Source: a virus. Taken from it: DNA of 64,000 bases. How positions within the stretch are numbered: position 1 is the first letter of the stretch; each line of letters opens with the position of its first letter. The notes under the pieces were generated by a model. That model saw nothing but the letters and a program-made list of their open reading frames with translations. It made no database searches and was not told where the DNA came from. Positions 1 through 64,000 of the stretch are shown piece by piece. The DNA lies in IMG/VR virus record IMGVR_UViG_3300047462_000185, positions 1 through 64,000 of that record; one strand, written 5' to 3'. The position numbers and the translations under genes are program-made.

Positions 1-483
1 TATCCGAGCAATGATATCGGGGCCGGCCAAACCTTGGCTCAGTGCCAGTCGTCCGTGCTCTCCATTGGATTGCTCTGCTCGTCGCTGGGCATTCCGATCT
101 GGCAGACCACGCTGCCGCCCCGCACCACCAGTCCTCAAAGCTCGGCAAACCTGCAGACCGTGCTGTCGACCGAGTCGGTTCGTATCTCGTGGAATCATTG
201 GGTCCGCGACGGCATGCCGATCAACTCGTCGTATTCACCGCTCGCCGTGGGATCGAATTCCGCGATCCGGGTCGGTCAGGCGGGTCACCCGTTCAGCGGC
301 GTGTTCGACACTGGCGCGTTGATCGAGGTCAACGCCAGCAACCAGTTCCAGCTCGACGGCGGGTTCTGGTATTGCGGCCCGGGCAACAACACGGTCTACA
401 GCAATGACGGCACGCACTATAACGGGCTGGCCGCGGTGCTGATGCAGCAGGGCATCACGACAAGCGTTTTCACGGTCAATTAA
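1..483 (+). CDS. SGNH/GDSL-type hydrolase, C-terminal part
   Basis: The reading frame is open from the first base, so the N-terminus lies outside the window. About 160 residues remain. Near the end is NDGTHYNG, which fits the Asp-x-x-His block that supplies the catalytic Asp and His of SGNH hydrolases. The stretch IPIWQTTLPPRTTS resembles the part of that family that follows the central beta strand. In phages such domains often sit in tail spikes or fibres and de-acetylate host polysaccharides; this role is inferred. The Ser nucleophile block is not visible because the gene is cut. Confidence 0.6.
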   Translation, partial: YPSNDIGAGQTLAQCQSSVLSIGLLCSSLGIPIWQTTLPPRTTSPQSSANLQTVLSTESVRISWNHWVRDGMPINSSYSPLAVGSNSAIRVGQAGHPFSGVFDTGALIEVNASNQFQLDGGFWYCGPGNNTVYSNDGTHYNGLAAVLMQQGITTSVFTVN

Positions 484-500
484 ATCGGGGGCGCGCAGGC

Positions 501-731
501 ATGATCTCGCTCTGGCGCACCGCGCTCACCTCCAGGGACAATCAGTCCGGCGATATCGGCCGCATCTCCCTAGCACTCCTGCTCACCACCTATTGCTGCC
601 TTGAGATCTACAGTGTGGTCTGGCTCAAGCAGCCATTCAGCGAGATGCAATTCGCCACGGCAGGCGCCGCTCTCGTGGCGGGCTGCTCGGCAGGGCTGCG
701 TCTGAAGGCCTCCACCGAACCGGGCAGCTGA
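501..731 (+). CDS. small membrane protein, two predicted TM helices
   Basis: This 76-residue protein has two hydrophobic stretches, about residues 21-42 and 50-66, with a basic N-terminus. No family is recognised. Its stop overlaps the start of the minor head gene (TGATG), so it is translated with the head operon. The size and topology would suit a holin or a membrane-anchored accessory protein, but its position ahead of the head genes and far from the lysis cassette argues against assigning holin. The Shine-Dalgarno is weak. Confidence 0.5.
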   Translation: MISLWRTALTSRDNQSGDIGRISLALLLTTYCCLEIYSVVWLKQPFSEMQFATAGAALVAGCSAGLRLKASTEPGS

Positions 732-2731
732 TGCTGGTCAAGCACGAGGCCGGCAAGCCGCTCAGCGATGCGGAACGCAAGCAGCGCCGCGACGCGGCAC
801 GGGCGCGCTGGCACGTCGGCCTCGTCGCGACAGGCGCTGCTGTCGGCGCGGCTGCCGGTGCTGGGCGTGCCGCGGCGCGCACCGCGATCACGAGCCAGAA
901 CGAGATCGTGGCCCGCACCCGCGCCGCCGGCGTGCATGCGGCAGAGACAGCCGCCGCGGCCGAGCGTCGCATCCAGGAACGCGCAGATCGGCGCAACGCC
1001 GCGATCCGCGAGGCGTTTCGGTTTCGCAGGCGCGCAAACCCAGAGACGCAGCGCGAGCGCCAGCAGCGCTTTGGGCGCACCCTCGAGGAGGCCCGAAAGC
1101 CGGATACTGCAGCGGCGCGCCGCACCGTGCCGCCCGTCATCGGCACGCCCGAAAATGCGCGCATTTACGACTACCAGATCGCCTCTGCGCAACTGAAGCT
1201 GGGTGCCGAGCAGCGCTACCTTGCGCGCCTCAAGCAAGCCGAGCAGGACGCGTTCGACGGCAAGGACGTGCAGGCGCCCGAGCCGCGTCTGGTCCGCGCC
1301 ATCACCCAGCGCGTGGCGCGCCTGCAGCGCGACCTCGATGAGCTGAACCGGCTCAAGGCGCGCGCGCACGACAAGATCGTGCGGCGGGGCACCACAGCAA
1401 CCCGCCGGGGCAAGTCCGTCGATGTGCGGCCCACCACGACCGACCAGTTCCGCGGCGGCGAAACACTGCGCCAGCGCAAGAACCGCATCCTTGGTGCCAA
1501 GCGCGAACTCGCGGCCAAGGAGCGCAAGGTGTTGGACCAGTCGGCCCGCACGACAGCTGCGCTGCGCACCAGGGCCCGTGAGACTGCCTTCGAGGACGCT
1601 GGGGAAGCTGTCAGGCGGGCCTTCGTGCAGGGCCGCTACGGGAGCCGCATCGCCCGTGCCGCCGGGCGTGCCGGCCTCGTGGGGGCCGGAATCGGGGCCG
1701 CCGTCGGCGCCGGTGTGGCCGGCGCACACTGGCTCGCTACCCGGCGGGTCGAGAAGCTGGCCAAGGCCGCACCCGATGAGCCGGAAGATCCGATCGAGGT
1801 CGAGCGGAAGATCGCGGTCGAGCTGGCCCGCGTGTTCCAGGGCTGGATCAAGCAGATCTCTGACGAGACACCGACCATCAAGCTGGAGCAGGACCTGGGC
1901 CGCGCCCTGGCGCCGCTGGCCGACGTGTTCCGTGACGGCGCGAAGAAGCCGCCGATCGACGCCGGCGCGTCCGACCCCCGCGTGATCGAGTTCGACTTCG
2001 ACAAGATGAACCCAGCGGTGCGCCAGCACATGCAGGACTACACGCTGAACCGGATCCGTGAGATCTCCGACGAGCAGCGCGACGCGGTCCGTGCCGTGCT
2101 TCAGGGTGCCATAGCCGACGGCGCCGCACCTGCCACGATGGCGCAGCAGATCAAAGAGACGATCGGCTTGACCGTGGCCCAAGCTGCTATGGTCCAGACG
2201 TTCCGCAAGCAACTGGACGCGCTCGATCCGAACGCGCTGAACCGCCAGTTGCGCGACAAGCGGTTCGACCGGACCGTCCAGAAGGCGATCGACACCGGCA
2301 CACCGCTGTCGGACGCCCAGGTCAACAAGATGGTCGACGCGTATCACCGTCGGTTCGTCGCGTTGCGCGCCATGACGATCGCGCGGACCGAAGCGCTCCG
2401 AGCCGCGAACTACGGCAACCTGGCCGGGATGCGCCGCTTCCTGGAGGCGCACCCAGACTTCACAGTCATCAAGACCTGGAAGGCGACCGAGGACGAGCGG
2501 ACCCGCGAGACGCACCGCGAGCTCGACGGGCGCCAGGTCCTGGGGATCGACACGCCGTTCCTGACCGGCACGGGCGACACGATCCGCTGGCCGCACGACG
2601 ACACCGCGCCTGCGCGAGAGGTCGTCAACTGCCGCTGCACCCTGCAGTTCGTGGTCATCCCGAAGTCCACCGCCGTGTCCCGCTTCCTGACCGCCGATCA
2701 ACCCATAGCACCGTGGAGACCAAAGCCATGA
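731..2731 (+). CDS. MuF/SPP1 gp7-type minor head protein with long N-terminal extension
   Basis: The C-terminal part (about residues 540-645 of 666) has the phage head morphogenesis (MuF) pattern: a helix beginning TIARTEALRAANYG, a block ERTRETHRELDG, and the terminal VNCRC followed by strands. MuF proteins sit inside the procapsid near the portal and can be ejected with DNA. The first 330 residues are very rich in Arg/Ala with coiled-coil character. Two glycine-zipper stretches are present, about residues 33-50 and 315-335 (GLVGAGIGAAVGAGVAG), which could cross a membrane. The family is usually 250-400 residues, so the extension is unusual. The ATG overlaps the preceding stop. Confidence 0.8.
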   Translation: MLVKHEAGKPLSDAERKQRRDAARARWHVGLVATGAAVGAAAGAGRAAARTAITSQNEIVARTRAAGVHAAETAAAAERRIQERADRRNAAIREAFRFRRRANPETQRERQQRFGRTLEEARKPDTAAARRTVPPVIGTPENARIYDYQIASAQLKLGAEQRYLARLKQAEQDAFDGKDVQAPEPRLVRAITQRVARLQRDLDELNRLKARAHDKIVRRGTTATRRGKSVDVRPTTTDQFRGGETLRQRKNRILGAKRELAAKERKVLDQSARTTAALRTRARETAFEDAGEAVRRAFVQGRYGSRIARAAGRAGLVGAGIGAAVGAGVAGAHWLATRRVEKLAKAAPDEPEDPIEVERKIAVELARVFQGWIKQISDETPTIKLEQDLGRALAPLADVFRDGAKKPPIDAGASDPRVIEFDFDKMNPAVRQHMQDYTLNRIREISDEQRDAVRAVLQGAIADGAAPATMAQQIKETIGLTVAQAAMVQTFRKQLDALDPNALNRQLRDKRFDRTVQKAIDTGTPLSDAQVNKMVDAYHRRFVALRAMTIARTEALRAANYGNLAGMRRFLEAHPDFTVIKTWKATEDERTRETHRELDGRQVLGIDTPFLTGTGDTIRWPHDDTAPAREVVNCRCTLQFVVIPKSTAVSRFLTADQPIAPWRPKP

Positions 2732-3759
2732 CCCAGACCGCTGTCGCCACTGCCGACCGGCAGTATGGCGCCCTGCAGAAGATGATCGACGTGGCGAACA
2801 CGCCCGAGGCGAAACAGCGCCTGATGTTCAAGGTCGCGATGTATCGCGCCGACATCAACAAGGCGCAGGCCCAGTTCGAGCAGATGTCCAAGGCGATGAA
2901 GCCGGCCGAGGCCCAGACCGTGATGAAGGGCGCGCTCCAGAAGTGGATCGACGCGGGCGACGGCGAGCTGAAGAAGGCCGTGGCGCAAGGCGTGTTCGGC
3001 CATATGTCGAACGTCGGCAAGCCACCGGCCGGCGAGCATGGCACCCCGGTAGCGGGACGGATCACCGGCAAAGACGATGGCGGTGTGCCGCGCATCGGTG
3101 CCAAGCATCAGAGCGTCAAGGGCAACATGAGCCGGTCCGAGACGACAGGCGGCAAGGGCACGGTCGACCCGGTGGAGCGCGCCGAACATGAGCGTGGCCC
3201 GGAAGAGGACGAAATCCTGGCGCCCGACAGCGAGGATTTCGACTACGAGGGCGTCGAGGACGGCGAGACCGAGACGGTCGGCCATCCAGGTGACGACGAA
3301 GGCGAGGACGAGGGCGACATGAGGCGCAAGAAGGCCCGCGCCAAGCTCGCCGCCGGCGCCGGCAAGATCAAGGTCGGCCAAGCGTTTGGTGGCAAGGTCG
3401 GCCAGAAGGAGCCAATGCCGGCCAAGAAGGTCACTCTTGCGGTCGAGCTGGTGAAGATCGCTCCGGACGCGATGATCGATGTGCTGACCAAGTTGGCGCC
3501 GGCCGACAAGGTGGCGATGCTGACCAAGGCGGAGCGCTACGCGGCAGACCTGATGGCATTCATCGACGGGGCGCGCGAGGCCGGCCTGAGCAAGCGCGAT
3601 ATCAGCCGGTCGGTCAGCGAGTGGATGCGGGGCGGCGACGTGCTGACCAAGAAGTTCACCGCCGAGGCACTCGCCGGCGCCGGGCAGATCCCGCTCCAGC
3701 TCGGCAATATGGTCCTTGCCTGGGAGGGCCGGTCGGCGGGACGCGGCCCTTTCGGCTGA
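2728..3759 (+). CDS. hypothetical head-operon protein
   Basis: This 343-residue protein begins at an ATG overlapping the stop of the minor head gene (ATGA). The N-terminal 100 residues look helical (QKMIDVANTPEAKQRLMFK). A very acidic linker with EDEILAPDSEDFDYEG follows at about residues 155-195, then a basic stretch (KKARAKLAAGAGKIK) and a helical C-terminus. No family is recognised. Its place between the MuF protein and the protease suggests a role in head assembly or a packaged protein. This is inference from position only. Confidence 0.7.
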   Translation: MTQTAVATADRQYGALQKMIDVANTPEAKQRLMFKVAMYRADINKAQAQFEQMSKAMKPAEAQTVMKGALQKWIDAGDGELKKAVAQGVFGHMSNVGKPPAGEHGTPVAGRITGKDDGGVPRIGAKHQSVKGNMSRSETTGGKGTVDPVERAEHERGPEEDEILAPDSEDFDYEGVEDGETETVGHPGDDEGEDEGDMRRKKARAKLAAGAGKIKVGQAFGGKVGQKEPMPAKKVTLAVELVKIAPDAMIDVLTKLAPADKVAMLTKAERYAADLMAFIDGAREAGLSKRDISRSVSEWMRGGDVLTKKFTAEALAGAGQIPLQLGNMVLAWEGRSAGRGPFG

Positions 3760-3782
3760 GGAAGAGCTTTTCCGAGGGCGCG

Positions 3783-3926
3783 ATGCATGCCCTCGGGAAC
3801 GCGATCGGCATCATCGAGCGCCAGGCCGCGCGGCGCGCGAAGCCGAAATCTTCCCGGCACCACCTGATTGCCGGCTATCGCGTCGGGCGCGGCCTGCCCG
3901 CGAAGAAAGGGTTCACCGCGCCATGA
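3783..3926 (+). CDS. small basic protein, 47 residues
   Basis: This short frame starts at ATG 3783, about 5 bases after a GAGGG Shine-Dalgarno. It ends at a TGA that overlaps the ATG of the protease gene (ATGA). Roughly a quarter of its residues are Arg or Lys. It fills the otherwise empty gap in a tightly packed operon, which supports it as real. No family is recognised. Confidence 0.45.
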   Translation: MHALGNAIGIIERQAARRAKPKSSRHHLIAGYRVGRGLPAKKGFTAP

Positions 3927-5170
3927 ACATGTCGCTGACGATGCCGCCGAAGGGCGCGATGCAAATCTTCGTCCCGCTCTGCAAGATCGACGAGGAGAAG
4001 CGCCTGGTCTATGGCATTGCCGCAGTCGAGAAGCCGGACAAGGCTGGCGAGATCATGGACTATGCCACGGCCAAGCCGGCCTTCACCGAATGGTCGAACA
4101 GCTTCTCGAATGCCACGAACGGCATGTCCAAGGGCAATGTGCGCGTGATGCATAACCCGAAGTTGGTCGCGGGCAAGCTGACCGACATGACGTTCGACGA
4201 CGACAACAAGGCGGTCCATGTCTGCGCGAAGATCGTCGACGACGCCGAGTGGCAGAAGACGCTGGAGGGCTGCTACACCGGTTTCTCGATCGGCGGCGGC
4301 TATGGCAATTGGTGGGCCGATGGCGCCTTGAAGCGCTACACGCCGAAGATCGCCGAGATCAGCCTGGTGGACAGCCCGTGCATCCCGGGCGCGCGCATCA
4401 TCGAGCTGCAGAAGGCGGACGGCAGCGTGACGGAGATCCACGCGACCGGCCGTGCCCCGCTGACCTACGGGCAGATGGTGCCGCCCAAGACCTATGGCGA
4501 TTTGGCGAAGGGGTTGGGTGGCATCGCGCGCATGGCGGGTCGGGGCGCCCTGAATTACTTCGACAGGGCTGGCGATATTGGCGAAAATATTGGAAGTTAC
4601 GCAGGCGGCCACATCGGAAATTTCGCCGGCAGAGCCGCAGCAACCGCGCCAGCCGTGGCTGCTTATGTTGGTGCGAAAAACCATGTCAGTGCAGCGTTAA
4701 GCGACCGTAAGCGCGACGAGCACGGCCGCTTCGCCGCTAAAATCGATGGCGCCTACGAAATGCGCAAAGGTCTGGGCGGTTTTGCGCGGATCGCCGGCCG
4801 CATCGAGCGCGAGGCTGTGCATTCGCCGCGGCTGGGCACCCCGGTTCGCCCGCGCATCCAGAGCGAGGGCCGATTCTCGGCGCGGCTCGGCAGCGGTATG
4901 GAAGATGCCAAGTCGCGCGACGCATCCGGCGCGACACATGCGCCAAGAAAGACAGGCCGTGGTCGCCTGATCACCGAACACGAGGTGCGCGCCGCGGCTC
5001 GCTCCGGCGCGGTTGGTGCAGGCATCGGAGCGGCCGCAGGCTATGGTGCTGGCCGCCGCGCCAAGCCCTTCGCCAGCACGGTCGAGCCGGACGAGCATCG
5101 CCGCGATGAGCATGGTCGCTTCGCCCACAAGATCGATGGCGCCCACGAGTTGAGCAAGCGCCGTGTCTAA
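3923..5170 (+). CDS. XkdF-type putative prohead protease with basic C-terminal tail
   Basis: Residues about 10-165 match the XkdF-like putative serine protease domain of phages. The visible blocks are VYGIAAVEKPDKAGEIMDY, a histidine in VRVMHNPKLVAGK, GCYTGFSIGGGYG and EISLVDSPCIPGARI. The role would be cleavage of scaffold or capsid during maturation. The remaining 250 residues are not protease-like. They contain GAVGAGIGAAAGYGAG (glycine zipper) and two copies of RDEHGRFA-x-KIDGA. The start is ATG 3923, overlapping the previous stop. Order MuF - protease - capsid fits HK97-fold head operons. Confidence 0.72.
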   Translation: MNMSLTMPPKGAMQIFVPLCKIDEEKRLVYGIAAVEKPDKAGEIMDYATAKPAFTEWSNSFSNATNGMSKGNVRVMHNPKLVAGKLTDMTFDDDNKAVHVCAKIVDDAEWQKTLEGCYTGFSIGGGYGNWWADGALKRYTPKIAEISLVDSPCIPGARIIELQKADGSVTEIHATGRAPLTYGQMVPPKTYGDLAKGLGGIARMAGRGALNYFDRAGDIGENIGSYAGGHIGNFAGRAAATAPAVAAYVGAKNHVSAALSDRKRDEHGRFAAKIDGAYEMRKGLGGFARIAGRIEREAVHSPRLGTPVRPRIQSEGRFSARLGSGMEDAKSRDASGATHAPRKTGRGRLITEHEVRAAARSGAVGAGIGAAAGYGAGRRAKPFASTVEPDEHRRDEHGRFAHKIDGAHELSKRRV

Positions 5171-5285
5171 GCCGCCGCACATCCCACCGATCGTCCTGCT
5201 CGGTCTGTTCAGCCTGTTCCTGATGATCGGGTTCTATATGGTGATCGGCGAGATCGTGTCCGGCACGATGATGCCCGGAGCCTAA
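5163..5285 (+). CDS. small single-pass membrane protein, 40 residues
   Basis: A GTG start at 5163 overlaps the last codons and stop of the protease gene. The product has one strongly hydrophobic helix (IVLLGLFSLFLMIGFYMVIG). It is the last + strand gene before a reverse-strand island. No family is recognised and its role is unknown. Confidence 0.45.
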   Translation: MSKPPHIPPIVLLGLFSLFLMIGFYMVIGEIVSGTMMPGA

Positions 5286-5289
5286 CGCC

Positions 5290-5622
5290 TCACCGATAGA
5301 CGCAGACCAGCGATCCCGACGATCGCAACACGGTCTTGTTCATGTCGCAGACCGTGGCGGCCAGCCCGACCGGCGGCGGCGGCCCGTGCTCGATCATGGC
5401 GAGCATGTCGTTGAACGTCAGCTGATCGCCCGGCAAACAGGTGCCTCGTATCTGCGACACGATCTCGGTTCCCGACGGCTCGAAAGTGCGGACCATGTTG
5501 ACCACGCATGCGCCATTGGTCCGGGAGTTGTGATACGAAGTCTCGACCGGCTGAATAGCGGGTTGCGGCGCTGCGCAGCCAGCCAGAACAAGCGCAAATA
5601 TCGTCAGGTTTAGACTTCGCAT
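5290..5622 (-). CDS. small lipoprotein, candidate superinfection-exclusion moron
   Basis: This 110-residue protein has a signal peptide ending in the lipobox LAGC, so Cys15 should be lipidated and the protein exported. The mature part has four further Cys residues that could form disulfides in the periplasm. It lies on the strand opposite to the head operon it interrupts. Small phage lipoproteins of this type, such as T5 Llp, block receptors against superinfection; applying that role here is inference. It could instead be an unrelated envelope protein. Confidence 0.65.
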   Translation of the reverse strand: MRSLNLTIFALVLAGCAAPQPAIQPVETSYHNSRTNGACVVNMVRTFEPSGTEIVSQIRGTCLPGDQLTFNDMLAMIEHGPPPPVGLAATVCDMNKTVLRSSGSLVCVYR

Positions 5623-5640
5623 TCTCGTCTCCTTACAACG

Positions 5641-5670
5641 AAAAACGCCGCACCCCGAAGGATGCAGCGC
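5641..5670 (-). terminator. rho-independent terminator of the 69-residue membrane gene
   Basis: On the minus strand a GC-rich stem (CGCTGCATCC pairing with GGTGCGGCG, one bulged base) with a TTCGG loop is followed by five T. It lies directly after the stop of the leftward membrane gene and before the lipoprotein gene. The two genes may therefore not be fully co-transcribed. Confidence 0.6.
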
Positions 5671-5880
5671 CTAGTCTTTCGGCCACAAATTGAAGCGGTT
5701 CATGACTTCGGTTGATCCAAAGCCAATCAGGACAAGCAACCAAACCGGGACAAGCCACCAAACCAAGAAGAAAATCGCGAAAACGAACAGCAATACACCA
5801 GCCAGCTGTCCGAAGAAGGACAAATCTTCATCGCTTTTGTATCCGGCGTGATTGTTGTTGGTTTCGGGCTTCTTCTGCAT
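5671..5880 (-). CDS. small membrane protein, two TM helices
   Basis: This 69-residue protein starts at ATG 5880, preceded by the strong Shine-Dalgarno GGAGGG. After a polar N-terminus (MQKKPETNNNHAGYKSDED) it has a long hydrophobic region (LLFVFAIFFLVWWLVPVWLL) long enough for two short helices. Longer upstream frames lack a ribosome site. A 14-bp palindrome sits 10 bases upstream in the divergent promoter region. With the neighbouring lipoprotein it forms an envelope-directed reverse-strand pair. Confidence 0.6.
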   Translation of the reverse strand: MQKKPETNNNHAGYKSDEDLSFFGQLAGVLLFVFAIFFLVWWLVPVWLLVLIGFGSTEVMNRFNLWPKD

Positions 5881-5890
5881 TTTCCCTCCA

Positions 5891-5904
5891 CACACGATCA
5901 TGTG
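5891..5904. promoter_or_regulatory. 14-bp palindrome copy 1 (CACACGATCATGTG)
   Basis: This is a member of the dispersed CACATnnnnATGTG family. It lies between the leftward membrane gene (start 5880) and the rightward 1593-residue gene (start 5965), so it could control either promoter. Confidence 0.55.
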
Positions 5905-5964
5905 GGAACTCAGCACCGTAACGGCTAGCGGCGGTGATCTGCAACCCTGGAATGAGGAGAGGCC

Positions 5965-8900
5965 ATGGCTCTGCCGAATCCTCACTTCGATGCCTCGGTG
6001 ATCGGCGCGTTGCGCCAGCGTCTCGTGGCGCACAACCAGGCGCTCGCCAAGCGGGACGACAGGCTCACCCTAGGCAAGATGAAGGGGCTCTATCGGCGCT
6101 TCTACCATGGCAGCGATGATCCGCACGTCGCTGCCCTGATCCGGATCGACAGCCACCTCGCCAAGTTGCGTAAGGCCGAGTTCGACGCGGATGACCATCC
6201 CCGCGGCGCTGGCGGCAAGTTCCGCTCGAAGGGCGGAGCGAGAGCTGGTGCATTCTACCCGGCAACCCGCGATCAGCACGAGGCGCTGAAAGACGAGAAC
6301 TACGGTTATCGCCAAAACCAAACCGCGATCATTCCCGAGACGCGCTACGAGACGCTCGGACCTCCCGCTGCCACAGCGATCGGTGTGGGAGCAGGTGCTA
6401 TCCAGGGCGCTCTGTTCTCGACCCCAAAGGGAGACGCAGTCGATCGCGTTGTGGGGCGTTTCGGCCGCGGATTGGGATGGCTGGCAGGTGATATCGCGGG
6501 TCGCGCCACAATCGGAGCACCTGTTGTCTTGAGCGCGAAGGCAGCGAGACTTGGAATCGGAATGATCAACCGTTCTACCGGTTCTCGATTTCCGCGACCA
6601 AAACCAGATGCGGGCAAAAAATATTTGGCAGCGGGAGCCAAGATCGGCCGTCGTGCTGGACAACAAGTAGGCGGCCTTGCAGGAAAAGCCACTGGGCAGC
6701 TTGCTTCCATTCCGGCGTGGGCAACACGTCGAGCAATCGCAGGAATGATACCAGGTCGCCGCGGCAAATTGATTGCCGCACTCGCTGGGGGTTCGGTCGG
6801 CGGCGTTTTTCCAGGCTATTACGCCTATGGGCACTACCTCAACGCTGGCGTCTCATCGATCGCCCCTTTCATCGACGCGATGTTCCCGCGCCATGTCGAA
6901 AAGGCATTCGGCGCCGACATCGCCGCGCTCCTGACGGACTCCGAGGTGCTGGCCAAGCGCGACGCCGTGCTCGGCCTAGCCGGCGGCAACGACGTGTTGG
7001 AGAAGGCGCTGGGCGCCGAGATTGTGCGACGCGCCGTTCGGTTGATCGGCACCAAGGCCCGCGGCGTCGTCACCAGCAACGCGACCCAGGTGCCGCGCAA
7101 GTTCCGCATGTCGGCCGCGGGGCGCGCCGCCGTCACGGCCAGCGGTGGTGCGGTCGGCTCGATCGCCGGCGCCGCCGGCGGGGCCGCGGTTGGAGCCGGG
7201 CGGGCCATCTGGTCGGAGTTCAACGAAAAGCATCCCCGCGACGAGCGCGGGCGCTTCGCGCATGCCAATTCGGGTCGCGCCATCGCCCATGCCGCCGTGG
7301 TGGGGGCAGCGGTCGGCAGCGGGATCGGCCTGCTGGGCGGGCGCTACGCGGCGCGCCGGTTCGAAACCCGCCTGGCACGCAATGCCCTGGAGACGCATTT
7401 CTCGGCCGAAAACGTGCAGCGGATGCACAGCGACCTCGCCGCCAAGGTCAAGGAGCGCGTCGCGGATCGCTTTCTGGATGGGATGCACGACCCCGACAAA
7501 ATGCATGCCGAGGCGCTCGCAGCCGCGGCCCGAAACAAGACGGAGAAGTCTGAAGCGGCTGAGTTCGGGCGCGCCGCGTCGCACCTGGCGCGTCACCGTC
7601 CCTCCCTGCCCGAGACGATTCCTGTCGCACCTGGCGCGGACATGCATGGCACGGTGCGGGCCTCTCTGGCGCGCGCCGCCAGGGTGCGGTTCGACGCCAC
7701 GATAGGGCGCGCCGCCACATCGCCGATCAGCTGGATCACGCACCAGCTCGACGAGGGGTTCGACACCGAGTTCCGCAAGGGTATGTCGGCGCTCGGCGAA
7801 AAGATGCCGATGTTCGCCAACGCCAAGGGCGCCAAGGCGAACCTGATCAACAACGTCGATCCGGAGCAGCTCAGCCCCGAGGCCCGCAAGCTGTGGGACG
7901 GACTGGTGGCGCGCCGGACCAAGACGCTGGATGAGGTCAAGGAGACGCTACACCGCCGCACCGGCGATATGCAGGGTGCCCAGAAGACGCAACGTGAGTT
8001 GCAGCGCAAGGTAGATGCACTGGCGGCGAAGCGGCAGCATGTCGAATACCGGGGCGCCGAACTGATCGATGACGACGAAGCCGATCCGGCCGAGTTGCGT
8101 GCCTTCCTGAAATCCGAATTCGGCATCGAGTCGAAGGTAAGCAAGCGTCTCGCGCCAGAGGCGCAGCTCAAGGCGCTCAAGACCGAACTGCATAGCGCGA
8201 TCACACAGTTCGACGCCTCGGCCAAGACAGAGATCGAAGACATGACGCGCGACCTGGAGGACGCCAGGGAGCAGGTCAACCATCTGTCATCCGATATCCA
8301 CGGCGATCTGCGGCCCGCCGAGCGCGAGGCGATCCGCAACCCGTTCGCCACAGGCAAGAAGTCGCCGTTCTTCGAGCCGGTCCCGACCCGGGAAGAGCTT
8401 GAATTGATGCGCCAGGTCGCGATCCGGCGCGATCCGACCGTGCGCGCGTTCGACACCGTGACAGAGCAGCGCATCCGCGACGCCGGCAAGCGGCTCGGTA
8501 GCATCCTAGCGACGCAGAAGAAGGCGCTGGAGCGCCGGGGCCGCGCCGGCCTGACGGATGCCGGGGCGCACTGGATGCGCCGCGCCACGCCTATCCTGGC
8601 CCAGCATCTCGATGATGCGATGGCCGACCTGCACGCGCTGCGCGAGACGATGGTGGGCAATCGCGAGCCGAAGGGCTTCCTGCATTGGGTGCTGTTCGAC
8701 CGCGACATGAAGACCGCGGGCGCCTGGATGAAGGCTCAGGCCAAGAAGGCCCACGATTTCGGCGAGAAGATCGGCGGCGCGGCCTGGAACAACAAGGCGA
8801 AGATTGTCGGCGCGCTGGGCGTGGCCGAGGCGATCGGCGGCGTGTCCTACGACGACAAGACAGGCACGAAGGTGACGCTCAACCCGCTGAAATGGTCGCT

Positions 8901-10746
8901 GCCGCGCGGCCTGAAGGTCGAGGCGAGTAACCCAGATCCGTTCAACAAGGACAAAGGCCTGGTCGGCGTCACCTATCGAGCGCGCGACGGCAAGCGCCGG
9001 TTCCTGGTCGGCGCCTATGACGACGGACAGCAGGTCGGTGAAGGCAAGCCACGCCCGCGCCGCGACATCGCGTTCAACGCCGAACTAGAGCAGGTCCGCG
9101 AGCGTGTCCGCCAAGGCGGTCAGGGCGGCGGGGCGCAGGGCCAGGGTGGGGGCGCCCGCGCTGAGCCGGTCCTGCCGGACGACAAGCGCCAGGAGGCTAT
9201 CACCGCAGTGGCCACGCTCAAGGCCCACGGCAAGATCAGAGACGGCGGTTCGGGCGACTGGACCTATCAGCACAAGGAGGGTGCCGATTACGGCCGGCTC
9301 CAGAACGAGGTGCGCACCGCGTTCATTGCCAAGCACAACCAGCGCTGGAATTTCGCGAAGGACAAGCGTCCATACAACCCGGTCGCCTATTTCAGCGCGC
9401 TCCACGATCTCTTCGAGGCGCCCGAAACCGCGCTACTTTCGACCCAGAACAGGGCCGACATCCTGACCGGCAAGGGCATCAACCACGGCATCATGGCGTG
9501 GAACCCGGCCTATGACGGGCAGAACAAGGGGCAGGTCAAACAGGCGCTCCTTCAGGAATTCGCTGGTCAAAGTAACGATGTGCATGTCATCCGTGGCGAG
9601 TCCGACAAGAAGCAGGTGTTCCGCGCGATCGACGTGCTTGGCAAGCATTACGGCCTCGACGGCAGCGATGTGGGCCAGATCCAGGCCGCGGTCGAACAGA
9701 AGATGTCTGGCCACCCGGTCCGCGAAGGCCGTCCACAAGGACAGAGCAACCAGCCGCGTCAGGAGCAGCCACGCGCGCAGAATCGCATCGATCCCAAGAA
9801 CCTGGCCGATGAGCTTTGGCGCGACGGCCATCGCGGCAATCACACGGACCAGGAAAGTTTCCGAAGCATCGTGGCGAAGGCCTACGAGATTAAGCTCGGG
9901 GAACTGAAGCGTGCCGGCAAGGAAGGCCGTGCCGCCGAGATCGAGGCGCTGAACAGCACTGAGCTGAAGTTCAAGGGCTACCAGAAGTCCGACTATGCCG
10001 TCGATCTCCGCAAGGCCGATCTGTGGAGCGCCGAGGAGGGCGACGGCATCAAGCGCGCCGTCGGCATGGGCGCCGGCGATCTCGCTGAGGCCGGGGGCCG
10101 CAAGCTTGGTTCGGGCGCGGGTGGTGGTCCAGATGTTGGGTCAAAGCAGGACAAGCGCTCGTTCTTCGAGCCGGTCCGACTTGGTGGCTCGGTGGGCAGC
10201 TTCGCCGGCGGCGCGGCTGGCTGGACCGGTGCCGAGCGTGCCCTGGCGAGTCGTGCCGCCGGGCGAGCCGCACGTGCGACAGCGGCCGGCGTCATCTCGG
10301 TGCCGCGCCGCGCCAGCGCCGGCATCGCCGGCCGGCTCACCGGCGCGGGCCTCAAGTCTCTCGCGCGAGACGGCGCTGAACACGTGGTCGGGTTCGGCCT
10401 GAAGACGGCCGGCTCGATCCTGGGCGGCGCGGTCGGGCAGATCGGCCTCGAAGCCGCGGCGCGCGGCGCCTACGCATTGGCCGGCAAGAAGGCGCCGGGC
10501 AGCTACGCGCCCAAGATGTCGGGTGGCGAGCAGGTGGCGCGCACCGTCGGCTCAGTGTTGGGACAGGGCGCGGCTGTAGCGCTGGCCCCCGAAACGTTCG
10601 GCGCATCCCTGGCAGCTGGCACAGCCGGCGGTATGGCGGGTGATGCGGTCGGCGGTTGGCTCTACCACCATTTCGCGTCGAACTACGGCAAAGCCACGGC
10701 CAAACACATGGGCCGCTACTTCGCGCCCCCGGCGAAGAGCGCATGA
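5965..10746 (+). CDS. giant glycine-zipper head-operon protein, candidate internal/ejection protein
   Basis: This 1593-residue protein has a good ribosome site (GAGGAGAGGCC) before ATG 5965. Near the N-terminus is DDHPRGAGGKFRSKGG and near residue 420 is KHPRDERGRFA, the same short motif as in the XkdF-type protein. Several Gly/Ala zipper segments occur (IGVGAGAIQGALF, GGSVGGVFPGYYAYG, GSIAGAAGGAAVGAG, VGAAVGSGIGLLGG, GSVLGQGAAVALAP). Residues 620-890 are coiled-coil-like. No enzymatic domain is recognised. Size, position before the capsid gene and membrane-active segments suggest a protein packaged in the head and ejected with DNA; this is inference. Confidence 0.75.
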   Translation: MALPNPHFDASVIGALRQRLVAHNQALAKRDDRLTLGKMKGLYRRFYHGSDDPHVAALIRIDSHLAKLRKAEFDADDHPRGAGGKFRSKGGARAGAFYPATRDQHEALKDENYGYRQNQTAIIPETRYETLGPPAATAIGVGAGAIQGALFSTPKGDAVDRVVGRFGRGLGWLAGDIAGRATIGAPVVLSAKAARLGIGMINRSTGSRFPRPKPDAGKKYLAAGAKIGRRAGQQVGGLAGKATGQLASIPAWATRRAIAGMIPGRRGKLIAALAGGSVGGVFPGYYAYGHYLNAGVSSIAPFIDAMFPRHVEKAFGADIAALLTDSEVLAKRDAVLGLAGGNDVLEKALGAEIVRRAVRLIGTKARGVVTSNATQVPRKFRMSAAGRAAVTASGGAVGSIAGAAGGAAVGAGRAIWSEFNEKHPRDERGRFAHANSGRAIAHAAVVGAAVGSGIGLLGGRYAARRFETRLARNALETHFSAENVQRMHSDLAAKVKERVADRFLDGMHDPDKMHAEALAAAARNKTEKSEAAEFGRAASHLARHRPSLPETIPVAPGADMHGTVRASLARAARVRFDATIGRAATSPISWITHQLDEGFDTEFRKGMSALGEKMPMFANAKGAKANLINNVDPEQLSPEARKLWDGLVARRTKTLDEVKETLHRRTGDMQGAQKTQRELQRKVDALAAKRQHVEYRGAELIDDDEADPAELRAFLKSEFGIESKVSKRLAPEAQLKALKTELHSAITQFDASAKTEIEDMTRDLEDAREQVNHLSSDIHGDLRPAEREAIRNPFATGKKSPFFEPVPTREELELMRQVAIRRDPTVRAFDTVTEQRIRDAGKRLGSILATQKKALERRGRAGLTDAGAHWMRRATPILAQHLDDAMADLHALRETMVGNREPKGFLHWVLFDRDMKTAGAWMKAQAKKAHDFGEKIGGAAWNNKAKIVGALGVAEAIGGVSYDDKTGTKVTLNPLKWSLPRGLKVEASNPDPFNKDKGLVGVTYRARDGKRRFLVGAYDDGQQVGEGKPRPRRDIAFNAELEQVRERVRQGGQGGGAQGQGGGARAEPVLPDDKRQEAITAVATLKAHGKIRDGGSGDWTYQHKEGADYGRLQNEVRTAFIAKHNQRWNFAKDKRPYNPVAYFSALHDLFEAPETALLSTQNRADILTGKGINHGIMAWNPAYDGQNKGQVKQALLQEFAGQSNDVHVIRGESDKKQVFRAIDVLGKHYGLDGSDVGQIQAAVEQKMSGHPVREGRPQGQSNQPRQEQPRAQNRIDPKNLADELWRDGHRGNHTDQESFRSIVAKAYEIKLGELKRAGKEGRAAEIEALNSTELKFKGYQKSDYAVDLRKADLWSAEEGDGIKRAVGMGAGDLAEAGGRKLGSGAGGGPDVGSKQDKRSFFEPVRLGGSVGSFAGGAAGWTGAERALASRAAGRAARATAAGVISVPRRASAGIAGRLTGAGLKSLARDGAEHVVGFGLKTAGSILGGAVGQIGLEAAARGAYALAGKKAPGSYAPKMSGGEQVARTVGSVLGQGAAVALAPETFGASLAAGTAGGMAGDAVGGWLYHHFASNYGKATAKHMGRYFAPPAKSA

Positions 10747-10910
10747 GCGACTCGGCCGGCACCGGCGGTCCCGGTTTCACGCAAAGCCCAGCAGCCTTCT
10801 CCGGCCTGACCAACACAGATCTGCGGCCCCGTCCCCGCAAAAAGCGTCCCGTGCCTTTGCTCAACACAAGCTTTGTGACCCGGCGCGGCCGGAACAGCAG
10901 GAGTCCTCAC

Positions 10911-12296
10911 ATGCGTAAAATCTTCGCCGACAAGCTTGCGCTGCTGAAGACCAGCATCGCCGAGATCAGCAACGCCGCGCCCGAAACACGCGACGCGCTG
11001 CTGGCCAAGTCCTTCAGCGAGTTCGAGGCCGACATCGGCGCGACACTCGATGAAGTCGCGCCCGAGCCGGAGCCGTTGGCCAAAGGGCTGAACCTGATCA
11101 GCAGCCTCGCCACGCTGCTCACCCAGGTCGAGACCACGGTGAAGTGCATCTGCGAGGGCAAGGCCTATCGCTACAGCGACGCCGATGAGGAATGCCCCGA
11201 GCATATCCAACTGGGCCTCCATCACTTCCTCGCGGTCGGCGAGATGGTGCTGCGCGAAATGGTCAACGACCATGTCGAGATGCCGGAAGACGAGATGGAC
11301 GCCGAGAAGGCGGACCGGGCCGGCCAGCTGTTCAAGATCGACAGCGCCGGCACTGTTCTGTTGATCAAGAGCGCACTGCCGGAGAATCTGGTCGGCTTCG
11401 CGCAGGACCCTGCCCTGCTGGCGATCGACCGCATCGAGCTGGGCCGCGACCTCGTCGCGATGGGTGGCGACGTGCTGGTCGCGCTGGACCAGCAGGGCGT
11501 GCTGCCCGACGAGTTGCGCAAGGCCATCCCGCCCGAGATGGGGTCGGACGATGACGCCGGCGACGAGATGGATGGCGACGAGTCGGCCGATGCCGGCGAT
11601 GAGGGTATGGATGACGGCTCTGGCGATGATGGGTCTGGCGATGACGGCGGCGATGGCACCGATCAGATGGACCCGCTCGAGGTCATCGTGCGCCTCGCGT
11701 CCGCCATCATGGTGGTGGGCGGCTCGCTGATCCAGGCTCAGGGCGGCTCAGCGTCGGAAGATGAAGGCGAGATGGGCGGCGAGACCGATGAGGATGGCAC
11801 GGACGAGGCCGACCAAGAGTCGGAGGATACGGGTGGGCCAGGTCCGGCGATCCATGAAGGCGACGATGACGGAAGCACGCCCGAGGGCGAGTCGGGCCAG
11901 GGCGGCACGGACCACACCGCCGATGCGATGCACCGCAAGAACGCGGCGCACCAGTCCGCGCATGGACCGGCGGGGAGCCGCGCCATGTTCTCGGCCGGCA
12001 AGAAGCGCAACCCCGATCAGGCCGAGAAGGTCGCGCCCGGCGGCGCGCTCACCAAGGCGGTCGAGGCACGCATGGGTAAGCTCGAAGAAACGATGGGTGT
12101 GCTGAGCCAGGGCGTGGCCGCGCTCCTGAACCGTCCCGCCGCCGACGACAAGGGCCATTCCGGCATCAGCGCCGCGATCCCGCGTCAGCAGGATGGTCTC
12201 GGCAAAGCAGCCGGTCCCGACATTGCCGAGTTGGCGAAAACCAATCCGGAAGCCGCCGCCACAGCAATGATCCGCACCATCCTGACCGGCCGCTGA
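10911..12296 (+). CDS. acidic capsid-operon protein, possible scaffold
   Basis: This 461-residue protein starts at ATG 10911 after AGGAG. An upstream in-frame ATG at 10743 overlaps the previous stop and would add 56 residues. The first 220 residues are helical and acidic, followed by a low-complexity Asp/Gly/Glu region (DDGSGDDGSGDDGGDG) and a second acidic stretch. The C-terminal 100 residues contain a short coiled coil (VEARMGKLEETMGVLSQG). Acidic helical proteins directly before the capsid gene are commonly scaffolds or capsid chaperones. No sequence family is recognised. Confidence 0.65.
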   Translation: MRKIFADKLALLKTSIAEISNAAPETRDALLAKSFSEFEADIGATLDEVAPEPEPLAKGLNLISSLATLLTQVETTVKCICEGKAYRYSDADEECPEHIQLGLHHFLAVGEMVLREMVNDHVEMPEDEMDAEKADRAGQLFKIDSAGTVLLIKSALPENLVGFAQDPALLAIDRIELGRDLVAMGGDVLVALDQQGVLPDELRKAIPPEMGSDDDAGDEMDGDESADAGDEGMDDGSGDDGSGDDGGDGTDQMDPLEVIVRLASAIMVVGGSLIQAQGGSASEDEGEMGGETDEDGTDEADQESEDTGGPGPAIHEGDDDGSTPEGESGQGGTDHTADAMHRKNAAHQSAHGPAGSRAMFSAGKKRNPDQAEKVAPGGALTKAVEARMGKLEETMGVLSQGVAALLNRPAADDKGHSGISAAIPRQQDGLGKAAGPDIAELAKTNPEAAATAMIRTILTGR

Positions 12297-12310
12297 TTTT
12301 GCTTGCTAAT

Positions 12311-12324
12311 CACATTTTTATGTG
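12311..12324. promoter_or_regulatory. 14-bp palindrome copy 2 (CACATTTTTATGTG)
   Basis: Perfect five-base half sites flank a four-base spacer, with AT on both sides. It lies in the 176-base gap between the acidic protein gene and the major capsid gene, about 150 bases before the capsid start. I see no convincing -35/-10 pair around this copy. Confidence 0.6.
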
Positions 12325-12472
12325 ATTCGTATTCGACACCATTGAGCGAGCCATGTGCCGCTCCTGCTCGTCGCGCCGGTTGAGCCCCGGCTGATCCGGT
12401 CCGGTCACTGACCAGGCCAAGGGTCCTGCCCGATACGCCGCCCTGGGCAGCGGTGAGCCGAAAGCTCAACTG

Positions 12473-13987
12473 ATGAATACCCCGCAAGACAGTCTGGAGC
12501 TCATCAAGGGCGCCCTGGCGAGTGCTGGCCTTTCCGCAGCCGAAGACGTGCTGGCGAAGGCCTTTCTGCAGCCCACCACAACGCCCACAGGCTTGCAGGT
12601 CTATGACCTCGAAGCCCCGGCAAAGCTGCTCTACCCGGTCCTCACTCCGCTGCGCAACGCGATCCCGCGCGTCGGCAATGGACGCGGCATCCAGGCCAAC
12701 TGGCGCGCCGTGGTCGGCATCAACACGACCGGCGTGATCGGCTCGCTGGGCCAGGGCAACCGCGGCGGCGTGATCTCGACCACCACCAAGGACTACCTCG
12801 CCGCGTTCCGTGGCCTCGGCTACGACGACTATGTGACCTGGGAAGCGGACATGTCCGCCGAAGGGTTCCAGGACCTCAAGGCGCTCGCCGTCCAGGGCCT
12901 GCTTCGCTCGCTGATGATCGAGGAAGAGGCCACCATTCTGGGTGGTAACGGCTCGGTCGCACTGGGCACGCCCTCGACCCCGACCGTCACCGCGATCGGC
13001 TCGGGCGGTTCCATCGCCAACGCGACCACGGTCTATGTCGGCGTCGTCGCGCTGACCCACCAAGGCTGGCGTTCCTCGAACCTGGTCAGCGGTGTGCCTG
13101 GTCTGGTGAGCCGCACCAACGCCGACAGCTCGGTTGACACCTATGGCGGCGGCTCGTCCGCAGCCTCGGCGCTCGGCTCCGTCACCACCTCGGCGTCCAG
13201 CTCGACAGTCACCGCATCCGTCACCCCGATGGAGGGTGCCGTTGCCTATGCCTGGTTCGTCGGCTCGGCCAACAGCGCGGCGTCGTGCTATCTCGCCGCG
13301 ATCACCACGCTCAACTCGGCCGTCTTCACCGCGCTGCCGGCCAACACCCAGCAGGCCCTCAGCACCATCACGGCGGACAACAGCGCCAACTCGCTGTCGT
13401 TCAATGGGCTGCTGTATCTCGCATCGGCTTCGGGCTCGGGTGCCTACTGGGCCGCGCAGCCGACCGGCACGAACGGCACCGGCACGCCGCTCACCGCGGA
13501 CGGGTCGGGCGGCATTGTCGAGTTCGACACGATGCTGCAGTCGTTTTGGACCAACTACCGCCTGTCGCCTTCCGAATTCTGGGTGGGAACGCAGGAGCTC
13601 AACTACCTTCGCAAGAAGGTGCTGGCCAACACCGCGTCCGTGCCGAATCTGGTGCGCTTCACCGTCTCGACGGCGCGCGACCAGCTGCAGGGCGGTCTCG
13701 GTATCCGCGGTTACCTGAACCCGTTCGGCATGGGTCAGGCGGTCGAGATCCCGATCAAGCTGCACCCGAACATGCCGAACGGCACCATCCTGGCCGTCAC
13801 GCATGAGCTGCCCTACTCGCTGTCGGGCGTCTCCAACGTGATCCAGATGAAGCTGCGACGCGAGTATCACCAGCTCGAGTGGCCGCTGCGGTCGCGCAAG
13901 TATGAATACGGCGTCTACATGGATGGCGTCCTGCAGCATTATTTCCCGCCGTCGTTGGGTATGATCACCAATATCGGCGCCGGCTGA
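12473..13987 (+). CDS. major capsid protein, HK97 fold, with inserted Ig/FN3-like domain
   Basis: This 504-residue protein is in the position of the major capsid gene, following protease and putative scaffold. N-terminal features fit a capsid: ALASAGLSAAEDVLAKAF, then LLYPVLTPLRNAIPRV, EADMSAEGFQDLKALA and LRSLMIEEEATILGGNG. The C-terminal blocks ARDQLQGGLGIRGYLNPFG and LRSRKYEYGVYMDG also fit capsids that bind hexamer neighbours. Residues about 165-310 form a Ser/Thr/Gly-rich beta insert (TVTASVTPMEGAVAYAWFVG) that resembles a fibronectin-type surface domain. No strong Shine-Dalgarno is visible. Confidence 0.85.
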   Translation: MNTPQDSLELIKGALASAGLSAAEDVLAKAFLQPTTTPTGLQVYDLEAPAKLLYPVLTPLRNAIPRVGNGRGIQANWRAVVGINTTGVIGSLGQGNRGGVISTTTKDYLAAFRGLGYDDYVTWEADMSAEGFQDLKALAVQGLLRSLMIEEEATILGGNGSVALGTPSTPTVTAIGSGGSIANATTVYVGVVALTHQGWRSSNLVSGVPGLVSRTNADSSVDTYGGGSSAASALGSVTTSASSSTVTASVTPMEGAVAYAWFVGSANSAASCYLAAITTLNSAVFTALPANTQQALSTITADNSANSLSFNGLLYLASASGSGAYWAAQPTGTNGTGTPLTADGSGGIVEFDTMLQSFWTNYRLSPSEFWVGTQELNYLRKKVLANTASVPNLVRFTVSTARDQLQGGLGIRGYLNPFGMGQAVEIPIKLHPNMPNGTILAVTHELPYSLSGVSNVIQMKLRREYHQLEWPLRSRKYEYGVYMDGVLQHYFPPSLGMITNIGAG

Positions 13988-14019
13988 TCCTGGCTTCGCC
14001 TGATCGGTCCGTCTCAAAC

Positions 14020-14055
14020 GTGGCGTGGAGGGAAACTTCCACGCCACGACTGTTT
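14020..14055 (+). terminator. hairpin after the major capsid gene
   Basis: An 11-base arm GTGGCGTGGAG pairs with TTCCACGCCAC around a short loop, followed by GACTGTTTT. It is 33 bases after the capsid stop and 15 before the next gene. The short T-run suggests partial termination, which would raise capsid mRNA over downstream genes, or mRNA 3' protection. Confidence 0.6.
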
Positions 14056-14069
14056 TCAGGAGAACTCGA

Positions 14070-14546
14070 ATGCATCTCTTCAAGCTGCGGCCCGGCGTAA
14101 CATCCGTCTCGGTCGACGGTGTCGAATACCGGCCCGACGAAGACGGTTTCGTTCGGATCGACTCGCCATCGCTCAAGGTGCTGGGGTTCCTCTCCACCGA
14201 AGGGCACCGCGCCGCGACCGACGAGGATTTCGCGACGCCACCGGCCGCCGGCTCGGAAGACGACGAGAAGACAGCGCTGCTGGCGCGCATCGAGGCGGCG
14301 GGCGGCAAAGCGGATCGGCGCCGCTCGCTCGCCAACCTGCGCTACATCGCGGCCGAGCTCGAAGCGCCAACACCGCCAGCCGCCGCCGCGGCAGCAGCAC
14401 CAGCAGCACCAGCAGCGGCGCCTGCAACCCCTGCGGCCACCCCGGAGCCGCCGGCGGCTACGCCAGCGCCCACAACAGCCACCACGCCAGCACCGGAAGC
14501 AACGGGCGCCGCTGCCCCGGCCACGCCTGAGTCAGCGGCTACCTGA
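14070..14546 (+). CDS. hypothetical protein with Pro/Ala-rich tail
   Basis: This 158-residue protein starts at ATG 14070, eight bases after AGGAG. The N-terminal 45 residues form a compact beta unit (VTSVSVDGVEYRPDEDGF) followed by a helix (ALLARIEAAGGKADRRRSL). The last 70 residues are an extended Ala/Pro/Thr tail (PATPAATPEPPAATPAP). It lies between the capsid and head-tail connector genes, where decoration or head-completion proteins are usual. The function is not recognised. Confidence 0.7.
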   Translation: MHLFKLRPGVTSVSVDGVEYRPDEDGFVRIDSPSLKVLGFLSTEGHRAATDEDFATPPAAGSEDDEKTALLARIEAAGGKADRRRSLANLRYIAAELEAPTPPAAAAAAAPAAPAAAPATPAATPEPPAATPAPTTATTPAPEATGAAAPATPESAAT

Positions 14547-14549
14547 TCC

Positions 14550-15143
14550 GTGTCTGGCTCGACCGAAACCGTATCGACGCCCTGGATCACGCTGGCGCAG
14601 CTCAAGGCGTGGCTCAACATCACCGACTCGAGCCAGGACGCCAACCTGACCCCCTTGCTCACCGCGGCGACGCAGGCCTGTATCTCCTATCTGAACCGCG
14701 ACCTGGTGCAGTCCAGCCAGACCGAGACCTATGACGGGCCGGGCAGTTCGATCCTGCCGCTGAACACGTTCCCCATCACCGCGGTGGCGAGCGTGATGAT
14801 GGACGGCCAGCCCGTCGTTCCGGCCGCGTTCAACCAGGCCGGCTATGTGATCGGCAAGTTCTCGCTCCGGGCGAAGGGAATGGTCTGGTGCAAGGGGTTC
14901 CAGAACGTCACGGTCAGCTACACGGGCGGCTATGCCACGATCCCCACCGATGCGGTGCAGGCCTGCCTGCTGGCCGCGTCGGCCATGTTCAACTCGATGG
15001 CGGCTGACCCCAACCTCCAGTCGGAATCGACGTCAGGCGTATTCTCCGGCTCGTTCTGGCAAAGCGGGCCCGGCGCGCTGCCGCCGTCGTCGCGCAGCCT
15101 GCTGATCAACTATCGCAAGGTCTACAGCGGCATCGCGGGGTAA
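14550..15143 (+). CDS. head-tail connector (HK97 gp6-like) protein
   Basis: This 197-residue protein starts at GTG 14550. The opening WITLAQLKAWLNITDSSQD, followed by LTPLLTAATQACISYLNR, is the classic start of gp6-like adaptor proteins, which form the ring beneath the portal. A conserved-looking Gly-Gly-Tyr (VSYTGGYATIPTDAVQACLL) and the C-terminal ISPxR-like RSLLINYRKVY also fit. It follows the capsid genes, as expected for a connector. Confidence 0.8.
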   Translation: MSGSTETVSTPWITLAQLKAWLNITDSSQDANLTPLLTAATQACISYLNRDLVQSSQTETYDGPGSSILPLNTFPITAVASVMMDGQPVVPAAFNQAGYVIGKFSLRAKGMVWCKGFQNVTVSYTGGYATIPTDAVQACLLAASAMFNSMAADPNLQSESTSGVFSGSFWQSGPGALPPSSRSLLINYRKVYSGIAG

Positions 15144-15149
15144 CGCATC

Positions 15150-15857
15150 ATGATGGGACGCGGCTACTACCTGCAGCGTCGCATCGATGCCCGCTACCAG
15201 CAGCGCGGCTCGCAAATCACGCTGCGGCGGGTCTCCTTCCTGTCAGGCAACAATACGCTGCCCAACCCAGCCATGCTCAAGAATCTCACCGTCGCCCAAG
15301 ACGCGGCCCAAGGTGACGTCACGGTTTCGCTCAGCGCCACCGTGGCGCGGGGACGGCTCGTGCCGGGCGACCAGCTCGTGATGGGCAACGTCACGGCCAC
15401 TGTGGCGCAGCTCCAGGTCAACGACATCACGCTAGAAAGCGGGACCGTTCTCTTCGCCGAAAATGGCGATCAGATCACGCTCGACGGGTCGTTCTCATCC
15501 TATGACCTGCCGCCCTTGCTGACCGACACGCCAGCGGTGAACAATGCTTTTCCGCAGGTCCTGCTGACCGAGCCCTTGTCGGGGCCCGTGAGTGCCGGAA
15601 CCCAGGTGACGATGGTCTGGCAGGCCGACACGACGGTTTATGGCTACATCAACAGCTATGACAACACGATGATCGACGGCCAGCGCATCCAGGCCAATGA
15701 CCTCCAGGTCGGCATTTCCGCGCTCAGCGCCAATCCTGCTGCGCCTCCCACCATCACCGACAAGATCGTCGTGCTGGGCGTCGAGAAGGCGATCCTGAAC
15801 GTGAGCAGCAAGATCAACGACAACCAGCAGCTCGTATGGGTGTGCCAGGTCCGCTGA
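15150..15857 (+). CDS. hypothetical head-closure region protein
   Basis: This 235-residue protein is encoded between the gp6-like adaptor and the gp10-like tail component, where head-closure or stopper proteins are normally found. The N-terminus is basic (YYLQRRIDARYQQRGSQITL). The middle is rich in beta strands (TVSLSATVARGRLVPGDQLV). No sequence family is recognised, so the head-closure role rests on gene order. Confidence 0.65.
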   Translation: MMGRGYYLQRRIDARYQQRGSQITLRRVSFLSGNNTLPNPAMLKNLTVAQDAAQGDVTVSLSATVARGRLVPGDQLVMGNVTATVAQLQVNDITLESGTVLFAENGDQITLDGSFSSYDLPPLLTDTPAVNNAFPQVLLTEPLSGPVSAGTQVTMVWQADTTVYGYINSYDNTMIDGQRIQANDLQVGISALSANPAAPPTITDKIVVLGVEKAILNVSSKINDNQQLVWVCQVR

Positions 15858-15867
15858 GGAGGTCGCT

Positions 15868-16275
15868 ATGGCGGATTTCTCGGTCGATGTGGCGTCCTGG
15901 GTCGACAAGGCGCTGATGCGGGCCGAACAGGCGTTCCAGGCCACGGCTCAGGGCGCGGTGAACCGGGTCAAGGATCTCACGCCGGTCAAGACGGGCTACC
16001 TGCGCGCCAACTGGACCGCGATTCATGCCGGCGATGCCGAGCCCACCCCTGGCGCGGTGCCAGACGCAATGGATGCGATCAGCAGCGCGCCGCTGGGTAG
16101 CACTCTCGTTGTGCTCAACCCGGTCGTCTATGCGCGACGCGTCGAGTATGGGTTCGTTGGCGAGGACAGCCTGGGGCGGCACTATAACCAGCCAGGGCGG
16201 CACATGACCCAGCAGACCGTGTCCGAGATGCCGTCCATCGCCGAGGCAGCCGTCGAACTGGTTGTCAGCGAGTGA
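15868..16275 (+). CDS. HK97 gp10-like tail-completion/neck protein
   Basis: This 135-residue protein contains AVNRVKDLTPVKTGYLRANWT, the hallmark of HK97-gp10-like proteins (helix, then T-P-V-x-T-G-x-L-R). NPVVYARRVEYGF follows, as in the family. It joins the connector and the tail terminator. A clear GAGGA site precedes ATG 15868. Confidence 0.85.
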   Translation: MADFSVDVASWVDKALMRAEQAFQATAQGAVNRVKDLTPVKTGYLRANWTAIHAGDAEPTPGAVPDAMDAISSAPLGSTLVVLNPVVYARRVEYGFVGEDSLGRHYNQPGRHMTQQTVSEMPSIAEAAVELVVSE

Positions 16276-16694
16276 GTTCGATCGGCATTCAGACCGCGCT
16301 GGATAACGCGATCATCGCGTTTCAGGCGGCCAACCCGCAGTTCGAGTTGGCGCTGGAGAACACACCCTACACTCCCACAAAAGGGGTGATGTATCTCAGC
16401 ACCGCGATCAGCGGGCTCAACCGCCGCAAGATCGCGCTGGGTCCGCAGGCCGTCTCGGTTGCGGAATACATGGGCTACTATCAGGTCAGCGTGAACGGCG
16501 CGATCGACGAGGGCATGGCCGTGCTGCGCGCCGCCGGCGATCTCGTCGCGGACGCGTTTCCGAGCGGCCTGGTCCTGATCGGCTCGGACGGCACACGGGT
16601 GATCATCCAGATCGCCTCCCCGCAATCGGCGATCGAAAACGGCGACTGGGTGACCGTGCCCGTCGCGATCCAGTGGTTCAGCACCGACCCATAG
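16272..16694 (+). CDS. tail terminator protein
   Basis: This 140-residue protein starts at a GTG overlapping the preceding stop (GTGA). It has the family pattern of an N-terminal helix (IQTALDNAIIAFQAANP), a strand (YLSTAISGLNRRKIALGP) and a central GYYQVSVNG, followed by a helix and a final strand containing IQWFSTDP. Tail terminators cap the tail tube and lie just before the tube gene, as here. Confidence 0.75.
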   Translation: MSSIGIQTALDNAIIAFQAANPQFELALENTPYTPTKGVMYLSTAISGLNRRKIALGPQAVSVAEYMGYYQVSVNGAIDEGMAVLRAAGDLVADAFPSGLVLIGSDGTRVIIQIASPQSAIENGDWVTVPVAIQWFSTDP

Positions 16695-16757
16695 GCTGAA
16701 GCGTCAGTAGAGTCCCACATGCCGCTTGGGTAGCGGCGAACAGCAAGGTTTCCGCAC

Positions 16758-17987
16758 ATGACGACAACTTTCGCACGCGGCGTTGCGAAGACGCTTGCGC
16801 TCGCCGAAGAAGCCTCGTTCGGCGTCAAGTCGACCGCGGCAGGCTCCTATCTGCGCCGCACCTCGTCGGACCTGACCCTGTCGACCGACGCCTACCAGAG
16901 CCAGGAAATCCTGCCGAGCCAGCAGGTCGAGGATCTCCGGCTCGGCGTTCATCGCGTCTCGGGCACGATCAGCGGACAACTATCGCCCGGCGCCTATGCC
17001 GATCTGTTCCAGGGCATGATGCGCGGCACCTGGGCCGGAAAGGTGCAACTGACCAGCCAGATCGTCACTCTGTCGGCCTTGTCGAACGGCGGCACGGCGA
17101 TCAATGCCAGCGCCGGCGGCTTCCTCGCCTCGGGCCTGAAGATCGGTGACATCATTGTCCTGACCGGATTCTCTGGCGGTTACACGGCGAACAACAACGT
17201 CAACTGCCGCATCTTCGCCATGACCGACACCACGATTTCGGTCTATGAGGGGCTGACCGTGGTCAGTTCGGCGGTGAGCGGCATCACGATCGCCCAGGCC
17301 GGCAAGAAGCTGCTCATGGCGGGTAGCAACCAGCTGTTCCGCAGCTACACGCTGGAGCACTGGTTCGCCGATGTGGGTATCTCCGAGGCTTTCGTGGGCT
17401 GCCGCATCAGCCAGATCTCGCTCAACATCCCGGCCACGGGTCTGGTGACATTCAGCGCCACCGTGACGGGTCAAGACATGATCACCGGCACGACCCAGGT
17501 CTACGGGTCGGCCGCGGGTCCGACGACGGACAACTCGCTCGCCGCGGTGAGTGGCAAGATCGCCTACAACGGCGCATCGCTCGGCATCATCACCGGCCTG
17601 TCGCTCCAGCTCACCGCGAATGTGCAGTCTAACCCTGTGCTGGGCTCGGACGTGGTGCCCGAAATCTTCATGGGCATGATGCGGGTCAATGGCAGCTTCA
17701 CCGCCATGTTCACCGATGAGACGCTTGAGACCAACTTTATCACCGAGACCGAGACCACGCTCCACGCCTATCTGACCTCGACCCAGGCGCCGAACTCCGA
17801 TTTCATCAGCATCTTCATCCCAAGGGTCAAGGCGATGTCGGCCCAGAAGTCGGACAGCGATATGAGCCTGATCCAGTCGTTCAACTTCAGCGGCCTTTAC
17901 CAGACCGCCGGCGGCGCCGGCACCGCGCTGGACGCCACCTCGATCAGCATGATGGATAGTTCGGTGCCGAGCTGGATCGGGGCTTGA
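16758..17987 (+). CDS. major tail (tube) protein
   Basis: This 409-residue protein is encoded between the tail terminator and the tail chaperones, the position of the tube protein. The N-terminus (ALAEEASFGVKS) and the block VSGTISGQLSPGAYADLFQG are typical of long siphovirus tube proteins. Further support comes from GLVTFSATVTGQDM and, near the C-terminus, MRVNGSFTAMFTDE. The protein is long for a simple tube subunit (usually 150-250). The extra length probably forms an additional domain. Confidence 0.78.
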   Translation: MTTTFARGVAKTLALAEEASFGVKSTAAGSYLRRTSSDLTLSTDAYQSQEILPSQQVEDLRLGVHRVSGTISGQLSPGAYADLFQGMMRGTWAGKVQLTSQIVTLSALSNGGTAINASAGGFLASGLKIGDIIVLTGFSGGYTANNNVNCRIFAMTDTTISVYEGLTVVSSAVSGITIAQAGKKLLMAGSNQLFRSYTLEHWFADVGISEAFVGCRISQISLNIPATGLVTFSATVTGQDMITGTTQVYGSAAGPTTDNSLAAVSGKIAYNGASLGIITGLSLQLTANVQSNPVLGSDVVPEIFMGMMRVNGSFTAMFTDETLETNFITETETTLHAYLTSTQAPNSDFISIFIPRVKAMSAQKSDSDMSLIQSFNFSGLYQTAGGAGTALDATSISMMDSSVPSWIGA

Positions 17988-17991
17988 TATC

Positions 17992-18005
17992 CACATCATC
18001 GTGTG
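17992..18005. promoter_or_regulatory. 14-bp palindrome copy 3 (CACATCATCGTGTG)
   Basis: This copy lies five bases after the tail-tube stop and 57 bases before the next gene. A further half-like GTGTGTG follows at 18011-18017. Confidence 0.55.
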
Positions 18006-18062
18006 TTTTCGTGTGTGGGCTGGCGCTTGGTCCAGTGACGCGCAACAAGGGAAGGGACGGAG

Positions 18063-18467
18063 ATGGCTGACGAGGTCGAGGACAAGCTGCTGCTCGATCT
18101 GCGGCGTGGCCAGCTCCGCTCCCCCCGTCACTCGCTTCTGATCCGGCCGTTCCTGTTTGGTCAGTTCCGAATCCAGCTGACCAGGGTGGGCAATGAAATG
18201 GTCCCGGGTGCGCCCGCGGGGCGCGGCGACATCGTGCGCGAACTTTGCACCTACAGCCGGACCCGCGCCTCGATCGTCGCGACCGCGCTGCGGGATGCGG
18301 AAGATCCGGAACAGCGTGCCGAGGAATTCGCCAATCCGTGGAATTGCGAAGGGCCTGGCGCCCGAATCCGGCTGGATAACTGCCCAGAGGACAGGCCCGA
18401 GACGATGGGCCAGCAGGTGCTCAACGCCGGCACGATCGAAGTCCCGTTGCCAGGCGATATCACCTAA
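18063..18467 (+). CDS. hypothetical protein after the tail tube gene
   Basis: This 134-residue protein begins at an ATG after GGGACGGAG. It is charged, with a central helix (IVRELCTYSRTRASIVATAL) and two Cys in the second half. It is framed by palindrome copies on both sides, so it could be controlled apart from the tail operon. No family is recognised. A minor tail or assembly role is possible from position. Confidence 0.6.
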   Translation: MADEVEDKLLLDLRRGQLRSPRHSLLIRPFLFGQFRIQLTRVGNEMVPGAPAGRGDIVRELCTYSRTRASIVATALRDAEDPEQRAEEFANPWNCEGPGARIRLDNCPEDRPETMGQQVLNAGTIEVPLPGDIT

Positions 18468-18468
18468 A

Positions 18469-18482
18469 CACACGACTCTGTG
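18469..18482. promoter_or_regulatory. 14-bp palindrome copy 4 (CACACGACTCTGTG)
   Basis: It begins one base after the stop of the 134-residue gene. With the copy at 18513 it brackets the candidate promoter of the Acb2-like gene; the two centres are 44 bases apart, about four helical turns. Confidence 0.55.
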
Positions 18483-18497
18483 CTAATTCGGAACCGA

Positions 18498-18526
18498 TTG
18501 ACGGACGGAAACCACATTGTTATGTG
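18498..18526 (+). promoter_or_regulatory. candidate sigma70-type promoter of the Acb2-like gene
   Basis: TTGACG (18498-18503) and TATGTG (18521-18526) are separated by exactly 17 bases. Transcription would start about seven bases on, at the ATG at 18533. No Shine-Dalgarno precedes that ATG, so a leaderless transcript is likely. The -10 box is inside a palindrome copy, so a protein bound there would block RNA polymerase. Confidence 0.5.
18513..18526. promoter_or_regulatory. 14-bp palindrome copy 5 (CACATTGTTATGTG)
   Basis: Perfect half sites, extended by C and G on the outside. It overlaps the candidate -10 box of the Acb2-like gene and ends six bases before its ATG. Confidence 0.6.
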
Positions 18527-18532
18527 GTCCGT

Positions 18533-18778
18533 ATGTCGCATCTCTATGAGACCGAACCTGACGCCCGTCAGTCCAGCGTGCCGATCACCACGTCGCGGTT
18601 CCGGCCACGATATCGGCAACTCACTGCCGACGAGATCGCGTTGCACGACCAGCTCAAGGCCAAGGCCGCGGAACTGGAAGCGCTGATCGAGCAGGTCAAA
18701 CCGGGCCGCTACCGCAGCCTCGCCATCACCGCCCTCGAAGAGTCCATCATCTGGGTAGTGAAGGAACTCACGGCATGA
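18533..18778 (+). CDS. Acb2/Tad1 hairpin-domain protein, candidate cyclic-nucleotide sponge
   Basis: This 81-residue protein carries the pattern of the Acb2/Tad1 hairpin family: RYRQLTADEIALHDQLKAKA, then LEALIEQVK, RYRSLAITALEESIIWVVK and a final ELTA. Family members bind cyclic oligonucleotide signals made by CBASS, or Thoeris signals, and so shield the phage from abortive defence. Which ligand is bound here cannot be told. The start is ATG 18533; a GTG at 18524 is an alternative. It has its own candidate promoter and overlaps the next gene by four bases (ATGA), although it is not a tail protein. It therefore looks like an inserted accessory gene. Confidence 0.72.
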   Translation: MSHLYETEPDARQSSVPITTSRFRPRYRQLTADEIALHDQLKAKAAELEALIEQVKPGRYRSLAITALEESIIWVVKELTA

Positions 18779-19191
18779 GCTTCGATCTCGCCACGCTCGA
18801 CACGCTGGCCAAGTCGCAGATCGGGGCGGATATGGAGATCATCCATCCCGCCAACCGCGCCCCGGTCAAGGGTGACAACGGCCAACCGCTGACAATCACC
18901 CTGCTAGGCCGCAGTTCCGACGTGTTCCAGGCGATGAGCCGGCGCATCATGCAGGAACGGGTCGCTAAGTCGGGTCGCGGCATCAACCTGACCCAGGACG
19001 ACATCGAGCGCGAAAACGTCGAGTTGCTGACGGCCTGCACGGTGCGCTGGACCGAATTCTCGATCGACGGCACGCCGTTTCCCTGGACACCCGACAATGC
19101 GCGCCGGCTCTGGTCCGATCCGCGCTGGCGCTGGCTCAGCGAGGCCGCGTTCAAGTTCATCCATGACGATGGAAATTTTTTGGCTCGCTGA
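18775..19191 (+). CDS. tail assembly chaperone, gpG-like
   Basis: This 138-residue protein is encoded directly before the tape measure gene, the fixed place of the lambda G/GT chaperones. It has the opening DLATLDTLAKSQIGADMEII, LTITLLGRSSDVFQAMSRR and a C-terminal WRWLSEAAFKFIHDDGNF. The stop TGA at 19189 is preceded by a slippery sequence that allows a longer -1 product. The short form would bind the tape measure protein and be lost from the finished tail. Confidence 0.75.
   Translation: MSFDLATLDTLAKSQIGADMEIIHPANRAPVKGDNGQPLTITLLGRSSDVFQAMSRRIMQERVAKSGRGINLTQDDIERENVELLTACTVRWTEFSIDGTPFPWTPDNARRLWSDPRWRWLSEAAFKFIHDDGNFLAR
19173..19182 (+). other. programmed -1 ribosomal frameshift site (AAATTTTTTG)
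   Basis: Two canonical X-XXY-YYZ heptamers overlap in the zero frame: A-AAT-TTT (19173-19179) and T-TTT-TTG (19176-19182). They lie three codons before the gpG-like stop. Moving back one base opens a 121-codon frame that ends at 19547, ten bases before the tape measure start. This matches the lambda G-GT arrangement. Confidence 0.8.
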
Positions 19192-19547
19192 TCGGCCGGC
19201 TCGTCCTTGGCGCTGAGGCGCTGTTCAAGCTCGACAAGCCGATGCCCGAGGGCGGCACGCTGCGCGACGCCTTTGCCAGCTATCGCCGCCAGGTCGGTCG
19301 CCCTCATCCGCAGGAGGTCAGCGCCGACCAGATCCCCGAAAGCGTGGCCTACCTGGTCCAGTATTTCGGCGAGATGTGCCGCGGCCGCCCGATTACCGAG
19401 GTCGGGATGTTGCCAATCCCCGCCAGCGAAATGCTGGCCTGGTCACAACTGACTGGCATCCGTCTGGCGCGTTGGGAACTCAGCGCGATCGTGCAGCTCG
19501 ACCAGACCTATCTCCGCGTCATGCGGCCCACCCCGCCGGCGAAATAG
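19182..19547 (+). CDS. gpT-like extension of the tail chaperone, read by -1 frameshift
   Basis: This frame has no start with a ribosome site near its beginning. It is reached by a -1 slip at 19173-19182, giving a fusion of about 257 residues. The extension reads GSLIGRLVLGAEALFKLDKP, then a helical region (VAYLVQYFGEMCRGRPITEV) and a C-terminus LDQTYLRVMRP. In lambda the T part of gpGT binds the tube protein while the G part binds the tape measure, so the fusion links both. Confidence 0.7.
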   Translation, partial: GSLIGRLVLGAEALFKLDKPMPEGGTLRDAFASYRRQVGRPHPQEVSADQIPESVAYLVQYFGEMCRGRPITEVGMLPIPASEMLAWSQLTGIRLARWELSAIVQLDQTYLRVMRPTPPAK

Positions 19548-19556
19548 GAGGCGCGC

Positions 19557-22500
19557 ATGACTGATCTCGCGTCGCTCTCCTTCTCGATCGACAGCAGCCA
19601 GGCCAAGCAGGCCAGCGACACACTGACCGCCATGGCGCTCGCCGCGGCACAGGCCAACACGAGCCAGAAGGATCTGGCCCAGACCAGCGCCGCGTTCAGC
19701 CAATCGCTCCAGCAGCAGCTCCAGGCGATGACGATGTGGCAGTTCGGCCTGCAGCAGGCCGGCTCGGCGCTCCAGTTGATGATTACCCAGATGCACGCCT
19801 GGCAGGACGTGATGGGAACCAGCACGACGGCGACCAACTCGTTCCGCGACAGCCTGAACCAGGTCATCGCCGTGGCGACGACGTTCGGCCAGAGCGCGGC
19901 CGGGTTTGAGACCTTCGTCAATCAGGCAAACCGGCTGAAGCTTGCCGCCGATCAGATCCCGCAAGCGCTGCAACGCATCAGCGCGGCGACGGAGAACCAA
20001 ACGCCGTTCGGGATGCAGGTGCGCCAGGTCGCGCAAAGCTATGGCACCATTGTGCCGCAGGGCGGCTATGATCAGGCCGGCGACGTGCTGCAATCCTTCG
20101 TGGCGAACGCGGGTCAGTATCGCGACACGATGCAGAAGCTGCGCGACATCCAGACCGTGTTGGGTCCGATGGATGCGCAGAGCATTCGCCAGTTGCAGCG
20201 GCTCGATTATGTGCCGATCGCGACACAGCAGGCGCGCAACTATGCGCAGAGCTACAACGTCCAAGCCGATCGCACCGCGCAATTCGTCGACCAACAGACC
20301 TATCAGAATAACCAGTTCGCCGCCCAATATGCCGATCTGACGAGCCGCTACAATGTGCCCCCGTCGATGTCGTTTTCGACGCAGGCCCAGCAGCTCGATT
20401 ACCTGCAAAACCTCCAGCAGAACGGCAGCATCTGGCAGAAACTGGGATCGTCCACCAACCTGCTGGGGGCTTTGTTCGATCCGGCTGTCGTCGGCACATC
20501 GAACCCGCTGCTCAACACGCTGAGCTATTGGAATTCGGGCCAGTTCGGGCGAAACCAGTCCGCCATCATGGCGCAGTTCGTCGGCGATCGCCAGCAGCAG
20601 GGGCTTTTCCCAGCCGCATGGACGGCGATAGGCCGAGAAGTATCGAACTATCTGCCGGGCGGCTACACCGCCCCTGCGGTCAACGACAACCGATTCCTGA
20701 GCCCGGCCGACATCGCGGCGCAGCAGACCGCGCTGGGCGGCCAGCTGGCCGGGTTCGGAAGCAGTGGCTACGCCCAGTGGGCCAATGCGACCCAGCAGAT
20801 CGCCGCACTCAATGCGCCTGGCAATGGGCTTGGGCTGTTCCAGCGCGCCTACGGCGACACGGAAGGGGCACGGCAGTTCTATAACGCCAGCACTGCGCTG
20901 GGGCAGCAGCAGACCTATGCCTTGGCGCCTTGGCAGCGCCAGCAGGACCAGACCGGTCAGCAGGCGTGGTTGATGAGCCTTCCGCCCGACCAGCGCGCCC
21001 GCGCTCAGGCCTTCCTCCAGGCCGCACCGCAGTATGGGGTGAGCACGTCCAACCTTCGCCCCGGCACCACGCTGGCGCAGGCCATGGGCGGCCCAGGGCT
21101 GAACGACAACATCGCTGGCGCGATCAATGGCAGTTTCGATCAAGGAGTCGCTGGCCAGCTGCAAGGCTCGCAGGAAGCGTCGCAGCGCGACATCGATCTT
21201 CAGACCCAGCTCCAGCAGAAACTGACCGAGGGCAAGGCGGCGGCCGACGACTTCGTGAAGTCCTGGCAGGCCAGGACCCAGGCCCTCCTGGATGGCGCGA
21301 CGAAGGACCAGGCCGCGGCGGCCGCGTCCGATGCGCTGAACAAGAGCACGGCCGAGCGTATCACGATCGGCAAGGCGCTCCTGGTGCAGATCGGTCAGCA
21401 GACCGATGCAACGAAGCAGCAGATCAACATCGCGGCGAACGCCACTTCGTCGAACGACCCGATCCAACGCGCCGCCGCCGCCTATGCGTTCGGGGTCGAC
21501 AACACCACGCTGAACGCGATCCTGAGCGGCCAGATCGATGGCAGCCAGGGCACGGCCTACACCGCGGCGCAGTTCAACCAGCTGAGCAACCAGGGCTTGC
21601 TGAGCGCTTATCAGCGCACCAACACGCAGCGCAACACGCTCGGCCAGCAGCAGCAGGTCCTGAGCGTCGCGCAAGCCGGCGGTAACACCGGCTATGCGCA
21701 GCAGTCGATCCAGCTGCAGCAGCAATACAGCGACGATCTCGCCAAGGCGCAGGCCCAGGTCTTGTCGATCTCGCAGCAGATCTGGAGCGGCAACGCCCAG
21801 GACCTCGCCAACGCCAAGGCGAAGGTCTCGGCGATCCAGAGCCAGGCCGACGCGGCGCAGCAGTTGTTGCAGGCCCAGCAGCGTGCCACGGAGGCAACGA
21901 AGAACTACAGCGACGCCAACTCGATGGAGAACCAGGCGCAGCTGAACATGCTGATCGCCGGCGCGCCTGACTCGCAGCGTGGCCTGATGCAAACCTACGC
22001 CGGCGTGATCGGGTCGCGCATGAACGACATCTCGATGCGCCAGCAGACGCCGAGCACCTACAACGTGCCGCAGCAGTATCAGGCGGCGATCGCCGCGGCG
22101 GCCCAGCAATATGGCGTGCCGCAGAACTTCCTGACCACGATGCTAGGCACTGAGAATTCGGGGTTCAACCCGAACTTGGTCAATCCGAAGTCCGGCGCGA
22201 TAGGGCTAGGCCAGTTTATGCCGAGCACGGCGCAGAACGTGCCTGGCTATGGGCCGGTCGATCCAACCAATCCAATCGCCAGCATCAATGCGATGGCCGC
22301 ATATCTGGCCAACTTGCAGAAAAACACGGGCCAGAGCGGCGCGCAGAGTTGGCTGACCGCGGGCATGCAATACAAGGGCGCCGGCTCCTTCATGAGCCAG
22401 GGCGTCTCGTCGCAGGCCATCGCCGACCTGGCGACTTCGCTAGGCGTCAATCTCGGCACTGTCATGTCGCCCAGCCAGATGATCGCGAGCATCCGGCCCG

Positions 22501-23963
22501 GCGGCAACGGCGCACCAGACCTGCAAGCCCTGGGCGCGGCCGCAACCGACCTCTACGGCTCTCAGCAGGCCGTGGCGATGGCGAACACCAACAGCGCCAC
22601 CAATCTAGCCACGGCGCGGTTCAGGGCCGGTCTGCCCTTCGCCCAGGCCGGTATGCCGCAGGCCGCGCAATTCGCCGCCCTCGGCGTGGCCAACCCGCAG
22701 CTCGCGCCGGGCAATGCGGCCGCGGGCACAACCTCGGCACAGCTCGGCTACGTGCAGGGCCTGACCAACAGCACGGACCAGTCCAACGGCGCGCTTTTGA
22801 TCCAGATCCAACAGGCTCAGATGCTCGCCCAGGCCGCGTTGGCCGGCAACGCAGCGCTCCAGCAGCTCCAGCAGACCCTGCAAAACTACAACAGTTTGCA
22901 GCAAGCCGGCGCGATGAAGAGCATGTCGACCACGAGCGACATGACACAGGCGATCAACACCTACATCGCGTCGCTCCAAAAGTCGCAAGCTCTTCAGCAG
23001 CAGGCCACGAACGCGCAGGGCATGATCAAGGTCAACTCGGCGATCGCCGGCAACAATTCGGAATCAGACCTGCTCAACGCCAACCTGGCCCTCGGTCCGT
23101 TCATCAACCAGGACCAGGCGCAAATGGCGATGGTGGCGCCCACCGTGCATCAGCAGATGCTCAACGATCCGACCCAGGCCGGCCTGGTCGGCACCTCGGC
23201 GGAAAGCGATCTCGTGCAATCCACCCAGGCCGTCACCGCGCTGAAGCAGTTGGCCAACCAGCAGCAGGCGGTGCGCAGCGGCTTTGACGCGATGAGCTCC
23301 TCCATTCTCAATAGCTTCACCAGCGCTGTGACCGGCGGTCAGAACCTGCGGAGCGTGCTGAGCGGCCTGCTCAACGATCTGATCAAGATCACGATACAGG
23401 CTACGGTGCAGAAGCCGCTGAGCAACGCGCTGTCGAGCGGCGCTTCGGGTCTGTGGGGACTACTGACCAGTGGAATAAGCGGCTATAGCGCCGAGGGTTT
23501 GCCCACCGCGTCCACGCTGACGAGTTTGGGCAACCAAGCCGCTGCGAACATCGCCGGCGGCTCGGCAGGACTGGCCGCAGGCGGCGTCTACAACCCCATC
23601 CGGCTCTACGGCTCGGGCGGTCTGTTCGGCGGTCCCACGCTCATCCCAGCGGCCGACGGCATGGTGCTGGCCGGCGAGGCCGGCCCGGAAGCCGCGATGC
23701 CGCTGACACGTCTCGCCAACGGCGATCTCGGCGTGAAGATGTCGGGCGGCTCGAGCGGCGGGTTTAGCTACAGCCCCGCCATCACCGTGCATGTCAATTC
23801 GCCGGCCAACGGCAACGGGGCAGCAAACGTCCAGGCGTCCAAGCAGATGGGTGACATCATCTCGCGGCAGGTCAAGCAGACGATGGACGACAACATGGCG
23901 CGTCACCTTCAGCCGGGTGGCCTGATCTACAGCGCGATCCGTCAGAACCGCGGGGTGGCCTGA
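19557..23963 (+). CDS. tape measure protein with embedded lytic transglycosylase domain
   Basis: This 1468-residue protein is rich in Gln and Ala and mostly helical. Near residues 835-945 is an SLT-type lytic transglycosylase domain, with TENSGFNPNLVNPKSGAIGL followed by GQFMPSTAQN; the Glu of TENSG is the likely catalytic residue. The C-terminus (GGLFGGPTLIPAADGMVLAG, EAGPEAAMPL) is typical of lambda gpH-like proteins. It sets tail length and may help DNA through the cell wall. At about 0.15 nm per residue the tail would be near 220 nm. GGAGG precedes the ATG. Confidence 0.9.
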   Translation: MTDLASLSFSIDSSQAKQASDTLTAMALAAAQANTSQKDLAQTSAAFSQSLQQQLQAMTMWQFGLQQAGSALQLMITQMHAWQDVMGTSTTATNSFRDSLNQVIAVATTFGQSAAGFETFVNQANRLKLAADQIPQALQRISAATENQTPFGMQVRQVAQSYGTIVPQGGYDQAGDVLQSFVANAGQYRDTMQKLRDIQTVLGPMDAQSIRQLQRLDYVPIATQQARNYAQSYNVQADRTAQFVDQQTYQNNQFAAQYADLTSRYNVPPSMSFSTQAQQLDYLQNLQQNGSIWQKLGSSTNLLGALFDPAVVGTSNPLLNTLSYWNSGQFGRNQSAIMAQFVGDRQQQGLFPAAWTAIGREVSNYLPGGYTAPAVNDNRFLSPADIAAQQTALGGQLAGFGSSGYAQWANATQQIAALNAPGNGLGLFQRAYGDTEGARQFYNASTALGQQQTYALAPWQRQQDQTGQQAWLMSLPPDQRARAQAFLQAAPQYGVSTSNLRPGTTLAQAMGGPGLNDNIAGAINGSFDQGVAGQLQGSQEASQRDIDLQTQLQQKLTEGKAAADDFVKSWQARTQALLDGATKDQAAAAASDALNKSTAERITIGKALLVQIGQQTDATKQQINIAANATSSNDPIQRAAAAYAFGVDNTTLNAILSGQIDGSQGTAYTAAQFNQLSNQGLLSAYQRTNTQRNTLGQQQQVLSVAQAGGNTGYAQQSIQLQQQYSDDLAKAQAQVLSISQQIWSGNAQDLANAKAKVSAIQSQADAAQQLLQAQQRATEATKNYSDANSMENQAQLNMLIAGAPDSQRGLMQTYAGVIGSRMNDISMRQQTPSTYNVPQQYQAAIAAAAQQYGVPQNFLTTMLGTENSGFNPNLVNPKSGAIGLGQFMPSTAQNVPGYGPVDPTNPIASINAMAAYLANLQKNTGQSGAQSWLTAGMQYKGAGSFMSQGVSSQAIADLATSLGVNLGTVMSPSQMIASIRPGGNGAPDLQALGAAATDLYGSQQAVAMANTNSATNLATARFRAGLPFAQAGMPQAAQFAALGVANPQLAPGNAAAGTTSAQLGYVQGLTNSTDQSNGALLIQIQQAQMLAQAALAGNAALQQLQQTLQNYNSLQQAGAMKSMSTTSDMTQAINTYIASLQKSQALQQQATNAQGMIKVNSAIAGNNSESDLLNANLALGPFINQDQAQMAMVAPTVHQQMLNDPTQAGLVGTSAESDLVQSTQAVTALKQLANQQQAVRSGFDAMSSSILNSFTSAVTGGQNLRSVLSGLLNDLIKITIQATVQKPLSNALSSGASGLWGLLTSGISGYSAEGLPTASTLTSLGNQAAANIAGGSAGLAAGGVYNPIRLYGSGGLFGGPTLIPAADGMVLAGEAGPEAAMPLTRLANGDLGVKMSGGSSGGFSYSPAITVHVNSPANGNGAANVQASKQMGDIISRQVKQTMDDNMARHLQPGGLIYSAIRQNRGVA

Positions 23964-24334
23964 TGAGCAGCTACCCTACCTTCTCGCCGCCGATGCAGCC
24001 CAGCGCGCAAGGGACGTCGCGCAAGATCGTGCCGCGCGTCCTCGCCACGAATTTCGGCGATGGCTACGTGCATCGCATCGCCGACGGGATCAACACCCAG
24101 CTCGAGGAATGGACCGTGACGTGGTCCGTCCTGCTGCCATCCCAATCCGCGACGATCCAATCGTTTTTCGCGTCGCTCTACGGCTGCCTGCCGTTCACCT
24201 GGACCCCGCCGAACAGCACCCAGGCCAACGTCTATATCTGCTCGGACTGGACCGAATCAGAAGTCGATTCCGGCCTGGTTTCGCTGAGCGCCACGATCGT
24301 CCAGACCGTCGATTACGGGTTCGCCGAGCCATGA
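23963..24334 (+). CDS. minor tail protein, lambda gpM-like
   Basis: This 123-residue protein follows the tape measure gene with a one-base overlap. The block VLATNFGDGYVHRIADGIN and later LPFTWTPP match the phage minor tail family of lambda gpM, which joins the tail tip to the tube. The final VDYGF also fits. Gene order M-L-K-I-J is preserved downstream. Confidence 0.8.
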   Translation: MSSYPTFSPPMQPSAQGTSRKIVPRVLATNFGDGYVHRIADGINTQLEEWTVTWSVLLPSQSATIQSFFASLYGCLPFTWTPPNSTQANVYICSDWTESEVDSGLVSLSATIVQTVDYGFAEP

Positions 24335-25035
24335 CATGGGAATTCGATCAGGTCCGGCAGCTTCTCTCGCCGGGCCAACTGGTCAAGCTCTACACGCTCG
24401 ACGCCTCGGCGCTGGGTGGCCCCGTGCTCTATTGGGTGCCTGGCCCGCTCAACGGCGCCCCTGTATCCCTGGGTGGAATCAGCTACACGCCCTACCCCGT
24501 CGATGCGAGCGGGTTCGAGTGGAGCGGTCAGGGCTCGCCGCCGCGCCCCAAGCTGAGGGCGTCGAACATCAACGGCTACATGACCAGCCTGATCATCGCC
24601 TACGGCGATCTGCGCGGCGCGCAGGTGATCCGGACCCGCACCCTGGCCGACTTCCTGGATGGTCAGCCCGACGCCGATCCGACGGCGGGCTGGTCGACCG
24701 ACGTCTGGTATATCGACCAGAAGACCCACGCCGATAACACCTACGTCGAATGGCAGCTCGCGATGGTGTCCGACCAGCAGGGCATCATCCTGCCGCGGCG
24801 CCAGTGCATCCAGAACAACTGCACCTACACCTACCGGGTCTGGCAGGGCGATGCGTTCAACTACTCCGCGGCCCAGTGCCCCTACACGGGCTCGGCGCTC
24901 TACACCACCGAGGGGCTCGGCACCGAGGATCCCACTCAGGACGTGTGCGGCCGCAAGCTGACCGACTGCCGGCTCCGGTTCGGCCAGGGTGCCACGCTGC
25001 CCTTTGGCGGCTTCCCGGGCATGCTGCGCTCGTGA
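24331..25035 (+). CDS. minor tail protein, lambda gpL-like with a Cys cluster
   Basis: This 234-residue protein starts at ATG 24331, overlapping the previous stop. It has the gpL pattern SPGQLVKLYTLDAS and GISYTPYPVDASGFEWSGQG. The C-terminal part carries five Cys (RRQCIQNNC, QCPY, DVCGRKLTDC). Lambda gpL binds an iron-sulfur cluster through C-terminal Cys, so a similar cluster is likely here. It sits in the tail tip. Confidence 0.8.
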   Translation: MTWEFDQVRQLLSPGQLVKLYTLDASALGGPVLYWVPGPLNGAPVSLGGISYTPYPVDASGFEWSGQGSPPRPKLRASNINGYMTSLIIAYGDLRGAQVIRTRTLADFLDGQPDADPTAGWSTDVWYIDQKTHADNTYVEWQLAMVSDQQGIILPRRQCIQNNCTYTYRVWQGDAFNYSAAQCPYTGSALYTTEGLGTEDPTQDVCGRKLTDCRLRFGQGATLPFGGFPGMLRS

Positions 25036-25889
25036 CGTTCTTCGTCTCCCCTATGGCGCGAGCTGCGGCCAAGGCACACGCGGTCGAGACCTACCCGCAG
25101 GAGGCGTGCGGCGTGCTGAAGAACGGCACTTATGTGCGCTGCACCAACACCGCGACCGAGAAGGACACCTTCGTGATCGCGGCCGAAGAGTGGCACAACC
25201 TTCAGCCGGTCGAGGCCCTGATCCACAGCCATCCCGATGGGCCCGGCTTTCCGTCGATGCAGGACATGAAAAGCCAGATCGACATGGATATCCCGTGGGG
25301 CCTCATCGTGGTCGGCAAGGGTGGTCCCAACGGCGAGATCATGGCGGCCGACCCCTGGTTCTGGGGCGACACGCTGCCCATCGCACCGCTCACGATGCGC
25401 GACTTCCGGCACGGCCCGAGCGGCACCGACAACAAAGGCGATTGCTACGCCCTGATCCGCGACGTGTATCGCAGCGATCCGGCCGAGATACAGGCTGCGA
25501 TCGACCGTGCCACGGGACGGATCCACGCCCCTGCCCCACCGCGTCACGGCGCGCCGGTGCAACGCACGCTGGAGACGTGGCCCCTCGCCGCGCCCGTCGT
25601 GCTCGACGAAATACCGCGTGACGACAGCTGGTGGACCAAAGGAAGCAATCTCTATCTCGACCACTTCAACGCGGTCGGGTTCGACGCCATCGTCAAAGAT
25701 CCGAAGATGGTGCGGGCCGGCGACATCTTTCTGACCCGACTCATCAGCAAGGTGCCGAACCACGGCATGGTCTACCTGGGCAACAATCTGATCATGCACC
25801 ACAAGCCGGGCCGCCCGGCCAACATCGAGCCGTGCCACCGCTGGTTTCCGAACCTGACCCACGTGTTGCGCTACCGAGGTGTGTCATGA
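25032..25889 (+). CDS. tail tip protein with MPN/JAB and NlpC/P60 domains, lambda gpK-like
   Basis: This 285-residue protein starts at a GTG overlapping the gpL-like stop (GTGA). The N-terminal half has the metal-binding JAB pattern HSHPDGPGFPSMQD with a Glu upstream (AAEEWHNL). The second half is an NlpC/P60 peptidase: the Cys in GDCYALIRDVY (about residue 138), the His in NHGMVYLG (about residue 244) and a further His in NLIMHHK. These would process peptidoglycan or tail proteins during infection. Lambda gpK has the same two domains. Confidence 0.85.
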   Translation: MTFFVSPMARAAAKAHAVETYPQEACGVLKNGTYVRCTNTATEKDTFVIAAEEWHNLQPVEALIHSHPDGPGFPSMQDMKSQIDMDIPWGLIVVGKGGPNGEIMAADPWFWGDTLPIAPLTMRDFRHGPSGTDNKGDCYALIRDVYRSDPAEIQAAIDRATGRIHAPAPPRHGAPVQRTLETWPLAAPVVLDEIPRDDSWWTKGSNLYLDHFNAVGFDAIVKDPKMVRAGDIFLTRLISKVPNHGMVYLGNNLIMHHKPGRPANIEPCHRWFPNLTHVLRYRGVS

Positions 25890-26581
25890 CCGCTGCGACA
25901 ATGACGACGCCTGTCCCAATGGTGGTGCGGGAGGTGTGGCTGCACGGCCGCCTGCGCAAGAAATACGGCAGTCCGTTCCGCCTCGCCGTCAAAAGCGCCG
26001 CCGAAGCGATCCGCGCCCTGTCGGCCCAGCTGAAAGGGTTCCGGTTCGACGTCGCGAAGATGGATTTCTGGGTCGTCTATGGCGAGTTGCGCCGCGGCGT
26101 CTCGATTCCGCTCGAAGCGGTCGACATCAACCTGGGCAGCAAGCCGTTGCACTTCTATCCCGTCCCGCAGGGGGCAAAGAGTGGATCGGGCGGCGCTCTG
26201 CTCAAAACCGTTATCGGCGCCGCGCTGATCACGGCATCCTTTTTCGCGCCGGAAGCGGCGGCGGCTGCGGGCTTCAGCATCGCCGTCGGCACGGCGGCGG
26301 CTTCGATTACGCTGGGCCTCGGCGTCTCGCTGTTCCTAGGCGGCATTTCATCGTTGATCTCGCCGCATCCGCAGTCCAGCACCACCCAGCAGACCACGCC
26401 GGGATACGTGTTCCAAGGTCCTGCCAACGTGACGGCGCAGGGCGTCTCGATTCCGGTGGTCTACGGCACCTGTATGTGCGGCACCGTCGTCATCGCGGCG
26501 TCGCTGTCGAACAGCGACATCCTGGACGGTCAGGTCGGCACGCCGTCCAAGACGGGGCAGATCTTCGGCGCGAGTAGTTGA
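25886..26581 (+). CDS. tail assembly protein, lambda gpI-like
   Basis: This 231-residue protein starts at ATG 25886 (ATGA overlap). It opens with REVWLHGRLRKKYG and EAIRALSAQLKGF, as in gpI proteins. The middle is a Gly/Ala-rich hydrophobic stretch (TAAASITLGLGVSLFLGGIS). The end has IPVVYGTCMCGTVVIAASLS, the usual gpI C-terminal pattern. It acts with gpJ and gpK in tail-tip assembly but is not found in the lambda virion. Confidence 0.78.
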   Translation: MTAATMTTPVPMVVREVWLHGRLRKKYGSPFRLAVKSAAEAIRALSAQLKGFRFDVAKMDFWVVYGELRRGVSIPLEAVDINLGSKPLHFYPVPQGAKSGSGGALLKTVIGAALITASFFAPEAAAAAGFSIAVGTAAASITLGLGVSLFLGGISSLISPHPQSSTTQQTTPGYVFQGPANVTAQGVSIPVVYGTCMCGTVVIAASLSNSDILDGQVGTPSKTGQIFGASS

Positions 26582-29500
26582 TGGCTGTTACCCGAACCAC
26601 GATTCCTGTCCCGCGGGACATCGTTGGGCGGGGCGGCGGCAAGTCTTCGTCGAGCGCAACGACACCGACCGAGGAGGCCAATAGCCTCGCCTCGAATGCG
26701 TTTGCCTATTGCTTCGACCTGATCTCCGAGGGGCCGATCGAGGGCTTGGTCGATGGGGCCAACAGCGTGTTCTTCAACAACACGCCCTGGGGCTACACCG
26801 ACGGCGGCGGCGCCCAGCAATACAACTTCCAGGGTGTCCAATTCTCGCTGGTGCAGGGCCTTCCGGATCAAGGTCCGTTGTCTGGCCCCAGCGACACGGA
26901 GACCACCTACGAGGTCGATGCCCAGGTCAAGTTCGCGCAACCCGTCACACGACAGATATCGTCCGAATATGCCGACCATGTCCGCGTCACGCTGCAAATC
27001 CCGGCGCTGGTCAGCGAAGATACGAATACGGGAGAGGTGGGCCACACCTCGGTCGAGATACAAATTCTGATCCAAGCCAATGGCGGGTCCTACTATGTCG
27101 CGGTCGATGACACGATCGATGGCAAAACCACCACGGTCTACGAGAAAGACTACACGATTCCGCTGCCGGCCGGCGGCTATCCGTGGAACGTGCAGATGTC
27201 GCGGATCACGGCCGACTCGACCGTTAGCACACTTTCGAATGATACCTATTTCTTAGCCTACACCGAGATCATCTCGGTTCTGTTGACCTATCCAAACGAT
27301 GCCATCGCGTGCGTCGGGTTGAACGCGCAGGACTTCGGATCGGCTATCCCGACCAGGTCCTATCTGGTCAAGGGACTGCAGATCAGCATCCCGTCAAACT
27401 ACGATCCGATCGCGCTCACCTATGACGGCATGTGGGACGGCACGTTCCAGACCGCGTGGACCTGCAACCCGGCCTGGGTCTTCTACGACCTGCTCACCAA
27501 CAATCGCTACGGGATGGGCAACGTCGTCAGTGCCGAGCAGGTCGACAAGTGGGCCCTCTATCAGATCGCTCAGTATTGCGACGAGCTCGTGCCGGACGGC
27601 TACGGCAATCAGGAGCCGCGCTACACGTTCAACATGCAGATCACATCGGCGCAGGATGCTTATTCCGCGCTGCAGATGATCGCGTCCGTGTTCCGCGGCA
27701 TGATCTACTGGGGCGCTGGCACCATCATCGCCACGGCGGACATGCCCGAGACCGGCATTGCCAAGATCCTGACCAACGCAAACGTAAAGGACGGCCAGTT
27801 CATCTATTCGGGTGCGCCGCTCTCGTCCTACCACTCGATTTGCCAGGTCACATGGAACGACCCATCGCAGAACTACCAGCCCACCGTCGAGACGATTGTC
27901 GACGATGCCGCCGTGCTTCAGTTCGGGTCTCGTGTCTCTCAGATCTATGCCTATGGCTGCACCAGCCGAGGACAGGCACGGCGCACCGGGCTGTGGTTGC
28001 TCTACACGGAGCGAAACCAGACCGAGACGATGACATGCACCGTCGCGCTGGATCAGATGGCGGATGTCAGGCCCGGCGATATCGTGGCCGTGGCGGACCA
28101 ATGGTATCAGGGCGTGCGTTACGCGGGCCGCATCGTCGCGAACGATGGCAGCACCTACACCGAAGGGCCGACCGACGGCACGCTGGTTCTCGAGTCAGGC
28201 GCGCCCGTCTATGTCGGCGGCGATGTCCTCACCACCGAGGGCTATACGGTTCCGCCCGGCCTCGTGCTAACGCTGGACTCCAACGTCACGCTGCCGGCCG
28301 GCGACAGCTACACGATCCGCGTGTTCAACCAGTATGGCAACACGCTCCAGGAACAGGGGATCAATCTCGACCTGACCGGCACCGGGCCGACCAACCAGAT
28401 CGTGGTCAACGGTGTTTTCGCTCAGTCCGTCGGTGCCAACGCGGTCTGGATGATCTACTGCAACGCGGTCAACCCACGGCTGTTCCAGATCCTGACCGTG
28501 ACGGAGCAGGACGGCAGCGAGTTCCAGATCACCGGGCTTTTCTTCGACCCGGACAAGTTCGCCGAGGTCGAGCTGGGCCTCAACCTGGTCGAGCCGAACT
28601 ACACCACGCTACCCACAGGCGCCATAGCGCCGCCGAGTAACGTGTCGGTGCAGGACTACATCACGGGCGTGGGTCAAACCACGATCATCCGGACCACGGT
28701 AAGTTGGACAAACTCGCCGGATTCCCGGGTCAATGCGTATCAGGTCAGGGCTTCGTCGGACCAGGGCTTCTACGGCACCTTCGCCGCGACGGGCGGCTCG
28801 AAGGACATCGACAACCTTCCCGTGGCGAACTATGTGTTCGGGGTGCGGGCCTGCTCCGTCGATGGGCAGTATTCGGTGTGGGTCGATGCGGCCGCGGTTT
28901 ATATCGACGGCCAGCCCATCCCGCCCGCCGCACCGACAGATCTTGTCGCGGTGGGTGGCACCCGTCAGATCCAGCTGACCTGGAACGCCTCGCCGTCCCC
29001 ATCGATCCTCCAATACGAGGTGTGGCGCGGCAACAGCCCGGAGCAATCGCCAGGCGAAGGAGCGACATTCCTCGCCGATGTCAGCGCAACCAGTTACATG
29101 GACGCCGACAGCAACACGCTGCTGCCCAACACGACCTGGTATTACTGGGTCAGGGCGCAGAACACGTTGCTGTCTTTGGGACCGTTCGAGGGGCCTGCGT
29201 CCGGCACAACCACGCTTCTCGTCGCGGCCGATCTCGAGCAGGGCATTCTCGACACGGCGAGCTTCGCGGCGACGATCAAGGCGCCCTACGTCATCGCGAA
29301 CCTGTCGGTGCATGGCATCGCCTACAACGATCTGGCGGTCAACGAGGAGAACAGCCAGCTCTACATCTGGAACGGGACGACGTGGAACAACGTCGTCTCG
29401 GCCGGTAGTCTCTATGGTCAATTGGGCGCGGGCCAATTCGCGGCGAACTCGGTCACAGCCGGTGTGGTCGCGGCGGGCGCTATCGGATCGTCCCAGATAG

Positions 29501-29871
29501 CGGCTGGTCAGGTCAGGGCCGTCAACCTGGCGTCCGACACGCTGATCACGCTGTCGGCCCAGATCGGAAACGCCGTCATCACCAATGCGAACATCGCCAA
29601 TCTTTCGGTCGACAACGCCAAGATCGGGAATCTCGCGGTTGGAACGAGCAACATCCAAACCCAGACCGTGACGCAGACCTATCAGGGGGTTCGGACTTCA
29701 CTATCCGATTACATCAACGGCACCGAAACATTGGTGAGCTTGACAGCACAAGTTCCTCAGAACGGCAAAATCCTCCTGCTCGCCAGAATTCTCCCGTTCA
29801 ATTTGGGGGGTGGCGGAAACTTCGGCGGCGGCGGTGGCGGCGAAGGATCCGGCAACGGAGTCGGCGAATGA
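26581..29871 (+). CDS. central tail tip / host specificity protein, lambda gpJ-like
   Basis: This 1096-residue protein starts with a Gly-rich arm and FDLISEGPIEGLVDG, a hallmark of gpJ proteins. It continues with PVTRQISSEYADHVRVTLQI and WVFYDLLTNNRYGMG. Two fibronectin-III-like domains follow at about residues 683-775 and 780-885. The C-terminus is Gly-rich (GGGGNFGG). The protein closes the tail and contacts host receptors. ATG 26581 overlaps the previous TGA; a TTG one codon earlier is less likely. Confidence 0.87.
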   Translation: MAVTRTTIPVPRDIVGRGGGKSSSSATTPTEEANSLASNAFAYCFDLISEGPIEGLVDGANSVFFNNTPWGYTDGGGAQQYNFQGVQFSLVQGLPDQGPLSGPSDTETTYEVDAQVKFAQPVTRQISSEYADHVRVTLQIPALVSEDTNTGEVGHTSVEIQILIQANGGSYYVAVDDTIDGKTTTVYEKDYTIPLPAGGYPWNVQMSRITADSTVSTLSNDTYFLAYTEIISVLLTYPNDAIACVGLNAQDFGSAIPTRSYLVKGLQISIPSNYDPIALTYDGMWDGTFQTAWTCNPAWVFYDLLTNNRYGMGNVVSAEQVDKWALYQIAQYCDELVPDGYGNQEPRYTFNMQITSAQDAYSALQMIASVFRGMIYWGAGTIIATADMPETGIAKILTNANVKDGQFIYSGAPLSSYHSICQVTWNDPSQNYQPTVETIVDDAAVLQFGSRVSQIYAYGCTSRGQARRTGLWLLYTERNQTETMTCTVALDQMADVRPGDIVAVADQWYQGVRYAGRIVANDGSTYTEGPTDGTLVLESGAPVYVGGDVLTTEGYTVPPGLVLTLDSNVTLPAGDSYTIRVFNQYGNTLQEQGINLDLTGTGPTNQIVVNGVFAQSVGANAVWMIYCNAVNPRLFQILTVTEQDGSEFQITGLFFDPDKFAEVELGLNLVEPNYTTLPTGAIAPPSNVSVQDYITGVGQTTIIRTTVSWTNSPDSRVNAYQVRASSDQGFYGTFAATGGSKDIDNLPVANYVFGVRACSVDGQYSVWVDAAAVYIDGQPIPPAAPTDLVAVGGTRQIQLTWNASPSPSILQYEVWRGNSPEQSPGEGATFLADVSATSYMDADSNTLLPNTTWYYWVRAQNTLLSLGPFEGPASGTTTLLVAADLEQGILDTASFAATIKAPYVIANLSVHGIAYNDLAVNEENSQLYIWNGTTWNNVVSAGSLYGQLGAGQFAANSVTAGVVAAGAIGSSQIAAGQVRAVNLASDTLITLSAQIGNAVITNANIANLSVDNAKIGNLAVGTSNIQTQTVTQTYQGVRTSLSDYINGTETLVSLTAQVPQNGKILLLARILPFNLGGGGNFGGGGGGEGSGNGVGE

Positions 29872-30065
29872 GCATCTATTGGTATATTGACCGGCTCAAC
29901 GACGGACAGATTATCCGAGGTGCTTACCTGGCCGACTCGATGCCGGTCGTTTTCGCGGTGGACTTTCCTCCCGAGGGAACCTGGACCTACGCCATTAATG
30001 CTTTTGGCGATGGCACCGAGCAAGTTCTCGAGTGCGAGTTGCTGGGCATGGTGATCAAGCTGTGA
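29868..30065 (+). CDS. small protein after the gpJ-like gene
   Basis: This 65-residue protein has a start that overlaps the gpJ-like stop (ATGA) and a stop that overlaps the next GTG. The composition is acidic and beta-rich (IIRGAYLADSMPVVFAVDF). No family is recognised. Tight overlaps on both sides support it as real, probably a tail-tip accessory protein. Confidence 0.6.
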   Translation: MSIYWYIDRLNDGQIIRGAYLADSMPVVFAVDFPPEGTWTYAINAFGDGTEQVLECELLGMVIKL

Positions 30066-30679
30066 CAGAGCCAGCACCTCACGCCGCTTTCGCCGGCACT
30101 GACGGCAAGGTCATCGTCGCCCATACCAATGAGGATGGCGTTGTAACATACGTCTCATCGATGAGCCCGCATGTGGTCGACACGCACCTGAAGCATGCCG
30201 GCGGCCAGATCCTGATGCCGTCGGAGCACGGCAAGTTGCACAAAGGCAAGAAGCTGAAGTTGCGCGCCGGCGTGCTCAGCGAAGCCGATCAAACCGATGC
30301 GGACCTAGAACTGAAGCGCCGCGCCGGGTGCGCCACGATCGACAGACAGGCCGAGCGTGCCAGGGGCCGCTTCGTGACGCTCGGCGCCGGGCAGCTGATG
30401 GAATACGAAGCAACGCTGCGGGACGCCCAAGCCGTCTTGAACGCCGGCGCCGGGGATCACCCTTGGGTGGCGGCGGAACAGGCCGCACTCGAATCCGCCG
30501 GTGAGACCCTCACCATGACGCAGGTCGCGCAGCGCATCGTGACGCGGGCCCAGGCGTGCCAAGTCGCGCTCGTCAAGATCAAGCAGGTGCGCCGCACCGC
30601 GAAGCTCGCGGTCGGTCAAGCATCATCCGATGAACAGATACAGGCCATCGTCTCAGCGCTGAGCTGGCCGACCGCCTGA
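30062..30679 (+). CDS. hypothetical protein between tail tip and tail fibre
   Basis: This 205-residue protein starts at GTG 30062 (GTGA overlap). The first 50 residues look like a small beta domain (FAGTDGKVIVAHTNEDG). The rest is helical with basic and Ala-rich stretches (RAQACQVALVKIKQVRRTAK). Small helical proteins here often help fold or attach fibres. That is inference, since no family is recognised. Confidence 0.6.
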   Translation: MTEPAPHAAFAGTDGKVIVAHTNEDGVVTYVSSMSPHVVDTHLKHAGGQILMPSEHGKLHKGKKLKLRAGVLSEADQTDADLELKRRAGCATIDRQAERARGRFVTLGAGQLMEYEATLRDAQAVLNAGAGDHPWVAAEQAALESAGETLTMTQVAQRIVTRAQACQVALVKIKQVRRTAKLAVGQASSDEQIQAIVSALSWPTA

Positions 30680-30702
30680 TCCCAGCCATACCGACTCGTA
30701 GA

Positions 30703-30740
30703 GCCCCCGGAGCGATCCAGGGGGCCTTTCGGCGTTTTTT
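30703..30740 (+). terminator. terminator before the tail fibre gene
   Basis: GCCCCC pairs with GGGGGC around an 11-base loop, followed by CTTTCGGCG and six T. It ends 14 bases before the giant fibre gene. It probably separates the tail-tip operon from the fibre gene at least partly. Confidence 0.65.
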
Positions 30741-30754
30741 CCATGAGGTGAGCC

Positions 30755-33700
30755 ATGCCAGCGATTAGCGATCTTCTCGCTTCCTCGACCACGACCGCAA
30801 CGACGCTCAACAGCGGCGATGGCTTCCTGATCAGCCAGGGCGGCGTTTCGAAGGGCATCACCTGGGCGACCATTCTGTCCGTGCTGGGCAGCAGCATCGC
30901 GGCGGGGATCACGATTCCGTCCGGCACCCTGATGGGACGCTCGAGCGCGGGGACCGGCTCCTATCAGGCGCTGACCCCGAGCTCGAATTTCGTGTTCGGG
31001 TCCGGCACTCTCTCGCTGACCGGCGTCGCCCTGGTGGCGAACGATCTGTCGGAATACAGCGGAACCGCCTCGGCGGCCCGGACCAACCTGGGCCTTGGCA
31101 CCATCTCGACCCAGTCGGCCGGCGCTGTGGCGCTGACCGGCGGCACCGCGACGGGCCTGGCGATCACGGCCGGCTCGATCGACGCCGCGCCGATCGGCGC
31201 AAACACGCCGGCGTCGCTGCGCGGCACATCGCTGGCGCTCACCGGCTCGATCGCCGCATCGACGGTGCTGGTTGGTCCGTCGGGTGCCAGTGGCGCGCCG
31301 ACCTGGCGCATGCTGACCACGGCCGACGTGACGGGCGCCGAGAACACGGCGAACAAGGGCGCGGCGAGTGGCTATGCCGGCCTGGATAGCACCGGAAAGG
31401 TGCCGCTCGGCAGCCTACCGGCCACGGTGTCGGGTGCGCTCCACTATCTCGGCATGTGGAACGCCTCGACCAACTCGCCCACCTTGGCCAGCAACGTCGC
31501 GCCTGCGGGTGACAACGCATCGGCTGGCGGGTTCTACATCGTCGGCACGGCCGGCACGACCCTGATCAACGGCGTGTCGACCTGGGGCGCGGGCGACTGG
31601 ATCGTCTGGACCGGGTCGGCCTGGAACAAGGTCCAGGGCGCGGCCGTGCCGGTCAGCAGTGTGGCCGGGCGGACCGGCGCCGTCACGTTGAGCAACACGG
31701 ACATTACGGGCCTGGGCGCGGCCGCGCTGCTCGGTGTCGGGGCCGGCCTCACCAGTTCGGGCGGCGCCATCGTGGTCAGCTTCGGCACGACCAGCGGCAC
31801 CGTGACGCAGGGCAATGACACGCGCGTCGTCTTCGCGCTCCAGTCGACCAACAATTTGTCCGAGCTGAATGCCACGGCCAGTGCGGCGCGCACCAATCTG
31901 GGCCTCGGCACCATCTCGACCCAATCGGCCGGCGCGGTGGCGCTGACCGGGGGCACGATGAACGGCGTGGTGATCGGCGCCAGCTCGGCCGCCGCGATCA
32001 CCGGCACCACACTGGCCCTGACGGCGTCGGTCTCGGCCTCCTATGTCCATGTCGGTCCGACCGGCTCGGCCGGCGCGCCGACCTGGCGCATGCTCACCAC
32101 GGCCGACGTGACGGGTGCCGAGAACACGGCCAACAAGGGCGCTCCCAGCGGCTATGCGCCGCTCGACAGCACCGGCAAGGTGCCGCTGGCCAATATCCCG
32201 TCCTCCGTGATTGGATCGAGCTACTACCTGGGCGTCTGGAACGCTTCGACCAACACGCCGACCATCACCAGCAGCGCGGCGCCGACCGGCTACGGTGTCG
32301 GCGCCTACTACGTCTGCGACGTGGCAGGAACGACCAGCATCAACGGCATCTCCACCTGGGGCATCGGCGACTGGATCATCTGGTCGGGCACGGTCTGGAA
32401 CAAGATCGATGGCTCGGCCAACCCGGTGACCAGCGTGGCAGGCCGTCAGGGCGCCGTGACGCTGACCTATGCCGATATCTCGGGCCTGGGCGCTGCGGCC
32501 CAGCTCAGCGTTGGCACCGGGCTCCAGAGCGTCAGCGGCTCGCTGGCGATCAACTTCGGCACGACCAGCGGCACCGCGGCGCAAGGCAATGACAGCCGCA
32601 TCACGGGCGCGCTCCAGGCCGCCAATGCGTTGTCCGAGCTGACCGGCGCGGCTTCGATCGCGCGTGGCAACCTGGGCCTTGGCACCATCTCGACCCAGTC
32701 GGCCGGCGCTGTGGCGCTGACCGGGGGCACCGCGGCGGCCCTGGCGATCAGCAGCGGCACGATCAATGGCACGCCGATCGGCGGCGTTACGCCAGCGGCG
32801 GTGAGCGCGACCACCTTGACCGTTACGGGCTCGCTTGCCGCGTCCTACGCGCATATCGCGCCCACCGGATCCTCGGGTGCGCCGACCTGGCGCGCCATCA
32901 CCACGGCTGACATCGCCAACGCCGAGAACACGACGAACAAGGGTGCGGCGGGCGGCTACGCGCCGCTGGACGGCAGCTCGCATGTCCCATTGACCAACCT
33001 GCCCGCCACCGTTTCGGGTGCGCTCCACTACCTCGGCACCTGGAACGCCTCGACCAACTCGCCGACGCTCGCCAGCAACACCGCGCCTGCGGGCGATAAC
33101 GCATCGGCGGGTGGCTTCTACATCGTCAGCACGGCGGGCACGACGCTGATCAACGGCGTGTCGGCATGGGGTGTGGGCGACTGGATCGTCTGGACCGGAT
33201 CGGCCTGGGCCAAGCAGGTCGGCGAAGCCAACCCGGTCGGCAGCGTTGCGGGCCGCACCGGCGCCGTCACGTTGAGCAACACGGACATTACGGGCCTGGG
33301 CGCGGCCGCGCTTCTCGGCGTGGGCACCGGTTTGACCAGTTCGGGCGGCTCCCTGGTGGTCAGCTATGGCACGACGAGTGGCACCGCGGCGCAGGGCAAC
33401 GACAGCCGCATCACGGGCGCGCTCCAGGCCAGCAACGCTCTGTCCGAGTTGAGCGGATCGGTTGCCACGGCGCGCACCAACCTGGGCCTTGGCACCATCT
33501 CGACCCAGTCGGCCGGCGCTGTGGCGCTGACCGGCGGCACGATGAACGGCGTGGTGATTGGCGGCTCGTCGCCCGCCGCGATGACTGGCACCACGCTCGC
33601 CCTGACCGCGTCGCAGACCGCATCCTACGTGCTGGCCGCGCCCACCTCGACCGCTGGCGCACCGACCTGGCGCATGCTCGCCGCGGCCGACATCAGCGGT

Positions 33701-36700
33701 CTTGGCGGGGCGGCCACGCTGAACGTGGGCACGGCGAGCGGCACTGTGGCGGCCGGCAATGACAGCCGCATCACGGGCGCGCTCCAGACCAGCGCCATTC
33801 CGACCGCATCCCTGCTTGGGGGTGCGAGCAACGCGCTGACCAGCATCAGCATCAACGGCACGCTGAGGTTGAGCAGCGGCGTGCTGTCGTTCCTGGCCGC
33901 GCCGACCGAAACCAGCGCGACGCGCTACGAGACGGCTGGCGGCGCGATCATCTACGAGTCGGACACCACCAAATTCGCCTTCTTCGACGGCACGGCATGG
34001 CACTACATGGTTCGCGCCGACGGTGACACGATGACGGGCGCACTTACTGTGACTGGCACCACCTCGCTTGCCACGTTGAGCGCTGCCAGCGGCACGATCA
34101 CCGGAGCTTTCGTGATCGAGGGCGCCGCCACGCTTGCAGCGCTGAGTGCGACGACAGGCTCGTTCAGCAGCACGTTGCACGTAACGGGGGTCGCAACACT
34201 CGCCACAGCGGCTAACATCAACGGTGTTGCATCGGGCTATGCCACGGCCGGCCTTACGGTGGGAACCGACTACGGTGGCACCAACGAAACCGACCTAATG
34301 GTGGGTGCGGCCGGCCTGAACGTTTATTCGATCAGCAGCGGCGGCATTCCTTCTTCGGTGCCACTACTGTCGATGAACAACAAGGGCCAGCTTGTCAGCA
34401 TTGCCGGCGGCCAATCCGGAGTTGCGGGCGAAAACATCGCGACGCTCGATCTGACCGCCGGTCGGGTCAACATGCTGAAGCAAATCAGCACAACACAGAC
34501 CAACTCGCCAACCGTCAACGTGCAACTTAGCAATAGTTGCGCGCTGACATTGAGTGCAGATGGTCTGTATCCCCAAATCGGCGCACTAGACGTCACCGCC
34601 TATGGACTGACAGGCGGTTCCGCTTGTCTCGATGCGCTGATCGCGACGATCAACGTCTATGGCAACAACGCGATTAGCGCCCAGGACGTGGCTGTGCAGG
34701 CCACGGTGAACCAATACGGTCACGACAGCACATGGGGTCTGGACGTATTCACGACGGACTGGTCCGGCGAGCCGCCCCAAGGCTTCGCGCAGGTCGGCGT
34801 CGAGATCGACATGGCGGGCAACGGTGCCGATGCGGCCACGTCGCAGTATGACAGTCTCCACAACTACCGCGCCGCCATAGTCATCTCGCCTGGCACCCAG
34901 GGATGGTCGGCCTGGACCCCCTCCACGGCCTATCATGCGAACGGCACGAATTCGGTTGGTTCCATCATTCAGATGACCAATTCGGCCGGCGTGCTGAGCA
35001 TCTACAAATGCACGACGGGGGGCACCAGTGGCGCCTCAGCGCCCGCTTCTTGGCCCACCTCAGGAACGGTTACGGATAACACAGTCGTCTGGACTTATCA
35101 GCAGGCCGCTGCCTACCAGGTCGGACGTGGCATCTTCCTGAATGGTTATGGCTCGGCCGGTGCGTATTTTGGAACGGGCTTCAGTTCGGATGCGGCCTAT
35201 TCCAATGCCGTCATAGATATCAGCGAAGCGACGCTCAGCACATCGATCAATGCGAATGCGGCTGCAATCAGAATCGCGGCAAACCAAGCTATAGACTTTT
35301 CGGGAAACGGCACATTGGCCGGTCAGAATCTGCATACCCTAAGTTATAGCAGCGTCTATTCTTCGCTTTACTACAACGTCAGTGGTCAGAACCGTTTCCA
35401 GATCAAGGATACGGGTGCGTTGCTTGCGTTCGGAACGTTCAACTGCGCATCGAACTCAACCATTTCATCGTTGCACAGCGTGACCAGCGGTTACCTAGGA
35501 GGTCTGACTGTTGGTGTGAACTACGCCGGAACCGGCGAGACCGACTTCATGGTCGACACGGCTGGCCTTCAGATATACGCGGTGCAGTCGGGTGGCACGC
35601 TCTCTTCGGTGCTGTTCAGCATGGACGGCAGCGGCGACACGGCGATTGCGGGCAGCTTGAGCAGCGGCGGGATCGCCCATCTGGCGACGCTGGCGGGCGG
35701 TATTGGTAGTCTGCATGGCGCAACCACGTTCAGCGCATCTGGCGGTCTCATCGTCGGCTCGGATTATAATGGCAGCGGCGAGCTCGATTTTCTGATCAAC
35801 ACCGGGGGCCTCGGCATCTACGCGGTGCAGTCGGGTGGCACGCTGTCGTCCGTGTTGTTCAACCTCGATGGCAGCGGCAACGCCACGATTGCGGGGAATC
35901 TGACTTGCGGCGGCGAGGCTCACTTCGGAACGTTGTCCGGGGGTTCTGGCAGTCTGCATGGCATGACGACGTTCAGCACCTCGGGTGGTCTGATCGTCGG
36001 TTCGGGCTATAGCGGAGTTGATGGTGAGACTGACTTTCTCGTCAACACGACGGGCCTTTCGATCTATGCGGTGCAGTCGAGTGGCACGCTGTCGTCAGCG
36101 CTTTTTACGATAGATGGAAGCGGCGATGTCGGAATCGCAGGAACTCTGAATGTCACCGGAGCAGCAAGCCTCGCGGCTCTGAGCGCGACGAATGCCACCT
36201 TTACCGGCACGATGTCGGTCTCGGGCAACGTCACGCTGGGGGGCGCCATCCTCGCCCAGGTCTCCGGCTCGACAACGGCGCAGAGCAGCGGCCTGCCGAG
36301 CCTGGACTTCCTCGGCTCGACCATAAATTTCCAGAGGAAGGTCTCGAGCGGCAATCCGACCTACGCCGGGACGCGCGTGTTCCTGGACAACTACAGCTCG
36401 GCCTACACGGTGCAGAGCTGGGGCGGCTACTCCAGCGTCCCCGCCTTCTCGGTCACCGCGACATCCCACCCGGGAGCCAACGGCTCGACGGTCGGCGTCG
36501 CCGCCATCCTCAACAGCAACGGCAGCGCCGGCTACGCCGCGCAGGAGTGCGCGATCACGGCCAACGTCACCAAGACGGGCACGAACGGGACCTGGGCCCT
36601 GGCGACGCAGAGCGTCGACAACACGGGGCTTACTCCGACCGCCTTCTCGCTGTGGGGCGTCGAGATCGACCTTCTCTCTAACGGTCCCGATAGCGCAGCG

Positions 36701-38071
36701 TCGGCCTATACCTACAGTGCGGCCGCTCGTCAGGGCATCCTGATCGCGGCCAAGCCCAACCCGGTCAACACCTACGCCGCCAACACGCCCTTCTCGGTCG
36801 GCCAGCTCATCGCCGAAACTCCGAGCGCCGGCGTCTCGACTGTCTTCATCTGCACGACGGCGGGCACAACGGGATCCACCGCGCCGACCTGGAACGGGAC
36901 CTACGGTGCGACGGTTACGGATGGCACCGTGGTGTGGACCACGGGTGTCGCCTATGCCACGACGATCGGCACCGGCATACAGATCGGGTCGGCCAGCGGG
37001 GCCACGATCAATACCGGCATGTGGTTCAACGGCCAGTTCAACAACGCCTTCCTGGACTTCTCGGGAGCGACGCTGGGTGGTTCGAATAGCGCCGCGATCC
37101 GGCTCGCGTCCGGCATGGTGATCGACTTCACCGGCAACGCGACCTCGGCCGGCCAAAACATCCGGACGCTTGGCTACTCGAATTACGCCTCGGCGCTCCA
37201 ATACGTCATCAGCGGAACGGTTTCCTGGGCAGCGAACAACGCCGGGAATTTCTTTGCGAATGGCCAGACAATCCTGGGTGGCGGCGCGGCCGCCAATCTC
37301 AGCGGTGTCACCACCGGCTTCTCAAATACAGCCCTCACAATTGGCCGCAACTCCTCGACCTATGGCGAGATCGATCTGATCACCGGGTCCGGTGGGATCG
37401 ACTTCATCGCGACGAATGGTTCTGGTGTGATCTCGTCGCCGTATCTGACGGCGTCTCCGACCGGCCTGACCGCCTACGGCAAGCTCTCAGTCAGTGGTAT
37501 CACCAACCTGGGCAACGGCTCTGGTGCCAACATCTACGGCGTGACGACCGGGTTCGGCTACACCGGCATTTCGTTCGGCTACAACGCCGCGGATCTCGGT
37601 GATACGGACATCCTGTTCAACAACGCGGGTCTCTACTTCTACCCGGTGTCGAGCAGCGGGACGATCTCGTCCCCTGCCGCGATCCTGACGGGCGCTGGTG
37701 CCCTGAGGACCTACGGCATCACCAACTTGGGCAACGGCTCGGGTGCCAACATTGGCAGCGTGACGACCGGCTTCTCCAATACCGGCATCACCTTCGCCTA
37801 CAACGCAGGACTGACCGGCGACACGGACGTCCTGTTCAACAACGCGGGTCTCTACTTCTACCCGGTGTCGAGCAGCGGGACGATCTCGAACGCGGCGGCG
37901 ACTCTGACGTCTTCGCTCCTGTCGATCGAGGGCCACCTGAACGCGCCCCTCGCCACCCCGGCCTCGTCCTCGGCCGCCGGCACGGCTGGCACGGTCCAGT
38001 GGGACGCCAACTATGTCTACGTCTGCACCGCGACTAACACCTGGAAACGGGCCGCGCTCAGCACATTCTGA
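30755..38071 (+). CDS. giant modular tail fibre protein
   Basis: This 2438-residue protein is rich in Ser, Thr, Gly and Ala. The N-terminal half is built from four long repeats, each with the block LGLGTISTQSAGAVALTGGT and a beta unit around TNTPTITSSAAPTGY or similar. The second half has three 80-residue repeats (IYAVQSGGTLSS) and two near the end (GITNLGNGSGANI). The C-terminus TNTWKRAALSTF is a typical fibre end. The protein should form a long trimeric fibre for receptor binding. ATG 30755 follows GAGGTGAGCC. Confidence 0.85.
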   Translation: MPAISDLLASSTTTATTLNSGDGFLISQGGVSKGITWATILSVLGSSIAAGITIPSGTLMGRSSAGTGSYQALTPSSNFVFGSGTLSLTGVALVANDLSEYSGTASAARTNLGLGTISTQSAGAVALTGGTATGLAITAGSIDAAPIGANTPASLRGTSLALTGSIAASTVLVGPSGASGAPTWRMLTTADVTGAENTANKGAASGYAGLDSTGKVPLGSLPATVSGALHYLGMWNASTNSPTLASNVAPAGDNASAGGFYIVGTAGTTLINGVSTWGAGDWIVWTGSAWNKVQGAAVPVSSVAGRTGAVTLSNTDITGLGAAALLGVGAGLTSSGGAIVVSFGTTSGTVTQGNDTRVVFALQSTNNLSELNATASAARTNLGLGTISTQSAGAVALTGGTMNGVVIGASSAAAITGTTLALTASVSASYVHVGPTGSAGAPTWRMLTTADVTGAENTANKGAPSGYAPLDSTGKVPLANIPSSVIGSSYYLGVWNASTNTPTITSSAAPTGYGVGAYYVCDVAGTTSINGISTWGIGDWIIWSGTVWNKIDGSANPVTSVAGRQGAVTLTYADISGLGAAAQLSVGTGLQSVSGSLAINFGTTSGTAAQGNDSRITGALQAANALSELTGAASIARGNLGLGTISTQSAGAVALTGGTAAALAISSGTINGTPIGGVTPAAVSATTLTVTGSLAASYAHIAPTGSSGAPTWRAITTADIANAENTTNKGAAGGYAPLDGSSHVPLTNLPATVSGALHYLGTWNASTNSPTLASNTAPAGDNASAGGFYIVSTAGTTLINGVSAWGVGDWIVWTGSAWAKQVGEANPVGSVAGRTGAVTLSNTDITGLGAAALLGVGTGLTSSGGSLVVSYGTTSGTAAQGNDSRITGALQASNALSELSGSVATARTNLGLGTISTQSAGAVALTGGTMNGVVIGGSSPAAMTGTTLALTASQTASYVLAAPTSTAGAPTWRMLAAADISGLGGAATLNVGTASGTVAAGNDSRITGALQTSAIPTASLLGGASNALTSISINGTLRLSSGVLSFLAAPTETSATRYETAGGAIIYESDTTKFAFFDGTAWHYMVRADGDTMTGALTVTGTTSLATLSAASGTITGAFVIEGAATLAALSATTGSFSSTLHVTGVATLATAANINGVASGYATAGLTVGTDYGGTNETDLMVGAAGLNVYSISSGGIPSSVPLLSMNNKGQLVSIAGGQSGVAGENIATLDLTAGRVNMLKQISTTQTNSPTVNVQLSNSCALTLSADGLYPQIGALDVTAYGLTGGSACLDALIATINVYGNNAISAQDVAVQATVNQYGHDSTWGLDVFTTDWSGEPPQGFAQVGVEIDMAGNGADAATSQYDSLHNYRAAIVISPGTQGWSAWTPSTAYHANGTNSVGSIIQMTNSAGVLSIYKCTTGGTSGASAPASWPTSGTVTDNTVVWTYQQAAAYQVGRGIFLNGYGSAGAYFGTGFSSDAAYSNAVIDISEATLSTSINANAAAIRIAANQAIDFSGNGTLAGQNLHTLSYSSVYSSLYYNVSGQNRFQIKDTGALLAFGTFNCASNSTISSLHSVTSGYLGGLTVGVNYAGTGETDFMVDTAGLQIYAVQSGGTLSSVLFSMDGSGDTAIAGSLSSGGIAHLATLAGGIGSLHGATTFSASGGLIVGSDYNGSGELDFLINTGGLGIYAVQSGGTLSSVLFNLDGSGNATIAGNLTCGGEAHFGTLSGGSGSLHGMTTFSTSGGLIVGSGYSGVDGETDFLVNTTGLSIYAVQSSGTLSSALFTIDGSGDVGIAGTLNVTGAASLAALSATNATFTGTMSVSGNVTLGGAILAQVSGSTTAQSSGLPSLDFLGSTINFQRKVSSGNPTYAGTRVFLDNYSSAYTVQSWGGYSSVPAFSVTATSHPGANGSTVGVAAILNSNGSAGYAAQECAITANVTKTGTNGTWALATQSVDNTGLTPTAFSLWGVEIDLLSNGPDSAASAYTYSAAARQGILIAAKPNPVNTYAANTPFSVGQLIAETPSAGVSTVFICTTAGTTGSTAPTWNGTYGATVTDGTVVWTTGVAYATTIGTGIQIGSASGATINTGMWFNGQFNNAFLDFSGATLGGSNSAAIRLASGMVIDFTGNATSAGQNIRTLGYSNYASALQYVISGTVSWAANNAGNFFANGQTILGGGAAANLSGVTTGFSNTALTIGRNSSTYGEIDLITGSGGIDFIATNGSGVISSPYLTASPTGLTAYGKLSVSGITNLGNGSGANIYGVTTGFGYTGISFGYNAADLGDTDILFNNAGLYFYPVSSSGTISSPAAILTGAGALRTYGITNLGNGSGANIGSVTTGFSNTGITFAYNAGLTGDTDVLFNNAGLYFYPVSSSGTISNAAATLTSSLLSIEGHLNAPLATPASSSAAGTAGTVQWDANYVYVCTATNTWKRAALSTF
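31080..33540 (+). repeat. four long coding repeats in the tail fibre gene
   Basis: Nearly identical DNA occurs near 31084, 31893, 32669 and 33478 (spacing about 810, 775 and 810 bases). The best-conserved part encodes LGLGTISTQSAGAVALTGG. High DNA identity, not only protein identity, suggests recent duplication or gene conversion. Confidence 0.8.
35500..36065 (+). repeat. three 240-base coding repeats in the tail fibre gene
   Basis: Units start near 35512, 35752 and 35992. Each encodes a GLIVGSxY-type strand, a TDF or LDF block and IYAVQSGGTLSS. They form a second, shorter repeat class within the same fibre. Confidence 0.75.
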
Positions 38072-38104
38072 TCTTGTCGGTCCTGGATCACCCTGCTAAG
38101 GAAA

Positions 38105-38118
38105 CACATAGTTGTGTG
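38105..38118. promoter_or_regulatory. 14-bp palindrome copy 6 (CACATAGTTGTGTG)
   Basis: Flanked by AAA and TTTT. It lies in the 66-base gap between the tail fibre gene and the lysis-region operon, 20 bases before the ATG at 38138. Confidence 0.6.
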
Positions 38119-38137
38119 TTTTAAGGCAGGGTGACAA

Positions 38138-38644
38138 ATGAAAATCGCCGAGATCGATCGTATCCTGAGCGGAATCGCGGCCATCCAGGGCGGCGGTGAG
38201 TCGGTCAACGTCAAGCTGGCCTATGCGCTGGCCAAGAACCGGCGCGCCCTCGCCCAGGCACGCGAGGAGTATGTCGAGACGGTGAAGGGGCCGTTCGATG
38301 AGGTGCTCCAGGCGTTCGACAAGGACAAGTTCGACCTGGTCCGCCAGCATGCGGTCAAGGACCAGTTCGGCAATCCGGTCAGCGAAGCCGGGCTGTTCAA
38401 GTTTCAGCCCGGGTTCGACATCGAGGCGGCGCTGACCCAGATCAAGGCAAAGCACCCCGCGTTCGACGATGCCATCGCCGAGCGTGACGCGCGCCTGAAG
38501 GATGCGGCGCAGATCGAGTTCGACGTCGCGCTCCACAAGATCGGGTGGGACGATCTGCCGACCCAGATCAATCCGGCCATTCTCGACGCGATCGTGCCGC
38601 TGATCTCGGATGACGGGGCGCCGGCGTCCGCTGCTGCGGCCTGA
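38138..38644 (+). CDS. hypothetical protein, resembles DUF1617-type phage proteins
   Basis: This 168-residue protein opens MKIAEIDRILSGIAAIQGG and continues VKLAYALAKNRRALAQAREE. This pattern of two helices with a basic segment is seen in DUF1617-like proteins of phage late regions. The resemblance is weak. The stop overlaps the spanin start (TGATG). The role is unknown. Confidence 0.6.
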   Translation: MKIAEIDRILSGIAAIQGGGESVNVKLAYALAKNRRALAQAREEYVETVKGPFDEVLQAFDKDKFDLVRQHAVKDQFGNPVSEAGLFKFQPGFDIEAALTQIKAKHPAFDDAIAERDARLKDAAQIEFDVALHKIGWDDLPTQINPAILDAIVPLISDDGAPASAAAA

Positions 38645-39027
38645 TGCCATTCGCTCTCCTTTCGCTGGTCTGGAACCATACCAGCGCGAAGGTAATCGAC
38701 TGCCTATTGGCGATCGCTGGCGTCGCGCTGCTCGGTTGGTATTTCCTCTCGATGCACGACGCGGCGCGCGACGCGGCACGGGAATTGACCGAGCAGAAGG
38801 TCATTGCCGCGGCGGCCGAGGCGCAGCACGCCAAGATTGAAGCAGGTCTGACGCAGCTCAACACAGCGACGCAAGCCGCCCTGGTGCAGGTCGCGAGCAT
38901 AAAGGCAGCGGCCCATGCGCTTCCTCCGACCACTGGCTGTATCACGAGTCCTGCTGTTGGCCTGCTTCGTCAGCGCCTGTCAGGCGCCCCCGGAATCAAT
39001 TCTGGCGCCCCGGCCACCCATCCCTGA
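38644..39027 (+). CDS. inner-membrane spanin (Rz-like)
   Basis: This 127-residue protein has an N-terminal anchor (VIDCLLAIAGVALLGWYFLS) and a coiled-coil periplasmic part (AARELTEQKVIAAAAEAQHA). This is i-spanin topology. A lipoprotein gene starts inside it in another frame. Together they would bridge the inner and outer membranes and fuse them at lysis. The position just before the endolysin supports the call. Confidence 0.78.
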   Translation: MPFALLSLVWNHTSAKVIDCLLAIAGVALLGWYFLSMHDAARDAARELTEQKVIAAAAEAQHAKIEAGLTQLNTATQAALVQVASIKAAAHALPPTTGCITSPAVGLLRQRLSGAPGINSGAPATHP

Positions 39028-39187
39028 CACGCTGCTGACCTGCCCGCCGGCCGTCATGATTCCGGAGACGCTGAACAGCGACGCCGATTTCGTGGACTGG
39101 ATCATGGATGACCGCGCCGCCGGCGATGAGTGCCGCACCAAGCTTGGCATCGTGAAGGGCATCGAAGAGGAAGGACCGACACCATGA
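38915..39187 (+). CDS. outer-membrane spanin (Rz1-like) lipoprotein
   Basis: This 90-residue protein is encoded mostly inside the Rz-like gene in a different frame. It has a signal sequence and a lipobox-like FVSAC, so Cys22 should be lipidated. A Pro-rich segment follows (APRPPIPDTLLTCPP), which is usual for Rz1 proteins. The gene extends 160 bases past the i-spanin stop and overlaps the endolysin start (ATGA). Confidence 0.75.
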   Translation: MRFLRPLAVSRVLLLACFVSACQAPPESILAPRPPIPDTLLTCPPAVMIPETLNSDADFVDWIMDDRAAGDECRTKLGIVKGIEEEGPTP

Positions 39188-39843
39188 GCGATCTGGTAGA
39201 CTGGTTCCAGAAGGAGTTCGCCGCGCTGCCATCCGCGCCCGTGGTGCTTGCACCCCCTGTTCCGGTCACGGCGCCTCCCATCGCTGTCGCGCCCACGGCG
39301 CCCCTCACCACCTTTCCCGACAACTTCCCGGTCTGCGTGGCATGGATCCTGACCCGTGAAGGCGGCTTCGTCGATAATCCCAACGATGCGGGTAAAGCGA
39401 CGAACATGGGGATCACCGCGGCCGTGCTGGCCGCGTGGCGCGGCGCCCCCGTCACGACCGACGATGTGCGCGGCCTGACCGTGGCCGAGGCGACGCAGAT
39501 CTACCGGGCCAATTACTGGAACAAGATGCAGTGCGCCGCGCTGCCGGCCGGGGTGGACCTGTCGATCCTCGATCCGGGCGTGATGTCGGGCCCATCGCGC
39601 GGCATCAAGTTCCTCCAGGGCGCGCTCGGCGTGAAGCAGGACGGCGCGATCGGCAAAGTCACGCTGGGCGCCGTCGCCGCGTTCAGCGACGTGCGCGGCC
39701 TGATCCAGGCCATAGCGAACGAGCGGGACGCGTTCTACGCCGAGCTGGCCGCCACGATCCCGTCCGACGTGGTGTTCCTGACCGGCTGGCGAAACCGGGC
39801 CCAGCTGACCATGCAGCGCGCCCTGGACATGGTTCCGGCCTGA
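39184..39843 (+). CDS. endolysin, GH108 N-acetylmuramidase
   Basis: This 219-residue protein has a Pro-rich N-terminal linker of about 50 residues. The GH108 core is ILTREGGFVDNPNDAGKATN, with Glu59 as the catalytic acid. VAEATQIYRANYW and a C-terminal peptidoglycan-binding part (IKFLQGALGVKQDGAIGKVT) follow. It cuts the glycan backbone. There is no clear signal peptide or TM helix, so release through a holin is expected. Confidence 0.88.
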   Translation: MSDLVDWFQKEFAALPSAPVVLAPPVPVTAPPIAVAPTAPLTTFPDNFPVCVAWILTREGGFVDNPNDAGKATNMGITAAVLAAWRGAPVTTDDVRGLTVAEATQIYRANYWNKMQCAALPAGVDLSILDPGVMSGPSRGIKFLQGALGVKQDGAIGKVTLGAVAAFSDVRGLIQAIANERDAFYAELAATIPSDVVFLTGWRNRAQLTMQRALDMVPA

Positions 39844-39875
39844 AAACAGGAGATCGCTACCCCAAAACGTAGCAA

Positions 39876-39905
39876 AGCCCCCAGGACCGTCCTGGGGGCT
39901 TTTTG
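39876..39905 (+). terminator. rho-independent terminator after the endolysin
   Basis: An 11-base stem (AGCCCCCAGGA with TCCTGGGGGCT), a three-base loop and a run of T. It is the strongest terminator shape in the late region. Confidence 0.85.
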
Positions 39906-39929
39906 CATGATCCATAGAAAGGGATCGAC

Positions 39930-40277
39930 ATGCCCCAGGACAACGACTCCAACATGGCGGATATCCGCGAAGAGCTTGGTCGTCTCGGGGCACGGATGGA
40001 TGCCGTGGTCGACGCGGTGAGCCGCCTCACAGCCCGAGACTCCGAGCATGAGCGTGGCCTCCAGATGCTGGGCGAGCGTGTCGCGCAATCTCTCAGTGAA
40101 ATCACGCTGCGCTTCACATCCTCGCTGACCGAGCAGCGCGAGGCGTTCCGGATCCAGATGGAAACTCTGAAGGCCAGCGCGTTGAAGCGGGAGGATTTCG
40201 CCTGGGTCAAGGGGGCGGGAATCGTGATCATCAGCGCGCTGGCGACGGCATTGGCCGAGACCTGGATCCATCACTGA
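39930..40277 (+). CDS. coiled-coil protein with C-terminal TM helix, holin-like
   Basis: This 115-residue protein has a long N-terminal coiled coil (REELGRLGARMDAVVDAVSR) and one hydrophobic C-terminal helix (GAGIVIISALATALAETWI). This topology is like the XhlA class of holin-associated proteins. It lies next to the endolysin and overlaps the next membrane gene, so a lysis role is reasonable but unproven. Confidence 0.6.
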   Translation: MPQDNDSNMADIREELGRLGARMDAVVDAVSRLTARDSEHERGLQMLGERVAQSLSEITLRFTSSLTEQREAFRIQMETLKASALKREDFAWVKGAGIVIISALATALAETWIHH

Positions 40278-40447
40278 TGTTTCGCGGTTGGCACGCCCTG
40301 CTATGGCAGGTTGGGGTCGGTATAGCGGTCGGCCTGGCCGTGGCGCTGGCCTACCCTTGGCTGAGCCGTTTCTTCCCGGCTCCAGCGCCGATTGAGCTCC
40401 ACATCCGGATCGAGTTGCCCGCCGCGCCCATGCCTCCGATCGATTGA
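40277..40447 (+). CDS. small membrane protein, holin candidate
   Basis: This 56-residue protein has an ATG overlapping the preceding stop (TGATG). It has one hydrophobic segment (VGVGIAVGLAVALAYPWL) and a Pro-rich tail (PAPAPIEL). As the last gene of the lysis cassette it could be the holin or its antagonist. Confidence 0.5.
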   Translation: MFRGWHALLWQVGVGIAVGLAVALAYPWLSRFFPAPAPIELHIRIELPAAPMPPID

Positions 40448-40488
40448 AGGTCGATCGTTAGACGCTGCGCATAGAGCCGAAAACGACG

Positions 40489-40520
40489 AAGCCCCCCAGG
40501 TCAGACCTGGGGGGCTTTTT
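40489..40520 (+). terminator. terminator at the convergence of the two arms
   Basis: A 12-base arm AGCCCCCCAGGT pairs with ACCTGGGGGGCT and is followed by five T on the + strand. The right arm doubles as the last codons of the leftward gene that ends at 40501. Rightward termination is well supported; leftward termination is weaker (TTCGTCGTTTT). Confidence 0.8.
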
Positions 40521-40956
40521 CTGCGTCTGGGGCGGTTCCGAGGCCCTTCTCGATCTCATGGATAATGGAACTGCGGAACGCCCTCATGTCCGCCTCGCCG
40601 GTGGCCGGCACGCTGGACGGCTGCACCATAGAAGCGGTGAATGTGGCGAACCTGATGGCTTGGTCCCAGCCGGCCCGGAAGCTCGCTTCGCAGGCAACCG
40701 GTCCATCGCCGCCGGTCAGGACGACAGGCTTGGGCCGCGCAGGCGGCTGCATGGCAAGGTGCAGCTCAATGGTCTTGAGCGTCTGACGATGCAGCCAGGT
40801 CGGCCCATGCGAGTTGCGCAGCCCTTGCAGAACTGCGTTTGTGCCGCCCCATTCCCATCGGTCGCGGAGTTGGGATTTCCAGGTGCGGCCCCAGTCCTTG
40901 GCGAAGCGCCACAAGGCGAGGGCTTGTTCGTCGGTGAGCGGTGGAAAATCAGCCAT
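40501..40956 (-). CDS. hypothetical protein, end of the leftward arm
   Basis: This 151-residue protein starts at ATG 40956, inside the end of the upstream small gene. The sequence has Trp-rich helices (ALWRFAKDWGRTWKSQLRDR, WEWGGTN). No family is recognised. Its last codons lie in the terminator hairpin. It is the most distal leftward gene. Confidence 0.65.
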   Translation of the reverse strand: MADFPPLTDEQALALWRFAKDWGRTWKSQLRDRWEWGGTNAVLQGLRNSHGPTWLHRQTLKTIELHLAMQPPARPKPVVLTGGDGPVACEASFRAGWDQAIRFATFTASMVQPSSVPATGEADMRAFRSSIIHEIEKGLGTAPDAEKAPQV

Positions 40957-41110
40957 CTTCGTCGTCCTCAGTGACGATGACACGGTCACCGGGATGGATG
41001 GCGCCGGTGTCGCGAAGCATCTGGACCATGAGGACGCAGGCTTCGGTCGGATCGCGTGCGACGCGACGATCCAATTCGCCTCCAGAATTCTGGAAGCTGA
41101 TGATGATCAT
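40949..41110 (-). CDS. small protein, 53 residues
   Basis: ATG 41110 follows AAAGGAG by five to six bases. The protein has FQNSGGELDRR, a short helix and VIVTEDDEDG at the end. It overlaps the next gene by eight bases. A leader hairpin precedes the ribosome site. No family is recognised. Confidence 0.55.
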   Translation of the reverse strand: MIIISFQNSGGELDRRVARDPTEACVLMVQMLRDTGAIHPGDRVIVTEDDEDG

Positions 41111-41130
41111 ATGGTTCTCCTTTGCTGTGA

Positions 41131-41144
41131 ACCGGCACGCCGGC
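41131..41144 (-). promoter_or_regulatory. leader stem-loop before the 53-residue gene
   Basis: GCCGGCGTGCCGGT lies immediately after the stop of the upstream gene, followed by a run to AAAGGAG. Member of the dispersed leader family. Confidence 0.45.
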
Positions 41145-41395
41145 TATGTGCCGACGGCTTCGCCCTCCTTCGGGGGCTCTTCGGGGTTCGGGCGTGGATC
41201 GTGGCACCAGCGCTGTGTGTAATCACAGAAGTGGCATATCCAGCCGTTGACGGTCGGGGCGAGGTATCCATCACCGCGGGCGTGCTTTCCATCGCCTCGC
41301 CTGGGACAGGTGTAGGGATGGTAGCTCCCGTCGGCCTGGTGATCAGCGAGCAACTGGACGACTTCGGGCGCCCAGGGCGCGTCGAGCCGTGCCAT
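41144..41395 (-). CDS. zinc-finger-like small protein
   Basis: This 83-residue protein starts at ATG 41395, overlapping the upstream stop. It has Cys and His spaced as a possible metal site: YTCPRRGDGKHARG, then WICHFCDYTQRWCHD. No named family is recognised. Small zinc-ribbon proteins are common in phage early operons. Confidence 0.6.
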   Translation of the reverse strand: MARLDAPWAPEVVQLLADHQADGSYHPYTCPRRGDGKHARGDGYLAPTVNGWICHFCDYTQRWCHDPRPNPEEPPKEGEAVGT

Positions 41396-41886
41396 CACAT
41401 CCCGTCCGGGATGGGATAGCCGTTCTGGACCAGGAAGGTGCGCCAGGAGGTCTGGGCAATCACGGTGACGCTGCCGTCGCGGCCGATCTCGCTGATCCTG
41501 CTATGCGGACGGTCCATCGCGAGTAACCGCAGCACGGCTTCGTCGAGGGTGAGCCAAGTGATCTTGGCCGTGAGCTGTTCCAGCGTGATCTTCGGATCCA
41601 GCGTGGTGTAGCCGTCCGGGTATTCGTCACCTTCACGCTCCTCGCCGCACACGAAGGCGTTGCCGCCCAGCGGTTGCTTGTCGTGGCGATCTTCGAGCAC
41701 GAACCAATGCTTGTTGAGCGGCGGCAGCAGGCCATCCTCGTCGACCATGAGAGTGTCGCCGTTGGGCCAGCGGAACGCCGCTTCCATTGAGCTGATCCCG
41801 ACCGCGTGTTTGGCGTCGGGATAGATAGATTCGACCTCGACCTCGGTGATGAGCCGAAGCTCTGAGTCGATTTTGAAGATTTTCAC
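41395..41886 (-). CDS. hypothetical protein, DUF3846-like pattern
   Basis: This 163-residue protein starts at GTG 41886 after AAAGG. It begins MKIFKIDSELRLITEVEVES and has NKHWFVLEDRHDKQPLGGNA. A short beta start followed by a conserved 'GNAFV' region is a pattern of DUF3846-type proteins; the resemblance is tentative. The function is unknown. Confidence 0.6.
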   Translation of the reverse strand: MKIFKIDSELRLITEVEVESIYPDAKHAVGISSMEAAFRWPNGDTLMVDEDGLLPPLNKHWFVLEDRHDKQPLGGNAFVCGEEREGDEYPDGYTTLDPKITLEQLTAKITWLTLDEAVLRLLAMDRPHSRISEIGRDGSVTVIAQTSWRTFLVQNGYPIPDGM

Positions 41887-41899
41887 GGGTTGCCTTTCT

Positions 41900-41915
41900 G
41901 CCGGGATGCGCCGGC
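41900..41915 (-). promoter_or_regulatory. leader stem-loop before the 163-residue gene
   Basis: GCCGGCGCATCCCGGC, followed by AGAAAGG and the GTG start 14 bases downstream of the stem. The flanking GATCA before the stem is shared with the leader at 42404. Confidence 0.5.
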
Positions 41916-41951
41916 TGATCGCGCCACGCTATGCGCGGCAAGGCGCCTCCG

Positions 41952-42389
41952 TCAGGAGGCTGTATTCCGTGGGTTGACGAGGAATGGGTATTTGACCTCG
42001 CGGCCGAGCACTTGAGAGGCCCAGGCGAGCGGTTCCTTCCAGTCGCGCTCATCACCATCCGATGTGACTTTGATCGCGTCAGAGCAATGCTCCTTCGCTA
42101 TCGCCAGCACCGCGCAAACAACCGTGTCGTATGGCTTTGACGCCGTCTTGCAGAACGAGAAGCTGTCCGACGGGACACGCTCCAGGATGAAAGTCTCGTG
42201 GCCGTCCGGATCGGGGGTTCCGTTAAACCGGATCACGTAGCTGCCGACGTATGGCGGTTCCGGATCATCTTCCTCGTATGCCAGCTTGCAGGGGGCTGCG
42301 CTAATCAGTTTGAACGCATCGTCAGCGATTTTCTGCCAGCGGTCCGATGGGATGCTCTTGTTCTGACGCCAATAATGGGTGTAACCCAT
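41952..42389 (-). CDS. conserved phage protein, MGYTHYW family
   Basis: This 145-residue protein starts MGYTHYWRQNK, an N-terminus seen in many phage and bacterial proteins of unknown function. FILERVPSDSFSFCKTASKP and PYDTVVCAVLAIAKEHC also fit that family. AAAGGAAACC precedes the ATG. The role is unknown. Confidence 0.7.
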   Translation of the reverse strand: MGYTHYWRQNKSIPSDRWQKIADDAFKLISAAPCKLAYEEDDPEPPYVGSYVIRFNGTPDPDGHETFILERVPSDSFSFCKTASKPYDTVVCAVLAIAKEHCSDAIKVTSDGDERDWKEPLAWASQVLGREVKYPFLVNPRNTAS

Positions 42390-42403
42390 GTGGTTTCCTT
42401 TCT

Positions 42404-42419
42404 GCCGGTGAGCGCCGGC
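42404..42419 (-). promoter_or_regulatory. leader stem-loop before the MGYTHYW gene
   Basis: GCCGGCGCTCACCGGC directly before AGAAAGGAAACC and the ATG. Nearly the same as the leader at 41900. A second hairpin (CCCGCACC with GGTGCGGG) lies just upstream at 42427-42443. Confidence 0.55.
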
Positions 42420-42462
42420 TGATCGCCCCGCACCTGGTGCGGGAAGGCCCCGCGCTAGGCGG

Positions 42463-42729
42463 CTAGGAGGACGGCTCAACGATGGTTTCGAGAACGTCGA
42501 TGGTCTCAAACCGGATCACCTTGAGGCCCAGCCCGGCGTGCTCAGCAAGCACGATTGCAGCGCCGCGCATCTGTTCGAGAATGCCGCGATTGCCATGAAT
42601 CATCGGAAAGGTATCGAGCCCCAACGTGATAGAGGGGATTCCCTCTTTTCCCTTTCCGTCGAAAACGACGAAGGCGAAATACTCGGTGATCGGATCACGC
42701 AGAGGCATGTTTTTCAGAACGTCAGGCAT
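42463..42729 (-). CDS. hypothetical protein, 88 residues
   Basis: The protein begins MPDVLKNMPLRDPITEYFAF and includes IHGNRGILEQMRGAAIVLAE. No family is recognised. It is preceded by a leader hairpin and GAGGAGA, so translation should be efficient. Confidence 0.6.
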   Translation of the reverse strand: MPDVLKNMPLRDPITEYFAFVVFDGKGKEGIPSITLGLDTFPMIHGNRGILEQMRGAAIVLAEHAGLGLKVIRFETIDVLETIVEPSS

Positions 42730-42745
42730 TGGGTATCTCCTCGGT

Positions 42746-42761
42746 CCGGCACTATTGCCGG
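42746..42761 (-). promoter_or_regulatory. leader stem-loop before the 88-residue gene
   Basis: CCGGCAATAGTGCCGG with a GCAAT segment, followed by ACCGAGGAGATACCCAATG. Almost identical to the leader at 43560. Confidence 0.6.
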
Positions 42762-42767
42762 GGAAGC

Positions 42768-43169
42768 CTATTCTGGCTTTTCGGATGAGCCCTGGACCGG
42801 CGCCGGCGGCGGCTCAGGCCCCGCGCCTTCCTTGTCGTCGGGCGGAGCGGCGGGCGGCTGGTTGATCTTCTGGATCAGGTCATGGGCCAGTTCGGCCGCA
42901 ATCTTGTAGTGCAACTCGCGATCGAGGGCCGGCATGTTGGTGCGCCGCATCGTCTCCTCGATGATCAGGAAAGCGGCAAAAAGCATGTCCTGCATGGGCC
43001 GCTCGTTCAGCAGCGCGACGAGGATATTGTATGTCGCCATCGTGGCGGGAAACCGCATCTGAAGCAGGGCGCGTAGCTGAACGTCGAGGAATTTGGTGCG
43101 CTCGTGCGCCACCACCTCATCGGGCGAAGGGACAATGTTGAACAGCCTCATCGCGTCTTTCTCGTCCAT
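42768..43169 (-). CDS. hypothetical protein, 133 residues
   Basis: ATG 43169 follows GAGGAAG. An alternative TTG at 43217 would overlap the upstream stop and add 16 residues. The protein contains VPSPDEVVAHERTKFLDVQL and a helical block (MLFAAFLIIEETMRR). The helix resembles one in the next upstream gene product (KIIILFVLHAELEAVYR). The two may be diverged duplicates. The C-terminus is Pro-rich. Function unknown. Confidence 0.6.
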   Translation of the reverse strand: MDEKDAMRLFNIVPSPDEVVAHERTKFLDVQLRALLQMRFPATMATYNILVALLNERPMQDMLFAAFLIIEETMRRTNMPALDRELHYKIAAELAHDLIQKINQPPAAPPDDKEGAGPEPPPAPVQGSSEKPE

Positions 43170-43213
43170 GACTTCCTCGGCCTGGTTGAACAGGTAGGCC
43201 GCGGCGCGGCCTT

Positions 43214-43543
43214 TCAATTGGGTTTGGTAAGCCCGGAGCCACGGCCGATCAATCGGGATTGCTCGGTTTCGGCGTAATCGATGAAGCTCTTGGCGAGGCT
43301 TTGCATAGCGGCCTCGGTGCGGTTCCGCTCCTCCGGGGTGAAATTGCCATTGCGATAGACAGCCTCCAGTTCGGCGTGGAGCACGAACAGGATGATGATC
43401 TTCGATAACGGTTCGGCCATCAGAACGCCGGCGATGCGCTGACCGAGCTGAGTGACCTTCGATCTGTTGAGATCGATCATCATCTTCAGCTGGGCGGCCA
43501 ATCTTTCCTCGGCAGACATCTGGGAAATTCTGTCGTCTGGCAT
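43214..43543 (-). CDS. hypothetical protein, 109 residues
   Basis: The protein is helical and starts MPDDRISQMSAEERLAAQL. TPEERNRTEAAMQSLAKSF lies near the C-terminus. It follows a leader hairpin and GAGGAG. It may be related to the neighbour downstream through a shared helix pattern. Function unknown. Confidence 0.6.
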   Translation of the reverse strand: MPDDRISQMSAEERLAAQLKMMIDLNRSKVTQLGQRIAGVLMAEPLSKIIILFVLHAELEAVYRNGNFTPEERNRTEAAMQSLAKSFIDYAETEQSRLIGRGSGLTKPN

Positions 43544-43559
43544 TGGGTATCTCCTCAGT

Positions 43560-43575
43560 CCGGCACTATTGCCGG
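43560..43575 (-). promoter_or_regulatory. leader stem-loop before the 109-residue gene
   Basis: CCGGCAATAGTGCCGG, then ACTGAGGAGATACCCAATG. The stem and the following 19 bases are the same as before the gene at 42729 except for one base. Confidence 0.6.
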
Positions 43576-43595
43576 GGAGCCCGACGGGTGCGCCG

Positions 43596-43838
43596 TCAGG
43601 GTTTCGTCGCGCGATTTTGCGTCTTCAGTTCGCGGTCAATCTCATGCCGCTCGGTTGTTGTCGTTTCCGATTGGTATAATTCATCCAACAGCCACGCCGT
43701 GGCCCGGCATGACGCCGCGATGCCGTCGCGCTTGCCGCAATAGGACGCAACAACCCGCTGCGCTGCTTCAATCGCTACGACGGCTCGCCGAAGCTTGGTG
43801 AGGTCTTCCATCGTCAGGTTTGTGCCAGATTCTGGCAT
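43596..43838 (-). CDS. hypothetical protein, 80 residues
   Basis: ATG 43838 follows AAAGGTTAGACCCA. The sequence is helical (LTKLRRAVVAIEAAQRVVAS, ATAWLLDELYQSE). The upstream extension in the same frame overlaps a hairpin, so the shorter start is preferred. Function unknown. Confidence 0.55.
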   Translation of the reverse strand: MPESGTNLTMEDLTKLRRAVVAIEAAQRVVASYCGKRDGIAASCRATAWLLDELYQSETTTTERHEIDRELKTQNRATKP

Positions 43839-43859
43839 TGGGTCTAACCTTTTCAACCG

Positions 43860-43875
43860 ACGCACGATTGCGTCG
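43860..43875 (-). promoter_or_regulatory. leader stem-loop before the 80-residue gene
   Basis: GACGCAATCGTGCGTC, again with GCAAT on the loop side, 22 bases before the ATG. Confidence 0.5.
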
Positions 43876-43881
43876 AAACGC

Positions 43882-43914
43882 ATCGAGCCGCAGGGAATGC
43901 CTGCGGCTCGATGT
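43882..43914 (-). terminator. strong hairpin after the AAA ATPase gene
   Basis: A 14-base arm (CATCGAGCCGCAGG with CCTGCGGCTCGATG) around five loop bases lies directly after the leftward AAA gene. The following sequence on the minus strand (CGTTTCG) has only a short T-run, so it may be a weak terminator or an mRNA 3' protecting hairpin. Confidence 0.6.
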
Positions 43915-43919
43915 TTCGG

Positions 43920-45378
43920 TCAGATGCTCAGTCGCTTGCAGATCTTGTCGACCTGCCCGCCAACTGTGGCAAGCTTGCTCGCAAGGTCCTCGGTCGAAGC
44001 GTCAACCGCTTCGGCGACGATGTCTTGCAGGCTGGGGGCTGTCTTGGACGGCACCTTGGTCTCCAGCAGGTCGAGATGCTGCTGCATCCCGGCCGCCGCG
44101 TCGGCGATGTCCTGGTCGGTAATGACGAACTGGCCTCCTCCGGCCCGACCGATCGCATAGAGCTTGGCGCGCTCCACGGCTTCACGGATCACGGCAGGAA
44201 TCTGGCCGGCCAAGACGAGGCCCGCGCGCTCCAGGGTGTCGGCCGCATCGAGGCGGGTGCGCCCATACAGGCGCATCAGCTTGCGAGCCGCCGGCGCGTC
44301 CGGGGGCGTCACGTCGATCACCGCATCGAGCCGACCAGGGCGAAGCATCGCCTTGTTGATCTGCTCGACGTGGTTGGTGGTAAGCGCCACCATGATCTCG
44401 GTGTTCTTCGACTGCACGCCATCGATCGTGTTCAGAATGTCGTCGATCTTCACGGTGCGGTCAGCGCCGGACAAGACCCGGTCGATGTCCTCCGCGAAGA
44501 TGACGCAGGGCTGGTAGGCCTTGGCGAAATCCAAAAGCGTTCGCGAGACCCTTGACCCGCTTCAGCAGCAGGAAGGTCCAGCCGTGCTCGACGGCGATCT
44601 TGGCCGTGGCATGGGCGGTCAGCGTCTTGCCCGTGCCGTAGCGGCCCGAGAGCAGCACACCCCGCTTCAGCGGGATCTTCTGCTCGCGGCACGCCGCGGT
44701 GTGCTTGATCGGGGTCCAGAGCGACGTTTCGATCTGCCGCTCCGTCACCTCGCTGAACACCAGCTCGGTCGTGTCGATCTTGGTCGTGTCGAGGAAGTTC
44801 AGTTCGTCATAGTCCAGGTCACCGTCATCATCGGCTGTCATCGCGAAGGCTTTGCCCTTGTAGATGGACTGCTCCGCGATGAACTTCCGGGTCAGATGTG
44901 CCAGTTCCACGATGGTCTTGTGGAACCGGCGCTCCACCTCGCCACCGATCAGGAAATTCAGACCGGTCTTGCTGCGCCAGGTGTCGCAGGCGACATAGCC
45001 GACGATGCCGGGGATCTCGAAGCGACCCCACACCACCGACATACGCTTGCCGTTGGCACCGATGGTGACATCGAGCGTTTGGGGTGGGTTGTGGCCCCAG
45101 AATCCCGGCGTCGGGACGGCTTCCGCCCAGCCGAACATCGTCGCCATCGCACGGTAAAACGCGACGGCGCCGTCGAGATAATGAGCGTTGATCTTCTCAT
45201 TGATCGCGACCTTCTGGGTCTCCTCGCGCAGCTTGCGCTGCAACGTGTCGATCGCGGTGGGCAAGCCCATCTCGGCCGGCTGGGCCGGTAGCGTGATGTG
45301 CTCGCCAAAGTGGCGAACCGGAACGTCGATCCCTTTGAAGGGATCTTCGAGAACGGCTGGGGTAAACGAATCAGGCAT
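43920..45378 (-). CDS. AAA ATPase, coding frame broken by one extra base
   Basis: The two halves make one protein of about 485 residues. The first frame (45378 down to 44540) carries the Walker A GRYGTGKT. The second carries the Walker B CVIFAEDIDRV, sensor 1 TTNHVEQINK and the arginine-finger region RPGRLD. They join at the T-run in GCTTTTGG (44533-44536): removing one T gives the expected ANALDF. Either half alone lacks essential ATPase motifs. The N-terminal 250 residues have no recognised domain. A sequencing error, a real mutation and a programmed +1 shift are all possible. ATG 45378 is preceded by AGGA. Confidence 0.75.
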
Positions 45379-45397
45379 TTGTTTGTCCTGTTGTTGT

Positions 45398-45417
45398 GTC
45401 GCGGGGAGCAGCGCGAC
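45398..45417 (-). promoter_or_regulatory. leader stem-loop before the AAA ATPase gene
   Basis: GTCGCG pairs with CGCGAC around an eight-base loop; AGGA and the ATG follow. A member of the family with a different loop. Confidence 0.4.
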
Positions 45418-45475
45418 GGGAAAACTCCCAGCGCTCGCCAACCGTCATGGGGAAGGACGGCGAGGCTTCTGCGGC

Positions 45476-46129
45476 TCAGTTGTTGGTCCGAGCCGTGTCT
45501 TCAGGGGAGTATTCAGGAAGATCGATGTCGCGAAGAAGGTTGGAAAAGCGGCCAGTGCAGTTCTCGCGAAGTTCGTCATCCTTGTCTGGCACCAAGGCAG
45601 CGATATTGCCTTCGGTGTCGCGAATGATATCGAACATCGTGAGTTTTCGGACTGTCTGCGTTTCGCAGGTCATCACGACCACCTCGCGCCGGTCTGGCTG
45701 CTCCGAGGGTAGAAAATTCGGATCAGCCTTTAAGGCCTCAGGTGTGGACGTCGCGGTCCACGCTTCCATGACAAGGTAGATCAGGTCGGTGTTGCTCATG
45801 GAGCCGGCAAGTATCAGAGCGCCGGCCAGGGCATCTTTGAGATACGCCGAATTCGGCATGTCGCCCACGACGACCGGCACGAACATGCCGGATGAAGAAA
45901 CAAAGAAAGCGGTGAACGGACAGCTAGTCTTGCCGCGCAAGCTTGCCTCGATCATGGGACGAATTACGTCTCGCATGTGGCCGATCGGATCGGCTAATTG
46001 CTTGGCCACAATGTCGCGGGTGCGCTGCTCATATTTGCGCTTGGATAGTTCCACGACGTGAAAGACCAGATCCTTCAAGCTGCCGAACCTGACCTCGTCA
46101 TACTGTGGCGCGTTATGCGCTTCGCTCAT
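45476..46129 (-). CDS. hypothetical protein, 217 residues
   Basis: ATG 46129 follows GAGGAGATACCCC. The sequence has a helical N-terminus (LKDLVFHVVELSKRKYEQRT), then FTAFFVSSSGMFVPVVVGD and VYLVMEAW-like beta strands. No family is recognised. It is the first gene downstream of the parS-bearing regulatory region. Confidence 0.6.
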   Translation of the reverse strand: MSEAHNAPQYDEVRFGSLKDLVFHVVELSKRKYEQRTRDIVAKQLADPIGHMRDVIRPMIEASLRGKTSCPFTAFFVSSSGMFVPVVVGDMPNSAYLKDALAGALILAGSMSNTDLIYLVMEAWTATSTPEALKADPNFLPSEQPDRREVVVMTCETQTVRKLTMFDIIRDTEGNIAALVPDKDDELRENCTGRFSNLLRDIDLPEYSPEDTARTNN

Positions 46130-46143
46130 GGGGTATCTCCTCA

Positions 46144-46163
46144 GTGCCGCGCAGAATTGCGTG
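46144..46163 (-). promoter_or_regulatory. leader stem-loop before the 217-residue gene
   Basis: GCCACGCAATTCTGCGCGGC, then ACTGAGGAGATACCCCATG. It shares GCAAT and the ACTGAGGAGA block with other leaders although its stem bases differ. Confidence 0.55.
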
Positions 46164-46263
46164 GCGTATGCCTTGGGGCATTTCGCTGAGCGAGACGACG
46201 CGCCGAATGGCGTTGATCCGCTTGCATATATGGTGATTTCCCGTTGCCCAGGCAACATGAAAT

Positions 46264-46277
46264 CACATGGTCATGTG
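46264..46277. promoter_or_regulatory. 14-bp palindrome copy 7 (CACATGGTCATGTG)
   Basis: Perfect half sites, with TTTTT following on the + strand. It is paired with the copy at 46294, centre to centre 30 bases, about three helical turns. Confidence 0.6.
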
Positions 46278-46293
46278 TTTTTCAAGCGGTTTT

Positions 46294-46307
46294 CACATGG
46301 TCCTGTG
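46294..46307. promoter_or_regulatory. 14-bp palindrome copy 8 (CACATGGTCCTGTG)
   Basis: The spacer is identical to that of copy 7. It lies six bases from the parS-like site. Confidence 0.55.
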
Positions 46308-46313
46308 CGAATT

Positions 46314-46329
46314 CGTTCCACGTGGAACA
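46314..46329. promoter_or_regulatory. parS-like site (CGTTCCACGTGGAACA)
   Basis: It matches TGTTCCACGTGGAACA, a known parS form, at 15 of 16 bases, and its inner 14 bases are a perfect palindrome. It lies 0.9 kb from the 3' end of the ParB-like gene. I noticed no second copy in the window. Confidence 0.6.
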
Positions 46330-46334
46330 CGGCG

Positions 46335-46562
46335 TCACAGGAGGGGGTCGAACTTCTGCTGCGCTGCGATGAAGTCCTGCGCGGCGCGGGCGGCGGCGAG
46401 ATATTCGACCGAGGGCCGCTTGTCGATCTCCTGGCCGGGCCGGTAGGTGGCCCACACTGCATCCCTGAGCGGCTTGGGCAGGCTGAACCAGTGCTGCTTG
46501 CACATGAACATCCGGGGCGGCACGGCCCGCTGGCAGCCCGGCGCGTGGCAGGTGTGGGGCAT
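46335..46562 (-). CDS. small zinc-binding-like protein, 75 residues
   Basis: ATG 46562 overlaps the upstream stop. The N-terminus has CHAPGCQRAVPPRMFMCKQH, a Cys/His pattern for one zinc, then PKPLRDAVWATYRPGQE. This resembles small phage proteins of unknown function. The rest is helical. Confidence 0.6.
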   Translation of the reverse strand: MPHTCHAPGCQRAVPPRMFMCKQHWFSLPKPLRDAVWATYRPGQEIDKRPSVEYLAAARAAQDFIAAQQKFDPLL

Positions 46563-46762
46563 TACTGGGGCAACTCCATGTCCCATTCGTGGCCGCAAAT
46601 GTCGCACCGCATCGTCACGATATCGCCGCCGGGATATCCGTCGCGGTCAGCGATCTCGTATGCGGCCGGATGAACAGCCGGCGTCGGACCGCCCTTATGC
46701 CAGGGATTCAGTTCCGTGCAGACGAAACGCACTTTCTGAGGCGCTCTCTCAGGATTTGTCAT
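46562..46762 (-). CDS. small zinc-ribbon-like protein, 66 residues
   Basis: The protein starts MTNPERAPQKVRFVC. A second pair MRCDICGHEW could complete a four-ligand site. ATG 46762 is chosen over an upstream in-frame ATG because of its fit to the small-gene pattern; the ribosome site is weak (AATCCTGAG region). Function unknown. Confidence 0.5.
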   Translation of the reverse strand: MTNPERAPQKVRFVCTELNPWHKGGPTPAVHPAAYEIADRDGYPGGDIVTMRCDICGHEWDMELPQ

Positions 46763-46820
46763 CGACCGCTGCCGTCGCACTCAGGCGCAGCTTTCGCGCG
46801 CTCGCGATACGACTGCGACA

Positions 46821-47213
46821 TCAGGCCATTTCCTCGGCGCGGGCCTGGTGACGCGCCAGGGTGTGCAGCCGACCCAGCACCGAGCTACCCGCACGGGGTG
46901 GAACCATCTGCTTGCCTGTCAGGTGCGCCGAGACGCCCTGAGCCGCGAGGCGCAGGATGAAAGCATCATCTTCGGCGGTGAAAACGCGCACCACCCGTCC
47001 GGCGCGGTAGTTGACCGGCTTACGGACGGGGATCGCAGTCTGGCGCCGCAGTTCGGTCGGCAGATCGACGCCGTGGGTCAGGCAATGCCAGGCGATGCAA
47101 CCGGGCGACACGCCGAACCGCCGGGCAATCTCTGGGAAACCCAGGCCCTCGACCTCACGCATCTGGAACGCTCGGTCGAGGTCGTCCTGGCTGAGCTTGG
47201 CGATGCGCCTCAT
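46821..47213 (-). CDS. helix-turn-helix DNA-binding protein
   Basis: This 130-residue protein has a helix-turn-helix pattern in the first third (LGFPEIARRFGVSPGCIAWH). A second helical unit follows (FTAEDDAFILRLAAQGVS) that resembles a SANT/GcrA-like segment. It starts at an ATG overlapping the ParB-like stop (ATGA), so both are made together. It could be a regulator binding one of the palindromic families. That is inference. Confidence 0.65.
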   Translation of the reverse strand: MRRIAKLSQDDLDRAFQMREVEGLGFPEIARRFGVSPGCIAWHCLTHGVDLPTELRRQTAIPVRKPVNYRAGRVVRVFTAEDDAFILRLAAQGVSAHLTGKQMVPPRAGSSVLGRLHTLARHQARAEEMA

Positions 47214-48862
47214 TCCGCGGCCTCCTGCTGCCCGGCCTCCTCGTCGGCCTCCGAATCACCCTCGCCGTCATCGTCATCACCGGGTCGCGCCACGATGGGC
47301 GCCCGGTCGTCGAACCAGCCCGGCGGCGTCCAACCCGGCAGCTTGCCGACCAGCTGTGCGCGCAGCTTCGCCCCGGTCTTGGCCGGGACCATCTCCTTGC
47401 CCTCGGCCAGCAGCGCCAGCACGTCCGCATTGACGTGCGCCAGGAATTCCTCGGTGTCGAACCGTGGCTGCTCGACGTGGAAAATCTGGCTGCCAATCCA
47501 CCCCACGGCAGGGCCGCTCCCGATGCCCTTGCCGTCCGAGACTTGGATGATGCGGGACAGCGCCTCGCCGGCCATGATCTTCAGATCATCGACGCTCGCG
47601 CTGTTGGTGGGCCACGCCAGGGCGCGCTCCGCAATGTCCTCCATATTTTCGGTGCGCCACGCCACGCCATCCCTGGTGATCCGCAGATTGCTGGCCGCCA
47701 GCGCGATCAGCAGAAGCCTGATCATATTGGCGTCGCTGAGCGCCCGGATTTCGTCGGAGAACGCCTCGGCGAAGAAGCCGCGCTTCATCTCGTTCAGCAG
47801 GATTGCGCCCTTCTTGTCGATCGGCGGCTTCACTGTGACCGGCTTAGGGTCATCCTGGATCGCCGCTCGGCCCGGCGCGCCCTTCTTTTTCGCGCCGGCT
47901 TCGCTGATTGCGGCCGCCGTGGCGCGACCCATGCCATAGCCCTCGGGCACGACGCCGATCAGTAGCTTGCGGTCCGGACCCGGGCTGCGGATCGGCTTGC
48001 GCGCGTCGAACTGGATGGTGTGTTCCATCTTCCAGCCGGCCGGCGCCACCAGCAGGCCGGTCGGCCCGACCTCGCCATAGACGGCATGCTTGCTCTTGGC
48101 GGCCAACGCCTTCACGGCCTGCACCTGGCAGGCCATGAACTTTTTCGTGTCCGACGTGGTGAACCGGTCGTCGGCGTCAGGCTCGGCGAACAGGTCCTCG
48201 TCCCAGACGATGCCGAATGCGTCAGGATCGAACAGGGCATCGACCTTGTTCAGTCGCATCACCTCGCAGTGCCGCGCGATGTAATGCCACCGCGGCTCCC
48301 GCGCGCCCTTCGGGCCAGCCCAGGAGTGGCGATGCGCGATAGCCGCCTTCTGCATATCGCGCGGAGCCGCGACGATCCGGCGCAGCTCGTGGGTATTCGG
48401 GATGCCGTGCTCGGCAATGGCGGCCAGAACGTCCGGATGCGCGCCCGCGAGCAGAGTCATGCGGCGCGCCGTGGTCTCGGGAATGCCCAGGGACTGGGCC
48501 GCCAGAGCGACCGACATTCCCCCGTCCTGCAGCGTCTTCATGGCGCGCCACTGGTCGACCGGGTTCATGCTGCTGCGAACCATGTTCTCAGCCGCTCCAG
48601 CGGCGACGATCTGATCGCCGGAGCCGGCATGGTCGATCGCCTCGATCTCGGTCCAGCCCAGCGCCTGAGCGGCCCGCCAGCGCCTCTCGCCAGCGACGAT
48701 GACGTAACGTCGACCACCTTCCGGATTGTCGCGCACCAGGATCGGCTGCAGCTGGCCCAGCGTGGACATGCTGATCCGCAGCGCCTCGTCCGCCTCCCTC
48801 GAAGGCTTGATCCGCCGCACATTGTCCGGATCCGGGGAGATGTGCGTGATATCGATTTTCAT
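47210..48862 (-). CDS. ParB-like partition/nuclease-fold protein
   Basis: This 550-residue protein begins with a ParB N-terminal domain: ITHISPDPDNVRRIKPSREA, LGQLQPILVRDN and the ParB box AGERRWRAAQALGW. A helix-turn-helix region follows (VALAAQSLGIPETTARRMTL). After residue 200 it is unlike chromosomal ParB, with a long additional region of unknown fold and an acidic C-terminus. No ParA is visible in the window. It could act as a partition protein on the nearby parS-like site, as a transcription factor, or as a CTP-dependent clamp in replication. Confidence 0.8.
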   Translation of the reverse strand: MKIDITHISPDPDNVRRIKPSREADEALRISMSTLGQLQPILVRDNPEGGRRYVIVAGERRWRAAQALGWTEIEAIDHAGSGDQIVAAGAAENMVRSSMNPVDQWRAMKTLQDGGMSVALAAQSLGIPETTARRMTLLAGAHPDVLAAIAEHGIPNTHELRRIVAAPRDMQKAAIAHRHSWAGPKGAREPRWHYIARHCEVMRLNKVDALFDPDAFGIVWDEDLFAEPDADDRFTTSDTKKFMACQVQAVKALAAKSKHAVYGEVGPTGLLVAPAGWKMEHTIQFDARKPIRSPGPDRKLLIGVVPEGYGMGRATAAAISEAGAKKKGAPGRAAIQDDPKPVTVKPPIDKKGAILLNEMKRGFFAEAFSDEIRALSDANMIRLLLIALAASNLRITRDGVAWRTENMEDIAERALAWPTNSASVDDLKIMAGEALSRIIQVSDGKGIGSGPAVGWIGSQIFHVEQPRFDTEEFLAHVNADVLALLAEGKEMVPAKTGAKLRAQLVGKLPGWTPPGWFDDRAPIVARPGDDDDGEGDSEADEEAGQQEAAE

Positions 48863-49320
48863 CTCGTGTTGCTCCGCTGATGACGTTCAAGGTGGCGCTG
48901 CACCGAGGCCGGCGGGTCGCGGGGCCGGTCGGCCAGCCCCTTGCAAATTTGCACGACCCTGTCGCACGTCTCGATGTCGAAATACCCGATGTGACAGGCC
49001 GACGGCGTCAGATCGAGCTGCATGGCGAGGTAGCCGTAGGCCGCGCTGCGCGACATCATGCCGCTGCGCCAGAGTGGGTCGAACGCGTTATGAACGCGTA
49101 TCTTCGCGGCACGCAGCGCCTTGTCGGCCAGGCGGCCCAGCGGTGTGACGGTGCCTTTGTGGCATCCCACCCAGGCACCGCACGGCACGCAGGCCCACAG
49201 CGGCCCGTAATCGCGCCCGTTGTAGAAGCGCTCCGAGGATTGGAAGAAGCGTGCCGGCTTCCCGCAATAAGGGCACGTCACCGTCACACCGGCCGTCGCC
49301 TCGGATGTCGTGCTGCTCAT
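48859..49320 (-). CDS. DUF3268-type zinc-finger-containing protein
   Basis: This 153-residue protein has the order expected for the family: CPYCGKPARFF, the YNGRDYGPLWACVPCGAWVG block, CHKGTVTPLGRLADKALRAA and FDPLWRSG. SACHIGYFDIETC comes near the end. Four Cys form a likely zinc site. The family is common in phages and conjugative elements with unknown function. The stop overlaps the ParB-like start. Confidence 0.78.
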   Translation of the reverse strand: MSSTTSEATAGVTVTCPYCGKPARFFQSSERFYNGRDYGPLWACVPCGAWVGCHKGTVTPLGRLADKALRAAKIRVHNAFDPLWRSGMMSRSAAYGYLAMQLDLTPSACHIGYFDIETCDRVVQICKGLADRPRDPPASVQRHLERHQRSNTR

Positions 49321-49688
49321 CAGATGCCTCCACGTCGGTTGGCCGACATGGTCTGCCAGGCGTCACACAGCATCCGGGACGCCTCGCGCCTGGCGCGCAA
49401 CGTCTCGAACCGAGCTGTGGCGCTGGCGTGCTCCTTGACCGCGTTCTGGTATTGGGAGCTGGCGCGCGCCTCCCACTTCTTCGCGTCGGCGGACCGCTCC
49501 TCGGACATGCCGGCGGCCAGGGCCTCGATCGAGCCGATCATGAATTCGGTGCGCACCATCTCGCCGCGCGCCGCGCCGACCTCCTCGGCGGACAGGGCGA
49601 GGAAGTTGAGCGCTTCCTCGACCTGGTTCTCGGTGACGAAGGCGCGGCCCGGCGGTTCCCGCCGGCGCGCGTTGTTGTCGTGCGACAT
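49320..49688 (-). CDS. hypothetical coiled-coil protein, 122 residues
   Basis: It is encoded between SSB and the zinc protein. The sequence is helical: VEEALNFLALSAEEVGAARG and YQNAVKEHASATARFETLRA. Proteins of this size next to the recombination genes may be DNA-metabolism accessories. No family is recognised. Confidence 0.6.
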   Translation of the reverse strand: MSHDNNARRREPPGRAFVTENQVEEALNFLALSAEEVGAARGEMVRTEFMIGSIEALAAGMSEERSADAKKWEARASSQYQNAVKEHASATARFETLRARREASRMLCDAWQTMSANRRGGI

Positions 49689-49697
49689 GGGCGATCC

Positions 49698-50291
49698 CTA
49701 AAACGGTATCTCGTCGTCGAGATCGTTCGGCGGCGGCACGCCGCGGCCTCCATTGCCATTCCCGTTGCCTGGCGGAGCGCCCCGGTCATAGCCGCCGCGC
49801 CCGGCGTCACGCGCGTTCTGGCGATCGTCGCGGCGCCCGCCCCAGGCCCCATCCCCGCCACGCCCCGCGTCCCGGCCATTTCCGTTGCCCCGGTCGCCGC
49901 CATTGCCCTGGCTGCGGTCATAGCCGCCCCGGTCGCCGCCATTGCCCTGGCTGCGGCCTGAAGGCGATCCGCAGGGCACGACCTGACCGCCAGGACCGGC
50001 CACCACGACTTCCGAGACGTAGACCTTCTGGCCGTTCTTGTCGTAGCTGCGGTGCTGCAGCTGGCCCACGATGGTGATCAGGTCGCCCTTGCGCATGCTC
50101 TCGACGACTTTGCAGGCACCGCCATAAATCACCACCATGTGCCAGTCGGTGATCTCCTCGCCTTGCTGGTTCTTGTAGCGGGTCGTAGCGACGCTGAGGC
50201 GCGCCGCATCGTTGTCGCGGCCGATCTGCTTGATCTCGGGATCCTTGCCCAGCCGGCCGCACAGCGTGACGCTGTTGATCGAGGTTGCCAT
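49698..50291 (-). CDS. ssb: single-stranded DNA-binding protein
   Basis: This 197-residue protein has an OB-fold N-terminal part: INSVTLCGRLGKDPEIKQIG, DWHMVVIYGGACKVV and GDLITIVGQLQHRSYD. A Gly/Asn/Arg-rich linker with a duplicated GGYDRSQGNGGDRG-like unit follows. The tip is DDEIPF, which recruits partner proteins. It protects single strands in replication and recombination and probably works with the ERF and YqaJ-type proteins encoded next to it. Confidence 0.93.
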   Translation of the reverse strand: MATSINSVTLCGRLGKDPEIKQIGRDNDAARLSVATTRYKNQQGEEITDWHMVVIYGGACKVVESMRKGDLITIVGQLQHRSYDKNGQKVYVSEVVVAGPGGQVVPCGSPSGRSQGNGGDRGGYDRSQGNGGDRGNGNGRDAGRGGDGAWGGRRDDRQNARDAGRGGYDRGAPPGNGNGNGGRGVPPPNDLDDEIPF

Positions 50292-50297
50292 CTCCGG

Positions 50298-51113
50298 TTA
50301 CTCCGCCGCCGCTTGGTGTTCAGGCTGATCCGCGGGCGGCTCGCGATGCCACGTCTCGCGGTAGGTCGTGGTGACGAACGCCAGGGTCGCGGGCGACATC
50401 TTGCCGCGCAACTCGACATCATCGAGCCAGAACTTGTCCGCCTCGGCCGGGTCGGCCGCGTTCTTCAGCGCGGAGTTGAATGCGGCGACGAGCTTTCTGA
50501 ACGTCGCATCTTCCTTCGTTGCACTCGGCGGCGCAGAGGCCGGCGTGCGACCCGTGGGGCGGCGCGTCTCCTGCGGTGGCTCGGGCTGCTGCTGCTGCGC
50601 CATGTCGCGCTCGAGGGCGGCACGCTCGGCATCGTAGTCGCGGAAATGGTTGCCCTCGAAGATGTTGGCGTCGTCGTCCTCGTCACTGGCAAGGCAGAGG
50701 ATCGTGTTCACGCTGTAGCGGCGCATATAGGTCAGCTGCGAGCCAAACGCCTGCGGACCGCCACCCTCTTCCAGCGGCATTTCGCAGCTGATCCACTGGC
50801 CGCTCTTGTGAATGATGCGCGTGGTCAGCCACGGGCGCGGCTCGTAGGTGATGACCTGGATCACGGCCAGACCCGCATTCGCCATAGGGGCGCGGATCGT
50901 GTTCATGATGCTGCCGAGCGTGGCATACTTGAACTTGTAGGAGCCGCTCGACTTCGATCTGACCTCGACCTCGCGGTCGCGGGGCGGGTTCTGCACCTCT
51001 CCCTGGAACTGGACCAGGGCGGCATAGATTTCGACGATCTCTGCGCTCTCACGGCGGATCGGGGCAGGCACAACTTGCGCCGGCGGGGCCGACAGGATCG
51101 ATGCGTCGCTCAT
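50298..51113 (-). CDS. ERF-family single-strand annealing protein
   Basis: This 271-residue protein has the ERF core: IYAALVQFQGEVQNPP, KFKYATLGSIMNTIRAPMAN, GLAVIQVITYE and FGSQLTYMRRYSVNTILCLA, followed by EDDDAN. ERF proteins anneal complementary single strands in phage recombination. It overlaps the exonuclease gene by four bases (ATGA), a usual pairing. Confidence 0.88.
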   Translation of the reverse strand: MSDASILSAPPAQVVPAPIRRESAEIVEIYAALVQFQGEVQNPPRDREVEVRSKSSGSYKFKYATLGSIMNTIRAPMANAGLAVIQVITYEPRPWLTTRIIHKSGQWISCEMPLEEGGGPQAFGSQLTYMRRYSVNTILCLASDEDDDANIFEGNHFRDYDAERAALERDMAQQQQPEPPQETRRPTGRTPASAPPSATKEDATFRKLVAAFNSALKNAADPAEADKFWLDDVELRGKMSPATLAFVTTTYRETWHREPPADQPEHQAAAE

Positions 51114-52120
51114 TCTGCGGCCTCCTGGACCGGTTCTGCGGCCTGCTCGGCCGGTGCCTCATCGGGCATTTTGACGATGGTGACGGCGCCGTTCTTCGCC
51201 TTGCTGGCGCTGATGCCGTGGCCGAACGCGCGGCGCGCCTCCTTCGGGAAAAGCGCCTTGATGTCCTTCTTGGCGGCGTCGAGAATCTTCGCGGCCTCCT
51301 CGTGGTCGATGAACCGGTGTGCCGCATCGGCCCAGGCGTTGCTCGCCGTCATGTCGGTCTCGACCATGCTGCTTAGGTCGAGCACGGCGGGCGGCAGGTT
51401 CATCGCTTTTGGCTCGATGCCGCGCTCGACCGATTGCCAGAACCGCGCCTCGGCCTCGGCCAGTTCGGCCATATAGACCGGATCGAATTCGATGGGCTGG
51501 AGGATGTGCTTGTAGGTGCCCATCGTCATCGAGAGATAGGCGAACTCGGTGCCGGCGACCCACATGTTGTGCTGACATTGGGGCCAGAACTTTTCGATCA
51601 GCTCGGGCAGCTTCTGGAACCCCACCGCTGCCTTACACTCGACAATGCCTGTCATGCCGGCGATCGTGCTGAGCAGGAATCCGTCGAGCGAAGCGTGCCG
51701 GTGCGCCACCTTCGGATGTCGCGCCACCTCGCCGTGACGGGTGATGCGCGTCCCAGGCGCGCAGAAGCCCTGCGCCGCGGCCGCTTCCTCGGTGATGGCG
51801 AGGTTGAGACGTTCGAGCCAATGGCCGCAGCGCACCGTCAGGTCGCCCGAGATGTCATGGTGGGCGCGTTCGCCCCGCATGATCTCGGCCAGTTCGAGCA
51901 GCTTGCCCGGCTCGCCCTTGGCGATGATCCGGGCGTCCGAGCCGCCGATGCTGCGCTCGCGCTGGGCGCGCTGCTTGGGGGTGAGGCCGAGACTGGCCAG
52001 GTCGACGATACCGTCGGGCCGGAGCCCGTAATGGGGCGTCAGTGCTGCCATGACCGAGAGCAGCCGTTCGAGGGAAAGCTCCTCGCTGGCCGCGATGGCG
52101 GCCAATTCCTCATGATCCAT
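51110..52120 (-). CDS. YqaJ-type viral recombinase exonuclease
   Basis: This 336-residue protein starts at ATG 52120. It has the order of YqaJ/lambda-exo-like nucleases: RERSIGGSDARIIAKGEPGK, RCGHWLERLNLAITEEA (Glu ligand), GFLLSTIAGMTGIVECKAAVG (the E-x-K motif) and PQCQHNMWVAGTEFAYLSM. It degrades one strand of DNA ends to give the annealing protein a substrate. It is the first gene of its leftward operon. Confidence 0.85.
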   Translation of the reverse strand: MDHEELAAIAASEELSLERLLSVMAALTPHYGLRPDGIVDLASLGLTPKQRAQRERSIGGSDARIIAKGEPGKLLELAEIMRGERAHHDISGDLTVRCGHWLERLNLAITEEAAAAQGFCAPGTRITRHGEVARHPKVAHRHASLDGFLLSTIAGMTGIVECKAAVGFQKLPELIEKFWPQCQHNMWVAGTEFAYLSMTMGTYKHILQPIEFDPVYMAELAEAEARFWQSVERGIEPKAMNLPPAVLDLSSMVETDMTASNAWADAAHRFIDHEEAAKILDAAKKDIKALFPKEARRAFGHGISASKAKNGAVTIVKMPDEAPAEQAAEPVQEAAE

Positions 52121-52150
52121 TTCGCTGTCCTTGCTGGATTGGCGATAAGC

Positions 52151-52164
52151 TACATGGTAGTGTG
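52151..52164. promoter_or_regulatory. 14-bp palindrome copy 9 (TACATGGTAGTGTG)
   Basis: It lies in the 76-base divergent gap between the leftward recombination operon (start 52120) and the rightward Rmf/CrpP-like gene (start 52197), with TTTTC following on the + strand. The outer C of the left half is changed to T. Confidence 0.5.
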
Positions 52165-52196
52165 TTTTCTCGTCAAGCCCGGGGGACGTGATCAAG

Positions 52197-52517
52197 ATGC
52201 GACGCCGTCCAAACCCACTCAGCCATGTGCCAGTCACGCGAGCACAGGCGATAGCGGCTCACACGGCGGGCCAGCATGCCTATGCTGCTGGCACCGAACA
52301 CGGTGCGTGCGACATCGCGAGTGTAGAGCTTAGGTGGCAATGGCAGGCCGGCTGGCGCGCCGCCGATGCAGCGTTCTGGCGCCGGCTACGCGATTGTGCT
52401 GAGCGCGGCCCGCTTCCAGGTGTTGGTCGCGGTGCGGACCTAGACATAGCTCGCGTCCCACGATCCGCCGTCGAGCCGACACACCGGATGGAGCTTCCAC
52501 CAAACTCACTTGGCTAG
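52197..52517 (+). CDS. Rmf/CrpP-like small protein
   Basis: This 106-residue protein is the only rightward gene inside the leftward arm. The pattern AIAAHTAGQHAYAAGTEHGA, then RWQWQAGWRAADAAFWR, resembles the Rmf/CrpP fold (A-x3-G-x2-A-x3-G, then W-x2-G-W). Members include ribosome-modulation-type and phage-borne proteins. GGGGGA precedes the start; a GTG at 52188 is an alternative. Role unknown; a host-takeover or dormancy role is speculative. Confidence 0.5.
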   Translation: MRRRPNPLSHVPVTRAQAIAAHTAGQHAYAAGTEHGACDIASVELRWQWQAGWRAADAAFWRRLRDCAERGPLPGVGRGADLDIARVPRSAVEPTHRMELPPNSLG

Positions 52518-52523
52518 AATGCG

Positions 52524-52553
52524 AAAAAGCCCCCCGAACAAACGGGCGGCTTT
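52524..52553. terminator. bidirectional terminator between convergent genes
   Basis: GCCCCCCG pairs with CGGGCGGC around a six-base loop, with TTTTT on the minus strand and TTT on the plus. It ends the leftward gene that stops at 52555 and the rightward gene that stops at 52517. Confidence 0.7.
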
Positions 52554-52554
52554 G

Positions 52555-53154
52555 TCACGCTGCGGCCGGTTCGGACTCCGCCGACACCAGGGCCGGCGGA
52601 TCGAATCTCCGCTTGCCGCGGGCCTCCGAGTGCCGGATCACCTTGCGCCGGATTTCATCGGTCAGGGCGACATATTCGTGGTGCATGCGGCCGCCGGCCA
52701 GCAGGAACGCCTCGTCGGTATAGTCCGGCTTGGGCAGGGACGAGACCCAGCCGGGTCCGCGTTCCTTGCCCCAGCGGGACACCGCAGCGGCAGTGCTGGC
52801 CCAGAGGTAGGTTTGCGCCAAGGTGTGCCCCATCGGGGACTCCATGGAGCGGCTGTGCATCACGATCATGATCTCGGTCGGGCCAACCCTGTGGCCGGGC
52901 ATTTGCCCGAACAGGATCTTGAGCCGCTCTTCGTAGATCATGGCCTTCCACTCGTTGATGAATTCGATATCGGTCCATTTGCCGAGATTGTGGAACACGA
53001 CCGGACCGAACGTGTAGCGCCGCTGATCGGCGGTGAGGATCGGCAGATCGGGACATAGGTCGTAGCTGAATTCCAGAACGCGCGGCGGCGAGCCCATGCG
53101 GGCCAGCAGCAGCAGCATCTTCTGGTTCTGGTTAGTTCCGGGTATCTCTGTCAT
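52555..53154 (-). CDS. hypothetical protein, 199 residues
   Basis: ATG 53154 follows GAGGAGACCTGTCCG. The sequence contains FGQMPGHRVGPTEIMIVMHS and RSMESPMGHTLAQTYLWAS. A closely similar pattern (GVMVGPAEIVVAMNNCITDE) occurs in the protein encoded at 53873-54670, so the two may be distant paralogues. Function unknown. Confidence 0.6.
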   Translation of the reverse strand: MTEIPGTNQNQKMLLLLARMGSPPRVLEFSYDLCPDLPILTADQRRYTFGPVVFHNLGKWTDIEFINEWKAMIYEERLKILFGQMPGHRVGPTEIMIVMHSRSMESPMGHTLAQTYLWASTAAAVSRWGKERGPGWVSSLPKPDYTDEAFLLAGGRMHHEYVALTDEIRRKVIRHSEARGKRRFDPPALVSAESEPAAA

Positions 53155-53172
53155 CGGACAGGTCTCCTCAGT

Positions 53173-53190
53173 CCTGGCTCCATTGCCAGG
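53173..53190 (-). promoter_or_regulatory. leader stem-loop before the 199-residue gene
   Basis: CCTGGCAATGGAGCCAGG, then ACTGAGGAGA. Contains GCAAT. Closely matches the leader at 53505. Confidence 0.6.
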
Positions 53191-53197
53191 GGACCGC

Positions 53198-53488
53198 CTA
53201 GTCGGCGGCTTCGACGTCCGATGTGATGCGGCGCTCATCCACGGCGAGCGCGATTGCTTCCCACTCCTTGCGGAGCTGGTCGAGCTTTTCGCAGCGCCGA
53301 CGATGCTGGGCCACAGCAACTTGCATCGCGCCGGGATCCTGCACGTAATAGTCGCGGCCGTTCGGATGAACCTCCTGAAGCAATTTCTGAAGCCGATCGA
53401 TTGCGTCGAGCACTTTTATGATTGGCTCGACCAGGCCGTCGCGTGACGTGCCGTTCATGTGCAGGGTGGGGATGGCGAGCTTTGCCAT
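53198..53488 (-). CDS. hypothetical helical protein, 96 residues
   Basis: ATG 53488 follows GAGGAGACCCGCA. The sequence is largely helical (PIIKVLDAIDRLQKLLQEVH, CEKLDQLRKEWEAIALAV). No family is recognised. Confidence 0.6.
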   Translation of the reverse strand: MAKLAIPTLHMNGTSRDGLVEPIIKVLDAIDRLQKLLQEVHPNGRDYYVQDPGAMQVAVAQHRRRCEKLDQLRKEWEAIALAVDERRITSDVEAAD

Positions 53489-53504
53489 TGCGGGTCTCCT
53501 CAGT

Positions 53505-53522
53505 CCTGGCCCAATTGCCAGG
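53505..53522 (-). promoter_or_regulatory. leader stem-loop before the 96-residue gene
   Basis: CCTGGCAATTGGGCCAGG, then ACTGAGGAGA. The flanking GGCGGTCCC upstream is also shared with the leader at 53173, so about 40 bases are nearly identical. Confidence 0.6.
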
Positions 53523-53532
53523 GGACCGCCGA

Positions 53533-53820
53533 TCAAACGAGATCGGCGGGGTCGACCTTCTGTTTCCAGGGCGCCAGCTGATAGAACAGCGGCTCCAAGC
53601 GTCGCGTTGGCTCGACAAACACGTAGGTCATGTCGAGCTTACGCTTGTCTTCGTCGATCGTGGTGCCCAGGAAATGCACCTTCCAGCGATGCGCCAGATC
53701 CTGGCCCATCGTGCTATAGCCGAACGGGTTGTCTTCGTCGGCCGTCGGTGCGTCCTTGTTGGCGCGAACCCGTTCCAGGGTGGCGCGCAGCTTCTTCGGG
53801 TATTGCTTCTTCTTTGCCAT
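53533..53820 (-). CDS. hypothetical protein, 95 residues
   Basis: The protein begins MAKKKQYPKKLRATLERVRA and has LAHRWKVHFLGTTIDEDKRK. It is basic at the N-terminus, possibly nucleic-acid-binding. GGAGATACT precedes the ATG. Function unknown. Confidence 0.55.
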   Translation of the reverse strand: MAKKKQYPKKLRATLERVRANKDAPTADEDNPFGYSTMGQDLAHRWKVHFLGTTIDEDKRKLDMTYVFVEPTRRLEPLFYQLAPWKQKVDPADLV

Positions 53821-53843
53821 AGTATCTCCAATGGCTTCATCGG

Positions 53844-53858
53844 GCCGCGGGATGCGGC
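53844..53858 (-). promoter_or_regulatory. leader stem-loop before the 95-residue gene
   Basis: GCCGCATCCCGCGGC, then a spacer and GGAGATACTATG. A weaker member of the family. Confidence 0.4.
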
Positions 53859-53872
53859 GAGCCTGACCGCCC

Positions 53873-54670
53873 CTATGCGGGGACGGCCTGCTCTTCTGCC
53901 ATTTGGTTCCTCACGAATTCCTGGTAGCTCATGATCGAGCGTTCGATCGTAGCGGCGAGCTGTTCCAGGTGGGCGGCCTCTTCGGCATTGTCACCTGGTG
54001 TCAGCTTCTTCTGCATGATCTGGATCGCTTCAAGCAGATTGAGTCCAGTGACCGCGGCGATTGCCTTGGCCGTCTTCGTGGGGTGAAGTGCTGCGACGGT
54101 TGTGCGCCGCAGGTTCTGTGCGATTTCCACGTAGGTGTTGTAGTATTGCCCACGCGGTTTAAGCACGGCATCGTCGGGGATCAGATCGCATTTCAGCTTG
54201 GTTGCGGCGTCGGCCAGGGTGAGGCCCTCAAGCTCGGCGCAAACGCGCACCGAGGCCCAGTCGAAAACCTTGCGATATCCTTCCGGCACTTCGTCCGTGA
54301 TGCAATTGTTCATGGCTACCACGATCTCGGCCGGCCCGACCATGACCCCTTTGGTCGCACCGAAGACGACCTCGGCGCGTTGCGACATGGCAAGCGACTC
54401 GATCTCAGGGGTGCGGTCATGGGTTGGCATGTCGGGGTGGCTACGCCACTGCATCAGGGGCGCGGCCAGGTAGGCGCTCTGGTTCGGGGGCAGCGGATCA
54501 TAGAGACCGAGCGTTGCTGCGAGCTCATCGAGCGCTGCTACCAGGTTCCCTGGCATTCCGAACCGTGCCGCTTCGAGCAGCACGAGCCGGGTGAATTCGC
54601 CGGGGTTTGCGATGATCTTGCGTCCCAACGCGGATGCCGTCATGACTTGTGCAACAGATGATGACATCAT
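53873..54670 (-). CDS. hypothetical protein, 265 residues
   Basis: Two ATG codons in a row follow AGGAGAAC; the first is chosen. The protein includes EFTRLVLLEAARFGMPGNLV, GATKGVMVGPAEIVVAMNNC and a helical C-terminus (LEQLAATIERSIMSYQEFVR). It shares a short motif with the 199-residue protein at 52555-53154. Function unknown. Confidence 0.6.
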   Translation of the reverse strand: MMSSSVAQVMTASALGRKIIANPGEFTRLVLLEAARFGMPGNLVAALDELAATLGLYDPLPPNQSAYLAAPLMQWRSHPDMPTHDRTPEIESLAMSQRAEVVFGATKGVMVGPAEIVVAMNNCITDEVPEGYRKVFDWASVRVCAELEGLTLADAATKLKCDLIPDDAVLKPRGQYYNTYVEIAQNLRRTTVAALHPTKTAKAIAAVTGLNLLEAIQIMQKKLTPGDNAEEAAHLEQLAATIERSIMSYQEFVRNQMAEEQAVPA

Positions 54671-54681
54671 GTTCTCCTGGT

Positions 54682-54703
54682 CGGCACGCGGGATTGCGTG
54701 CCG
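54682..54703 (-). promoter_or_regulatory. leader stem-loop before the 265-residue gene
   Basis: CGGCACGC and GCGTGCCG form an eight-base stem around AATCCC, with GCAAT at the loop side. ACCAGGAGAACATG follows. The longest stem of the family. Confidence 0.6.
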
Positions 54704-54739
54704 GGCAACAGCTTTTCAATGGCTATGCCACTCAGGCGA

Positions 54740-55300
54740 TCATCTCGGATCGCCTGGTTCGCTGTTGAGGATTTCCCATCCCTTCCCTTCCTGACCTGGG
54801 TGGACCGGTGCATACCGATGAACCTCCGGCTTGCCGATCGCCAGTCCTTGTTCGCGCTCGATATGCTCTACAAATCGCATGAAAAGCGCTCTTCTGAACT
54901 CGGGATTGGTTTGCAGCAGTCGTCGGAATTCGCCGTAGACCTCGTTGTTGCTACGGGCATTTATCAGGACACGGGTGGGGACAGGATCATAGTGCAGATC
55001 GAATCTGAGCTCGAATTTCACGAGTGGCAGTTCGATTGTGTCAGTCTCTTTCAGCCGTTTCAGATCAACGGTTGAAAGAGCCATGTCGAACAGACCCTCA
55101 AAGGTGAGGGCCTCGTCGTGGTCGGCGAGCGGCTTGATGATGATTTCATCGCCACCCTCGTCGCAGAGCAGGGTCGGTTTTTCGAACCTGACTGCCATAT
55201 TGATCAGATCGATTTCGTCTTCGGTCTGCATCACGTCCAGTAGTTGCGCCATCGAAAGTTCGAGGCGTTTCATGCCGGATTTGTAAACTGAGAATTGCAT
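54740..55300 (-). CDS. hypothetical protein, 186 residues
   Basis: The protein begins MQFSVYKSGMKRLELSMAQL. It is acidic with a beta-rich middle (LPLVKFELRFDLHYDPVPTR) and a helical end (LQTNPEFRRALFMRFVEHIE). No leader hairpin is visible, unlike most neighbours. Function unknown. Confidence 0.55.
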   Translation of the reverse strand: MQFSVYKSGMKRLELSMAQLLDVMQTEDEIDLINMAVRFEKPTLLCDEGGDEIIIKPLADHDEALTFEGLFDMALSTVDLKRLKETDTIELPLVKFELRFDLHYDPVPTRVLINARSNNEVYGEFRRLLQTNPEFRRALFMRFVEHIEREQGLAIGKPEVHRYAPVHPGQEGKGWEILNSEPGDPR

Positions 55301-55309
55301 TGGGTTCGC

Positions 55310-55813
55310 CTATGCTGGTGGAACAAGTGCGGGATAGCGTGACCGAGCCACGTCTGTGACGTCGATCTGCGCCACGCTTCCGAACGATCCTCTGGTTGTC
55401 ATGTCGTGGACCGCATCGCGGAGCGATTCGACCAGTTGGTGGACATCGACCGTGACGCGCTCATGCGCTTCGCGGCTGCCGCCCTGCCAGGCATCGATCA
55501 CTTCGCAAGCCTCCTCGCCGGACGTAACGCCGTCGATGAGAAGGTCTGTCGTTGCGGTCAACGTGACATCCACGCGCGCCGTGTATTGTTCTGGTCGCGG
55601 CGTGAACAGAGGCAGGTCGTCATCGTCCGCCCGATAGAGCGAGACGGTGGCGACGAGATTTCCAAGCATTCTCACTTGCACGTCCTTCTCGAACGAGAGC
55701 GCGACAAGCGTCTCGACCGGATCGGTGTGCGGGTGCAGCCGAGAGACAAAATCATCGAGGCCGAGGACACTGGTTGTGCCGTCGGCATGATGAATTCGGA
55801 ATGACGGTGGCAT
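55310..55813 (-). CDS. hypothetical protein, first gene of the leftward arm
   Basis: ATG 55813 follows AAGGAGACAGGA. This 167-residue protein has FRIHHADGTTSVLGLDDFVS and a beta-rich centre (VRMLGNLVATVSLYRADDDD). As the first gene from the central divergent region it would be expressed early. Function unknown. Confidence 0.6.
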   Translation of the reverse strand: MPPSFRIHHADGTTSVLGLDDFVSRLHPHTDPVETLVALSFEKDVQVRMLGNLVATVSLYRADDDDLPLFTPRPEQYTARVDVTLTATTDLLIDGVTSGEEACEVIDAWQGGSREAHERVTVDVHQLVESLRDAVHDMTTRGSFGSVAQIDVTDVARSRYPALVPPA

Positions 55814-55921
55814 TCCTGTCTCCTTCGATTGTTTGGGGGTGTGACGAGTCCGAAACGGCAATCGTCACGGAATAGATATGGTGCGCAGATCGGCCAAAAT
55901 CAACGAGTTGGGGCCTGGCGA

Positions 55922-55935
55922 CTCATTTGCATGTG
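55922..55935. promoter_or_regulatory. 14-bp palindrome copy 10 (CTCATTTGCATGTG)
   Basis: The right half is perfect and followed by TTTTTTT; the left half is degenerate. It lies 108 bases before the first leftward gene. Confidence 0.4.
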
Positions 55936-56002
55936 TTTTTTTGTTCGGGCTTGCACGGGCGCCGGGTGCGGGATTAGGTTCTCGGCTTCGGTCCAAATGA
56001 AA

Positions 56003-56029
56003 ACCCCCCGGCCTGGCGGGCCGAGGGGT
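56003..56029 (-). terminator. leftward terminator-like hairpin in the control region
   Basis: On the minus strand ACCCCTCGGCC pairs with GGCCGGGGGGT (one mismatch) around five bases, followed by TTTTCATTT. No leftward gene lies just before it, so it may end a short RNA that starts further right. Confidence 0.45.
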
Positions 56030-56179
56030 CTGAAGGGATCGATCAATTCGCTTGGCTGTTACCGCAGCCTTGCGGCGATGCTGGGGGCGTCGGCCCCGGC
56101 CCGGACTGATCCCGAGTCGCTTAGGCTTGGGATATATGGGCTTTTCAGCCTCGTCGCAAGGCCTTCCGCAACGCGAAAG

Positions 56180-56193
56180 CACACATTGCTGTG
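56180..56193. promoter_or_regulatory. 14-bp palindrome copy 11 (CACACATTGCTGTG)
   Basis: Followed by TTTTC. It lies 16 bases before the ATG of the replication initiator gene. Confidence 0.55.
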
Positions 56194-56209
56194 TTTTCAT
56201 GGAGGGTCG

Positions 56210-57277
56210 ATGCATTCGTCGTTCAACGCCCCGGCCTGCTCTTGGGCATTTTCAATCACAGCGCCCTCGGCGCACGCAAAGCTGCTGTTGGTAGCGGTGG
56301 CTGCGCATGCGGATCAGGACGGGCTGTCGAAGGTCTCGATCACGCGGTTGGCCGAGATGACGGATATGAGCTTGCGGGGCGTTCACAACGTCCTGGCCCA
56401 ACTTGAGCGGGCACGCCTGATCGCCGGCGAGCGAGTGCCGGGCATCGTGACGGCCTACAGAATCAAATGGCGTGGCACCGCCAAGGAAATGGAGACCCCT
56501 GCACCGGATGCAGGGGTGGTTGTCGGAACTCCTGCACCGGATGCAGGGGTGGTTGTCGGAACCCCTGCACCGGATGCAGGGGTGGTTGTCGGAACCCCTG
56601 CACCGGATGCAGGGGTTCGCGCGCGCGTAGATTCTGAATCTCAGAGAGAGAAAGAAAGAAAGGAAGTAAGCAAGTCCTCAGATTCTTCTCCGCTTCGCTA
56701 CGAAGAATCTGAGACCCCCCTGCCCCCCACAGAAATTCCGACAGCGGCACAACTCGCCAAGGCTGAGATTGGCGGCAGGATGCGGGACATTTGGAACGCG
56801 GTGGTCAAGCCGTTCCCGCATTTTGCCCAGTCGAAGTGGCTCACCCCGAAGCTGCTCAATCTCGCGGTCGAGCGGTTCCAGCACGAGTTCAACCGCAGCT
56901 TCGAGCAGTGGGAAGCCTATTGCCGCAGGTTGACCAGGAACGCGTGGCTCCGCGGCGAACGTCCGGACGACAGGTCGTGGCGCCCCAGCATCGAGTGGGC
57001 CATCCAGGCCGACACGGTGCTGAAGGAGGCCGAGGGCCGCTACCCGCCCGACCCGGAGCCGAAGCCCCAGGTCGTGCAGCCGATGCACGACGTCGATCCC
57101 ACCCAGGACCCGATCTGGGGCAAGCCGAACAGGATCAAGCTCGAGATCGCGCTGGCGATGCAGCGCCCCGTGATCGACGACGCCAAGCTCCAGGAGCTGT
57201 CGCGCGACTACAAGGCGGCGCTGGTCGAGGCCAGAGCCGCCCAGGCCGCGCTGAGCGGGGCGGTGGCCCATGTCTGA
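56210..57277 (+). CDS. replication initiator-like protein with internal iterons
   Basis: This 355-residue protein starts at ATG 56210 after GGAGGG. The N-terminus is a winged helix-turn-helix of the replication type: SAHAKLLLVAVAAHADQDGL, VSITRLAEMTDMSLRGVHNV and LAQLERARLIAGERV. Residues 95-135 are four copies of TPAPDAGVVVG encoded by 33-base DNA repeats. The C-terminal part is helical with Trp residues (WNAVVKPFPHFAQSKWLTPK) and would bind the helicase. The initiator gene precedes the primase-helicase gene, as O precedes P in lambda. Confidence 0.75.
   Translation: MHSSFNAPACSWAFSITAPSAHAKLLLVAVAAHADQDGLSKVSITRLAEMTDMSLRGVHNVLAQLERARLIAGERVPGIVTAYRIKWRGTAKEMETPAPDAGVVVGTPAPDAGVVVGTPAPDAGVVVGTPAPDAGVRARVDSESQREKERKEVSKSSDSSPLRYEESETPLPPTEIPTAAQLAKAEIGGRMRDIWNAVVKPFPHFAQSKWLTPKLLNLAVERFQHEFNRSFEQWEAYCRRLTRNAWLRGERPDDRSWRPSIEWAIQADTVLKEAEGRYPPDPEPKPQVVQPMHDVDPTQDPIWGKPNRIKLEIALAMQRPVIDDAKLQELSRDYKAALVEARAAQAALSGAVAHV
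56495..56616 (+). repeat. four 33-base direct repeats, iteron-like
   Basis: Units begin at 56495, 56528, 56561 and 56594 (the last is 23 bases). Each contains the dyad CCCCTGCA-ccgga-TGCAGGGG; the second unit has one base changed. Unit length keeps the reading frame. The repeats lie within the initiator gene. Confidence 0.85.
56617..56713 (+). other. candidate replication origin: AT/purine-rich segment plus dyad
   Basis: After the iterons comes a purine-rich, relatively AT-rich stretch (56627-56676, with AGAGAGAGAAAGAAAGAAAG). It is followed by an inverted repeat with 12-base arms (CTCAGATTCTTC at 56677-56688 and GAAGAATCTGAG at 56702-56713). Iterons, AT-rich block and inverted repeat come in the same order as in the lambda origin inside gene O. 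Confidence 0.55.
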
Positions 57278-59177
57278 CGCTCGGCCCGACGAGACCCTGG
57301 AAGATGCGCTGGGGCGGCACGGCATCCAGCTGCCCGGCGCGCCCAAGGCTGGGCACACCTACGGCGGCCCACGCGACCGGCGCCAGGTCATGTGCCCGCA
57401 TTGCAATGGCGGGAGGTCCCGCGAGGCCAACTTCTTCGTCACGATCGACGCGGACGGCCAGGGTGCGGTGTGGGTGTGCCATAGCGCCAAGCGCTGCGGG
57501 TGGACCGGGTCGGTGCGCCTGCAAAATGCACCCCATATCAAGCGCGCCAAGGCGCCTCGCCCGATCCGCCGGCCAGAGCCGGAGCGTGACCCGCAGCTGC
57601 CCGAGCAGACCATTGCCTACTTCGCGGCGTTCGGGGTGCCGCTCGAGACGCTTGAAGAGTTCGGCGTGTTCCGCACCGTGCGGCGCTTTCCGGTCATGGA
57701 CGCAGAGGGGCGCTTCACCGACGAGAAGCTGCCTCGCCCCTGTATCGCCTATCCGTATTACCGCGGCGGCGAGTTGGTGAACTGCAAATACAAGACGGTT
57801 TACCCCAGCGGGAAAAAGGCCTTCGCGCAGGAGTGGGGCGCCGAACGGACGATGTTCAACATCGATGCGTTCGAGTCGGATGACATCGGTTACATCGTCG
57901 AGGGCGAGGACGACGTCCTGGCGATGCGACAGTGCTACCGCCAGGTCACCACGCTGCCCGACGGCAGTCCTTCGGCCAAGAAGCACGAGGAACCGGAGCA
58001 GCCCTACGACCCTGACCAGGACGACGATGATCGCTACGAGGCGCTGCGCAACGAGCCGAAGATCTTGAACCTAAAGAAGGTCGTGCTGTGCGGCGACGCC
58101 GATGAGGCCGGGGCGCGGCACATGGAGCAGATCGCGCGGCGCATCGGCAAGGAGAAATGCTGGATCGTGCGCTGGCCCACCAACTGCAAGGACGCCAAGG
58201 ACACGTTGAGGCTATATGGGCCAGAGGCATTGTTCGCCACGGTCGAGGCTGCGGTGCCCTACCCGATCGACGGGTTGGCCGATGTCGATGACGAGGAGAT
58301 CGCCAGCTATAGAGCCGGCCTCGACGAGAAGCGCATCACGTGCGGCATTTCGCAGATCGACCGCTACCTATCGCTCGCCGATTCGGGTCGCAACTTCATC
58401 GCCTGCACCGGGATACCGGGTCACGGCAAGACCGCGTTCTGGGTCGCGTTATCCGTGCTCTATGCTGAGACCAACACCGACTTCCACACCGTCATGTTCT
58501 CGGGCGAGATGGAGGTGAAGGAGATCGTCGCGGCGATCGCCTCGGCGCATACCCAGAAGCCATTCTTCGATGGGCCGGCCGGCGAGGGCATCAGCACCGA
58601 CGAGCTGGTCGATCATGTGCTGCCCTGGATGCGGCAGCACTACACCTTCATCGAGCCGGAGGACAGCAGGGGCGACAGCCCTCCGGTCGACTGGGTCGTC
58701 GAGAAGGGCCGCATCGCGATCCGGCGCACCAAGGCTAAGCTGTTCATCGTCGATCCGTGGCAGGAGATGGACATGTGCTACCCGGAACGGTGCAGCAAAT
58801 CCATGTCGGCCTGGATCGGCGATCAGCTGCGCAAGTTCCGCTACTTGGGCCGGACCGAGCGGTGCAACGTGGTCTGTGTGGCGCACCCGTCGAAGTTGAG
58901 GCGCGACAAGGACGGCAAGCTGCCGATCCCTGAGGGCTACGATATCATGGACAGCCAGCAGTGGTTCTCGGTGAGCCGCACCGGCATGACGATTTACAGG
59001 CCGGGCGATGACAGCAGCCCCGAAATGAAGGTGCGGGTCTGGAAGGCGCGCTACAGCCAGTTCGCGATGAGGGGCGACACCTCGGTGCGGTTCAACAAGA
59101 CGACGAAGCGGCTCTACCCCCCTCTGACCCAGGCCGACATCGATTCGGGGCGCGCCTGGGGCAGCGACGCGGCTTAG
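57270..59177 (+). CDS. bifunctional primase-helicase
   Basis: This 635-residue protein has an N-terminal zinc-binding part (VMCPHCNGG and CHSAKRCGW). A toprim domain follows (IGYIVEGEDDVLAMR and VVLCGDADEAGARH). The C-terminal DnaB/gp4-like helicase has Walker A TGIPGHGKT near residue 380 and KLFIVDPWQEMD as Walker B. VCVAHPSKLRRDKDGKLP follows. It would unwind DNA and make primers at the fork, as T7 gp4 does. The eight-base overlap with the initiator gene suggests coupled translation. Confidence 0.92.
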   Translation: MSDARPDETLEDALGRHGIQLPGAPKAGHTYGGPRDRRQVMCPHCNGGRSREANFFVTIDADGQGAVWVCHSAKRCGWTGSVRLQNAPHIKRAKAPRPIRRPEPERDPQLPEQTIAYFAAFGVPLETLEEFGVFRTVRRFPVMDAEGRFTDEKLPRPCIAYPYYRGGELVNCKYKTVYPSGKKAFAQEWGAERTMFNIDAFESDDIGYIVEGEDDVLAMRQCYRQVTTLPDGSPSAKKHEEPEQPYDPDQDDDDRYEALRNEPKILNLKKVVLCGDADEAGARHMEQIARRIGKEKCWIVRWPTNCKDAKDTLRLYGPEALFATVEAAVPYPIDGLADVDDEEIASYRAGLDEKRITCGISQIDRYLSLADSGRNFIACTGIPGHGKTAFWVALSVLYAETNTDFHTVMFSGEMEVKEIVAAIASAHTQKPFFDGPAGEGISTDELVDHVLPWMRQHYTFIEPEDSRGDSPPVDWVVEKGRIAIRRTKAKLFIVDPWQEMDMCYPERCSKSMSAWIGDQLRKFRYLGRTERCNVVCVAHPSKLRRDKDGKLPIPEGYDIMDSQQWFSVSRTGMTIYRPGDDSSPEMKVRVWKARYSQFAMRGDTSVRFNKTTKRLYPPLTQADIDSGRAWGSDAA

Positions 59178-59190
59178 CGGGCTTGCGAAA

Positions 59191-59204
59191 CACATAACCG
59201 TGTG
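59191..59204. promoter_or_regulatory. 14-bp palindrome copy 12 (CACATAACCGTGTG)
   Basis: Flanked by AAA and GTTT. It is in the 60-base gap after the primase-helicase and 34 bases before the next ATG, within a rightward operon. Such a place suits a transcription stop site more than a promoter. Confidence 0.55.
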
Positions 59205-59237
59205 GTTTGTTGCGAGTCCCTTCATCCAGGAGCGATC

Positions 59238-59603
59238 ATGAGCGAGACCCAGACGCCACAGCCGGTCGACCCATCAGCGGCGGCGCCGGCGACGTTGTCC
59301 AACGATGACCTCGCTTCGGCCCTCCACGCGGCGCTGAGTCTGCCGGAAGGCCATCCCGCTGAAGGGCTTCTAATGGAGGTCGTGGCCCGGCTGCGTGCCT
59401 CGGGTGAGCTGGATACCGAAGACAAGGCCGTCGCCGTTAATCAAACCTCAGTCGGCACGGCTTACGGCGCCACCTTTCTGGATGGCATCGAACATGCCGC
59501 GAAGTTCGTCGAGGCCGGCGCGCTGGGCTGGCTTACCGGTCGCGCCCAGCAGGTCGCAGCGCTGATCCGGGACAGCGGAAAGGCCGCGGCTTCCAAACAG
59601 TGA
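59238..59603 (+). CDS. hypothetical protein, 121 residues
   Basis: ATG 59238 follows CCAGGAGCGATC. The N-terminus is Pro/Ala-rich, then helical (DLASALHAALSLPEGHPAEG). The C-terminus is Gly/Ala-rich (FLDGIEHAAKFVEAGALGWL). No family is recognised. Confidence 0.6.
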   Translation: MSETQTPQPVDPSAAAPATLSNDDLASALHAALSLPEGHPAEGLLMEVVARLRASGELDTEDKAVAVNQTSVGTAYGATFLDGIEHAAKFVEAGALGWLTGRAQQVAALIRDSGKAAASKQ

Positions 59604-60352
59604 AGCCAAAGCCCTTCCCGATCGCGCAGCGCCTGCTACCCCTGTTCCAGAAGGGGATGAAGTCGCAATGGCGCGTGCCGATCTCAACCCACGTCGCGGA
59701 GTTCACCACGGCGTCGCGCGAGTTCTGGCAGCATGGCGATTTCGGGCTGGCGCGGCCTGATCCCGGTGATGCGGACCGGATGGGCGAACATTTGCGCGTG
59801 CCGTGCAAGCACGAGCACGGCCGCTGCAAGGTCTGCGACGAGAAAGGCTGGCCCGAGACGACGCACCGGCTCTACCCACGCATGATGGTCGGCCAGATTC
59901 TTTGGATTCAGGAGGCCTGGGGTTACTGGAAAGGCGCACCGCTGGCGCCCGGCAAATTCGTCGCCAACCCCAAGACCGGCGAGGCTGCGGTCTGGTCTGT
60001 CGACCATAACGGGATTCGCAGCCAGGCCGTGCCGAAATGGCGTCCCGGCCCGCAGATGCCGCGCTGGGCCAGCCGCTACACCATGAAGGTGGTCAGCGTT
60101 CGCATCGAGCGCTTGCACCACATCACTGAGCAGGATGCGAGAGCGGAGGGGATGATCCCCTACCAGGGCGGCTGGGTCTGCGGCTTGCCTTGGGATGGTA
60201 TGCCGCTCGGCAGCGCGGTCGAGGCGTTCCGCTGGCAATGGGACTCTTCCAAATCTCCAGGTTTCCGATCGGACCCCTGGGTCGTCAGGATCGAGTGCGA
60301 CGTTTATCCGGGCAACATCGACAGGATCAAAATACCGGGCCACACCCCATGA
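59600..60352 (+). CDS. ASCH/PUA-like phage protein
   Basis: This 250-residue protein starts at a GTG overlapping the previous stop (GTGA). It has the usual order of this phage family: KPKPFPIAQRLLPLFQKGMK, a Cys cluster (VPCKHEHGRCKVCDEKGW), MVGQILWIQEAWGY, then MPRWASRYTMKVVSVRIERL and ITEQDARAEGM. The end has WVVRIECDV. The fold binds nucleic acid in related proteins. Its role in the phage is unknown. Confidence 0.7.
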   Translation: MKPKPFPIAQRLLPLFQKGMKSQWRVPISTHVAEFTTASREFWQHGDFGLARPDPGDADRMGEHLRVPCKHEHGRCKVCDEKGWPETTHRLYPRMMVGQILWIQEAWGYWKGAPLAPGKFVANPKTGEAAVWSVDHNGIRSQAVPKWRPGPQMPRWASRYTMKVVSVRIERLHHITEQDARAEGMIPYQGGWVCGLPWDGMPLGSAVEAFRWQWDSSKSPGFRSDPWVVRIECDVYPGNIDRIKIPGHTP

Positions 60353-60693
60353 GCGCATCGTTGGGGCGCATGATGACGGGCGGCAGCAACCCGGCCTCGC
60401 AGAAGGCCCGCAAAGAGTGTGACTTCTTCCCGACCCCGCTGGACGTGACACTTGCGCTGCTGCGCGCCGATCTAGGCCCGAAGTTTTTCAGCACCCTGAT
60501 CTGGGAACCGTTCGCTGGCGACGGTGCGATCGCCAGCGTGTTGCGTGCGAGTTGCCATCTGGTGCGCTGCTCTGGCGTCCTGATTTCCTCAGCCTCGGTC
60601 GTCCCACAATGGAGGCGCAATGGTGCGTCTGGGACTGCGACTATTCCGGCCCGACCCGATACGAACCGCTGCGGCGTCCGAGCCGCGCCATAG
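60349..60693 (+). pseudogene. truncated DNA adenine methyltransferase, N-terminal fragment
   Basis: ATG 60349 overlaps the previous stop (ATGA). The first 60 residues match phage DNA methyltransferases: KECDFFPTPLDVTLALLRAD and the SAM-binding motif WEPFAGDGAIASVLRAS. After that the sequence loses similarity and no catalytic DPPY-type motif appears before the stop at 114 residues. Family members are 180-250 residues. It should be inactive as a methyltransferase. Confidence 0.6.
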
Positions 60694-60701
60694 GAGAGTG
60701 A
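60609..60701 (+). CDS. possible 30-residue peptide
   Basis: A short frame in a third register: MEAQWCVWDCDYSGPT and onward. It ends one base before the next ATG. It could be a remnant of the lost methyltransferase DNA or a real small zinc-type peptide. Low confidence. Confidence 0.2.
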   Translation: MEAQWCVWDCDYSGPTRYEPLRRPSRAIGE

Positions 60702-60702
60702 G

Positions 60703-61053
60703 ATGGACGAAGACGCTGAATTCTTCGATCGCTTGGGCACTTCGACCGGCCCGAAAATGCATGGGGCGCGGGTCAGCGGCATCGAGTGTGCCCAGCCAAG
60801 CGGACAGCCACCCTCCACCATGCAGTTGAGCGGCCATGATGGCATCCAGCGCTGGGCCAGATCAGGAGACCTGTTCTGGCGGGCCTCGGAAAGTTGCGAA
60901 AGTCTGATGCCGGCGTTCTATCGCTTCGACGCTCTGCCCAACATCGGCCTGGTGGTGAAGCGCACCGCCACGGTATTATGTAGCAACGGGCACCAACTTG
61001 CCGATGCGCGAAGGGCGGCCGATCTGCGAAAATCCGGAGGGAACGTGACGTAG
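60703..61053 (+). CDS. hypothetical protein, 116 residues
   Basis: ATG 60703 follows AGGAGAGTGAG. The sequence has WARSGDLFWRASESCESLMP and RFDALPNIGLVVKRTATVL. No family is recognised. It is the last gene of the rightward replication operon. Confidence 0.5.
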   Translation: MDEDAEFFDRLGTSTGPKMHGARVSGIECAQPSGQPPSTMQLSGHDGIQRWARSGDLFWRASESCESLMPAFYRFDALPNIGLVVKRTATVLCSNGHQLADARRAADLRKSGGNVT

Positions 61054-61081
61054 GAGGCGCGCCATGTGGGCGCAGTCCATC

Positions 61082-61873
61082 TTAATCGCCGTATTCGTAG
61101 TTGGGATCATCCACGACCTCGAAGCGGCGCGTCTGCCTGTTATAGCGGCGGCAGAATGCCATATACCTCCGCACGCCAATCCCATCAGCGTATTGAATGT
61201 AACCGATGAAATAGACGAATGCTTGCCCAGCGGCGTGGGCATCGTCCTGCCACTCGCGCAGGCTTTCGGAGTCGAATTGGGCCAATGGAACTCCAGTCCC
61301 CGGTTCGACCGTGAGGCTGCCCATAGACGTCTTTTCGTCGCTGTATTCTGGAATCGGTTCAAGGATTTTGGGGCCAGAGAGTTTGACGGTTGCATTGCTC
61401 TCGGTGATCGTTCCTGGAGTTCCGCCTATGTTGGCGACGATCCATTCTATTTTGAGCGGCCGTCCTGGGCGGGGTTCTTCCAAGCTGATGCGTTTGACAA
61501 CGAGCTTTGGTCGAAAGGTTGCGACAAGGGCCTTCTCGGCCGTGTCGGCCGATTTGAGAGCGGCATTAGCCGCACTGGCGGCGTCTTTCGCGCCAGCCTG
61601 GATCAAACTCAACTGCCAGACGAACAGCGCAGCCTGCCCGATCGCAACGAGGACGAGCGCCAGTGTCAGGGTGGTGATCGGCTCATACGTCGAAGGAGCC
61701 CAGAGGGATTCCCCTATCTTCTTGTCGCGATCTACCTCATTGGGATTTCCGGCGTGTTCACCGTTCGTTGGATAATGAACGGTTCGGACGGCAAAAACAG
61801 CCATGACCAAGATACAGACAACGAGGAGCGCGACTAGCGCGGTCTGCGTCCGTTCGATCTTAGAGGTCTTCAA
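61082..61873 (-). CDS. membrane protein with two N-terminal TM helices
   Basis: This 263-residue protein has hydrophobic helices at about residues 15-35 (LVALLVVCILVMAVFAV) and 68-90 (TLALVLVAIGQAALFVWQ). A short coiled coil follows (AASAANAALKSADTAEKALV), then a C-terminal beta domain (FRPKLVVKRISLEEPRPGRP). Proteins of this layout are common in bacterial chromosomes and may be host-derived cargo. TTG 61873 is chosen; a TTG at 61903 is possible. The coding frame is on the minus strand; the long + frame opposite is a shadow. Confidence 0.65.
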   Translation of the reverse strand: MKTSKIERTQTALVALLVVCILVMAVFAVRTVHYPTNGEHAGNPNEVDRDKKIGESLWAPSTYEPITTLTLALVLVAIGQAALFVWQLSLIQAGAKDAASAANAALKSADTAEKALVATFRPKLVVKRISLEEPRPGRPLKIEWIVANIGGTPGTITESNATVKLSGPKILEPIPEYSDEKTSMGSLTVEPGTGVPLAQFDSESLREWQDDAHAAGQAFVYFIGYIQYADGIGVRRYMAFCRRYNRQTRRFEVVDDPNYEYGD

Positions 61874-62099
61874 GCCTAACCCCGTCCATCCCCAACGCAG
61901 CAAGCGTAGCCAGCAAGAAAGTCGCGGTCAGCGTGCCACGACTTAGCTTGTTGGTGATCGACGCTTCTGTCTCCTTCAAGCCGTGCTGATCCAGCCGGCG
62001 CGCCAGTTCGGCGTAGGTGACGCCCGCCCGCTTCAACTCGGCCTTCAAGAACCGGGTGGCCTTATCAGCCAGCTCCTTCTCGGTCGCGGCCAGTCCCAT
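61860..62099 (-). CDS. DUF6471-family protein
   Basis: This 79-residue protein matches the pattern of DUF6471: ATRFLKAELKRAGVTYAELA, then RRLDQHGLKETEASITNKLS and RGTLTATFLLATLAALGMDG. The middle looks like a helix-turn-helix, so DNA binding is plausible. It overlaps the membrane protein gene by 14 bases, and the two leftward genes form an operon that points away from the transposase. Confidence 0.75.
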   Translation of the reverse strand: MGLAATEKELADKATRFLKAELKRAGVTYAELARRLDQHGLKETEASITNKLSRGTLTATFLLATLAALGMDGVRLEDL

Positions 62100-62170
62100 A
62101 GCTACCTCTCAAAATCAGCGGCAGCCCATCATATCCGATATTTTCCTGTAGACAAAGGCTGCTTGTCCTC

Positions 62171-62200
62171 TCACTATCGGTCGGTACCAACCGATAGTGA
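62171..62200. promoter_or_regulatory. 30-base near-perfect palindrome before the transposase gene
   Basis: TCACTATCGGT and ACCGATAGTGA form 11-base arms around an eight-base near-symmetric centre (CGGTACCA). It ends four bases before the ATG at 62204 and is in the divergent gap with the DUF6471 gene. It could be an operator for the DUF6471 protein, or a trace of an insertion-sequence end. Confidence 0.55.
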
Positions 62201-62203
62201 TAG

Positions 62204-63178
62204 ATGCCTCAGCACTTCCTCCTGTCAGCAAAGGCCCGGACGCTCTCGCTAGCGTCGGTGCTGCGCATGACGGACGAACAGGCTGAGACGGCCTTCATCC
62301 GCATCCGCTGGGCGGCGACCGAAGGCAAGCCGGTGTGCGTCCATTGCGAGTGCCCGACCGTGTGGGACTGCCGCAAGGCGAATGGCTTGCCCCGCTGGCG
62401 CTGCAAGGCGTGCCGCAAGAGCTTCTCAATCACCAGCGGCACGATCTTCGCTTCCCGTAAGATGCCGCTGCGCAACTACCTCGCGGCCATCGCGATCTTC
62501 GTCAACGAGGTCAAGGGCAAGTCGGCGCTGGCGCTGTCCCGCGATCTCGGGTGCCAATACAAGTCGGCCTACGTCCTTGCGCACAAGCTGCGCGAGGCGA
62601 TGGCGTCCGAGTTGAAAGGGCTGCGGCTGGGCGGTCCCGGCCGCGTGGCCGAAGTCGATGGCGGCTACTTCGGCGGCTACGTAAAGCCGTCCAACCGCGT
62701 CGAGAACCGCCGTGATCGCCGACTTGCCAAAAACCAGAACGGCAAGCGCCAGGTGGTCGTCGTGGTCCGCGAGCGCGAAGGCCGCACCCTTCCCGCAGTG
62801 TTCAAGTCGGAAAGCGCCGCACTCGGCTTCATCGCCCGCAGCGTCGCCAAGGACACCCAGATGATGGCCGATGAAGCCCCGTCATGGAACGGGCTGCATG
62901 CGCGGTTCGCCATGCAGCGGATCGACCATCAGGCGATGTATTCGGACCGGGCCGGGGTCTACACGAACGGAGCCGATCGCCAGGGCGAGACCGAACCGGA
63001 GCAGGACAAGGTCTCAGACATCATCGCCGGGCGCGCGCTGGCCTGTCTCGAACACGTCCGGAAGGTGCGGTTCGGCGAGGCGTCGGCAAATTTCCAGATC
63101 TCGGATAGCGACAATCTTCCCCTCATCGTGAATATCACGGTCAGCCTCGACCGCAACAAATGGACGCGGCACACCTGA
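62204..63178 (+). CDS. chimeric IS1595 (ISXO2-like) transposase, C-terminus replaced
   Basis: Of 324 residues, the first 255 match IS1595-type transposases. A zinc ribbon (CVHCECPTVWDCRKANG, then CKACRKSFSITSGTIFASRK) comes first. The DDE-type core follows, with EVDGGYFGG as the first Asp and MMADEAPSWNG as the second. After MYSDRAGVYTNG the family's FFSRLRR block and third catalytic acidic residue are missing. Instead a 63-residue unrelated tail follows (QISDSDNLPLIVNITVSLDR). It should not be able to transpose. I see no matching terminal repeats or target duplication around it. Confidence 0.7.
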   Translation: MPQHFLLSAKARTLSLASVLRMTDEQAETAFIRIRWAATEGKPVCVHCECPTVWDCRKANGLPRWRCKACRKSFSITSGTIFASRKMPLRNYLAAIAIFVNEVKGKSALALSRDLGCQYKSAYVLAHKLREAMASELKGLRLGGPGRVAEVDGGYFGGYVKPSNRVENRRDRRLAKNQNGKRQVVVVVREREGRTLPAVFKSESAALGFIARSVAKDTQMMADEAPSWNGLHARFAMQRIDHQAMYSDRAGVYTNGADRQGETEPEQDKVSDIIAGRALACLEHVRKVRFGEASANFQISDSDNLPLIVNITVSLDRNKWTRHT

Positions 63179-63258
63179 TGTCGTTCTGGGTGGTAAGCGT
63201 CATCGTCGCGCCGCTCGCGGCCGAAGTCGCCGCCGCCTATCTCGACTGCCGACACTGA
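63178..63258 (+). CDS. possible 26-residue hydrophobic peptide
   Basis: The ATG overlaps the preceding TGA. The peptide reads MSFWVVSVIVAPLAAEVAAA and ends LDCRH. It could be a small membrane peptide or chance. Low confidence. Confidence 0.25.
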   Translation: MSFWVVSVIVAPLAAEVAAAYLDCRH

Positions 63259-63289
63259 GTAGTCACTAAACCCCGGACAGGAACATCAC

Positions 63290-63783
63290 ATTCTCGTCGC
63301 CCCCATCCAGCACTTAGCAGCGATTGAACTGACGGAGGCGAATGCCGCACTCGTTCGGTGGGGGCATCGCATGGGCGCATGCAGCCGGCCCAACGCCGTC
63401 ATCTGGCCGCATGGCATGTTCCAGCATGGGGAGTTGGTGGCCGTGACGATTGGGTCGTCGCTGATCAGAGAGCGGGTGGTTGGAGGCATGACGCGGGAGA
63501 ACGCGATGGAGTTGGCGAGGCTCTGCGCGGCTCGGACCGATCTGTGCCGCGTGATGCTTCGGCTTTGGCGCGAAATGATCTTTCCGGCCTATGGCTACGA
63601 GTGGGCAATCAGCTATCAGGACGAGGCGCTGCACTCGGGCGATACCGCTTTGACGGCTGGGTTGCACTCGGAAGGTCGCGGTCCGGCACCGATAGCCGGA
63701 GCGGCCGGAAAGGGCGCAACAAGACGATCTGGGGATGGCACCCCGACCCTGCCGTGCGGGCCGCGCGGCGATCGACCACCTAA
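63290..63783 (+). pseudogene. Mom/XF1762-like modification-type protein gene, frameshifted
   Basis: One protein is spread over two frames. The first reads VAPIQHLAAIELTEANAALV, RWGHRMGACSRP, HGELVAVTIGSSL, AMELARLCAARTDLCR and WAISYQDEALHSGDT. The second continues YRFDGWVALGRSRSGTD and RSGRKGRNKTIWGWHPDP. A loss of about four bases near 63645 explains the break. The start is probably ATT 63290 after GGACAGGA; the first ATG (63371) would lose 27 conserved-looking residues. The family resembles acetyltransferase-fold DNA-modification proteins such as Mom. An unbroken frame to 63832 exists but its C-terminus is not family-like. Confidence 0.55.
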
Positions 63784-63874
63784 CCCCGATCTGATCCTGG
63801 AGTTCCGCGCCGGTCAGGGGCGCCGCCGATAGCCGCGATTTGACAGCGCTGGCCGGCCCGTTCCAGCGTGGCGC

Positions 63875-64000
63875 ATGCCGTCGTTCCTCGACACGTTCTT
63901 CCCGACCAGGCCGGCCCAGGAGCGGCTCGAGCTGCTCGCCGCGCTCTATGAACCGCTGGGCCGGGAACTGGCCCTGGCCTACGAGAAGCTGGAGGACCAG
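63875..64000 (+). CDS. start of a gene cut by the window edge
   Basis: The frame is open from ATG 63875 to the end and gives 42 residues: MPSFLDTFFPTRPAQERLEL and so on, helical. No family can be named from this part. If the genome is circular or continues, terminase and portal genes may follow here. Confidence 0.5.
   Translation, partial: MPSFLDTFFPTRPAQERLELLAALYEPLGRELALAYEKLEDQ

Follow-up and report, generated by a model that had tools for sequence, protein, structure and literature searches.

We found that a 14-bp palindrome, CACATnnnnATGTG, recurs mostly between genes along the genome of a phage (record G000, 106,637 bases, of which the first 64 kb form the window analysed here), and that its copies are probably operators at which a CI-like repressor encoded by the phage acts, one CI shutting many transcription units. 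The evidence consists of the sites themselves, which recur in other phages and lie preferentially between genes, a CI/Cro locus that carries sites, the co-occurrence of the motif with CI and a minority of sites located just behind a −35-like box, from all of which we infer binding, dimerisation, repression, lysogeny and cooperativity.

All 12 copies listed in the original prediction are present in the window: three are exact, six carry one mismatch and three carry two. Counting mismatches alone has no significance (25 window matches with up to two mismatches versus 19.8 ± 4.2 in shuffled sequence). Exact copies number three in the window versus 0.02 in the shuffles and eight in the whole record versus 0.03, with none in the reversed control. 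The palindrome core CACA-N6-TGTG occurs 22 times in the record versus 1.4 times in the shuffles and, of all 5+5 palindromes with spacers of 0–12, CACAT-N4-ATGTG is the most over-represented (8 versus 0.05). A first matrix iteration slid into CACACA register shifts (102 overlapping matches), and a non-overlapping matrix was used instead. The matrix scan against shuffled sequence, suggested as a check of the original prediction, came out in its favour: a held-out matrix, built from 15 exact sites in two other phages, recovered at score 15 eight of the 12 copies and no extra match in the window (shuffle mean 0.7, maximum 3). At score 11 it recovered 11 of the 12 with three extra matches (shuffle mean 4.5, maximum 13), and over the whole record it gave 19 sites. 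The pooled matrix, which has the G000 record among its training data and the 15-site matrix as its held-out counterpart, gave 31 sites in the record at a score of at least 13. As 19 of these lie beyond position 64000, the 53-kb spread initially described does hold sites, but the set continues past 59204.

The first operator-like palindrome in the window (5891..5904) lies 60 bp before a called gene (5965-10746), and the capsid gene (12473-13987) has an exact palindrome (12311..12324) 148 bp ahead of it; the capsid gene of the related phage G022 is also preceded by a site. The operator-like palindrome at 17992..18005 is 57 bp before a gene at 18063-18467. Two further copies, an operator-like palindrome at 18469..18482 and an exact one at 18513..18526, form a pair 44 bp apart, and the operator-like palindrome at 38105..38118 lies 19 bp before a gene (38138-38644) that is followed by an endolysin-like gene (39184-39843). 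An exact palindrome at 46264..46277 has a second copy (46294..46307) 30 bp away, a spacing shared by three copies in phage G005. The operator-like palindrome at 52151..52164 has a minus-strand CTTGAC and is located within the 5′ end of a called recE-like gene (51110-52237, minus strand) whose start is uncertain; the recE-like genes of G005 and G022 are preceded by sites as well. Of the remaining operator-like palindromes, at 55922..55935, 56180..56193 and 59191..59204, the second lies 16 bp before an O-like replication gene (56210-57277), whose G022 homologue is also preceded by a site, and the third follows the primase/helicase gene (57270-59177). A CTTG starts 9 bp upstream of the copies at 12311, 17992, 59191 and, on the minus strand, 46264.

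With the exception of the copy at 52151, all 12 lie outside called genes, which is one fewer than originally claimed; genes were called with a home-made caller, without curated annotation. At score 13, the sites wholly outside called genes are 26 of 31 in G000 (the other five touch called genes), 8 of 8 in G005, 18 of 25 in G022 and 8 of 8 in G026. Column-permuted palindromic matrices (60 per phage) gave mean shares outside genes of 51, 39, 38 and 37% and maxima of 71, 88, 68 and 75%, respectively, so the real sites exceed both mean and maximum in each phage, although in G005, with its eight sites, at least one of the 60 permuted matrices reached 0.88. This control is fairer than the binomial P for intergenic position (7.7e-11 in G000), which is overstated because the matrix is AT-rich.

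Some of the sites also have a recognizable position relative to promoters. In a set of 78 sites (score cut 11 in G026, 13 in the other phages), a −35-like CTTG starts 5–14 bp upstream of 19 and is absent from that interval in 59, versus 6.5 ± 2.5 (maximum 15) in 500 shuffles, a significance that is optimistic because the interval (−14 to −5) was picked after viewing the listed sites and both strands were used. TTGACA averaged over 51 oriented sites showed no sharp peak outside the palindrome itself. Several sites end 5–6 nt before a possible ATG (46264 on the minus strand, 75244 and 18513); a reading of these as leaderless mRNAs was dropped because of uncertain gene starts and because more is explained by the −35-like box before some palindromes.

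Judged by sequence, a CI-like repressor encoded just beyond the window end (65226-66029 of the record) is the protein whose occurrence follows that of the motif. The HTH protein at 46821-47213, named earlier as a candidate binder, does not fit, having no significant match in six relatives, motif-bearing or not (best E 0.22); its own likeness is a weak one to sigma-70 region 4 / HTH_38, below Pfam cut-offs. The CI of G000 matches PHROG 4 'transcriptional repressor' (E 3.4e-6, residues 33-253). Among the CIs of the four phages compared with Pfam at E up to 1, three matched HTH_26 and one Peptidase_S24, two matches shown falling just below the gathering scores. A sequence profile searched against PDB chains gave at best only AimR HTHs (E 0.03). 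The predicted structure (mean pLDDT 67.8) has Foldseek matches under 0.001 to the lambda-186 hybrid repressor, the 186 repressor and LexA, and VIA-align Z values of 9.7 to the SinR HTH and of 9.5 and 9.4 to the C-terminal domains of lambda CI and LexA, respectively. On this model, CI resembles a lambda-type HTH joined to a LexA/CI-like C-terminal domain. A segment that is nearly invariant across the four CIs, (N/S)ANA(I/L)YN, may be the recognition helix. In alignment A3, with columns assigned from LexA motifs, each of the four CIs has Arg in the putative Lys column, and the residues in the putative Ser column are H, S, S and H. In each of the four phages, a Cro-like gene diverges from CI with an operator-like site in between, and a second site lies downstream of CI. 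The HTH match of the Cro-like protein is weak (Xre-like-HTH, E 0.012; no PHROG match), and the G000 protein matches a G022 frame at E 0.002.

Seven distinct phages were scanned whole, each compared with its own shuffled sequence: the motif accompanies CI in four (G000, G005, G022 and G026) and is at or near chance in the three without CI (G001, G002 and G004), these positive and negative phages not being mutually independent. The expectation that relatives keep the sites held for G005, G022 and, in looser form, G026, but not for the other three. Exact copies number 8 in G000, 5 in G005, 10 in G022 and 0 in G026, which has eight matches to the G000 matrix at score 13 versus 0.1 in shuffles; its CACA-N6-TGTG count of four is inside the shuffle range (mean 0.55, maximum 5). 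The three CI-less phages have no exact copies. Small excesses were seen in G002 with the pooled matrix at score 13 (6 versus a shuffle mean of 2.0, maximum 4) and in G004 with the G022+G005 matrix (7 versus 3.0, maximum 6), the latter having four CACA-N6-TGTG versus 1.2 in shuffles (maximum 4). The CI profile A1, made from the first two CIs, matched 4 of 31 records, the same four CI-bearing phages, and the motif pattern search covered 33 records, 11 of them outside the CI profile search; many of the virus records are fragments. Record G009 (16,389 b) shares 99.99% identity with the window and did not count as independent. Brevundimonas phage Polewnik has no CACA-N6-TGTG in the first 50 kb of its 61,859. 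When G000 frames were kept if two or more of the three motif-bearing relatives had them and the three others all lacked them, 17 rows remained, several being antisense or overlapping frames, and no frame but CI was identified as a regulator; among the others are a run of tail genes at 23.9-29.9 kb, the Erf- and RecE-like frames at 50301 and 51113, and 59600, of no known function. Of the network first proposed, what these results support is a genome-wide set of the phage's own sites that look protein-binding, lie mostly between genes and recur in other phages.

The two-fold symmetry of the site and the HTH plus LexA/CI-like architecture of the protein suggest a CI dimer, which would read both half sites, CACA and TGTG. 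Placed on or beside a promoter, and at some sites just behind the CTTG −35-like box, such a dimer would block RNA polymerase. The units under its control would include capsid, tail, the lysis side, recombination, replication, terminase, a tRNA array and the CI/Cro divergence itself, and site pairs 30–44 bp apart may bind CI cooperatively. In a lysogen, the genome would then be silenced unit by unit, with immunity as the outcome. Lambda silencing relies only on a few early operators. A more specific version, to which we give slightly less than an even chance, is that a lambda/186-type CI, its self-cleavage probably lost, serves as a whole-genome silencer with one palindrome at each of many units of a ~100-kb temperate siphovirus, with dimer pairs about three helical turns apart, and that CI-less relatives lost or never had the sites. 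If true, this would be a distinct type of lysogeny control for large Alphaproteobacteria-like phages, in which the gain or loss of CI goes along with that of some thirty operators. The link between CI and lysogeny is loose, given the distribution of the integrase family, which in the 15 records searched is present in G000, G022 and G026 and not in G005, while G008 has one without a CI match; the resolvase family was searched in eight records.

The Cro-like protein or an unrecognised activator might instead bind the sites, which would then switch on or time genes rather than silence a prophage. The Cro-like gene does diverge from CI, lambda-type Cro and CI have operators in common, the Cro-like protein may bind the same sites as CI, and early and late genes alike have sites. 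However, the Cro-like gene occurs in both groups of phages, including G001 and G004, where CI is absent and the motif at or near chance, and the position of 19 of the 78 sites just behind a −35-like box suits repression; we regard this alternative as unlikely. It is still less probable that the sites are stoperators, at which repressor in short gaps would stop the elongating polymerase and not initiation. The likeness to L5 that was pointed out at first holds in so far as many sites occur genome-wide and mostly between genes, several of them in short gaps between co-oriented genes; mycobacteriophage L5 and its cluster A relatives are described as having more than 20 genome-wide sites in promoters and short gaps (PMC9283540). 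In the strict sense the comparison fails, since the L5 site is described as an asymmetric 13-mer that acts in an orientation-dependent manner, following the direction of transcription, and is recognised by a monomer that has two DNA-binding domains (PMC9283540), whereas the G000 site is palindromic and would bind a dimer. In addition, the gene run at 18.6-38.1 kb has no site at score 13, and the −35-like box before about a quarter of the sites gives them the look of promoter operators more than of L5-type stoperators.

The phage could have recruited sites of a host regulator, as reported for CtrA sites in some Alphaproteobacteria phages (PMC9437464), and the relatives of the terminase and capsid point tentatively to Alphaproteobacteria. 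The chances of this are very slight: the G000 matrices contain no TTAA dyad of the CtrA type, given as TTAA-N7-TTAA (PMC9437464), and relatives with the same capsid/terminase type are without the motif or near chance, the motif following the phage CI. RNA hairpins or terminators, a palindrome followed by a T-run, are largely refuted and were rejected because the core lacks covariation (its mismatches are uncompensated, complementarity at pairs 0–3 being equal to or just below permuted values), although many sites can fold (minimum free energies of −1.2 to −12.0 kcal/mol across the 31 G000 sites), complementarity is slightly in excess at three of the four flanking pairs (p 0.004–0.026) and TTTT directly follows six of the 12 window sites, with A directly before five, so that describing most copies as flanked in this way was an overstatement.

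Operation of dispersed sites by a CI remains our preferred reading. In a few phages (L5-type, P1 and SPbeta), each with a different repressor, the workings of dispersed repressor operators are established, and phiC31 is also counted among them. In this Streptomyces phage, palindromic repressor sites (conserved inverted repeats) are dispersed between genes; its host group differs, and the comparison with G000 covers the arrangement of the sites. Lambda operators are few and clustered. Like lambda and 186, G000 combines an HTH and a LexA/CI-like C-terminal domain with a divergent Cro-like gene and a site between, but its sites number about 30, are mostly single, spread over more than 100 kb and also precede structural genes. 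In P1, one repressor, C1, is described as acting at 22 operators dispersed over the genome and repressing lytic genes (PMC8546580), the same genome-wide arrangement. The P1 operator is given as 17 bp and asymmetric (PMC8546580), unlike the 14-bp palindrome of G000 with its CACA-N6-TGTG core, and the G000 repressor differs from the P1 C1 system in its LexA/CI-like C-terminal domain and divergent Cro-like partner. In the Bacillus phage SPbeta, SPBRE, a repeated element in intergenic and promoter regions as in G000, was spotted in silico before it proved to be the site of the master repressor MrpR, which has a tyrosine-recombinase fold and a different 15-bp motif (PMC10516654), whereas the proposed binder in G000 has a CI/LexA-like fold. 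From the sequence comparisons, at least four divergent metagenomic phages appear to have this dispersed-operator architecture with a repressor of the CI/LexA type. As repressor gene, motif and promoter geometry are all named, one protein and one 14-bp probe would be enough to test the claim, and motif plus CI may mark temperate members of this phage group at the sequence level. It raises the question of how the gain or loss of some thirty operators is coupled to that of CI.

Wider searches for CI relatives had poor sensitivity: among viral contigs, query P0001 gave none, missing even G005, and P0002 and A1 gave only G005, while genome contigs gave none. The CIs of G022 and G026 surfaced only in the A1 profile search of the 31 records. 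In the phage collection, where P0002 gave no match, one weak CI match was found, in Pseudanabaena phage Pan3 (28%, E 4e-3).

All twelve copies of the palindrome predicted in the window were found, at 5891, 12311, 17992, 18469, 18513, 38105, 46264, 46294, 52151, 55922, 56180 and 59191; three match CACATnnnnATGTG exactly, six carry one mismatch and three carry two. With up to two mismatches allowed, there are 25 matches in the window versus 19.8 ± 4.2 in shuffled sequences, so that mismatch counts alone prove nothing, and the reality of the palindrome rests instead on exact-copy counts and on matrices. The window forms positions 1–64000 of the phage record G000, which is 106,637 bases long. The whole record has eight exact copies (reversed control, 0; shuffles, 0.03), and CACAT-N4-ATGTG is its top over-represented 5+5 palindrome among all those tested with spacers of 0–12. 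The conserved core of the motif, CACA-N6-TGTG, is shorter than proposed. This core occurs in 22 copies in G000 versus 1.4 in shuffles, and the excess is confined to spacing 6, the remaining spacings of 0–14 giving 0–5 copies. The reading of the palindromes as RNA terminators is argued against by the lack of covariation in the core, which favours recognition as DNA.

A held-out matrix, built from 15 exact sites of G005 and G022 (two other phages with a CI-like repressor gene), had 19 matches in G000 at score 15 (shuffles 1.1, maximum 4). At this score it recovered eight of the twelve predicted sites in the window and no others (shuffles 0.7, maximum 3); at score 11, it recovered 11 of them plus three others (shuffles 4.5, maximum 13). 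The pooled matrix of G000, G005 and G022 sites, which is not independent of G000, gave 31 sites at score 13, with 19 beyond position 64000 and precisely the twelve predicted ones inside the window. The motif also recurs in relatives: at score 13, the G000 matrix found 19 in G022 (shuffles 0.6), 7 in G005 (0.2) and 8 in G026, a further CI-bearing phage (0.1). The relatives without CI (G001, G002 and G004) had 2, 3 and 1 (shuffles 0.9, 1.4 and 1.0), with small excesses in G002 by the pooled matrix (6 versus 2.0, maximum 4) and in G004 by the G022 plus G005 matrix (7 versus 3.0, maximum 6).

The predicted placement between genes was borne out: at score 13, and with gene positions from our own gene caller, genes are entirely avoided by 26 of the 31 sites in G000, all 8 in G005, 18 of 25 in G022 and all 8 in G026. 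As the matrix is rich in A and T, the fair control for this bias is a set of column-permuted palindromic matrices (60 permutations per phage); these placed on average 51, 39, 38 and 37% of their sites outside genes in the respective phages (maxima 71, 88, 68 and 75%).

Sites precede genes for the capsid (12311), on the tail side (18469, 18513) and on the lysis side (38105), as well as the recE-like gene (52151, overlapping the 5' end as called), the O-like replication gene (56180) and the terminase gene (75244, 76421; coordinates past the window are those of the record and continue its numbering). Sites recur before the homologous capsid and O-like genes of G022, the recE-like homologues of G005 and G022, and CI in G005, G022 and G026. 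A site also recurs before the gene that follows CI, which is homologous among the latter three phages; the G000 gene in this position gave no blastp match. Some homologues (e.g. terminase, minor tail protein, 5965–10746) have a site in a single phage only, so the site set turns over. Past the window, an exact palindrome (65242–65255) lies at the divergence of CI and a Cro-like gene and another site (66138–66151) downstream of CI; further sites with pooled scores of at least 13 start at 64918, 72786, 73878, 75057, 75244, 76421, 79447, 83474, 84249, 85821, 91543, 93115, 94457, 97116, 101336, 104280 and 104409. An array comprising 29 tRNA genes and a single tmRNA (93395–97833; L006:9395–13833) has the sites at 93115, 94457 and 97116 ahead of it or inside it. 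The O-like gene itself (56210–57277) contains four copies of CCTGCACCGGATGCAGG at an exact 33-bp spacing (56498–56613), reminiscent of the iterons that lambda-type origins carry inside gene O.

Promoter geometry was assessed on both strands at 78 sites (31, 8, 25 and 14 in G000, G005, G022 and G026; cut-off 11 for G026 and 13 for the others). CTTG starting 5–14 bases upstream of the palindrome, a range picked after inspecting the site list, was found once each at 19 sites versus 6.5 ± 2.5 (maximum 15) in 500 dinucleotide shuffles; eight cases share distance 9, and 59 sites have no CTTG box. Judging from sequence, some sites resemble good promoters in which the palindrome occupies the spacer, e.g. 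G022 31724 (CTTGAC, palindrome, ATATG).

Candidate binders were evaluated by comparing G000 frames with relatives. The HTH protein originally proposed (46821–47213) had no match with E < 0.2 in six relatives. The Cro-like HTH gene (64937–65227, minus strand; L005:937–1227) is also carried by G001 and G004 and so does not by itself account for the motif: G001, G002 and G004 had neither a CI match nor the exact motif. Of 17 frames shared with two or more motif-bearing relatives but missing from these three phages, the sole one identified as a regulator is the CI-like repressor gene, CI (65226–66029, plus strand; L005:1226–2029), whose start is uncertain because a site overlaps the initial codons of the longest ORF. 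A CI profile search of 31 records matched only G000, G005, G022 and G026, which have 8, 5, 10 and 0 exact motifs, G026 having a looser form; the other virus records scanned for the exact motif, many of them fragmentary, have 0 or 1 each and the three bacterial genomes scanned (1.7–3.9 Mb) have 1–3. In all four CI-bearing phages, a Cro-like HTH gene diverges from CI with a site between them, and a second site lies downstream of CI.

CI matches PHROG 4 'transcriptional repressor' (residues 33–253, E 3.4e-6) and has a Cro/C1-type HTH (HTH_26, E 6.5e-4); its G005 homologue matches Peptidase_S24 (E 8e-5), both Pfam hits being marginally below cut-off. For a structure model built from four homologues (mean pLDDT 67.8, pTM 0.50), the only Foldseek matches at ≤ 0.001 were LexA, the 186 repressor and two chains of the lambda-186 hybrid repressor. 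Normalised by query length, their TM-scores were 0.26–0.30, with an rmsd of about 15–17, so the modelled domains fit singly and not as a whole. VIA-align Z-scores were 9.7 for the SinR HTH, 9.5 for the lambda CI C-terminal domain and 9.4 for that of LexA. The segment (N/S)ANA(I/L)YN, which we assigned as the putative recognition helix, is nearly invariant across the four CIs, as would be the case if they recognised a common half site. Among 15 records searched, a tyrosine integrase was found in G000, G022, G026 and G008, which has no CI match, and not in G005, G001, G002, G004 or the others; no resolvase domain was found in 8 records searched.

It is quite probable that predicted CI dimers occupy palindromes at promoters, which would keep many transcription units silent during lysogeny, and that the site at the CI/Cro divergence would additionally be autoregulatory. 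Paired sites are 30 bp (G000 46264/46294; G005 19636/19666/19696), 31 bp (G022 40854/40885), 33 bp (G026 14334/14367) or 44 bp (G000 18469/18513) apart, so that dimers would share nearly the same DNA face and might bind cooperatively. The columns that we take to hold the LexA catalytic Lys and Ser, placed by the LexA motif, have Arg in all four CIs and H, S, S, H, respectively; with these residues, RecA-driven self-cleavage looks unlikely. Phage 186 is induced by an antirepressor, and similar induction is conceivable here, as a guess by analogy. The repressor architecture is like that of lambda/186 CI-Cro, whereas here the operators are spread across the genome.

Dispersed networks of binding sites have been described in several phages. 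L5-type repressors are monomers that bind more than 20 asymmetric 13-mers in an orientation-dependent manner (PMC9283540), P1 C1 has 22 dispersed, asymmetric 17-bp operators (PMC8546580), the recombinase-fold MrpR of SPbeta binds promoter-located SPBRE elements, which were initially identified in silico (PMC10516654), and some phages of Alphaproteobacteria are crowded with host CtrA sites, TTAA-N7-TTAA (PMC9437464). The proposed CI/palindrome system works like such networks, yet belongs to none of them by motif or protein. Literature searches of partial coverage turned up neither a description of this motif nor a network of this kind in the phage group.

The terminase large subunit (858 aa; 76459–79035, L005:12459–15035) matches 1,441 phage records, the best 20 of which (27–42% identity) are phages of Rhizobium, Sinorhizobium, Caulobacter, Brevundimonas, Paracoccus and Roseobacter. 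The capsid matches nine phage records, led by Brevundimonas phages Polewnik and Strzyga (46%) and followed by Arthrobacter, Thermoanaerobacterium and Alicyclobacillus phages (28–38%); in genomes, its top match is a Rhodospirillales MAG (56%), then Geobacteraceae, Alkanindiges, Methylobacillus and Campylobacterota (44–49%). These relatives tentatively point to Alphaproteobacteria as the likeliest host group. G001, G002 and G004, relatives with 62–63% identical capsids and no CI or tyrosine integrase match, may be virulent phages from the same lineage. In L008–L012 the terminase matches cover no more than about 1,400 bases, which makes roughly 390 residues of the G000 protein look like an insertion, possibly an intein; the L013 match is longer, at 2,685 bases, and may include a separate insert. 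Caulobacter phages among the terminase matches listed have annotated intein-bearing terminases.

Several other elements were observed. A single palindrome GTTCCACGTGGAAC, which we take to be parS-like, lies at 46315–46328, directly after the 46264/46294 pair, and a ParB-like protein is encoded at 47210–48862 (minus strand). G005 has three copies of TTTCGCCGGCGAAA at 36-bp spacing within a gene (L021 5959–7392) and two elsewhere in the record, as well as seven intergenic copies of ACCCC-N4-GGGGT, possible terminators. The 16,389-base record IMGVR_UViG_3300049215_000061 (L144) is 99.99% identical to window positions 7847–24235.

Follow-up and report, generated by a model that had tools for sequence, protein, structure and literature searches.

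Acb2 and Tad1, the closest described relatives of the protein studied here, form hexamers, and in Acb2 (p26 of PaP2/PaMx33, Vs.4 of T4) two long antiparallel helices are arranged as a hairpin. In PaP2, the p26 gene lies at the end of, or beside, the DNA polymerase operon, and T4 vs.4 belongs to a cluster of small non-structural genes. A short N-terminal helix precedes the hairpin in Acb2 (PMC10419184), while Tad1 has an N-terminal antiparallel beta-sheet domain ahead of it (PMC12043709). Hairpin-family members studied so far are immune sponges (PMC12043709, PMC12657230). In T4 Acb2, the Y8A variant is binding-deficient, and T68M reduces affinity (PMC12657230).

The locus described below belongs to an IMG/VR virus record of 106,637 bases, whose first 64 kb (GC 64%) make up the window, that is, the whole stretch of DNA analysed. 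We regard it as probable that the ORF at 18533-18778 encodes a compact hairpin sponge that would block immune signals, and that it is a cargo gene within the late tail operon of a phage that is itself probably temperate. The whole record contains one match to PF24729, which is this gene. Because a match to tyrosine recombinases/integrases (PF00589, 41 bits) is found at 88075-88560, beyond the window in the rest of the record (L120), the phage is probably temperate, or else the contig derives from a prophage. Two other ORFs of the window may be mentioned: a 1593-aa ORF ahead of the head genes (5965-10746), with repeats of an 'HPRxxxGxF'-type motif and the look of a polyvalent protein, and a gene within the tail operon (25035-25880) for a JAB-like and NlpC/P60 domain protein that resembles lambda K. 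The features that matter for the argument are listed in Table 1.

Table 1. Location of the hairpin gene, its parts and its neighbours in the window
Feature	Coordinates	Strand	Evidence and remarks
Major tail (tube) protein gene, 409 aa	16758..17987	+	Upstream edge of insertion; Phage_tube_2 E 1e-35; phrog_290 (tail) E 1.5e-53
Orphan gene, 134 aa	18063..18467	+	Inserted along with the sponge gene; no family match; missing from relatives' tail modules
Stem-loop pairing SD-like GACGGACGG with the start region, start codon included	18498..18539	+	-18.8 kcal/mol, z -3.35
Compact Acb2/Tad1 hairpin protein, putative cyclic-nucleotide sponge, 81 aa	18533..18778	+	PF24729 53.6 bits; AF2 pLDDT 89.3; Y27, K42, R59, T66
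N-terminal arm, residues 1-26, conserved P/S-D-x-R-Q/T motif	18533..18610	+	Outside the Pfam domain
Tail assembly chaperone 1, 138 aa	18775..19191	+	Start overlaps sponge stop (ATGA); phrog_313 E 2.1e-5
Slippery heptamer T TTT TTG, -1 frameshift between chaperones	19176..19182	+	Correct register
Tail assembly chaperone 2, 101 aa as listed	19242..19547	+	Pfam Phage_TAC_18 E 9.6e-14
Tape measure protein gene, 1468 aa	19557..23963	+	Length and position; after chaperones as in relatives

The ORF begins with an ATG at 18533 and ends with a TGA at 18776-18778; its 81 codons, and the two motifs that the original prediction quoted from the product, are present in the sequence letter for letter. Full-length homologs with 56-73% identity occur in dozens of independent contigs and share the same or nearly the same start methionine. 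On this comparative evidence, therefore, the ORF is a genuine gene. Its product matches PF24729, the Acb2/Tad1 hairpin family, with 53.6 bits (E 2.5e-14; curated cut-off, 27 bits), residues 27-77 being aligned with profile positions 2-54 of 58. Relatives were collected by two scans of viral contigs with degenerate patterns, the first confirming 16 and the second 240, of which 80 were kept; a genome collection yielded 28, mostly alphaproteobacterial.

Because the single window sequence gave no significant match in the PDB (p26 appeared at E 1.6-1.7), a family profile was needed, and profile A2, made of 71 of the collected homologs, was searched against every PDB sequence. Nine matches had E ≤ 0.005 and all nine were Acb2 or Tad1 chains, among them, in order, p26 Acb2 (6.9e-6), Acb2 homolog 43 (1.7e-4) and six Tad1 sequences (about 2e-3 to 4e-3). 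T4 Vs.4 came next with E 0.02, and all remaining entries had E 0.6 or worse. Membership of the hairpin family is near certain. Variants of the family were also seen: one member (L053, 6004-6525) continues in frame into a hydrophobic segment and some 90 further residues, 174 aa in total, as a fusion or an overlapping gene, and two close homologs (L045, 5045-5389; L048, 5989-6264) have several additional residues between the helices, a form in between the compact hairpins and Acb2-like proteins with their longer loops.

AlphaFold2, run on the A2 alignment, predicts a two-helix antiparallel hairpin (helices 32-52 and 59-80; mean pLDDT 89.3) preceded by an N-terminal arm modelled at lower confidence. 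When the model was compared with the PDB by Foldseek, ranks 1-5 were all Acb2 chains (prob 0.93-0.99, TM ~0.61), followed by Tad1. The E-values of these matches are weak (0.3-1) because a hairpin of 50 helical residues is a common shape. The named top matches in a viral structure library were likewise Acb2/Tad1 hairpin proteins. VIA-align does not discriminate: Acb2 and many unrelated hairpins all gave Z values of about 7.

The alignment of the family with PaP2 p26 and T4 Vs.4 places Y27 of the window protein at p26 Y11 and T4 Y8, K42 at p26 K26 and T4 K23, R59 at p26 R67 (T4 Acb2 has D61 there), and T66 at p26 T74 and T4 T68. We take K26 and R67 of p26 to be residues of the ligand pocket; of the four positions, the tyrosine and lysine are assigned to the dinucleotide pocket, the arginine and threonine to the second helix. 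K42, R59 and T66 are invariant in the 71 homologs and Y27 is found in 67 of them; the three invariant residues fall outside the pattern EE[SA][VI]MW used in one of the searches. Positions E69, E70, M73 and W74 are nearly invariant too (the window protein itself has I73), and their conservation was partly selected for, since that pattern contained them. Judged from the alignment, the signal-binding positions of Acb2 are kept in the window protein, and a sponge function, still putative, is likely. The original prediction had staked family identity and probable function on the helical hairpin and its nucleotide-binding residues: the hairpin is predicted, Acb2 heads the Foldseek ranking and the residues are in place, so that together with PF24729 and the profile search both claims are supported.

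The label 'Acb2/Tad1-type' holds insofar as the protein is related to both; strictly, it is neither, and 'compact hairpin' describes it better. The four residues of the p26 site (Y11, K26, R67, T74) are all matched. However, p26 carries 24 inserted residues relative to the family profile, an inter-helix insertion of about that length is also found in T4 Vs.4, and the window protein has none. It also lacks the short N-terminal helix (no helix is modelled in residues 1-31) and the C-terminal tail of Acb2, and its gene belongs to a tail operon, whereas those of Acb2 lie in clusters of replication or other non-structural genes. Another small, compact hairpin is Acb2 homolog 43 (PDB 9ptq, with 3'cADPR), which has 76 aa and a 'GRExS...TKLEEA' second helix; it is the second match of the profile, and VIA-align superimposes it with rmsd 2.5 over 57 residues, the Z of 7.1 being nondiscriminating. 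Its second helix, however, ends in FFATKA and not in the (M/I)WxVK of the window family.

With Tad1 the protein has in common the second-helix signature 'SRE...ALTxxEEAxMW': the family pattern is T-x-x-E-E-A/S-x-M-W, with I73 for M in the window protein. Tad1 chains in the PDB are about 125-138 aa long, in contrast with 81 aa here, and have a four-strand N-terminal beta sheet. No sheet appears in the AlphaFold2 model, and just 26 residues precede the hairpin domain. Those residues make up an arm in which D10 and R12 are invariant in alignment A1, even with the distant protein of phage Aussie included. Of 65 distinct homologs in which 12 or more residues precede the tyrosine, about 60 have the D-x-R motif (2-3 of these counts look doubtful on visual inspection); p26 and T4 Vs.4 lack it. 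The Aussie protein, gp37 of a Sinorhizobium phage, is annotated as hypothetical; it matches PF24729 and is 45.6% identical to the window protein over 57 residues. Its gene also lies within a virion operon, between the head-to-tail adaptor and the stopper, although the position is another one and the operon is otherwise unrelated.

In the window, the hairpin gene sits, as had been claimed, between the gene for a 134-residue protein and the tail chaperones, which are identified by phrog_313, Phage_TAC_18 and an in-register slippery site. The -1 frame stays open between 19167 and 19547, reaching into chaperone 2, the classical arrangement for programmed frameshifting in tail chaperones, and chaperone 2 is probably made as a -1 extension. 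In relatives chosen by a related major tail protein or chaperone, the order is major tail protein, chaperone 1, chaperone 2 and tape measure, the first two directly adjoining. No gene intervenes in Bradyrhizobium ppBdUSDA122-1, Stenotrophomonas QDWS359, PaMx74 or Curvibacter P26059A; Bacteriophage sp. 438212 has a like gene order without an additional gene before the chaperone, and the annotation of Caulobacter DMCA shows no gene between tube and tape measure. The orphan gene and the sponge gene are thus inserted between the major tail protein and the chaperones.

The orphan gene has a good SD and coding-like GC3. Its product has no match in Pfam, NCBIfam, PHROGs, phages or viral contigs (same phage excepted), and the structure prediction is unusable (pLDDT 36); perhaps it is another counter-defence gene. 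Inverted repeats TCGTGTGTTT flank it, at 17999 and 18466. We do not take them as ends of the insertion because 1 kb holds some 30 pairs of this kind. Composition was also considered as a sign of recent acquisition and rejected, as the GC (0.62) and GC3 (0.79) of the sponge gene do not depart from those of the tail genes.

The surroundings of the homologs are diverse. Ten tail and head genes of the window were looked for in the first 16 loci, and 15 of these loci had none of them; the exception (L003) is a 100% identical contig of the same phage, and no other close relative of the phage was found. Two flanking genes on each side of 35 loci gave 135 proteins from scattered families, none of them present more than three times. 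Genes lying near a homolog include terminase (L016, L029, L032), head morphogenesis (L044), major head protein (L038), head-tail adaptor (L024, L017), tail protein (L018), tail fibre (L010), primase (L031) and integrase (L041) genes and, in one locus (L007), a pyrophosphohydrolase-like (MazG) gene and an ERF-like gene; virion genes often adjoin close homologs. A search for plasmid copies found none. An SMODS/CD-NTase match was seen in one of three genomes carrying close homologs, a sample too small for use. Because homologs live in unrelated contexts and tail-module relatives lack the gene at this site, the proposal that it is cargo and not a tail gene is supported.

When is the gene expressed? 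The original prediction gave it its own control sites and early or lysogenic expression. A reading of this kind, in which the same sponge is made early or from the prophage by a promoter of its own within 18468-18532, draws on the 65-nt upstream gap with its unique perfect 16-nt inverted repeat, on the characterised Acb2 genes (PaP2 p26, T4 vs.4), which lie outside virion operons, and on the integrase gene elsewhere in the record. We consider it unlikely. A scan of 14400-24000 (9.6 kb) found no sigma-70-like promoter and no + strand terminator; it covers promoters of the sigma-70-like type, and those of the host clade may differ. The tail genes and the sponge gene are all on the same strand, and the sponge stop overlaps the chaperone 1 start (ATGA, in GCATGAG), with no 3' separation from the tail genes. 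Homologs, too, are commonly embedded between co-directional genes (30/34 upstream, 31/35 downstream), usually in packed runs; since the gene caller used for these loci misplaces many starts (repeated gaps of -28 correspond to a GTG inside MWxVK) and calls some antisense ORFs, it served just for strand and packing. The repeat itself is equally compatible with an operator and with an RNA stem-loop that covers the start codon. No Shine-Dalgarno sequence lies at normal spacing before the start codon, and an SD-like GACGGACGG occurs about 25-35 nt upstream, within a stem-loop whose inner arms, CCACAT/ATGTGG (18512-18527), form the 16-nt repeat, unique in the 106-kb record. This stem-loop is the strongest among 14 start regions of the structural module; since 5.5% of equally long windows of the structural region fold as well, it is just modestly unusual locally. 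It is the sole candidate control element, and may act as a translational switch or an operator or have no role at all. Given the overlap, the shared strand, the lack of a sigma-70-like promoter in the scanned region and the ambiguity of the stem-loop, control sites of its own are unproven and early or lysogenic expression is unsupported. Late co-expression with the tail genes is the simplest and more likely reading, and late timing is moderately likely.

Position could also suggest that the protein is an accessory of tail morphogenesis, a third chaperone or a tube-associated protein that shares merely the hairpin fold, as its gene lies between those for the major tail protein and the chaperones, shares their strand and has the ATGA overlap. 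This is very improbable: the gene is missing at the site in five related tail modules, close homologs lie beside terminase, primase, integrase, head and MazG/ERF genes, the ligand-binding residues are conserved, and no tail-family PHROG matches the protein (the PHROGs that do match are all of unknown function). We rejected a tail function on synteny and on the mixed neighbour contexts. A different possibility is that nucleotide binding by the hairpin does not block immunity but serves some other end, such as sensing or buffering host c-di-GMP or c-di-AMP so as to tune host physiology or the lysis-lysogeny choice. In its favour, this is a large and mobile family (one viral scan confirmed 240 relatives, and genomes gave 28), function has been tested in just a few members, and nothing in p26 or T4 Vs.4 corresponds to the conserved arm. 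Against this stand the conserved residues, which are those that hold immune signals in Acb2, and the sponge activity of the members studied so far, and we consider such a role quite improbable.

Under the reading that we prefer, a sponge made as cargo of the tail operon, the hairpin (modelled as a monomer) would probably assemble as an Acb2-like oligomer. The protein would bind, without cleaving them, cyclic oligonucleotide or cyclic ADP-ribose signals of CBASS, Thoeris or related defences; Y27/K42 and R59/T66 would hold the signal, and the effectors would stay off. The sponge gene, inserted along with the orphan gene, would most likely be expressed from the late structural transcript, its translation coupled to that of the chaperone gene, and the sponge would rise alongside virion proteins that some defences sense.

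A rather unlikely speculation goes further: the protein may represent an arm-bearing branch of compact hairpins, recurrent in virion operons of phages with alphaproteobacterial relatives and made together with the structural proteins that host defences sense. In that case, the D-x-R arm might contribute to a different ligand pocket, which could accept, for instance, a cADPR isomer or some other signal that Acb2 does not bind; the stem-loop at the start codon might time synthesis.

The window protein is an ordinary member of a known family, and what is somewhat unusual is only the location of its gene, among late tail genes. The catalogued anti-defence family is extended to a well-conserved compact form, common in alphaproteobacterial phages and prophage-like contigs; to our knowledge, counter-defence against CBASS and Thoeris has hardly been studied in Alphaproteobacteria. 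The locus also suggests that sponge genes can ride late virion operons instead of early ones. ThsB1 senses a major head protein (PMC12043709), and capsid mutations arise in an acb2-deleted phage (PMC10419184). If the sponge is truly late, the timing of its synthesis would fit defences that capsid or tail proteins set off.

Follow-up and report, generated by a model that had tools for sequence, protein, structure and literature searches.

Does a cluster of dyads buried inside a phage gene mark the site where replication of the phage genome starts? The window analysed here, which covers the first 64 kb of a virus record of 106,637 bp, carries such a cluster within the gene at 56210-57277, and the original prediction read it as a lambda-style replication origin. 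Our comparisons favor this reading. The locus is very probably a replication origin with the lambda layout, nested in its own initiator gene, and would be a new, well-supported example of a design already known. The reading rests on the anatomy of the locus, the homology of both replication proteins, the uniqueness of the array, the layout shared with lambda and with relatives, and the retention of the dyads at the DNA level in those relatives.

An O-like initiator gene precedes a primase-helicase gene

The gene at 56210-57277 (plus strand) has a GGAGGG ribosome site directly 5' of its ATG at 56210 and encodes a protein of 355 aa, P0001. In profile searches, residues 9-278 of P0001 match phrog_345, 'replication initiation O-like' (E 4.7e-13), with further matches to the phage initiator profiles phrog_1032, phrog_270 and phrog_5810. 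The predicted domains are an N-terminal winged-helix/HTH domain at about residues 9-77, a linker encoded by the repeats and the purine-rich block described below, and a conserved C-terminal domain at about residues 185-280. The HTH is weak in Pfam, where HTH_36 is matched under the cut-off (E 0.0025). Lambda O also matches phrog_345 (E 5.2e-17), together with Phage_rep_O and phrog_277, neither of which was matched by P0001 in the Pfam and phrog profile searches. Judged by these profiles, P0001 is outside the lambda O family proper and related to it at the broad O-like level. The end of the initiator ORF, including its stop codon, is overlapped by the ORF at 57270-59177 (plus strand), encoding a phage primase-helicase, P0002, with a zinc finger, TOPRIM and a DnaB_C-like domain (phrog_239, E 2.4e-54; Toprim and DnaB_C). 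The phrog_345 and phrog_239 matches bear out the proposed order of an initiator and a primase-helicase.

On the other side of the initiator gene, a leftward divergent operon encodes, by profile matches, SSB, Erf, a YqaJ/RecE-like exonuclease and a ParB-like protein, and an integrase is found near 87.5 kb of the record. Searches by tblastn or pattern scan of phages, plasmids, viral contigs and genome contigs gave no close relative of P0001, and P0002 had no relatives in viral contigs. By annotation, no O-like gene is noted in the annotated parts viewed of the Brevundimonas phages that share the portal. A search of solved structures returned no relevant match, and the AlphaFold model of P0001, built without an alignment, is poor (mean pLDDT 43.8).

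The initiator gene and the leftward recombination operon are separated by a divergent intergenic region at 55862-56209. A strong GC-rich hairpin at about 56000-56032 (minus strand; RNA fold z -2.72), followed by UUUUCAUUU, points left just ahead of the initiator gene. It could be the end of a short leftward RNA, in a position like that of lambda oop. A consensus scan of 55862-56209 found no promoter or terminator and did not flag the hairpin.

One array of dyads is found in the record

The array occupies 56495-56616 and, by TRF and repeat search, has a period of 33 with 3.7 copies and a 97% match. Four 33-base direct repeats with dyads had been proposed; the dyads and the array stand, but the array consists of three 33-bp units, after which a fourth dyad of 23 bp lacks the spacer. 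Each dyad has the form ACCCCTGCA-CCGGA-TGCAGGGGT, with 9-bp arms around a 5-bp centre. Iteron 1 (56495-56517) reads ACCCCTGCACCGGATGCAGGGGT. Iteron 2 (56528-56550) reads ACTCCTGCACCGGATGCAGGGGT and differs by a single C-to-T change, which falls at a third codon position. Iteron 3 lies at 56561-56583, and the dyad of iteron 4 (56594-56616) extends to 11-bp arms (56592-56618). Even with 5 mismatches allowed, no further copy is present across the 106,637-bp record. In a scan of the whole 106-kb record for families of nearby similar palindromes, the array scores 88 and the runner-up 36, and the initiator ORF alone among 78 ORFs of the record reaches at least 36. It is also the one strong TRF array in the window; the arrays in L003 and L004, which cover most of the remaining record, are minor.

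The strict core of the dyads, TGCA-N5-TGCA, occurs 9 times in the record including the array, against 0.45 expected. Outside the array the cores lie at 57071, 7414, 70089, 70571 and 96981, of which 70089 and 70571 are part of a separate leader element. The site at 57071-57091, GTCGTGCAGCCGATGCACGAC, is a perfect, lone dyad with 8-bp arms, still within the initiator gene and 455 bp downstream of the iterons. It has the iteron core and spacing and may be a distal fifth site. A mobile palindrome shared among viruses was considered and rejected: 35 viral contigs contain the exact dyad pattern, and its presence just once in each suggests chance occurrence.

A purine-rich block and an inverted repeat follow the array

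In the nearest-neighbour profile, the stretch at 56628-56708 is the least stable of the initiator gene, which makes it a candidate unwinding element. The 80-bp window from 56628 is the second least stable in the record, with 0.0% of gene windows less stable. At the left edge of this melt block lies a short dyad, AGATTC-T-GAATCT (56629-56641), and the word GAATCT is common to this dyad and to the larger inverted repeat that follows. Between them is the purine-rich block CAGAGAGAGAAAGAAAGAAAGGAAGTAAGCAAGTC (56642-56676, plus strand), which is 86% purine and 60% AT in a genome of 36% AT; at 30, 35 and 40 bp alike, the most purine-skewed, or strand-asymmetric, windows of the record are found here. 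The block had been described as purine/AT-rich. It is indeed purine-rich and of low stability, but 'AT-rich' holds only in a relative sense, since the 97-bp segment is 53% AT.

The inverted repeat, CTCAGATTCTTC-N13-GAAGAATCTGAG, spans 56677-56713. Its perfect 12-bp arms (56677-56688 and 56702-56713) enclose a 13-nt gap. Perfect inverted repeats with arms of at least 12 number just 6 in the record, this one included, and shuffling the local 100 nt 3000 times gave none with 12-bp arms. All of these elements lie inside the initiator ORF, in agreement with the original prediction.

The arrangement is that of the lambda origin

In lambda, each 19-bp inverted repeat binds one O dimer, and the adjoining 40-bp A+T-rich region opens (PMC5043065; PMC7466680). 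The lambda record (NC_001416) has four annotated iterons at 39034-39118 inside O, followed by ACAAAAGACACTATTACAAAAGAAAAAAGAAAAGA and then GTCAGAG-N14-CTCTGAC. The lambda sequence thus contains the layout attributed to gene O in the original prediction, in which four dyad iterons lead into a purine/A-rich block and then an inverted repeat. As a positive control, our detector finds the 4 lambda iterons, with a palindrome-family score of 48 for O. The window resembles ori-lambda in its four dyad iterons, the 5 bp between their arms, the melt block, the inverted repeat and the location in the initiator linker. In addition, the next replication gene overlaps the end of the initiator gene in both, and both initiators match the same O-like profile.

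The two loci also differ. The iterons are spaced 20, 24 and 23 bp apart in lambda and 33 bp apart here, and their sequences are unrelated, as had been stated (TCCCTCAAAACGAGGGA here and CCCCTGCACCGGATGCAGGGG in lambda). The partner protein here is a primase-helicase with TOPRIM and DnaB_C, not a P-type helicase loader, and both the phage and its host are unrelated to the lambdoid phages. The window also departs from another known design. In the PICI-type origin (PMC6092414), an AT-rich region located 3' of the initiator gene has an iteron set on either side, whereas the array of the window is inside the gene and lies entirely to one side of its melt block.

Relatives keep the layout while the iterons change

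The comparison set of 35 O-like genes was drawn from alphaproteobacterial genomes, with one gene from a viral contig. With a score cut-off of 36 that was picked after the scores had been seen, 11 of the 35, from 9 of the 27 genomes or records, carry a palindromic repeat family, and none of 51 neighbouring ORFs does (Fisher p 1.7e-5); the other 24 genes score below 36 with this strict detector, some owing to imperfect repeats. Any score above 0 is reached by 18 of the 35 and by 2 of the 51. Of 19 genes in which repeats are visible, 15 have their least stable DNA 3' of the iterons (p 0.007); the iteron limits were likewise set post hoc, some by eye. A spacing of 5 bp between half-sites fits the window array and four relatives (L102, L104, L118 and L120), and in lambda it is one of the two best fits. 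Iteron sequences mostly differ between phages, and the copies are often in different reading frames. When the N-terminal domains of seven such proteins are aligned, A9, W12, A13, K24 and R56 are invariant, and the recognition-helix region varies. By these comparisons, the putative plan of an origin in the initiator linker is frequent among alphaproteobacterial O-like genes, and layout and half-site spacing persist as the iterons change.

Two genes, L114 (genome G789) and L115 (genome G765), come from the same family as Acidisphaera and are informative about the protein. Both have a C-terminal domain homologous to that of P0001 and a primase-helicase homologue directly downstream. In both, iteron-like repeats are followed by a purine block and then by a short inverted repeat (AGAGC..GCTCT), as in the window. 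The iterons, however, are of other sequence (TTCCCCACCGGTGGGGAA; CCTGTCACG), and the N-terminal DNA-binding domain of L114 is visibly unlike that of P0001. This suggests a replication module whose C-terminal half stays with the helicase and whose DNA-binding half may be exchanged together with its sites. Together with the O-like profile, the primase-helicase and the lambda order, the relatives with this layout support the lambda-style origin that was originally proposed.

In relatives, the dyads are retained as DNA

The repeats encode copies of the peptide TPAPDAGVVVG, and recent slippage could have expanded this protein linker with the DNA dyads as a by-product. Near-identical, in-frame copies are the expected product of such an event, and the peptide itself fixes many pairings: the palindrome score averages 35 over synonymous shuffles of the initiator gene. 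The observed score, however, is reached in 0 of 400 of these shuffles, and the gene's count of five TGCA-N5-TGCA sites in 0 of 5000, with the caveat that copies arising by duplication are not independent of one another. For a single unit to pair perfectly at its third codon positions, p is ~0.036 given the peptide and the codon usage of the phage. Since the four copies are nearly identical and the peptide forces many pairings, the window by itself accommodates both selection and recent duplication, and the proposed constraint on the DNA, as opposed to the protein, takes its force from the relatives.

Mixed-frame dyads without a repeated peptide are found in four of them. L102 has four dyads, TGGTGAACCCAGTTCACCA, with spacings of 23, 22 and 23 in alternating frames. 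L104 has five, GGGCGCAGGAGATGCGCCC, in mixed reading frames, and L109 four, TACCCAGAATGGGTA, in alternating frames. L120, from the alphaproteobacterial genome G510, is 31% identical to P0001 over residues 6-159 and, like it, has TGCA-N5-TGCA cores in the linker, then an A-rich block. Its five exact sites lie within ~90 bp, 16-23 bp apart and in all three frames, a count matched by 0 of 5000 synonymous shuffles; there are none elsewhere in the L120 locus, and the C-terminal half of the protein is unlike that of P0001. Because the core recurs five times in three frames without a repeated peptide, the DNA appears to be what is kept. The original prediction raised the case of relatives that keep the peptide and lose the dyads; in L120 the reverse is seen. 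We therefore consider slippage alone a very improbable account.

Other roles for the dyads

Dyads beside an HTH protein would also suit a repressor, and the sites might be operators through which this protein or another regulator autoregulates transcription, with no origin involved. The scattered extra copies of TGCA-N5-TGCA in the record fit such a role. The array, however, lies 285 bp inside the gene rather than at a promoter, and the upstream region 55862-56209 has no TGCA-N5-TGCA site. Operators would also leave the melt block, the inverted repeat, the primase-helicase and the layout shared with lambda and the relatives unexplained, and we regard this possibility as highly unlikely.

We attach similarly little credence to a copy-number or handcuffing element that titrates the initiator, with replication loaded elsewhere in the genome. 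The five core sites outside the array and a cumulative GC-skew minimum at 39.3 kb are in its favor, and the skew check proposed originally does not single out the position of the array. On the other hand, the minimum falls where gene orientation changes, and the extremes of both GC and AT skew, at 39-40 kb, track gene orientation. Moreover, the record has no comparable second array, and a low-stability block adjoins this one.

Least probable of all are RNA or single-strand hairpins (attenuation, single-strand initiation or a rolling-circle type site): the strand folds far above shuffles (z -7.84), but good folding is expected of any perfect-dyad array, the hairpins lack a following T-run, no Rep nickase was seen adjoining, no Rfam match reaches the gathering score (the sub-threshold microRNA matches are caused by the dyads), and relatives with the same layout, e.g. 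L053 and L116, have weaker dyads.

A proposed mechanism

For the origin reading, we infer dimer binding, melting, helicase recruitment and use of the site as a start. Dimers of the N-terminal winged helix would bind the four dyads, whose arms are 5 bp apart. The clustered initiator complex might then stress the DNA and open the low-stability, purine-rich block that adjoins the array on its 3' side, with the inverted repeat bordering or stabilizing the opened region. The C-terminal domain of the initiator, or the open single strand, could recruit the phage primase-helicase encoded next door, which would start the forks. A more specific version is tentative, and we lean somewhat against it. In this version the lambda plan would run without a loader: a swappable N-terminal winged helix of the O-like initiator would read phage-specific dyads of fixed geometry, with half-sites 5 bp apart, within its own gene, and the conserved C-terminal domain would directly recruit the phage primase-helicase in place of a loader for the host helicase. 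This phage, L114 and L115 would share the combination.

If the origin reading is correct, comparison alone has mapped, to ~200 bp, where replication starts in a 106-kb alphaproteobacterial virus that is uncultured. In addition, these loci would provide natural initiator-iteron pairs for studying how winged-helix specificity changes when the target sits within the same gene.

Other features of the record

A ~60-nt leader is repeated before eight small ORFs on the minus strand, at 69.4-74.6 kb of the record (L003:5414-10610). Each of the eight copies has, in order, a variable hairpin, a conserved GCCGGC hairpin, AAAGG and the start codon. The stem of the first hairpin differs on both of its sides between copies (e.g. 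GCTGGA..TCCAGC, GCTGCA..TGCAGC and CCCGCA..TGCGGG), and the element looks like a multi-copy structured 5' leader. In the large terminase gene (record 76459-79035; L003:12459-15035), an in-frame insertion matches LAGLIDADG_3 and Hom_end, with an Intein_splicing match under the cut-off; on these domain matches it is a predicted intein. A dense cluster of 29 predicted tRNA genes (record 93395-97833; L004:9395-13833) is joined by a tmRNA candidate with the tag ANDNTGMGAVRLAA. Finally, an IS1595-family transposase is encoded at 62204-63178 of the window. Its kin in Acetobacteraceae/Rhodospirillales match just residues 1-258, so that its 3' part looks altered, and this kinship suggests a host resembling the acetic acid bacteria.
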